Source: Diplocarpon mali
Taxonomy: Eukaryota > Ascomycota > Leotiomycetes > Helotiales > Drepanopezizaceae
Length of the DNA: 23,414 nucleotides
Assembly: GCA_024741835.1 (NCBI GenBank)
Contig: JAENRP010000476.1
Span: forward strand, 1-23,414
Direction of reading: 5' to 3'
Shown here: piece by piece, positions 1 through 23,414 of the stretch
Position numbering within the stretch: the stretch's first letter is position 1
Layout of the letters: every line of letters begins with the position of its first letter
Notes under the pieces: generated by a model
Seen by the model: only the letters and a program-made list of their open reading frames with translations
The model's database searches: none
Told to the model about the DNA's origin: nothing
Made by a program: the position numbers and the translations under genes

Positions 1-1
1 C

Positions 2-3000
2 TTAAGTATTAATCTTTTATCTAGCTATAAGATTTATATAAAGTTGAATTATATAAGAGTTTTTAATAATCAATTTATATAATTTATAAATAATAATTAT
101 AAAGTGATCTTTAAAGCTAAAATCAAAGATAGACTTTATATTATTTTAAAGGTAATATTATAAAAATTAACTCTTAAGCTATACTTATAAGTGGATTCCT
201 TTAAGGAAAGTGCACTCTTTACCTTAATACAATTAAGTAAGGATAGGGAGAATAGATGGACTCTTAAGCTAGGATTATAAGTGAAATTCGCGAAAATGAC
301 TCTTAAGCCAAGACTATAGGTAGATTGCAAAGTGTCTTTAAAAGTGACTCTTAAGCTAGGATTATAAGTGAATTTAGTAGAAATAACTCTTAAGCTAAGA
401 TTGCAAATGGATTCTATAAATTTATTAATAATAACTCTTAGGCTAGGATTATAAGTGAAATTCGCAGAAATAACTCTTAAGCTAAGACTGCAAGTGAAAT
501 TCGCGAATTTATTAGAAATAACTCCTAAGCTAAGACTATAAGTAGATCTTGCTATTTTTAGGAAATCGACTTTTAAGCTAGGACTATAAGTAGATCTTAT
601 AGTTTTATTAAAAACGACTCTTAAGCTAGGCTTATAATTAGAAAACGGTAAAACCTTGAACTGCTATTACTAGTCCTTTTTAACTATTAATAATAAAGCA
701 TTAACTAATAATAGGCTATTAAAGCTATTAGAAGCCGAAAGCCTATTAAAGTATTAGCTAATATATAAAAGATTCGCGTATTTAAATCTAAAGAAATTAA
801 AGGGCTTATATAAGGTCTTGATTTTAAAATAGAAGATCTAAGTATTAAAGGATCGCTTAATATACTGAATTTGCAAGCTAATAAAACTTTAAAATTAGAT
901 GTAAATTAAGCTTAATTTATAAAAAGATTCGATACTAGCGCTAATATCTATTAATACTACTAGACTATTTATAACTTTAATTAAAGGAAATAATTGGTTT
1001 TCTTAAATAGTAGATAACTCTATTTAGTAGATATAGACTATTTGCATTAAGACTAAATCTAAGCTTATAAAAAGGCTAGAAACTTAGAAAGTAATAAAGG
1101 AACGCTGGACCTAATTAAAGCTAATAGCTATTAGGTCTAATAATATATTAAAGATTAAGGCAAAGCTTAATAAATAGGTAAAATAAGGAGTTTATTATAA
1201 ACTAACTATAATATATAAAGGTTCCTATTAAAATAGTATTATTAAGTAAAGCATTTAGTAAGTAGAGACTAACTATTGCGCTCTATTATAAGATACTGAC
1301 CTACTATTGGAATTCTGGGACCTTGCAATTAAGGTAGATGTATACTTGCGAAATAGAATAGGTAGTAGACTAATAGTTAATAGGACCCGAATATCGCTAT
1401 ATAAGGTATATTTTAAATAGAAACTAAGCCTAAACTATATTTGCATCTTTAGAAGCGTTTGCTACTCTTATATTAGCCCGAAGTCTTAGCCTACGGGTAT
1501 AAAAAGTAAGAAGCTAATAGACCAAGGTAAAAAGTATATATTTATTAGGTATATTAAATAGATAATAAAACAGTAGATAGTATATACGCTAGATCTAAGG
1601 CGAGTAATCATATCTTTAATAGTTAAGTTTAATAAATCTTGAAATAGAAAGGAGCTGTCTTTAAAGTTCCGTATATCTAAAGATTCGTAAGGTATACTAC
1701 TTAATAGTGATACTATTAAGCCGAATTAATAACCCCTTTCTCTTAGCTCAGGCATATTAAGCGCACCTACTAATCGACGACCTATTAGTTACCTAAAGGC
1801 CGAATAGACTATTCCTATCGTCTGCGAACTACTTAAAGTATAGAATAACTTTAATATTATTATCCTTTTAATTAAAGTACCTATAGTAAAGGATATTCCT
1901 AAAATAGGTATAAGTAATAATAAGCCTTTACTATCAGAAAGCGGTTCCTTAGATAATAAGCCTATAGAACCTATAGCCGAACCTACGTCTTTAAAGAGGA
2001 ATAAAGACCTAGAATCGGAAGATACTTTAGATAAATGTAAGTTTAAGCGTATTTAGGCTATAATAGCGCATAAGATCTATAAGCTCGAACTTTAATAGAG
2101 CTTTAATAAAGATAATACATTCCTAACCGCTAAGGGAATAATGAAAATCTCTCTTTTAAAGATATATAATAAAGCTATTAAGGATTTAGAGAATAGAGTA
2201 GTATAAAATAAAGCAATCTAAGAGGAGATAAGTTCTCTTATTGCAAATAGTATATAAATAAAGGAACCGACGCTAAAGGACGTAAACCTAGTTTTAATAA
2301 AGTGGGTCTTTATAATTAAGATATATGCAAATAGGACCCTAGAATATTATAAGGCAAGGCTTAGAGCTAAGGGCTTCTCCTAATAGTATAAAGAAGACTA
2401 CTTTAATACATTCGCGCTAATAGTTCGCATAGATACCCTTTGTATATTTATAGTAATAATAGCTATTAAGGACCTTAAATGCAAATAGTATAATATTAAA
2501 AATGCATTTACCAAAGCGATTATAAAGGAACGGATTTTTCTCTTTTAACCTAATAGTATTCTTATATACGCTAGCTATTCTCTTTATATACTTTGCAATA
2601 TCTATAGGCTTAAATAATCAACTTATAATTAGAACCTCTTATATAGTTCTGCTTTAATAGAAATAGGATTTATTTAAAGCTTAGCTAACCCTTATCTATT
2701 TACTTATATTAAGTGTAGAATTAAGTTACTATTATATATTAATAATATTGCTATAGCTATAAAAATAACTATTCAATTAGATTAGTTCTTTATAATAATT
2801 CGGAAACGTTTTAATACTAAGGATTTAAAGGGAATTTATAAGATCCTTAGCATTTGCGTTATAAGGAACCGTTTTACTTAAGAACTTTAGTTAAACTAAA
2901 AGTAGTATATTAAGAAGATCCTAAACTAAAAAGGACTTTCTACTTATACTTTTAACTTTAAGCTAAAGTATATTCTAATTGAAGGAAAGTATAATAAGTT

Positions 3001-3735
3001 AGAGCCTACTAATAAAAATAAATAGAGAGGAGATTTAAAGAAGTACTAATAGGATATTAAAGCAATTATATATACTATAGTATATATAAGATTAGATATC
3101 GCCTTTATTATTAGGCAATTTAATCAAAACTTAAAGGATCTGACGATTTAATATAAGAACGCAGTTAAGCGCCTTAAAAGGTACTTTCGATTAACAATTA
3201 TATAAAAGGTAAGATATAGACTAACGAAATATATAAGCGCAAAGCTTAAAGTATATACTAATTCCAATTAGGCAAATATAAAAGGTTAAAAAAGTATATC
3301 TAGAAGCGTAATAATACTATATAGCAGACCTATATTATAAGGAAGTAGGAAGTAGAAATCAATAGCTACTATAAGTATTAAGGTTAAATATATATTAATA
3401 TTATTAAATTGCAAATAAGGATTATAAATCGCCTAAGTTTTAAAAGATATAGGTTTCGCTAAGTGTATTAGATAAGATAAAAATTATATTAATTTTTAAA
3501 TAGATAATATAAAGGCAATTGCACTTATAAAGAATCCATACTTATATAAGCGATCGAAATATATTAATATTACCTACTACTTTATCCGCGACCTTATTAT
3601 AAAAAATAAGTTATTAATTACTTATATCTTAACTAATCAAATAGTAGCAAATGGATTTATAAAGCTATTAAAGATAGTTGCAAAGTTTAAAGCGTTTAAA
3701 GATATACTAAGGTTGCAAAAGATAGTAGGGACTTA
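2..3735 (+). pseudogene. Ty1/copia polyprotein relic A (protease end to RNase H)
   Basis: Reading the frame that starts at base 2 gives a copia Pol in canonical order, already open at the window edge. About 2-168 resembles the protease/pre-integrase junction (NLLSSYKI, VIFKAKIKD). A repeat array follows (170-639), then a pre-integrase segment ending in KRFAYLNLKKLKGL near 770-810. The integrase core (about 940-1640) has IVDN near 1010, GSYQN, ALLQDTDLLLEFWDLA and LRNR. A linker follows, then RT from about 2300 (KWVF, KARLRAKGF, IKNAF, RLKQS, YINN) and RNase H to about 3735. The RT active-site YVDD has become YINN at 2735-2746. Nearly all stops are TAA/TAG at positions where the family has Gln or Trp, as RIP produces. 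One 1-bp deletion near 3661 shifts the frame relative to the inverted copy. Non-functional; gag lies outside the window or is lost. Confidence 0.9.
170..639 (+). repeat. Ten-unit in-frame array of 23-bp palindromic cores in copia Pol
   Basis: Cores begin at 170, 260, 299, 347, 386, 434, 473, 521, 569 and 617. From 260 on, steps are 39, 48, 39, 48, 39, 48, 48, 48, all multiples of three; the first gap (90) is also a multiple of three and holds a degenerate stretch. The core resembles ACTCTTAAGCT-A-GGATTATAAGT, a RIP-altered palindrome. In the copia frame each core reads roughly T-L/P-K-L/P-x-L-Q-V. Linkers alternate between 16 and 25 bp, often containing AAATTCGC. The array sits between the protease/pre-integrase junction and the ENGKTLN/KRFAYLN region, so it would be an unstructured insert in the polyprotein. 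The same array read on the minus strand gives a 64-codon frame with TYNPSLRV-type repeats, a consequence of the palindrome and not a separate gene. Confidence 0.88.
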
Positions 3736-3750
3736 GTAGGCTTAAGGACA

Positions 3751-3899
3751 ACTCCTAGGCCTGCCTTATAAGTTAGGTTATATAGTCTTATAAAGGAAAG
3801 TTTTTAAATCGACTCTTAGGCCTAGACCGCGAGTTAAGTTATATAGTCTTATAAAGGAATGCTTTTAGGAAATTTGACTCCTAGTCCTACCTTATAAGT
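3751..3899 (+). repeat. Three palindromic cores after the copia RNase H
   Basis: Cores lie at 3751-3773, 3812-3834 and 3877-3899. The first reads ACTCCTAGGCC-T-GCCTTATAAGT. Steps are 61 and 65 bp, not multiples of three, which fits a position beyond the end of the copia reading frame. The linkers (TTAGGTTATATAGTCTTATAAA type) are unlike those of the coding arrays, so only the core is shared between locations. Mirrored at 6729-6877. Confidence 0.85.
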
Positions 3900-3907
3900 A
3901 GGGTTAG

Positions 3908-4233
3908 TGATTTTAATAGAGGTTACTATTAATTAATTGTTTTTAATTTAAAGAGATACTTAAAAGTTAGATTAGCGTAAAAGGATAGTTATTATTTTCC
4001 TAACTGCAGGTCAATCGGAGTAAGGTCTGAGTAAGGGTATTAAGATAGGTGATATAGCTATTACTCTAATATATTATCATATAACCCTATTGCTTAGTTA
4101 GTAGGATATTGATATATATATAGCTATAAGGAAGAAAGGGGTAACCTTCCTTCTTTAACTCTTACTAATATATCGACTATCGACCTTTAGAAGCCTCCTT
4201 TACCTACTGCGCCGACTCACTTAAGCTCAATAA
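3908..4233 (+). repeat. LTR-like block, probable copia 3' LTR, left arm
   Basis: The block runs from TGATTTTAATAGAGG to TTAAGCTCA(ATAA). It lies just downstream of the copia RNase H and cores and is preceded by a purine-rich AAGTAGGGTTAG that could be a polypurine tract. It starts with TG and ends near CA, as LTRs do. A TATA-like run (GATATATATATAGCTATAAG, about 4110-4130) could be its promoter, pointing toward the spacer. No matching direct LTR is visible upstream in the window, so the LTR call is inferred; terminal inverted repeat is the alternative. Mirrored at 6395-6714. Confidence 0.5.
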
Positions 4234-5392
4234 CTTAAGGTAATAAGAGAGGAATAACCTTCTAATTAAAACTAGGCTATATAAAGTGCGTTATATATTA
4301 GAAAAAGGACTACTATAGTAGTAAGCACTTAAAAGAAGAAAGAGCCGCTTAAAAGTCTTACTATATAGTAAGCTAATAAGCCAAAGGCTATAAGCTAATA
4401 AATAAAATATATAAGGCATACTTAGCTTAAGAGGATAATAGAGTATATTTAAAAGGTAATAGGACTAATAAGGATAAGTAAGAAACGTCTTTAAAAGAGG
4501 AGGACTAAGCAATTAGCGACCCTAAGGATAGTAATATCAACTTTACTATAATATTCCTAGCTTCTAATAAGGAATATAATTCGAGAACTATGCTTAACTA
4601 GCTTAAAAAGCAAAAGGCTAAATACCTTTTAATAATAAAGTTCAATAAACCTATATAAATAAACCTTAAGGTATTTACAACCTAGTGGACGGATCAGTTC
4701 TTTTAAGGATTCTTAATTAAAATAGGCACTTTAAATAAAAATATAAAAGGAATTAATTAATTCAAAGCCTTATAAAATATATAGGACGCAGTTCTGGCTC
4801 TACTTAGCGCTAAAAAGTATAAAATTACCTTTAAGGTAAGTTCGCAAAATGCAATCGGTAAGACAACTATTTAAATACTAGCAGGCCTTATAGAATTCTT
4901 AATTATAAAGGCAGATATACCATTTTTAATCTACTTATAATAACTTAATAAAATAGGAGCTAAATACAATAATCTGCGCAATTCGCTTATAATTAGTAAG
5001 GAGAAACACTTAATTGTTAAAAAATATAAGTACCTATGGCTCCTACTTAATATAATAGAGCAACTTCTAATAACTTTAAAGAGTATAATTAATATATGCT
5101 ACTTGATAGAAATAGAGATCTAAAGGCTATATAAAAGATTCGGACATCCTTTAGTAAAGCGCCTTAAATACCTTTTGAACTAGGCCGGTTATAACGTAGA
5201 CTCTAGCATTATAGCAAGAGTAAGGGAAATATACTAATATTATTAACTCTATGCCGACGCCCTTTACAGATTCCGATTTAAGCTATAAGACGATATCGAC
5301 TTCAATTATACTATATATATCGATATTACTTAGTTCAGTAGAAGGAACGCCCTTTATACAATTGATAAAGCGACGGGATTTAAAGCCGTAAG

Positions 5393-5699
5393 TGTAACGA
5401 CACAGAACCACCGAAGTGCGAGATCAAGTATGGTAGCAAGAAGTAGTGCAAAAGGCGTATTCTATAGGTCTAATACGAAAGAAACGAAGAAGTTAGAGAG
5501 CCCTCCCTATAGGAGAGCCCTTCTCCCTTATATACATAAGCAGCTCAAGGCTCTTTGCCCGTTTACGTGATATTATATAAGAATATCCTTTTGTACCTTC
5601 GGGGTCGATTTGAAATAACCCTATATCGAATCGAGATTGCAAAACCTTAAAACGCCGTACTCCTAGGTAATTGCACTAGTTGGGGGTGCGGCCGTTATA
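5393..5699 (-). mobile_element. Solo LTR with 5-bp target-site duplication GTAAG
   Basis: The insert starts TGTAACGACACAG and ends GGCCGTTATA (ancestrally GTTACA), so its ends are inverted repeats of TGTAACG type. It is flanked by GTAAG at 5388-5392 and GTAAG at 5700-5704. On the minus strand it begins TATAACGGCCGC, like the start of the gypsy LTRs here (TATTACGGCCGC). A TATA box reading TATATAAGGGAG lies at about 5526-5536, which fits minus orientation. It keeps many CpA and TpG dinucleotides, unlike its surroundings. Rejoining the flanks restores the integrase frame. It is probably the remnant of a full element lost by LTR-LTR recombination. Confidence 0.88.
5526..5537 (-). promoter_or_regulatory. 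TATA box of the solo LTR
   Basis: The plus-strand CCTTATATACAT reads ATGTATATAAGG on the minus strand. Its place in the middle of the LTR, in the orientation set by the LTR ends, is as expected for the U3 promoter. Inference from sequence only. Confidence 0.45.
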
Positions 5700-6394
5700 G
5701 TAAGGTTCTTATAAAAGGGAATAGGAGCACATTCGGCCGACGCAGTATTTTAAGCCCTTAAATTGGCTTAGCTAAATACGTATATTAGACCTTTTGATTT
5801 TATGGTATATAATTATAGTATTAACTTCAACTCAGCAGAGTTTAGAAGCTCTTTAAGATCTATAAGAATAACCCTTAAGCTAGTTCCTATAGAGGCGTAC
5901 TACTCTATCGGCAAGGTCGAATAGTATTATTACCCTTTAAGATATACCTTTAAGATAATAATAGCTAAATACCCTTAATTAAGCGATAATAAAAGGCTGT
6001 AAATGGCTATTAAAGTAGTTAATAGTATAGTAGGGCCTAATAAGATGATTCCTACCTTACTTATTTTTAAGGCATATCTGAGGCTAATTGAACTAAATCT
6101 ACTAAATCCGTTAGTAGAATAGAGGATAGTAATAATTAAGAAGGCTATAAAGGAAGTAAGGAAAGTCTATACTACTCGCAAGGTTAATAACGCTTTAAGT
6201 ATAAGGAATGGCCTTAGAACTACTTATATCTATAACTTAAGGCTAAAAGACCTAGTATTAATATATTAAGAGAAGGGAGGATAGATAGGCCTATTTAAGT
6301 TCCTAGGCTTAGAAAACGAAACCTATATAGTTAATATTAGCAGTAGAATAAAGCACTTTAAATTAATAAGCGTACGCCTATTTAAAATTGATAA

Positions 6395-6714
6395 TTATTG
6401 AGCTTAAGTGAGTCGGCGCAATAGGTAACGGAAACTTCTAAAGGTCGATAGTCGATATATTAATAAGAGTTAGGGAAGGAAGGTTACCTCTTTCTTTCCT
6501 ATAGCTATATATATATTAATATCCTATTAATTAAGCAATAGGGTTATATAATAATATATTAGAGTAATAGCTATATCACCTATCTTAATACCTTTACTTA
6601 GACCTTACTCTAATTGACCTATAATTGGGAAAATAATAATTATCCTTTTGCGCTAATCTAACTCTTAAGTATTTCTTTAAATTAAAATAATTAATTAATA
6701 ATAACCTCTATTGA
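6395..6714 (-). repeat. LTR-like block, right arm
   Basis: Reverse complement of 3908-4233, running from TTATTGAGC to about AAATTACTA. It has the same TATA-like run (TATAGCTATATATATATT, about 6499-6516). It carries more RIP-type changes at its outer end (TG to TA). LTR or terminal inverted repeat; not resolved. Confidence 0.5.
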
Positions 6715-6728
6715 AATTACTAAACTCC

Positions 6729-6877
6729 ACTTATAAGGCAGGACCGAGAGTCAATTTTCCTAAAAGCGTTCCTTTATAAGACTATATAACTTAACTCACG
6801 GTCTAGGCCTAGGAGTTAATCTAAAAACTTTCCTTTATAAGATTATATAACTTAACTTATAAGGCAGGCCTAGGAGT
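6729..6877 (-). repeat. Three palindromic cores, right arm
   Basis: Cores lie at 6729-6751, 6794-6816 and 6855-6877, spaced 65 and 61 bp, the mirror of the left arm. The last ends GGCAGGCCTAGGAGT, close to the unmutated consensus. Confidence 0.85.
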
Positions 6878-6894
6878 TGTCCTTAAGCCTATTA

Positions 6895-8787
6895 AGCCCC
6901 TACTATCTTCTATAACCTTAGTATATCTTTAAATACTTTAAACTTTGCAACTATCTTTAATAGCTTTATAAATCCATTTGCTATTATTTAATTAATTAGG
7001 ATATAGGTAATTAATAACTTATTCTTTATAATAAGGTTATAAATAAAGTAGTAGGTAATATTAATATATTTTGATTACTTATATAAGTATAGATTCTTTA
7101 TAAGTATAATCGCCCTTATATTATTTACTTAAAGATTAATATAATTCCTATCTTATTTAATATACTTAGCGAAACCTATATCTTTTAAAACTTAAGCGAT
7201 CTATAATCCTTATTTACAATTTAATAATATTAATATATATTTGGCCTTAGTACTTGCGATAGCTATTGATTTCTACTTTTTACTTCCTTATAATATAAGT
7301 CTGCTATATAGTACTACTACGCTTTTAAATATACTTTTTAAACCTTTTATATTTGCTTAATTAGAATTAGTATATACCTTAAGCTTTGCGCTTATATATT
7401 TTATTAGTCTATATCTTACCTTTTATATAATTATCAATTAAAGGTACCTTTGAAGTCGCTTGACTATATTCTTATATTAAATCGTCAGATCCTTTAAGTT
7501 CTGATTAAGTTGCTTAGTAATAAAGGCGATATCTGGTCTTATATATACTATAGTATATATAATTACTTTAATATCCTATTAGTACTTTTTCAGATCTCCT
7601 TTCTATTTATTTTTATTAATAGGCTTTAACTTATTATACTTTCCTTCAATTGGAGTACGCTTTAGCTTAAAGTTAGGAGTATAAGTAGAAAGTCCTATTC
7701 GGTCTAGGATCTTCTTAATATACTACTCTTAGTCTAATTAGAGTTCTTAAGTAGAGCGGTTCCTTATAATATAAATGCTAAGGATCTTATAAATTCCCTT
7801 TAGATCCTTAGTATTAAAACGTTTTCGAATAGTTATAAAGAACCAATCTAATTAAATAGTTATTTTTATAGCTATAGTAATATTATCGATATATAATAGC
7901 AATTAATTCTACGCTTAGTATAAGTAAATAGACAAGGGTTAGCTAGGCTTTAAACGAATCCTATTTCTACTAGAGTAAAGCTATATAAGAGGTTTTAATT
8001 ATAAGCTGATTATTTAAGCCTATAGATACTGCAGAATATATAAAGAGAGTGGCTAGCGTATATAGGAATACTATTAGGTTAGGAGAGAAAAATCCATTCC
8101 TTTATAGTCGCTTTAATAAATGCATTTTTAATATTATACTATTTGCATTTAAGGTTCTTAGCGGCTACTATTACTATAAATATACAAAGGGTATCTATGC
8201 GAACTATCGGCGCGAATATATCGAAGTAGTCTTTTCTATACTATTAAGAGAAGCTTCTAGCTATAAGCCTTGCCTTATAACGTTTTAAGGTCCTATCTAT
8301 ATATATTTTAATTATAAAAACCCACTTTATTAATACTAGGTTCATATCCTTTAGCATTAATTCCTCTATCTATATGCCATTTGCAATAAGAGAGCTTATC
8401 TCCTCTTAAATTGCCTTATTCTATATTGCTCTATTCTTTAGATCATTAATAGCTTTATTATACGTCTTTAAAAAAGAGATTTTCATTATCCTTCTAGCGG
8501 CTAGGAACGTATTATCTTTATCGAAGCTTTATTAAAGTTTAAGCTTATAGATCCTATATGCTATTATAGCCCAGATACGCTTAGACTTGCGTTTATCTAA
8601 GGTATCTTCTAATTCTAAGTCTCTATTCCTCTTTAAAGGCATAAGTTCGGCTATGGGTTCTATAGGCTTATTATCTAAGGAATCGCTTTCTAATAGTAAA
8701 GGCTTATTATTACTTATACCTATTTTAAGAATATCCTTTACTATAGGTGCTTTAACCAAAGGGATGATAATATTAAAGTTGTTTTAT
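6895..8787 (-). pseudogene. Ty1/copia polyprotein relic, inverted copy (linker, RT, RNase H)
   Basis: The minus strand carries the same protein as 1840-3735: an acidic/basic linker (8532-8759 survives as a 75-codon frame with KDILKIGISNNKPLL and SLDNKPIEPIAEL), then RT and RNase H. The RT active-site motif reads YIDN at 7882-7893, where the left arm has YINN, so one catalytic Asp still codes here and the copies mutated independently. The linker and RT are one base out of register compared with the left arm, showing a 1-bp indel. Plus-strand frames at 8049-8288 and 8587-8817 are antisense shadows. Integrase and upstream domains are missing, cut off by the gypsy LTR. Non-functional. Confidence 0.87.
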
Positions 8788-9028
8788 TATTACGACTTGC
8801 TCTGGAGTGTACAGTAGGGCGAGAATCGAATAACGCTGACTGTATTACCTCAAGAGGTACGCTATATAATAGAGAAGAAAAGATAAAGAAGAGAGAGTCT
8901 TTAGTAGAGCTCCTCCAGAATAAGTACAGGTGCTTTACTAGCGTGCATATAATCTAGCCACCTTGCTACCTTAGCGTATACCTGACTTTGATACGTAATA
9001 TAACTGTATATATAATGCGGCTGTAATA
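8788..9028 (-). repeat. Gypsy copy 1, 3' LTR
   Basis: 241 bp. Its ends are TATTAC and GTAATA, the RIP-altered form of TGTTAC and GTAACA. It aligns along its length with 15784-16035, but has lost an ~11-bp segment near 9015. CACGTG-type sites of the other LTR have become ATATAA/TACGTA here, so this LTR is the more heavily mutated one. Confidence 0.9.
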
Positions 9029-9031
9029 CTA

Positions 9032-9043
9032 CCCCCCCCTTTT
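9032..9043 (-). other. Polypurine tract of gypsy copy 1
   Basis: The plus strand has eight C followed by TTTT directly beside the LTR. On the element's sense strand this is AAAAGGGGGGGG, the expected plus-strand primer site just upstream of a 3' LTR. It fixes the orientation of the element and the LTR boundary. Confidence 0.88.
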
Positions 9044-9159
9044 GAAAAACTGCGCCTGCGCAGGTGTATCTATAGGCGTATTATCCTCTAGTTCCCTATA
9101 ATCGTTAATGCTATTATTATATGACCTAAGCCAGCTTAATAGCGCCTTTAGCAGCCCTT

Positions 9160-9345
9160 TAGCTTAAGGGTTTTTTAAATGGAAATCTCAAATAGCATAT
9201 AGTGCTATTATAGCATTAGAGCATAGGTAGTATTCGAGGTCTTTATTAGCTCCTTTCCACTTAATCTAATATTTGAGCTTCTTAACTTAAATATAAGATC
9301 TAATTATTTCTTCTATCTCCTACTCCTCTTATTCTAGTAGTACCT
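9160..9345 (-). other. Integrase C-terminal chromodomain (copy 1)
   Basis: In the Pol frame the sequence reads E-EIEEIIRSYI, then KYQIKWKGANKDLEYYLCSN, then QDFHLKNP with stops at Gln sites. This matches the chromodomain pattern of an acidic E-V-E-x-I-L start, a V-K-W-K-G-Y strand, D-x-E-W-x-P-x-x-N and a terminal helix. In chromoviruses such domains tether integration to modified chromatin. It is encoded next to the polypurine tract and is entirely missing from copy 2. Confidence 0.85.
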
Positions 9346-10685
9346 TAATTAAGGCAGGAGGTTCTTAAACTTATCCTAGCAAGGGGTTAGGAAGGTATTT
9401 ATATAATAAGTACGAGTGGAAAACAGGGTAGATCGAATAGAGCAAATTAGGCAATTATAGCTTCTAGCTTTCTCCTACCTTTTCTAGTACTTTTACTAGG
9501 CTATACTACTTATTAGAGAGCTTTCGGCTCGGCCGGTCTAGTTTCCAGTTTTTAATACTAATTAGTATATCATCTCCTATAGTCCAATTAACTAGCTAGT
9601 AGTAAAGATCTACAAGCTATTTCATTTTAGCCTATTATACTTAAAGAGATAATTAAGCGAATTAGACTACTTTTTAAGCTCTAATAGCTATATAAAGCGC
9701 CGTTTTATAATTTAATCTCTTAATTACTATTTATAAAGGCTTTAGGTTAATTAAATTCCAAGAGGAGCGAGCTTTATAGCTATTTAGCACTTAGAAAGGG
9801 GAAATTTGCCTTAGGGATTCGTAAGGCAAGGTCAATTGGGCAATATCTATTAAAGGTAAGAGACGACTCCAATTGTCTTAATAGTATAAGTAGAATAGTC
9901 GGAGGCGTTATTTTAAATACTAGTTTATAATCTTAGTTTACCTATCGATATTAGGGTTATAAGCTATAGTTAGCTTAACCTTTATACCTAGTATCTAATA
10001 GAGCTCCTTTTAAAAGGTAAAGACGAATTAGGCGCCTCTATCTAATAGAATTGAGTTAGGCATGCTAAAATGGCATATCTAGTGAATTAAAAACAACTCT
10101 ATAAGGCCTTTTGCATCAACTGTCTTATAGTATAGGATCAATACTACCTTCTTTAATAATTGGTCTATTATTATTAGTACAAAGTTATAGCCGAGTTTAT
10201 TAAGCGGAAGTTCTATAAAATCTATTATCAAGTATTAATAAGCTTATTCGAGAATTAGTAAGGGTTATAAGAAACCGGGGGTCTTATTATAATAAGCTTT
10301 TATTCTTAAATAACAATAGTTCTAAATGTAAGTACTAATATTGCTGCTAAGGCTTTTCTAATAGTATTTTCTTCTTATTAAAAGCCTTGTTTTCCCAATT
10401 CTAGCGTATGCGACGCAAGGTTGCTTATATATATAACGAATTAGGGCTATTTGCAGTTCGGGAGGTTAGGATAGCATAATAAGTCTACCTTAAAAGAAGA
10501 GTTTGCCTTAGCTAAGTTTATAATCGAGGCTATGGCTCTACGCCTTATTTCAGAACTTCTATAGCTTAAGGGAGGTCTTATTAGCTTAAATGACCTTATT
10601 AATAATATAATAGCTTACTATATTATACTCGACCTTTAACATTAGGTCGGCAGGTGCCTCTATTAGCGCGATTAGCATAATCGTC

Positions 10686-10708
10686 ACTCGTAGGCCAGGC
10701 CTAGGAGT
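10686..10708 (-). repeat. Single palindromic core between RNase H and integrase (copy 1)
   Basis: The best-preserved core: ACTCGTAGGCC-A-GGCCTAGGAGT. On the sense strand it encodes T-P-R-P-G-L-R-V in the Pol frame, between EVLATRNDS and TIMLIAPIEAP. Copy 2 has two units at the same place, 45 bp apart. Confidence 0.88.
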
Positions 10709-12587
10709 AGAATCGTTTCTAGTAGCAAGTACTTCTATAAAGAGCTTATTATTAGGCAAGAGCTGCTAATAGCGTAAAGCTCGTTTCCTGGCCTTAAAAG
10801 GGGTTAGCTCCTGGTCTTAATATAAGAGTATATTAGCTAGCGTATTTATTATACCTATTTAGTATATAATAAGGAAGTTGAAGTTAGCGAAGAACTCCGC
10901 CTATTAAGCCTACTAGGCTATTAAGTCCTTAGTTATTATAAAGTACTTAAGGGCTTTATAATCTATATATACGTATACTATTTTCTAAGCCTTAAGTAGC
11001 TCTGCCTTATATTAGTAGAATAATTTAAAAATCGCTAAGAGCTCCTTATTATAAATAGGGTAATTTAGCTTAGTATTATTCATTATCTTTAAGAAGTACC
11101 TGATTAGGTGGTAGTTATCGTCTTCCTAGAGTTAGGAGAGTATATTAGCGACTATACCATCGGAGGCGTCGGTCTTAAGCCTTATCTACTTTTAAAGGTA
11201 ATAGTAGTATAAACTCGGGGTCGTTTAAAGGCTTAAGCATAGAGCTTTTTAAGCTTCTTTATAAGCATTATTAAAATTAAAAGGAACATTTCCTATAAGA
11301 GCTATTAAAGGTCGGCAAATACAACTATAGCCTTTAATAAACCTTCGGTAGAAGTTATAAAAACCTAGGAAGCTCTATATACTACGTACGTTCTTAGCAT
11401 ATTTCCACTCCTAAATGACTAAGACCTTATTAGGGTCTACTTTAATTCTATAAACTCTGATAATAAACCTTAAGAACTTAGTCTTAATAACTTTAAACTC
11501 GCTTTTCTTAATATCTGCTTAAAAGCTATAGCATTAAAGAATTCCTAAGATCTTTTTAATATAAATCTTATAATTAAAGGAGTTTTTTAAATAGATTAGA
11601 ATATTATTTAAATAGATAGAGTAAAAATCGTTAAGGTAGTTTAAGAGAATATTATTAATAAACTGCTAAAAGGTAGCAGGCCTATTTATTAGCTTAAATA
11701 GCAAAACCTTATATTTATAAGTCCTATAACGCATGCAAAAGGTAGTTAGGTCTTTAGTATTAGCTGATATACAGATATAGTAAAAGGCTTATTATATATC
11801 GATTTTTATAAAAACACAAGCTTTCGATATATATGCCATTATCTTATTAATAAGGGGAATTAGGTAGGGGTCTTTCTTTATTAAGGTATTTAGTTTTTAA
11901 TAGTTAATATATAGATATAAGGAGCTATCGGCTTTCTTAATAAAGAGGATTAGGGCTACCTAAAAGGAACTTAAAGCTTTAATAAATCCTTTATATAAGT
12001 TCTTAAGAATATAGCTTTTGACCTTTAAGAGCTATTTATTAATAAGGCGATAGAAGGGTTCGATTATCAAGTTGTTCTCGCCTATTAGCTCGATTTTATA
12101 ATCTACCCTTAGCCTGGGTTTCGGCAGCTGATCAAAGGCCTAGCGACTAAAGACATTCTTGAACTTAGCATACTAAGGCGGGAGCTTCTAGTCTATTAGC
12201 TTATTATTGCTCTTATACTTAGCTTGCAGCGCCGAACTAAGGCCAAGGGAGCTAATTTCAGCCTGCTTAACCGATTCTCGGCGATTGATTTCTTAGCGAT
12301 TGATTTCTTAATCTAGATCGTAAATAGAGCTTATAAATATGAACTCTTTAGGCATCAATTCTTAAGTTTGTATAGCTTATCTTACCTTAGTTATAAAGCA
12401 GTAGTAAAGGGCGCCGATTACTAAGGCTAAGATTAGGCTAATCTAATAAGCCGTCTTTAGCAAAGCGTTTCTCTTCACTTAAAGAGGAAGCAAGGAGTCT
12501 AGTACTTTTAATAAAGCCTTCTTTATATAGTTCAGATCTCTTTTCAAGTCTTTAAAGAAACTGCTATCCTTAGGTCTATAAGAGACC

Positions 12588-12800
12588 ACTTATAGGCCAG
12601 GACTAAGAGTAAGATTCGAGTTCGCAGATTTTACTCGCAGGCCGGGATTAGGAGTAGGATTCGAGATCGCAGATTTCACTCGTAAGCTAGGACTAGGAGT
12701 AGGATTCGAGATTGCAGATTTTACTTATAGGCTAAGACCGGGAGTGGGATTCGAGATCGCAGATTTTACTTGCAGGCCGGGACCAGGAGTAGGATTCGAG
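12588..12800 (-). repeat. Five 45-bp palindromic units in the protease-RT linker (copy 1)
   Basis: Cores start at 12588, 12633, 12678, 12723 and 12768, exactly 45 bp apart. Each core plus a 22-bp linker (AGGATTCGAGATCGCAGATT type) encodes a 15-residue repeat, SNPTP-x-P-G/S-L-x-VKSAI, in the Pol frame. The array lies between the protease-side sequence and KDSSFFKDLKRDLNYIKKAL leading to RT. Copy 2 has only three units here. Confidence 0.92.
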
Positions 12801-14542
12801 GCATTATTGCTTACTAGCATTAAGAGCTAGGCTTAGGCCATTCTTAGGTCTTCGTCCTTAGCATCTATTATAGCTGCTTAACGATCGATATCTTACTAGG
12901 CTATTAAGGGTTTTATTAACTATAAGAGATCGATTAATATGCATTAATTAAATTAAAGGATAATAGGCATATCCTTAAGCTAAGAGATACTATTTTTCCC
13001 CTTTCTATAGGATTATTTAAGGTTATAATGCTTTAAGAACTTCCTACTAATCAAAACGTCGGTTACTCTTAAGCTTATAATTAGAAAAGGGAAGTTTATT
13101 TATCGCCTATTGATTATAAGGGTAAATAAGATAGCGAATCGAATGGTTTCTCCTTTAAGGCTATTATAGCCTGTAGGGGTAATCGGTTTAAGCAGTTTAA
13201 TAAACTTTACCTTAAGTCTTTAAAAGAGCTAGTATATTAAAGACGTTTTAATAATATTAAAAATATTAGCTCTACTATTAATATAGGCAACTATTTTAAT
13301 AAATGATCTATTTTAAGCTAGTTTTATAAGAACTAAGAACTGGCAGCCGCCTATTAATAGGCGGGAATCAAAATTTAAGTCTTTTTATAAATTGTAACTT
13401 ATATTATAGTAGGAGTCTTTGCTATAGCTTAGCAGTTTCCTAATAGTAGGTTATTTTCTATCTTAACTTTAGCTATTATAAACTTGCCCTACTTCTTTAA
13501 CTTAAGGCAGTCTGTTATATAATGATTAAGGGCTTTGTAGTTATAGTAGAGATTAGACGACGGCTTTAGGCTAGCAGACCTTTTTTAGTAGGCCGCCGGT
13601 AAGGGGGAATAAGTGCAAGGAGCTAAGGAAGTAGCTATAGCTATAGGTCTTTATAACTCCCTTTTCAATATACTAAGGACGCGGTCCTTTAAAAGGGAGA
13701 ATGCGATAGTAGGAGCGACTTATCAAGCGTTATAGGCTTCTTCTTATTTGATATTATAGGCCTTGCAGTCTGTAATAGCTAAGAACTTATCTAAAGTAGT
13801 ATAATTATTATTTATTTTATACTTCTTTACTCAAAGGTCGTTCTTTAAGGCTAAAGAGACCTTTTTACAAATGTTATCAAACTAGCAAGACTGATTAATC
13901 TTACTAGCTATTGTAAAGGTAATAAACTTGGATTAGAACTCATTATATAATATTAAACCTATAGTTAGCTTATTATATTTGAGCTTAGCGGATTAAATAT
14001 AGTTATAATTAAAGAACCTTTAATCTAAGACCCTAAGGATATTAATAGCGCATGTAAACTTATTAGCAAAGATAGGATCTATATATTATAGAATTAGGTT
14101 TTAAGCTTTACCTATTATACATTTAAAGTAGGTAGTGATCTAGTCCTCTCTTAAAGTGAAGTTGCTTAAGTACTTTTAAATAAATACCTTTATAGCCATC
14201 TTCTAAGCGTTATAGGTAATTTCGCCTTAGTAGTTGCTAAAATAGGTTTAAAGGTACTTGATTTAATAGAGGTTAATAGCAGGGACTAAAGGTCGGATAA
14301 TTGGGAGGTAATAGTCTAAGGGAGGTAGTAAGTCGGCGGTAAGGGCCTAAGTATTCTAAGGGCTAGCACTTAAGAAAGAAGGGGCAGCAGTATTGTTTTA
14401 AAAAGCAGCGGCTATAGTAGCGCTAATAAGGGTTGCGATTTCGGCCTATTAAGCAGTTGAAAAGAGAGGGGCCGATATAGTAAGGGTAGACGTCGGTTCT
14501 TCCTTAACTTCAATCGATAAAAGGGGAGTATTTTAAGAATCT

Positions 14543-14565
14543 ACTCGCAGTCTAGGACTAAGAGT
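14543..14565 (-). repeat. Palindromic core inside Gag (copy 1)
   Basis: ACTCGCAGTCT-A-GGACTAAGAGT, encoding T-L-S-P-R-L-R-V in the Gag frame. Its codon phase relative to the core is the same as at the two Pol sites, though Gag and Pol use different frames. A weaker core-like stretch (TNPSPRD) is at about 14625-14645. Confidence 0.8.
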
Positions 14566-14638
14566 AAAGTCGGTACTAAGGGAGGTTTCTTCCTAAGTAG
14601 GCTTAGGAGGAGGAATATCTCTAGGACTAGGGTTAGTA

Positions 14639-14719
14639 GTAAGGCCTATAGAACTAGTGGCAGTAAGGCCTATAGAACTGGTAGCAGTAAGGCCTATAGA
14701 ACTAGTAGCAGTAAGGCCT
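14639..14719 (-). repeat. 24-bp tandem repeat in the Gag N-terminus
   Basis: Three full units at 14639, 14663 and 14687 plus a partial unit to 14719. Each is close to GTAAGGCCTATAGAACTAGT plus GGCA. In the Gag frame each encodes the eight residues TATSSIGL. A low-complexity minisatellite with a length multiple of three, unrelated in sequence to the palindromic core. Confidence 0.93.
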
Positions 14720-14778
14720 AGTGATAGAGGTGCGGTTAACCTTTCACTTCTCCTAAGTGGTATAAGATTAGAGGTCAT

Positions 14779-15783
14779 AAGTACTAACTCTCTTTATATT
14801 ATCTAGTTTAGTCTAAAGGGACCTAATGCTAAATAGTAACCTATTTAAAAAGGGGAAGATCAATATAAGCAAAGCTATATACATTCTTAAAGCCTTTTAG
14901 TAGAATATATATTAAGGTATTATAGGTTTATAGATCTTAAAAAAGAAGGTTTTACTTTAGGATTATATCTCTTTACTAATCAGGAGTTATAATAAGGTTG
15001 CCTAAGGGTATAATGCAAATCTAAGGAAGTAGGGTCCGAGGATCTAAAGCTTATTACTCTACTAAAGTTGACCTAGTCTCTAATAATATAGTATAACCTA
15101 CTAAAGCTAACCAAGTCTCTATATATATATATAGGTATAGGTCCCTTAGTTTTATACCTAAGTATTCGAAGGAAGGAGTAAGGAGCTTCGAAGAGTATAA
15201 GGAAGGGTCGACGAGTATAGGTCAATAAGTATAGGTCGATAGGGAGTATAAAGAAGGTCGACGACTTATTCGCAAGGAGGTATCTTCAAAGAGTCGAGTT
15301 GTATTTAAGGGTTTCGAAGGAAGGAGTAAGGAGCTTTGAAGAGTATAAGGAGAGTTATCGATAAGTATATTATTAATAAGTATAAGGTCAATGAAAAAGA
15401 GTAGTATAGAGTTGTTTATAAGAGAGGGAGAAAGTTAAAAAGAGAAAAGCTATTATACTGCTCTAGGCAGTAGCCTATGCTAGCAAAGTAAGGGTATAGT
15501 AAATAAAATTTTTTTCAAATTGAAATTAAAGGTAAATCTCCGTTTATTAAATAGAGGAGGTAAGGGGTTGAAAAAACGAGCTAATCCTATATTCGAAGGT
15601 CGTTTTTCAGCTTTCTTTAAAAATTAGATTAATAAGATCTAAGCGCTATATATAAGTTGCTTAGGGCAGTTTGTAGTAAAAGTCGAGATCGAGAGATTGA
15701 GTTGCTTAAGGCAGTTCGAAATAACGATTCTAAAGGTAGTAGATATTAAGCTTCTTAGCAGAGGTTGAGTTAATCTTTTCTTA
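14779..15783 (-). other. Leader of gypsy copy 1, no gene seen
   Basis: About 1 kb between the 5' LTR and Gag ATG with no coding signal I can support. It contains direct repeats. A ~42-bp unit beginning TTCGAAGGAAGGAGTAAGGA is at 15165-15206 and 15313-15352. A CTACTAAAGYTRACC-AGTCTCTA unit occurs near 15058 and 15099. TTGCTTARGGCAGTT occurs near 15656 and 15702. Several AGTATAGGTC copies lie at 15200-15250. The primer-binding site should lie just inside 15783 on the minus strand (TAAGAAAAGATTAACTC); I do not recognise a tRNA match. Confidence 0.7.
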
Positions 15784-16035
15784 TATTACAACTAGCTCTA
15801 GAGCGTACAGTAGGGCGAGAATCGAACGCTAACTGTATTACCTTAAGAGGTATACTATATAATTAAGAAGAAAAGATAAAGAAGAAGAGAGAGTCTTTAG
15901 TAGAGCTCCTTTAGAATAAGTACAGGTGCTTCACTAGCGTGCACGTGATCCAGCCACCTCGCTACCTTAGCGTGCACCTGACTTCGACACGTGATATAAC
16001 CGTTCATGTGATATGCACATGATGCGGCCGTAATA
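15784..16035 (-). repeat. Gypsy LTR between copy 1 and copy 2
   Basis: 252 bp with ends TATTAC and GTAATA, homologous to 8788-9028. It keeps CACGTGAT twice and an inverted pair CATGTG-ATATG-CACATG at about 16004-16020, lost or mutated in the other LTR. It serves as the 5' LTR of copy 1, and copy 2 internal sequence begins immediately at its outer edge. Confidence 0.9.
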
Positions 16036-17299
16036 TATAGGGTAGATCGAATAAAGCGAATCAGGCAATTGAAGCTTTTAGCTTTCTCCTAGCTTTTCTA
16101 GTACTTTTACTAAACTATACCACTTATTAAAGAGCTTTTAGCTCAGCCGGTCCAGTTTCCAATTTTTAATACTAATTAGCACATTATCTCCTATAGTCCA
16201 ATCAATTAGCCGGCGGTAGAGATCTGCGAGCCATTTTATCTTAGCTTATTATACCTAAAGAGATAATTAAGCGAATTAGACTACTTTTTAAGCTCTAATA
16301 GCTATATAAAGTGCTATTTTACAATTTAATCTCTCAGTTGCTATCTATAAAGGCTCTAGGTTAATTAAATTCTAAGAGGAGCGAGCTTTATAGCTGTTTA
16401 GCACTTAAAAAGGGGAAATTTGCCCTAGGGATTCGTAAGGTAAGGTCAATTAGGCAATATCTATTAAAGGTAAGAGACAATTCCAATTATCTTAATAGTA
16501 TAAGTAGAACAGTCTAAGGCGTTATTTTAAGTACTAGTTTATAATCTCAATTTAGCTATCAACATTAGGGTTATAAGCTATAGTTAGCTTAACCTTTATA
16601 CTTAGTATCTAATAGAGCTCTTTTTAAAAGGAAGAGACGAATTAGGCGCCTCTATCTAATAGAATTGAGTTAGGCATATTAAAATAGCGTATCTAATGAA
16701 TTAAAAACAACTCTGCAAGGCCTTTTGCATCAACTGTCTTATAACATAGGATTAATACTGCCTTCTTTAACAATTGGTCTATTATTACTAATGCAAAGTT
16801 GTAGCTGAGTTCGTTAAGCAAAAGCTTTATAAAATCCATTATTAGGTACTAATATACTTATTCAAGGATTAGCAAGGGTTATAGGAAACCTAATGCTTTA
16901 TTATATTAAGCTTTTATCCTTAAATAATAATAGTTCTAAATATATATGCTAATATCGCTACTAAGGCTTTTCCAATAGTATTTTCTTTCTACTAGAAGTC
17001 TAGTCTTTCCAATTCCTATATATGCAACGCAGGATTACTTATATATATAACAAATTAGGGCTATTCGCAGTTTAGAAGGTTAAGATAGCACAACGAGTCT
17101 ACTTTAAAAGAAGAGTTTGCCTTAGCTGAGTTTATAATCGAGGCTATAGCTTTGCGCCTTATCTCGGAACTTCTATAGCTTAAGGGAGGTCTTATTAGCT
17201 TAAATGACCTTATTAATAATATAGTAGTTCGCTATATTATACTCGACTTTAGACGTTAGGTCGGCAGGTGCCTCTATTAGCGCGATTAGCATAATCGTT

Positions 17300-17367
17300 A
17301 CTGGTAGGCCAGGCCTAGGAGTGGAATTGATCTGCGCTAAAGTCACTTATAGGCTAGGCCTAGGAGT
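17300..17367 (-). repeat. Two palindromic cores between RNase H and integrase (copy 2)
   Basis: Cores at 17300-17322 and 17345-17367, 45 bp apart and both in the Pol frame, where copy 1 has only one. The second unit therefore represents an in-frame gain or loss of 45 bp between closely related copies. Confidence 0.9.
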
Positions 17368-19246
17368 AGAATCGCCTTTAGTAGCGAGTACTTCTATAGA
17401 GAGCTTATTATTAGGTAAAAGCTACTAGTAGCGTAAAGCTCATTTCCTAGCCTTAAGAGGGGTTAGCTCCTAGTCTTAATATAAGAGTATATTAGCTAGT
17501 ATATTCGTTATACCTATTTAATATATAATAAAGAAGTTAAAGTTAGCGAAGAACTCCGCTTAGCAAGCCTACTAAGCTATTAAGTCCTTAGTTGTTATAA
17601 AGTACTTAAGGGCTTTATAATCTATATATATATATACTATTTTCTAAGCCTTAAGTAGCTTTACCTTATACTAATAGAATAATCTAAGAATCGCTAAGAG
17701 CTCCTTATTATAAATAGGATAATTTAGCTTAGCGTTATTTATAGTCTTTAAGAAGTACCCGATTAGGTAGTAGTTATTATCTTCCTAGAGTTAGGAGAAT
17801 ATACTAGCAATTATACTATCAGAGGCGTCAGTCTTAAGCCTTATCTACTTTTAAGGGTAATAATAGTATAAAATCAAGGTCGTTTAAAGGCTTAAGCGCA
17901 GAGCTTCCTAAGCTTCTTTATAAGTATTATTAAAGTTAAAAGGAACGTTTCCTATAAGAGCTAATAAAGGTCGGCAAATACAACTATAGCCTTAAAAGAA
18001 CCTTTGGTAGAAGTTATAAAACCCTAGGAAGCTCTATATACTGCATACGTTCTTAATATATTTCTACTCTTAAATGATTAAGACCTTATTAGAGTCTACT
18101 TTAATTCTATAAATTCTAATAATAAACCCTAAGAATTTAATCTTAGTAACCTTAAACTCGCTTTTCTTAATATTTACTTAAAGGCTATAGTATTAGAGAA
18201 TTCCTAAGATCTTCTTAATATAAATCTTATAGTTAAGGGAGTTTTTTAAATAGATTAGAATATTATTTAAGTAAGTAAAGTAGAAATCGTTAAAGTGGTT
18301 AAGGAGAATATTATTAATAAACCTTTAAAAGGTAATAGGCCTATTTATTAGCTCGAATAGTAAAACCTTATATTTATAAGTCCTATAATATATACGAAAG
18401 GTAATTAGGTCCTTAGTATTAGCTAATATATAGATATAGTAGAAGGCTTATTATATATCGATTTTAATAAAAACCTAAGCTTTTGATATATATGCTATTA
18501 TCTTATTAATAAGTAGAATCGGGTAGGGGTCTTTCTTTATTAAGGCGTTCAGTTTCCGATAATCGATATATAGACGTAAGGAGCTATTAGCTTTTTTAAT
18601 AAAGAGGATTAGGGCTGCCTAAGGGGAACTTAAAGCTTTAATAAATCCTTTATATAGGTTCTTAAGAATATAGCTCTTGACCTTTAAAAGCTATTCGTTA
18701 GTAAGGCGGTAAAGGGGTTCAATTATTAAATTGTTCTTATTTATTAGTTCGATTTTATAATCTACCCTTAGCCTTATTTCCAGCAGCTAATCAAAGGCCT
18801 GGCGATTAAAGACGTCCTTGAACTTAGCGTACTAAGGCGGGAGCTTTTAATCTATTAGCTTATTATTACTCTTATACTTGGCTTATAGCACCGAACTAAG
18901 GCCAAGGGAGCTAATTTCAGCTTGCTTAATTGATTCTTAGCAATTGATTTCTTAGCGATTGATTTCTTAGTCTAAATCGTAAATAGAGCTTACGAATATA
19001 AACTCTTTAGGCGCTAGTTCTTAAGTTTATATAGCTTATCTTACTTTAGTTATAAAGCGGTAGTAAAGGGCGTCGATTGCTAAAACTAAGATTAGGCTAA
19101 TCTAGTAAGCTATCTTTAAAGGAGCGGTTCTCTTTATTAAAAGAGGGAGCAAAGGGTTTAGTACTTTTAGCAAGGCCTTCTTTATATAGTTCAGATCTCT
19201 TTTTAAGTCTTTAAAGAAACTGCTATCTTTAGGTTTATAAAAGGCC

Positions 19247-19359
19247 ACTCGCGGGCTAGGCTTAGGAGTAGAATTCGAGTTCGCAGTTTTCATTTATAAG
19301 CTAGGCCTAGGAGTAGAATTCGAATTCGCAGTTTTTACTCGCAGGCTAGGCTTAGGAGT
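19247..19359 (-). repeat. Three 45-bp palindromic units in the protease-RT linker (copy 2)
   Basis: Cores at 19247, 19292 and 19337 with GAATTCGAGTTCGCAG-type linkers. Copy 1 has five units here, so the copies differ by exactly 90 bp in frame. Confidence 0.9.
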
Positions 19360-19876
19360 GGAATTCGAGGCGTTATTATTAGCTAGCACTAAGAGCTAGG
19401 CTTAGGCTATTCTTAGGTCTTTGTCCTTAGCGTCTATTATAGCTGCTTAATAATCGATGTCTTACTAGGCTATTAAGGGTTTTATTAGCTGTAAGAGATC
19501 GATTAATACGCATCGATTAAAGTAGGAGACGATAGGTATATCCTTAAGCTAAGAGATACTATTTTTCCCCCTTTTATAGGATTGCTTAAGGTTATAGTAC
19601 TTTAGGAACTTCCTATTAATTAAAACGTCAGTTGCTCCTAAGCTTATAATTAAGAAAGGGAAGTTGATTTATCGCCTATCGATTATAAGGGTAAGTAAGA
19701 TAGCGAATCGAATAGTTTCTCCCTTAAGGCTATTATAGCTAGTAGGGGTAATCGGTTTAGGCAGTTTAATAAACTTTACCTTAAGTCTTTAAGAAAGCTG
19801 GTATGCTAGAGATATCTTAATAATACTAAAAATATTAGCTTTACTATTAATATAAGTAACTGTTTTAATAAATGAT

Positions 19877-20030
19877 TATCGTGCAGAATGGGCGGAGTCT
19901 CCACTTATTCTGGAGACCCTCCACGTGATTCTGCTAAGTCATAGACTCTCCCTTTTCTTTCCGAAGTCTCCTTACTATATATACACTAGATAATAATATA
20001 ATCAATTATCTTCTCTTACTTTTATAAGCC
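19877..20030 (+). repeat. LTR-like start of copia-type element D
   Basis: Gypsy copy 2 homology stops abruptly and a sequence of different character begins (TATCGTGCAGAATGGGCGG). It is richer in GC and CpA/TpG, has a GTCTCC/GGAGAC hairpin with a 9-base loop (19897-19917) and a TATA-like CTATATATAC at about 19975. It lies ahead of a leader and gag in the plus orientation, as a 5' LTR would. The 3' border is uncertain, with no second LTR in the window to compare. Confidence 0.55.
19974..19985 (+). promoter_or_regulatory. TATA-like box in the element D LTR
   Basis: ACTATATATACA lies about 300 bp ahead of the probable gag start, inside the LTR-like block and in the sense orientation. Position and composition only. 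Confidence 0.4.
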
Positions 20031-20048
20031 TCTTAAGCAACCTAATAA

Positions 20049-20137
20049 AGGCCCTTTAGCCGACTGTACTATAGTTATAAGCCTTATAAGCACTTTAATA
20101 TGCTTTCTCTTTATATATAACCGGCTAAAGGGCCCTT
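20049..20137 (+). other. Leader inverted repeat of element D
   Basis: AGGCCCTTTAGCCG at 20049-20062 pairs with CGGCTAAAGGGCCCTT at 20122-20137, about 14 pairs around a ~59-base loop. The loop itself contains TTATAAGCCTTATAA. It lies between the LTR-like block and gag, where retroelements carry primer-binding, dimerisation or packaging structures. A transcript would form a strong hairpin; the role is inferred. Confidence 0.65.
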
Positions 20138-20278
20138 TGAGCTCTTAACCGACTTTTCAAGTATTTATAATAACTTAAAGGACCTTTATTTTCAATTAAT
20201 AAATCTCTAATTTCCGATCGAACCTTATTTGCAAACTTTATTTATATACTTAACCTTTTTTACTAAACTCTATTTAAT

Positions 20279-23200
20279 ATATCTAATACTTTAAGTATTT
20301 TTAAGCCTTACTTTAATACTTCTACCTCTTAAGTAAAGTGGTTTAGTAAATATATATTCTTTACTAAGCTTTATAATATTACTATTTTTACCAATCTAAG
20401 ACTCCTATTTAAGTCAATTATAAAGACTAAGCCTTAAGCTCTCTTTATATAAGAGCTTAAGGAACTGGAAACGGCCAACCTTTATATAATATATATAAGG
20501 TTATATAAAGAGTATATAGCAACTCTATCTAAATAGATTTACGCCTACTTTTCCTTAGGAGATCTGTTAAAGGCTCCTCTTCTATAGGCTTCTTATAAGG
20601 ATATTAAGGACAAATATAAAATCCTAATAAAGGAGCACCTTATATATAAAAAGACTTAAAAGACTTAATGTAAATACTATAAACTACTATTAGAATAGGT
20701 CTCTAAGACTATCAATAGAACACTTCTAGCTTCTGCAATAGCTTAAGTATAAATCTAAGCTAAGAAGCTCTCTTTCTTAATACTTAATAGAGATACTCTT
20801 ATAAGTCGAACTATTACTAATAACCTATATACTAATTTAGTAAACTAGCAACTCTTACTCTAAGGCCTAGTATCTATTTTAAAGTGTGATATTACACCTT
20901 TTAATAAGGCTATTCAGTCTTAAATAAGGCTTTAGTACTGTAATATACTATGCTAAGGCAAGACTAAGAGAACTAATACTTAGTAGTAGATCTAGGAGTA
21001 GTAGGAGGCGTACCGCCTAATAGAATAATATAGTCTTCTTAAGATTAAAGGGAGATTAGGAGTAATTGACTTTTTAAACTCAATTGTAATAAAGATTAAT
21101 CCGAGTTAAGCGACTCACTTAAAGGAGGAAATAATCATTAATAAGTAGATAGGAACCTTATATAAGTATAACTTAATACAGCTAAGCTGCGCCTTAGTAA
21201 GCATTAAATCTAATAGAGTAATTAATAATAAAGGGCTAGCAGTTTTTACTACTTAAGAGTCTCTCTTAGATGCTGAAACCCCTTTGTAAGCTTTAGTAAG
21301 TAGCTCCCGAAATCGCTTTATAAGCTCTAAAAGGGAAATCAGGCTTAAGTGCCCTTATAAAGGCTCTACCAACTACTATTAGAAGCCCTAGGACTATCGG
21401 AAACTATTATATGCTATAGATAGGCGTAAGGAAAATATAAAGGTTCTCCTCTTGCAAGAGGAGGTCCTATAAATACAAAAGGCATTAAACGCAGGAGACC
21501 AGTTCAAGGGTCTTTAAGCATAGCTTAAGGAGAATAACATTGCGGTAATAGCGATTAATAAATTCAAAGGAAAGGCTTTAGCCTTTAAGAAAGATGGTTT
21601 AAGTAAAAGGAAGAACTTATTAGTCTTTATAATAATAGATCCCTTTGCTTTTAACGCTTTTAAAGAATCGTTTAATATCTATTATCTCTTTAAGCTAAAA
21701 TGCTACCTGCTCTCCTTAAGTATGCTCCTTAATAATTGCGCAGCTACTTATATTATTAATTTAAAGGATTTAATTATCGCAGGTACCTTTAAGCCTTTTG
21801 GCAACTTATAGTAATATATTAAAGCAGGTACCTTAAGACTCCTAATTATTAAAAGAGATAATAGATATATAGTAGACTCTTTTCTATAGTATAACGGCTC
21901 TCCTATAGGGATAATGCTATATAATATTGCTATTATAAAGGAGTTTACTACTAATATTATCTTGAAGAGGCTCCTTGCAGATAAGGGTTTTTAATACTTT
22001 AAAGTAAACCTTACTTTGCGCTTTAAGAGTATTAGAGATTCTATAAAGCGAGCTCAGTTAAAGCGTTAGTATAATCTCGTTTTCTTTAAATATAAGTTTA
22101 TTAACTATTTGGATCTTCTAAATATACTTTAATATAACTTCTCTACTTTAATAGCGTTCTCTATAGCTGAGATAACGCTTTATAATAGGTTCTAGTCTAG
22201 CTATGCGCTTACTAGGGTATAGGATAATAATACGTATATATAGTACCTTTGCGCTAGCCACTTAAGCGCAAAGGCTCTTTAAGCGCTAATCAAGTGCGCT
22301 AAGAGAGTAAAGATTAGGGGAATATAAAGGCTAAAGTGCCTTATATATATAGTAGCATTTGCTAGGCAAGTTATTTCTTATGCTACCTTTAAGAACTAAT
22401 CTTTAAGGCCCTTCTTTAAGATCTCCTAGGATCTTTTTAACTTTTTAAACAATTTATATAATAGTTATTTATAAGTTCTTTTAATTAAGGATAAGTATAG
22501 TAGTATACTTTAGATATTCTTATTAAGATTAAAGGGTAGAGATGTAGTTATAGAGGTCATTTAGGCCTTTAAAGTATAGGTAAAACGCTAATATAGGCTT
22601 TCTATTTATAAGATTAGGCAAGATAATAATACTTTAGTAATCTCCTTAAGGGAAGACTCTTTTATAAAGTACTAAAGATAGGTAAAAGAGGAGGGAATCG
22701 ATTTAGAGCTTACTCTTACTTATATATACTAACCTAATAGAGGCGTAAAGTAAGTAGGAAAGGAGTTAATTAAACGCTCTATTAAAATAAGGATCTACGC
22801 TAGGCTTTTAGCAAGCCTTTGGCCAAAGGTTATAAAAGCTGCTATATACCTTTATAATATCTTCCTATTCGCTAAGAAGAAGATGATCTTATTAAGCGAG
22901 GCTTTTTATAATTGGTTTAAGTAGTATTTTCAATTCTATAAGCTACTACTTATTAAGTAGATGATAGTAAGCTTAAAGCCTGACTAAAGTCGCATTTATA
23001 TATTATAAATCAGAGTAGGAACAACACCTGAGAATAGGCCTAAGGGAAGACCTAAAAACAAGAGGAGGAAGCACCATAAGCGGGCTCTCTTAGATAAGAT
23101 ATTAGGAATAAGTCCTAAGTATAAGGTATATTTAGTACTTATAGTAACGCGCGCTGTCTCTATATATAGAAGATAGCCCTTTTATCCTCCTATTATCCTA

Positions 23201-23414
23201 TACTAATTATATAATATATATTATAAGACCTATCTATCTTAGGTCTTTATATATATCCTAAATAATAAAAGTAGTAGTCCTTACTACTATTAGTAAAGAA
23301 TATAAAATAATATAGGTTAAGGTAATAGTATATTAATTACTAGCAAACCCTAAGTGCGAGAAAACTAATATATTAAAAGGCCTAAACTAAGGCTATATTA
23401 TTATTAAAGGTAAA
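20279..23414 (+). pseudogene. Copia-type gag-protease-integrase polyprotein relic D (runs off the right edge)
   Basis: One plus frame is kept for over 3 kb with RIP-type stops. The probable ancestral start is ATA 20279-20281 (ATG by a TpG-to-TpA change), followed by SNTLSIFKPYF. Gag spans roughly 20279-21500, with a possible degenerate zinc knuckle (KCPYKGSTNYY) near 21350. The protease region around 21700-22000 has NNCAAT at 21731-21748 where an active-site D-x-G/C-A is expected. A pre-integrase region (SHLSAKALQALIKCAKRVKIRG) lies around 22255-22320. The integrase core keeps candidate DDE residues: D at 22430 (DLFNF), D at 22622 (RQDNN) and E at 22763 (GKELIKRSIK), plus WPKVIKAAIYLYN. A basic segment PKGRPKNKRRKHHKR follows near 23040-23090, resembling the GRPKGS linker before RT. 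RT would lie beyond the window. Non-functional. Confidence 0.85.

Follow-up and report, generated by a model that had tools for sequence, protein, structure and literature searches.

A ~35-bp near-palindrome dispersed through copia and gypsy retroelements of Diplocarpon mali, mostly in one codon phase

Introduction

Palindromes lying in frame in genes that are otherwise unrelated have been described chiefly in Rickettsia (PMC10969869, PMC6649704). The Rickettsia palindromic element (RPE) is described in the first of these reports as a dispersed bacterial palindrome of about 150 bp that lies in frame in unrelated open reading frames (ORFs), notably in metabolic genes, and is translated as a conserved peptide (PMC10969869). 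Short, apparently selfish palindromes averaging ~50 nt are reported from Volvox carteri, located in noncoding organelle DNA and, for some of them, in the nucleus, where they are described as inert (PMC2670323), and nematomorph mitochondria contain inverted repeats of up to 284 bp within translated sequence (PMC6649704). The fungal unit described here resembles the Volvox palindromes in having spread as a short palindrome but differs from them in having a coding phase; the nematomorph palindromes, as we read their description, repeat in inverted orientation conserved sequence belonging to the genes themselves, whereas the fungus has one dispersed sequence. Dimer-linkage palindromes (retroviral DIS) are self-complementary RNAs, situated toward the 5' terminus of a single element, that can pair two RNAs. 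For Ty1, self-complementary kissing loops are likewise placed near the element's 5' end (PMC5454406). Any functional likeness of the fungal unit to these would be putative, and its placement differs, the unit lying within linkers or toward the 3' side of elements that are unrelated to one another.

We analyzed a 23,414-nt stretch of Diplocarpon mali DNA (contig JAENRP010000476.1, positions 1 to 23,414; hereafter, the window). An earlier note, made from the letters of this stretch, had proposed a 23-bp palindrome that is shared by copia and gypsy polyproteins, resembles RPEs, and is possibly undescribed in fungi. Searches of the open-access literature returned no earlier description of the unit, in keeping with the last point, and the string "palindrom" is absent from the main text, as available, of PMC11527701 and PMC7864672 (D. 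coronariae/M. coronaria) and PMC5628827 (D. rosae). An example from a eukaryotic nucleus, roughly one-fourth as long as an RPE and resident in retroelements, would demonstrate that mobile elements of unrelated kinds can acquire copies of a ~35-bp sequence from one another with one phase kept. It also makes two subjects testable: palindromes as promoters of retroelement exchange and the origin of linker peptides.

Results and Discussion

Copies of the unit in the window

About 28 copies of the core had been reported for the window, and all 28 are present, as judged from a mismatch search against shuffled sequence together with reading of the sequence (Table 1). Allowing up to 7 mismatches to the core as first quoted, we obtained 26 matches in the window and 0 to 2 in each of 10 first-order Markov shuffles; allowing up to 5, there were 15 matches and none in all 10 shuffles. 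Twenty-five of the 28 named copies fall within the 26 matches, the other match, at 1476, being probably due to chance, while the copies at 170, 386, and 6729 are more degraded, lie outside this set, and were recognized by reading. The window is RIP-mutated: when any base was allowed at positions 5, 12, and 19 of the motif, only RIP-type changes (or none) were seen in 20 of the 27 copies scored, which were all but that at 6729, and one other mismatch was present in the remaining 7. Pfam confirms the copia and gypsy hosts through RVT_2 and RT_RNaseH, respectively, while RVT_1 and the copia SH3-like domain score slightly under the curated cutoffs. Rfam gave no match at gathering score.

Table 1. 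Copies of the unit and host-element landmarks in the window
Feature	Position	Strand	Evidence or remark
Copia A protease-integrase linker, first unit, RIP-degraded	170..192	.	In frame with 701 (531 = 3 x 177)
Copia A linker array, units 260, 299, 347, 386, 434, 473, 521, 569, 617	260..639	.	Starts in frame with copia frame 701/2201
Copia A SH3-like domain, frame anchor	1415..1642	+	PF25597 4.2e-5, 23.8 bits, cutoff 27; residues 239-314 of frame 701
Copia A reverse transcriptase, frame anchor	2276..2941	+	PF07727 RVT_2 7.6e-17; residues 26-247 of frame 2201
Copia A 3' region unit 1	3751..3773	.	Mismatch search; outside pol phase
Copia A 3' region unit 2	3812..3834	.	61 bp after unit 1, no multiple of 3
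Copia A 3' region unit 3	3877..3899	.	65 bp after unit 2
Copia A 3' region unit 3, inverted copy	6729..6751	.	Sequence reading and inverted arms
Copia A 3' region unit 2, inverted copy	6794..6816	.	Mismatch search and inverted arms
Copia A 3' region unit 1, inverted copy	6855..6877	.	Mismatch search and inverted arms
Gypsy copy 1 Tf2-1-like SH3, weak match	9434..9577	-	PF24626 0.0024, under cutoff
Gypsy copy 1 RNase H-integrase linker unit	10686..10708	-	Exact core of the earlier note; in frame with RT frame 12499
Gypsy copy 1 RNase H	10883..11191	-	PF17917 RT_RNaseH 5.6e-14
Gypsy copy 1 reverse transcriptase	11471..11941	-	PF00078 RVT_1 1.3e-6, 28.7 bits, cutoff 29.6
Gypsy copy 1 protease-RT linker array, 12588, 12633, 12678, 12723, 12768	12588..12790	-	Period 45; all in RT frame
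Gypsy copy 1 gag unit	14543..14565	-	Mismatch search
Gypsy copy 2 RNase H-integrase linker, units 17300 and 17345	17300..17367	-	Mismatch search
Gypsy copy 2 protease-RT linker array, units 19247, 19292, 19337	19247..19359	-	Period 45

Spacing in the copia A linker array is 39 or 48 bp, partly organized as an 87-bp higher-order repeat. Directly upstream of the first copia A 3' unit (3751), the pol frame reads TAG TAG and TAA. The gag end in a deposited relative, P0122, reads ...DFTPGPGPRVDS.

Sequence and peptide of the unit

The palindrome proved real, but the core as first quoted is a RIP-damaged form of a longer, imperfect one. Less damaged copies read ACTCSYGGGCCNGGCCCRSGAGT, and the whole unit is symmetric and ~35 bp long, with the 23-bp GC-rich core flanked by RAWTYN on the left and NRAWTY on the right; information in the motif is near background past ~17 bp from the center (139 sites in 24 flank clusters). 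Positions 5 and 19 mispair in many copies, making the unit a near-palindrome, and mispairs in general are frequent and partly due to RIP. Hairpin stability is not clearly above that of shuffles (RNA folding z of -1.0, -2.2, -3.5, and -1.3 for four units).

A short in-frame peptide had been read as T-P-x-P-G/S-L-x-V; such a peptide is encoded, and the less damaged copies give T-P/R-x-P-G-x-R/G-V. T-P-G-P-G-P-R-V is encoded by less RIP-damaged gypsy and copia A copies alike (L041, L056, and L057) and is also found in the deposited D. coronariae polyproteins P0001, P0002, and P0122. Since wobble bases of the core fall at multiples of 3 from both strands, nearly the same peptide is encoded in either orientation. 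Changes not of the RIP type are distributed as 3 at wobble versus 2 at other positions in coding copies and 4 versus 4 in noncoding copies. Coding units lie mostly between domains, with RT and RNase H identified by Pfam and the protease and integrase neighbors by eye or from relatives. Local tandem arrays have site-specific spacers and periods of 45, 39/48, or 61/65 bp; 45-bp arrays are present at three sites, with spacers that differ between the sites. The 2A-type ribosome-skipping motif consists of an N-P-G-P core with upstream residues; these are absent from the unit peptide, and this candidate was rejected.

Genome-wide distribution and hosts

A mismatch search of the 49.4-Mb genome located 1,601 places that differ from the degenerate motif at no more than 1 position, while its reversed control gave none; three narrower, overlapping patterns matched 465, 479, and 780 places, again with reversed controls at 0. 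From 29 fetched loci we collected 144 sites with up to 5 mismatches, dropped 5 at contig ends or N, and sorted the remaining 139 into 24 flank clusters. Their common sequence is limited to the core and ~6 bp on either side, which extends to these clusters the earlier observation that the copia 3' sites share the core but not the linkers. The hosts are one gypsy family, two copia families, a LARD-like LTR element, an unclassified ORF element (without a Pfam match in profile searches), and two other repeats; further units, without a clear frame, lie toward the 3' end of copia and in the interior of LARD-like elements. Relatives at the protein level point to Diplocarpon. All 20 near-perfect copies picked lie, as assigned by eye, inside repeat families already seen, and none was seen in a host gene. 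Most of the ~1,600 copies thus probably stem from the replication and transposition of their hosts.

Among copies of one gypsy family, the unit number at one site is 1, 2, or 3, as judged from spacing. From 122 fetched proteins, 24 relatives had a gypsy RNase H-integrase linker that could be excised by motif, and the unit was present in 3, all from Diplocarpon; a protein search with this linker returned 4 proteins, all from D. coronariae (197 candidates). No protein relatives were found for the copia A tandem-unit ORF on the strand opposite pol. Among 84,980 prokaryote genomes, the exact core has no match; viral contigs contain one, on a contig of 70% GC, which is probably a chance hit.

Codon phase

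By coordinate arithmetic, which assumes no indel between unit and anchor, all 16/16 anchored units are in frame: the 10 of copia Pol follow the SH3/RVT_2 frame of copia, and the 5 + 1 in the linkers of gypsy copy 1 follow its RT frame. In gypsy copy 2, the 5 linker units agree with one another in frame. Where the reading frame was clear, as judged from flanks alone, one codon phase (phase 0) was found at 14 of 15 site clusters (P ~2e-6, one array merged). In the frame with the fewest stops, core excluded, phase 0 was found in 18.0 of 24 clusters versus 8 expected. The exception among the clear-frame sites is L029:9481, which has a different phase; the gag unit of the window is unanchored. The outcome that the earlier note named as refuting, namely homologous positions of one lineage or random phase, was not observed: one phase is enriched, and the sites fall into 24 clusters with unrelated flanks.

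The parallel with RPEs drawn in the earlier note holds in that the fungal unit is likewise dispersed among unrelated flanks (24 clusters, 139 sites) and, in predicted translation, keeps a constant phase within unrelated ORFs (14/15 clusters as well as P0001, P0002, and P0122). It fails in size, ~35 bp versus about 150 bp, and the fungal unit is nuclear, resides in retroelements, is often tandem, and also occurs in retroelement stretches lacking a clear frame. Its core has no exact match in the prokaryote collection, the comparison with RPEs being one of descriptions and not of RPE sequences. The unit works like an RPE, yet it is no member of that family.

Empty sites and insertion footprints

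No empty copy was seen among the 40 + 34 judged, so that the insertion event itself was not observed. At the gypsy RNase H-integrase site, a joined-flank genome search (180 candidates) gave 40/40 copies judged occupied and none empty; at L025:5004, the same type of search (222 candidates) gave 34/40 occupied, 6/40 with the left flank only, and none empty. Length across both L025 sites was constant in 40/40 copies. Flank searches of the fetched DNA produced 28 candidate rows for empty sites, all resolved otherwise: 18 are a 14- to 15-bp half-unit deletion of the last protease-RT unit of L013, L014, and L021 (a deletion seen in L057 too), 5 (L027) point to a degraded copia A unit, and 5 (L011 and L031) point to a T-rich tandem repeat adjoining the unit.

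Direct repeats summed over 21 sites, with hand-picked representatives and offsets allowed, exceeded those in site-shuffled flanks (P = 0.00125, or 0.022 without two low-complexity sites). An earlier fixed-offset test on 33 sites, some of them at homologous positions, gave no clear signal, with at best 5 perfect duplications versus 1.3 expected, at offset 2 and length 4. The target-duplication signal is weak, uneven, and only suggestive. Terminal inverted repeats past the unit showed no excess (P = 0.92) over 24 rows, among them a site counted twice and the spacers of arrays.

Possible origins of the unit

Chance or low-complexity similarity, or an assembly artifact, could be entertained in view of certain T- or A-rich flanks, but is already refuted by the absence of reversed-pattern matches in the same genome and of the exact core in 84,980 prokaryote genomes. 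Longer linker segments might instead have been exchanged as blocks, with the motif left as a residue of such exchange or of shared descent; LTR retroelements recombine readily, every classifiable host is one, and the 45-bp arrays recur at three sites. We consider this very unlikely, since sharing stops ~17 bp from the center in 24 clusters at nonhomologous sites and the spacers of the 45-bp arrays are unlike one another. A DNA microtransposon, that is, a MITE- or RPE-like palindrome that duplicates its target and is mobilized in trans by some transposase, is improbable too, if not to the same degree. It would account for the excess of direct repeats with no excess of inverted similarity, exemplified by AGAATC (gypsy gag), GAATTG (copia B site 2), and TGATTTT (L036 family); in the L036 family, a neighboring tandem repeat is without the unit, and the extra DNA resembles, by eye, the core plus TGATTTT. 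However, repeat length and offset vary, no repeat of at least 3 bp is found at 9 of 21 sites, none of the 20 picked copies is in a host gene, and all eukaryotic transposons known to us are far larger than 23 to 35 bp.

Selection for the peptide deserves slightly more credence, although we regard it as rather unlikely: the T-P-G-P-G-P-R-V linker would be useful to the polyprotein as a cleavage site, flexible linker, or host-factor docking site, and ectopic copies would be kept by positive selection. Phase 0 at 14/15 clusters, the location of units in gag and interdomain linkers, and the presence of the same peptide at a different position in a relative, P0003, are consistent with this proposal, which accounts for the single phase better than tolerance does; since the less damaged core is stop-free in every frame, avoidance of stops within it does not account for phase 0. 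On the other hand, units lie in copia 3' and LARD-like internal regions without clear frame, and nucleotides are shared beyond the peptide's needs. Moreover, with G or A at N24, the right flank creates a stop (TGA, TAA, or TAG) in one of the other phases, and part of the phase bias can then come from stop avoidance; if two phases are taken as allowed, P remains ~5e-4 by arithmetic.

On balance, we lean toward a tiny coding palindrome that has been copied repeatedly between retroelements, duplicated in tandem locally, filtered by frame, multiplied mostly by its hosts, and later damaged by RIP. New sites would be seeded when the unit is copied from another element, through template switching in reverse transcription or ectopic repair, and survival would be limited to in-frame copies tolerated in linkers while the host element is active. 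Transposition of host elements would then produce the bulk of the ~1,600 copies, with RIP damage to them presumably following. A more specific version, in which the unit is a "parasite of parasites" that spreads between unrelated retroelements through template switching by reverse transcriptase, once their RNAs have been packaged together and have paired at the palindrome, is conceivable but tentative, and we would not expect it to be correct. We know of no copying enzyme or intermediate for the unit. With respect to the small mobile or hotspot-copied element proposed originally, the many unrelated sites in one phase are in its favor, but no empty copy attests mobility, and "hotspot-copied" is as compatible with the data as "mobile."

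The unit may also affect gene annotation: the deposited model of P0122 appears, by eye, to splice out one unit array.

Occurrence and form of the unit

All 28 units that the earlier note had counted in the window were found, 25 of them within 7 mismatches of the core it proposed and 3 more degraded. At ≤5 mismatches, this core gave 15 matches in the window and 0 in shuffles. Across the genome (an assembly of 49.37 Mb in 676 contigs), this core matched 465 places at ≤2 mismatches, compared with 479 for the CAGG/CCTG form and 780 for the GGG/CCC form. The general form ACTCSYRGKCCNGGMCYRSGAGT matched 1601 places at ≤1 mismatch. These sets overlap, and each reversed control gave 0. Exact matches to a slightly narrower form numbered zero in the prokaryote genome collection and one among viral contigs, on a contig with 70% GC.

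From the same genome, we fetched 29 loci (L-numbers), chosen for holding the motif and thus not a random genome sample. Of the 144 sites with ≤5 mismatches that they contained, 5 were left out for lying close to ends or N, and the remaining 139 fell into 24 clusters by flank similarity. The layout is RAWTYN-core-NRAWTY, with information near background beyond ~17 bp from the centre; information was counted on both strands, which makes the motif symmetric by construction. The TAGGCC/GGCCTA form described earlier is present but is the RIP-damaged version, which gives way to GGGCC/GGCCC in less AT-rich surroundings. Position 5 is often unpaired with position 19, and many copies are therefore near-palindromes. 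Since the core positions divisible by 3 are wobble positions whichever strand is read, T-P/R-x-P-G-x-R/G-V is encoded from either orientation; we call this codon phase phase 0. The last unit of the protease-RT (PR-RT) linker in L013, L014, L021, and L057 has lost 14 to 15 bp, about half of the core.

Host elements

The window is made up of nested dead retroelements, two copia copies and two gypsy copies, the latter in one common orientation. It is RIP-mutated: relative to expectation, CA is 0.38, TG 0.31, and TA 1.41, and the RIP product and substrate indices are 1.57 and 0.48. No ORF that begins with a start codon reaches 120 aa in the window. Pfam matches were clear for copia RVT_2 and gypsy RNase H and fell under curated cut-offs for copia SH3, gypsy RVT_1, and gypsy SH3.

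Host elements, their units, and neighbouring repeats
Element	Units or feature	Location	Remark
Gypsy	Units in gag, PR-RT linker, and RNase H-integrase (RH-IN) linker		
Copia A	Unit array in protease-integrase linker		Placed by eye and by downstream SH3/RVT_2 frame
Copia A	Further unit adjoining protease-integrase array	L048, L049	
Copia A	Three units between pol end and LTR-like 293-nt arm	Arm at window 3941-4233	
Copia pair	Two mutually inverted copies	Window 1840-8787, around 4234-6394	Arms 87-91% complementary
Copia pair	LTR-like 293-nt arms	Window 3941-4233 and 6395-6687	
Copia B	Two units, flanked by gag and a protease-like motif	L032, L040	
LARD-like, ~3 kb	Several internal units; 246-250-bp direct repeats	L018:2672-5628, L020:3147-6064, L021:5626-8649	
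Unclassified element	Five units in phase within 4.5-kb frame	L025	Also L011, L015, L029
Two further repeat families	Units	L036 type; L028/L054 array	
T-rich ~30-bp tandem repeat (GCACTTCTATTAAGGGGTGATTTTTTTT type)	Adjoins one palindromic unit	L011:9520-9660, L031:1430-1530, L036 type	Neighbouring repeats without unit
24-bp tandem array	3.6 copies	Window 14634-14720	Near gag unit of gypsy copy 1

The copia B gag match (PF14223, 4.3e-6) fell just short of its cut-off (26.7 versus 27 bits), and the copia B protease was recognized by eye. Pfam gave no match on the LARD-like element (L020:2000-4800, six frames) or on the unclassified element, whose copies (L011, L015, L022, L025, L029) have a long near-open frame and are N in parts. 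Twenty near-perfect copies, hand-picked from the genome-search lists with 64 to 74 bp of flank each, all belonged by eye to host families in the table, and three further stretches with long open arrays (L056 to L058) were copia A and gypsy.

Reading frame

Stops were counted in the flanks only, to guard against bias from stops within the core. With ties shared, phase 0 had the fewest stops in 18.0 clusters out of 24, versus 8 expected. After one array was merged, 22 clusters remained (the largest joining PR-RT and RH-IN sites), 7 of them with no clear best frame, defined as one with at most 0.6 of the next frame's stops. Phase 0 accounted for 14 of the 15 clear-frame clusters (P = 2e-6 under three equal phases), in agreement with the single codon phase proposed earlier; because an ORF can hold several clusters, as in the unclassified element with its five, sites outnumber hosts. 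L029:9481 is the only clear-frame cluster in another phase. Among the 14, L020:3557 belongs to the LARD-like element and is possibly noncoding; leaving it aside gives 13 of 14. The less damaged core is stop-free in every phase, and the right flank often creates a stop in one other phase; with two phases allowed, P is still ~5e-4. Pfam matches anchor the frame of 16 window units, and by coordinate arithmetic all 16 are in phase. In the copia 3' region, units are spaced 61 and 65 bp apart, with stops in the pol frame directly upstream.

Multiplication and proposed origin of the unit

Arrays grow locally: going by spacing, 1 unit is present in 11 of 40 RH-IN copies and 2 or 3 in the others, the 12 PR-RT regions that were aligned have between 1 and 5 units, and each site has array spacers of its own. 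The number of copies most likely reflects transposition of the host elements. No empty RH-IN site was seen among 40 scored copies of 180 candidates, nor any empty L025:5004 site among 40 of 222 (34 occupied, 6 with the left flank only); length over both L025 sites was kept in all 40 scored copies of 237. Of the proposal that the unit is a mobile or hotspot-copied element, dispersal among unrelated hosts stands, but the seeding step was unseen, every judged copy being occupied.

Beside units, direct repeats were in excess over site-shuffled flanks: P = 0.00125 for 21 sites, and P = 0.022 for the 19 that remain once low-complexity sites are removed. Over 24 rows, inverted repeats showed no excess (P = 0.92). 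Because a direct repeat of ≥3 bp is absent at 9 of the 21 hand-picked sites and lengths and offsets vary, the direct-repeat excess is a lead only. We favour a mechanism in which new sites would be seeded by copying of the unit between retroelements, via template switching or ectopic repair, with selection for frame then acting on the copies. The main rival is that the encoded peptide is functional. Folding z-scores of units (RNA, -1.0, -2.2, -3.5, and -1.3; DNA, -0.9 and -2.1) tend to speak against a special hairpin role.

The unit resembles Rickettsia palindromic elements in its way of working (PMC10969869); its different size, sequence, and taxon set it apart from them. Volvox palindromes are described as noncoding (PMC2670323), and nematomorph coding palindromes, as we interpret them, form no dispersed family (PMC6649704). 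The Diplocarpon coronariae genome is reported as 34% repeats, with 20.7% copia and 5.7% Ty3, and "palindrom" is absent from the main text as available (PMC11527701). In searches of an open-access library, no earlier description of the unit appeared among the papers listed.

Relatives and deposited proteins

The gypsy piece L014 best matched D. coronariae polyproteins (P0001, 75% identical across 84% of the query), the differences being RIP-like in appearance by eye, which makes Diplocarpon (Helotiales), or one of its near relatives, the most likely host. In D. coronariae, P0002 carries ...ATRGDSTPGPGPRVTLAQIDSTRGPGPRVTSVPIAPIE... in its RH-IN linker, and P0122 carries DFTPGPGPRVDS in gag. The RH-IN linker could be cut out by motif in 24 of 122 fetched proteins, and the unit was there in three Diplocarpon ones only; a search with this linker alone returned 4 proteins among 197 candidates, all from D. 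coronariae. P0003, a 58%-identical relative, is without a unit in this linker and has STREPGPRVKEA in the PR-RT region, where, by eye, a helix-like segment separates it from the position of the Diplocarpon unit. This different place suggests, at the protein level, independent gain in the relative. In the P0122 gene model, compared by eye with L014 and L057, the PR-RT array seems to have been treated as an intron and spliced out, which is probably an artefact of annotation.
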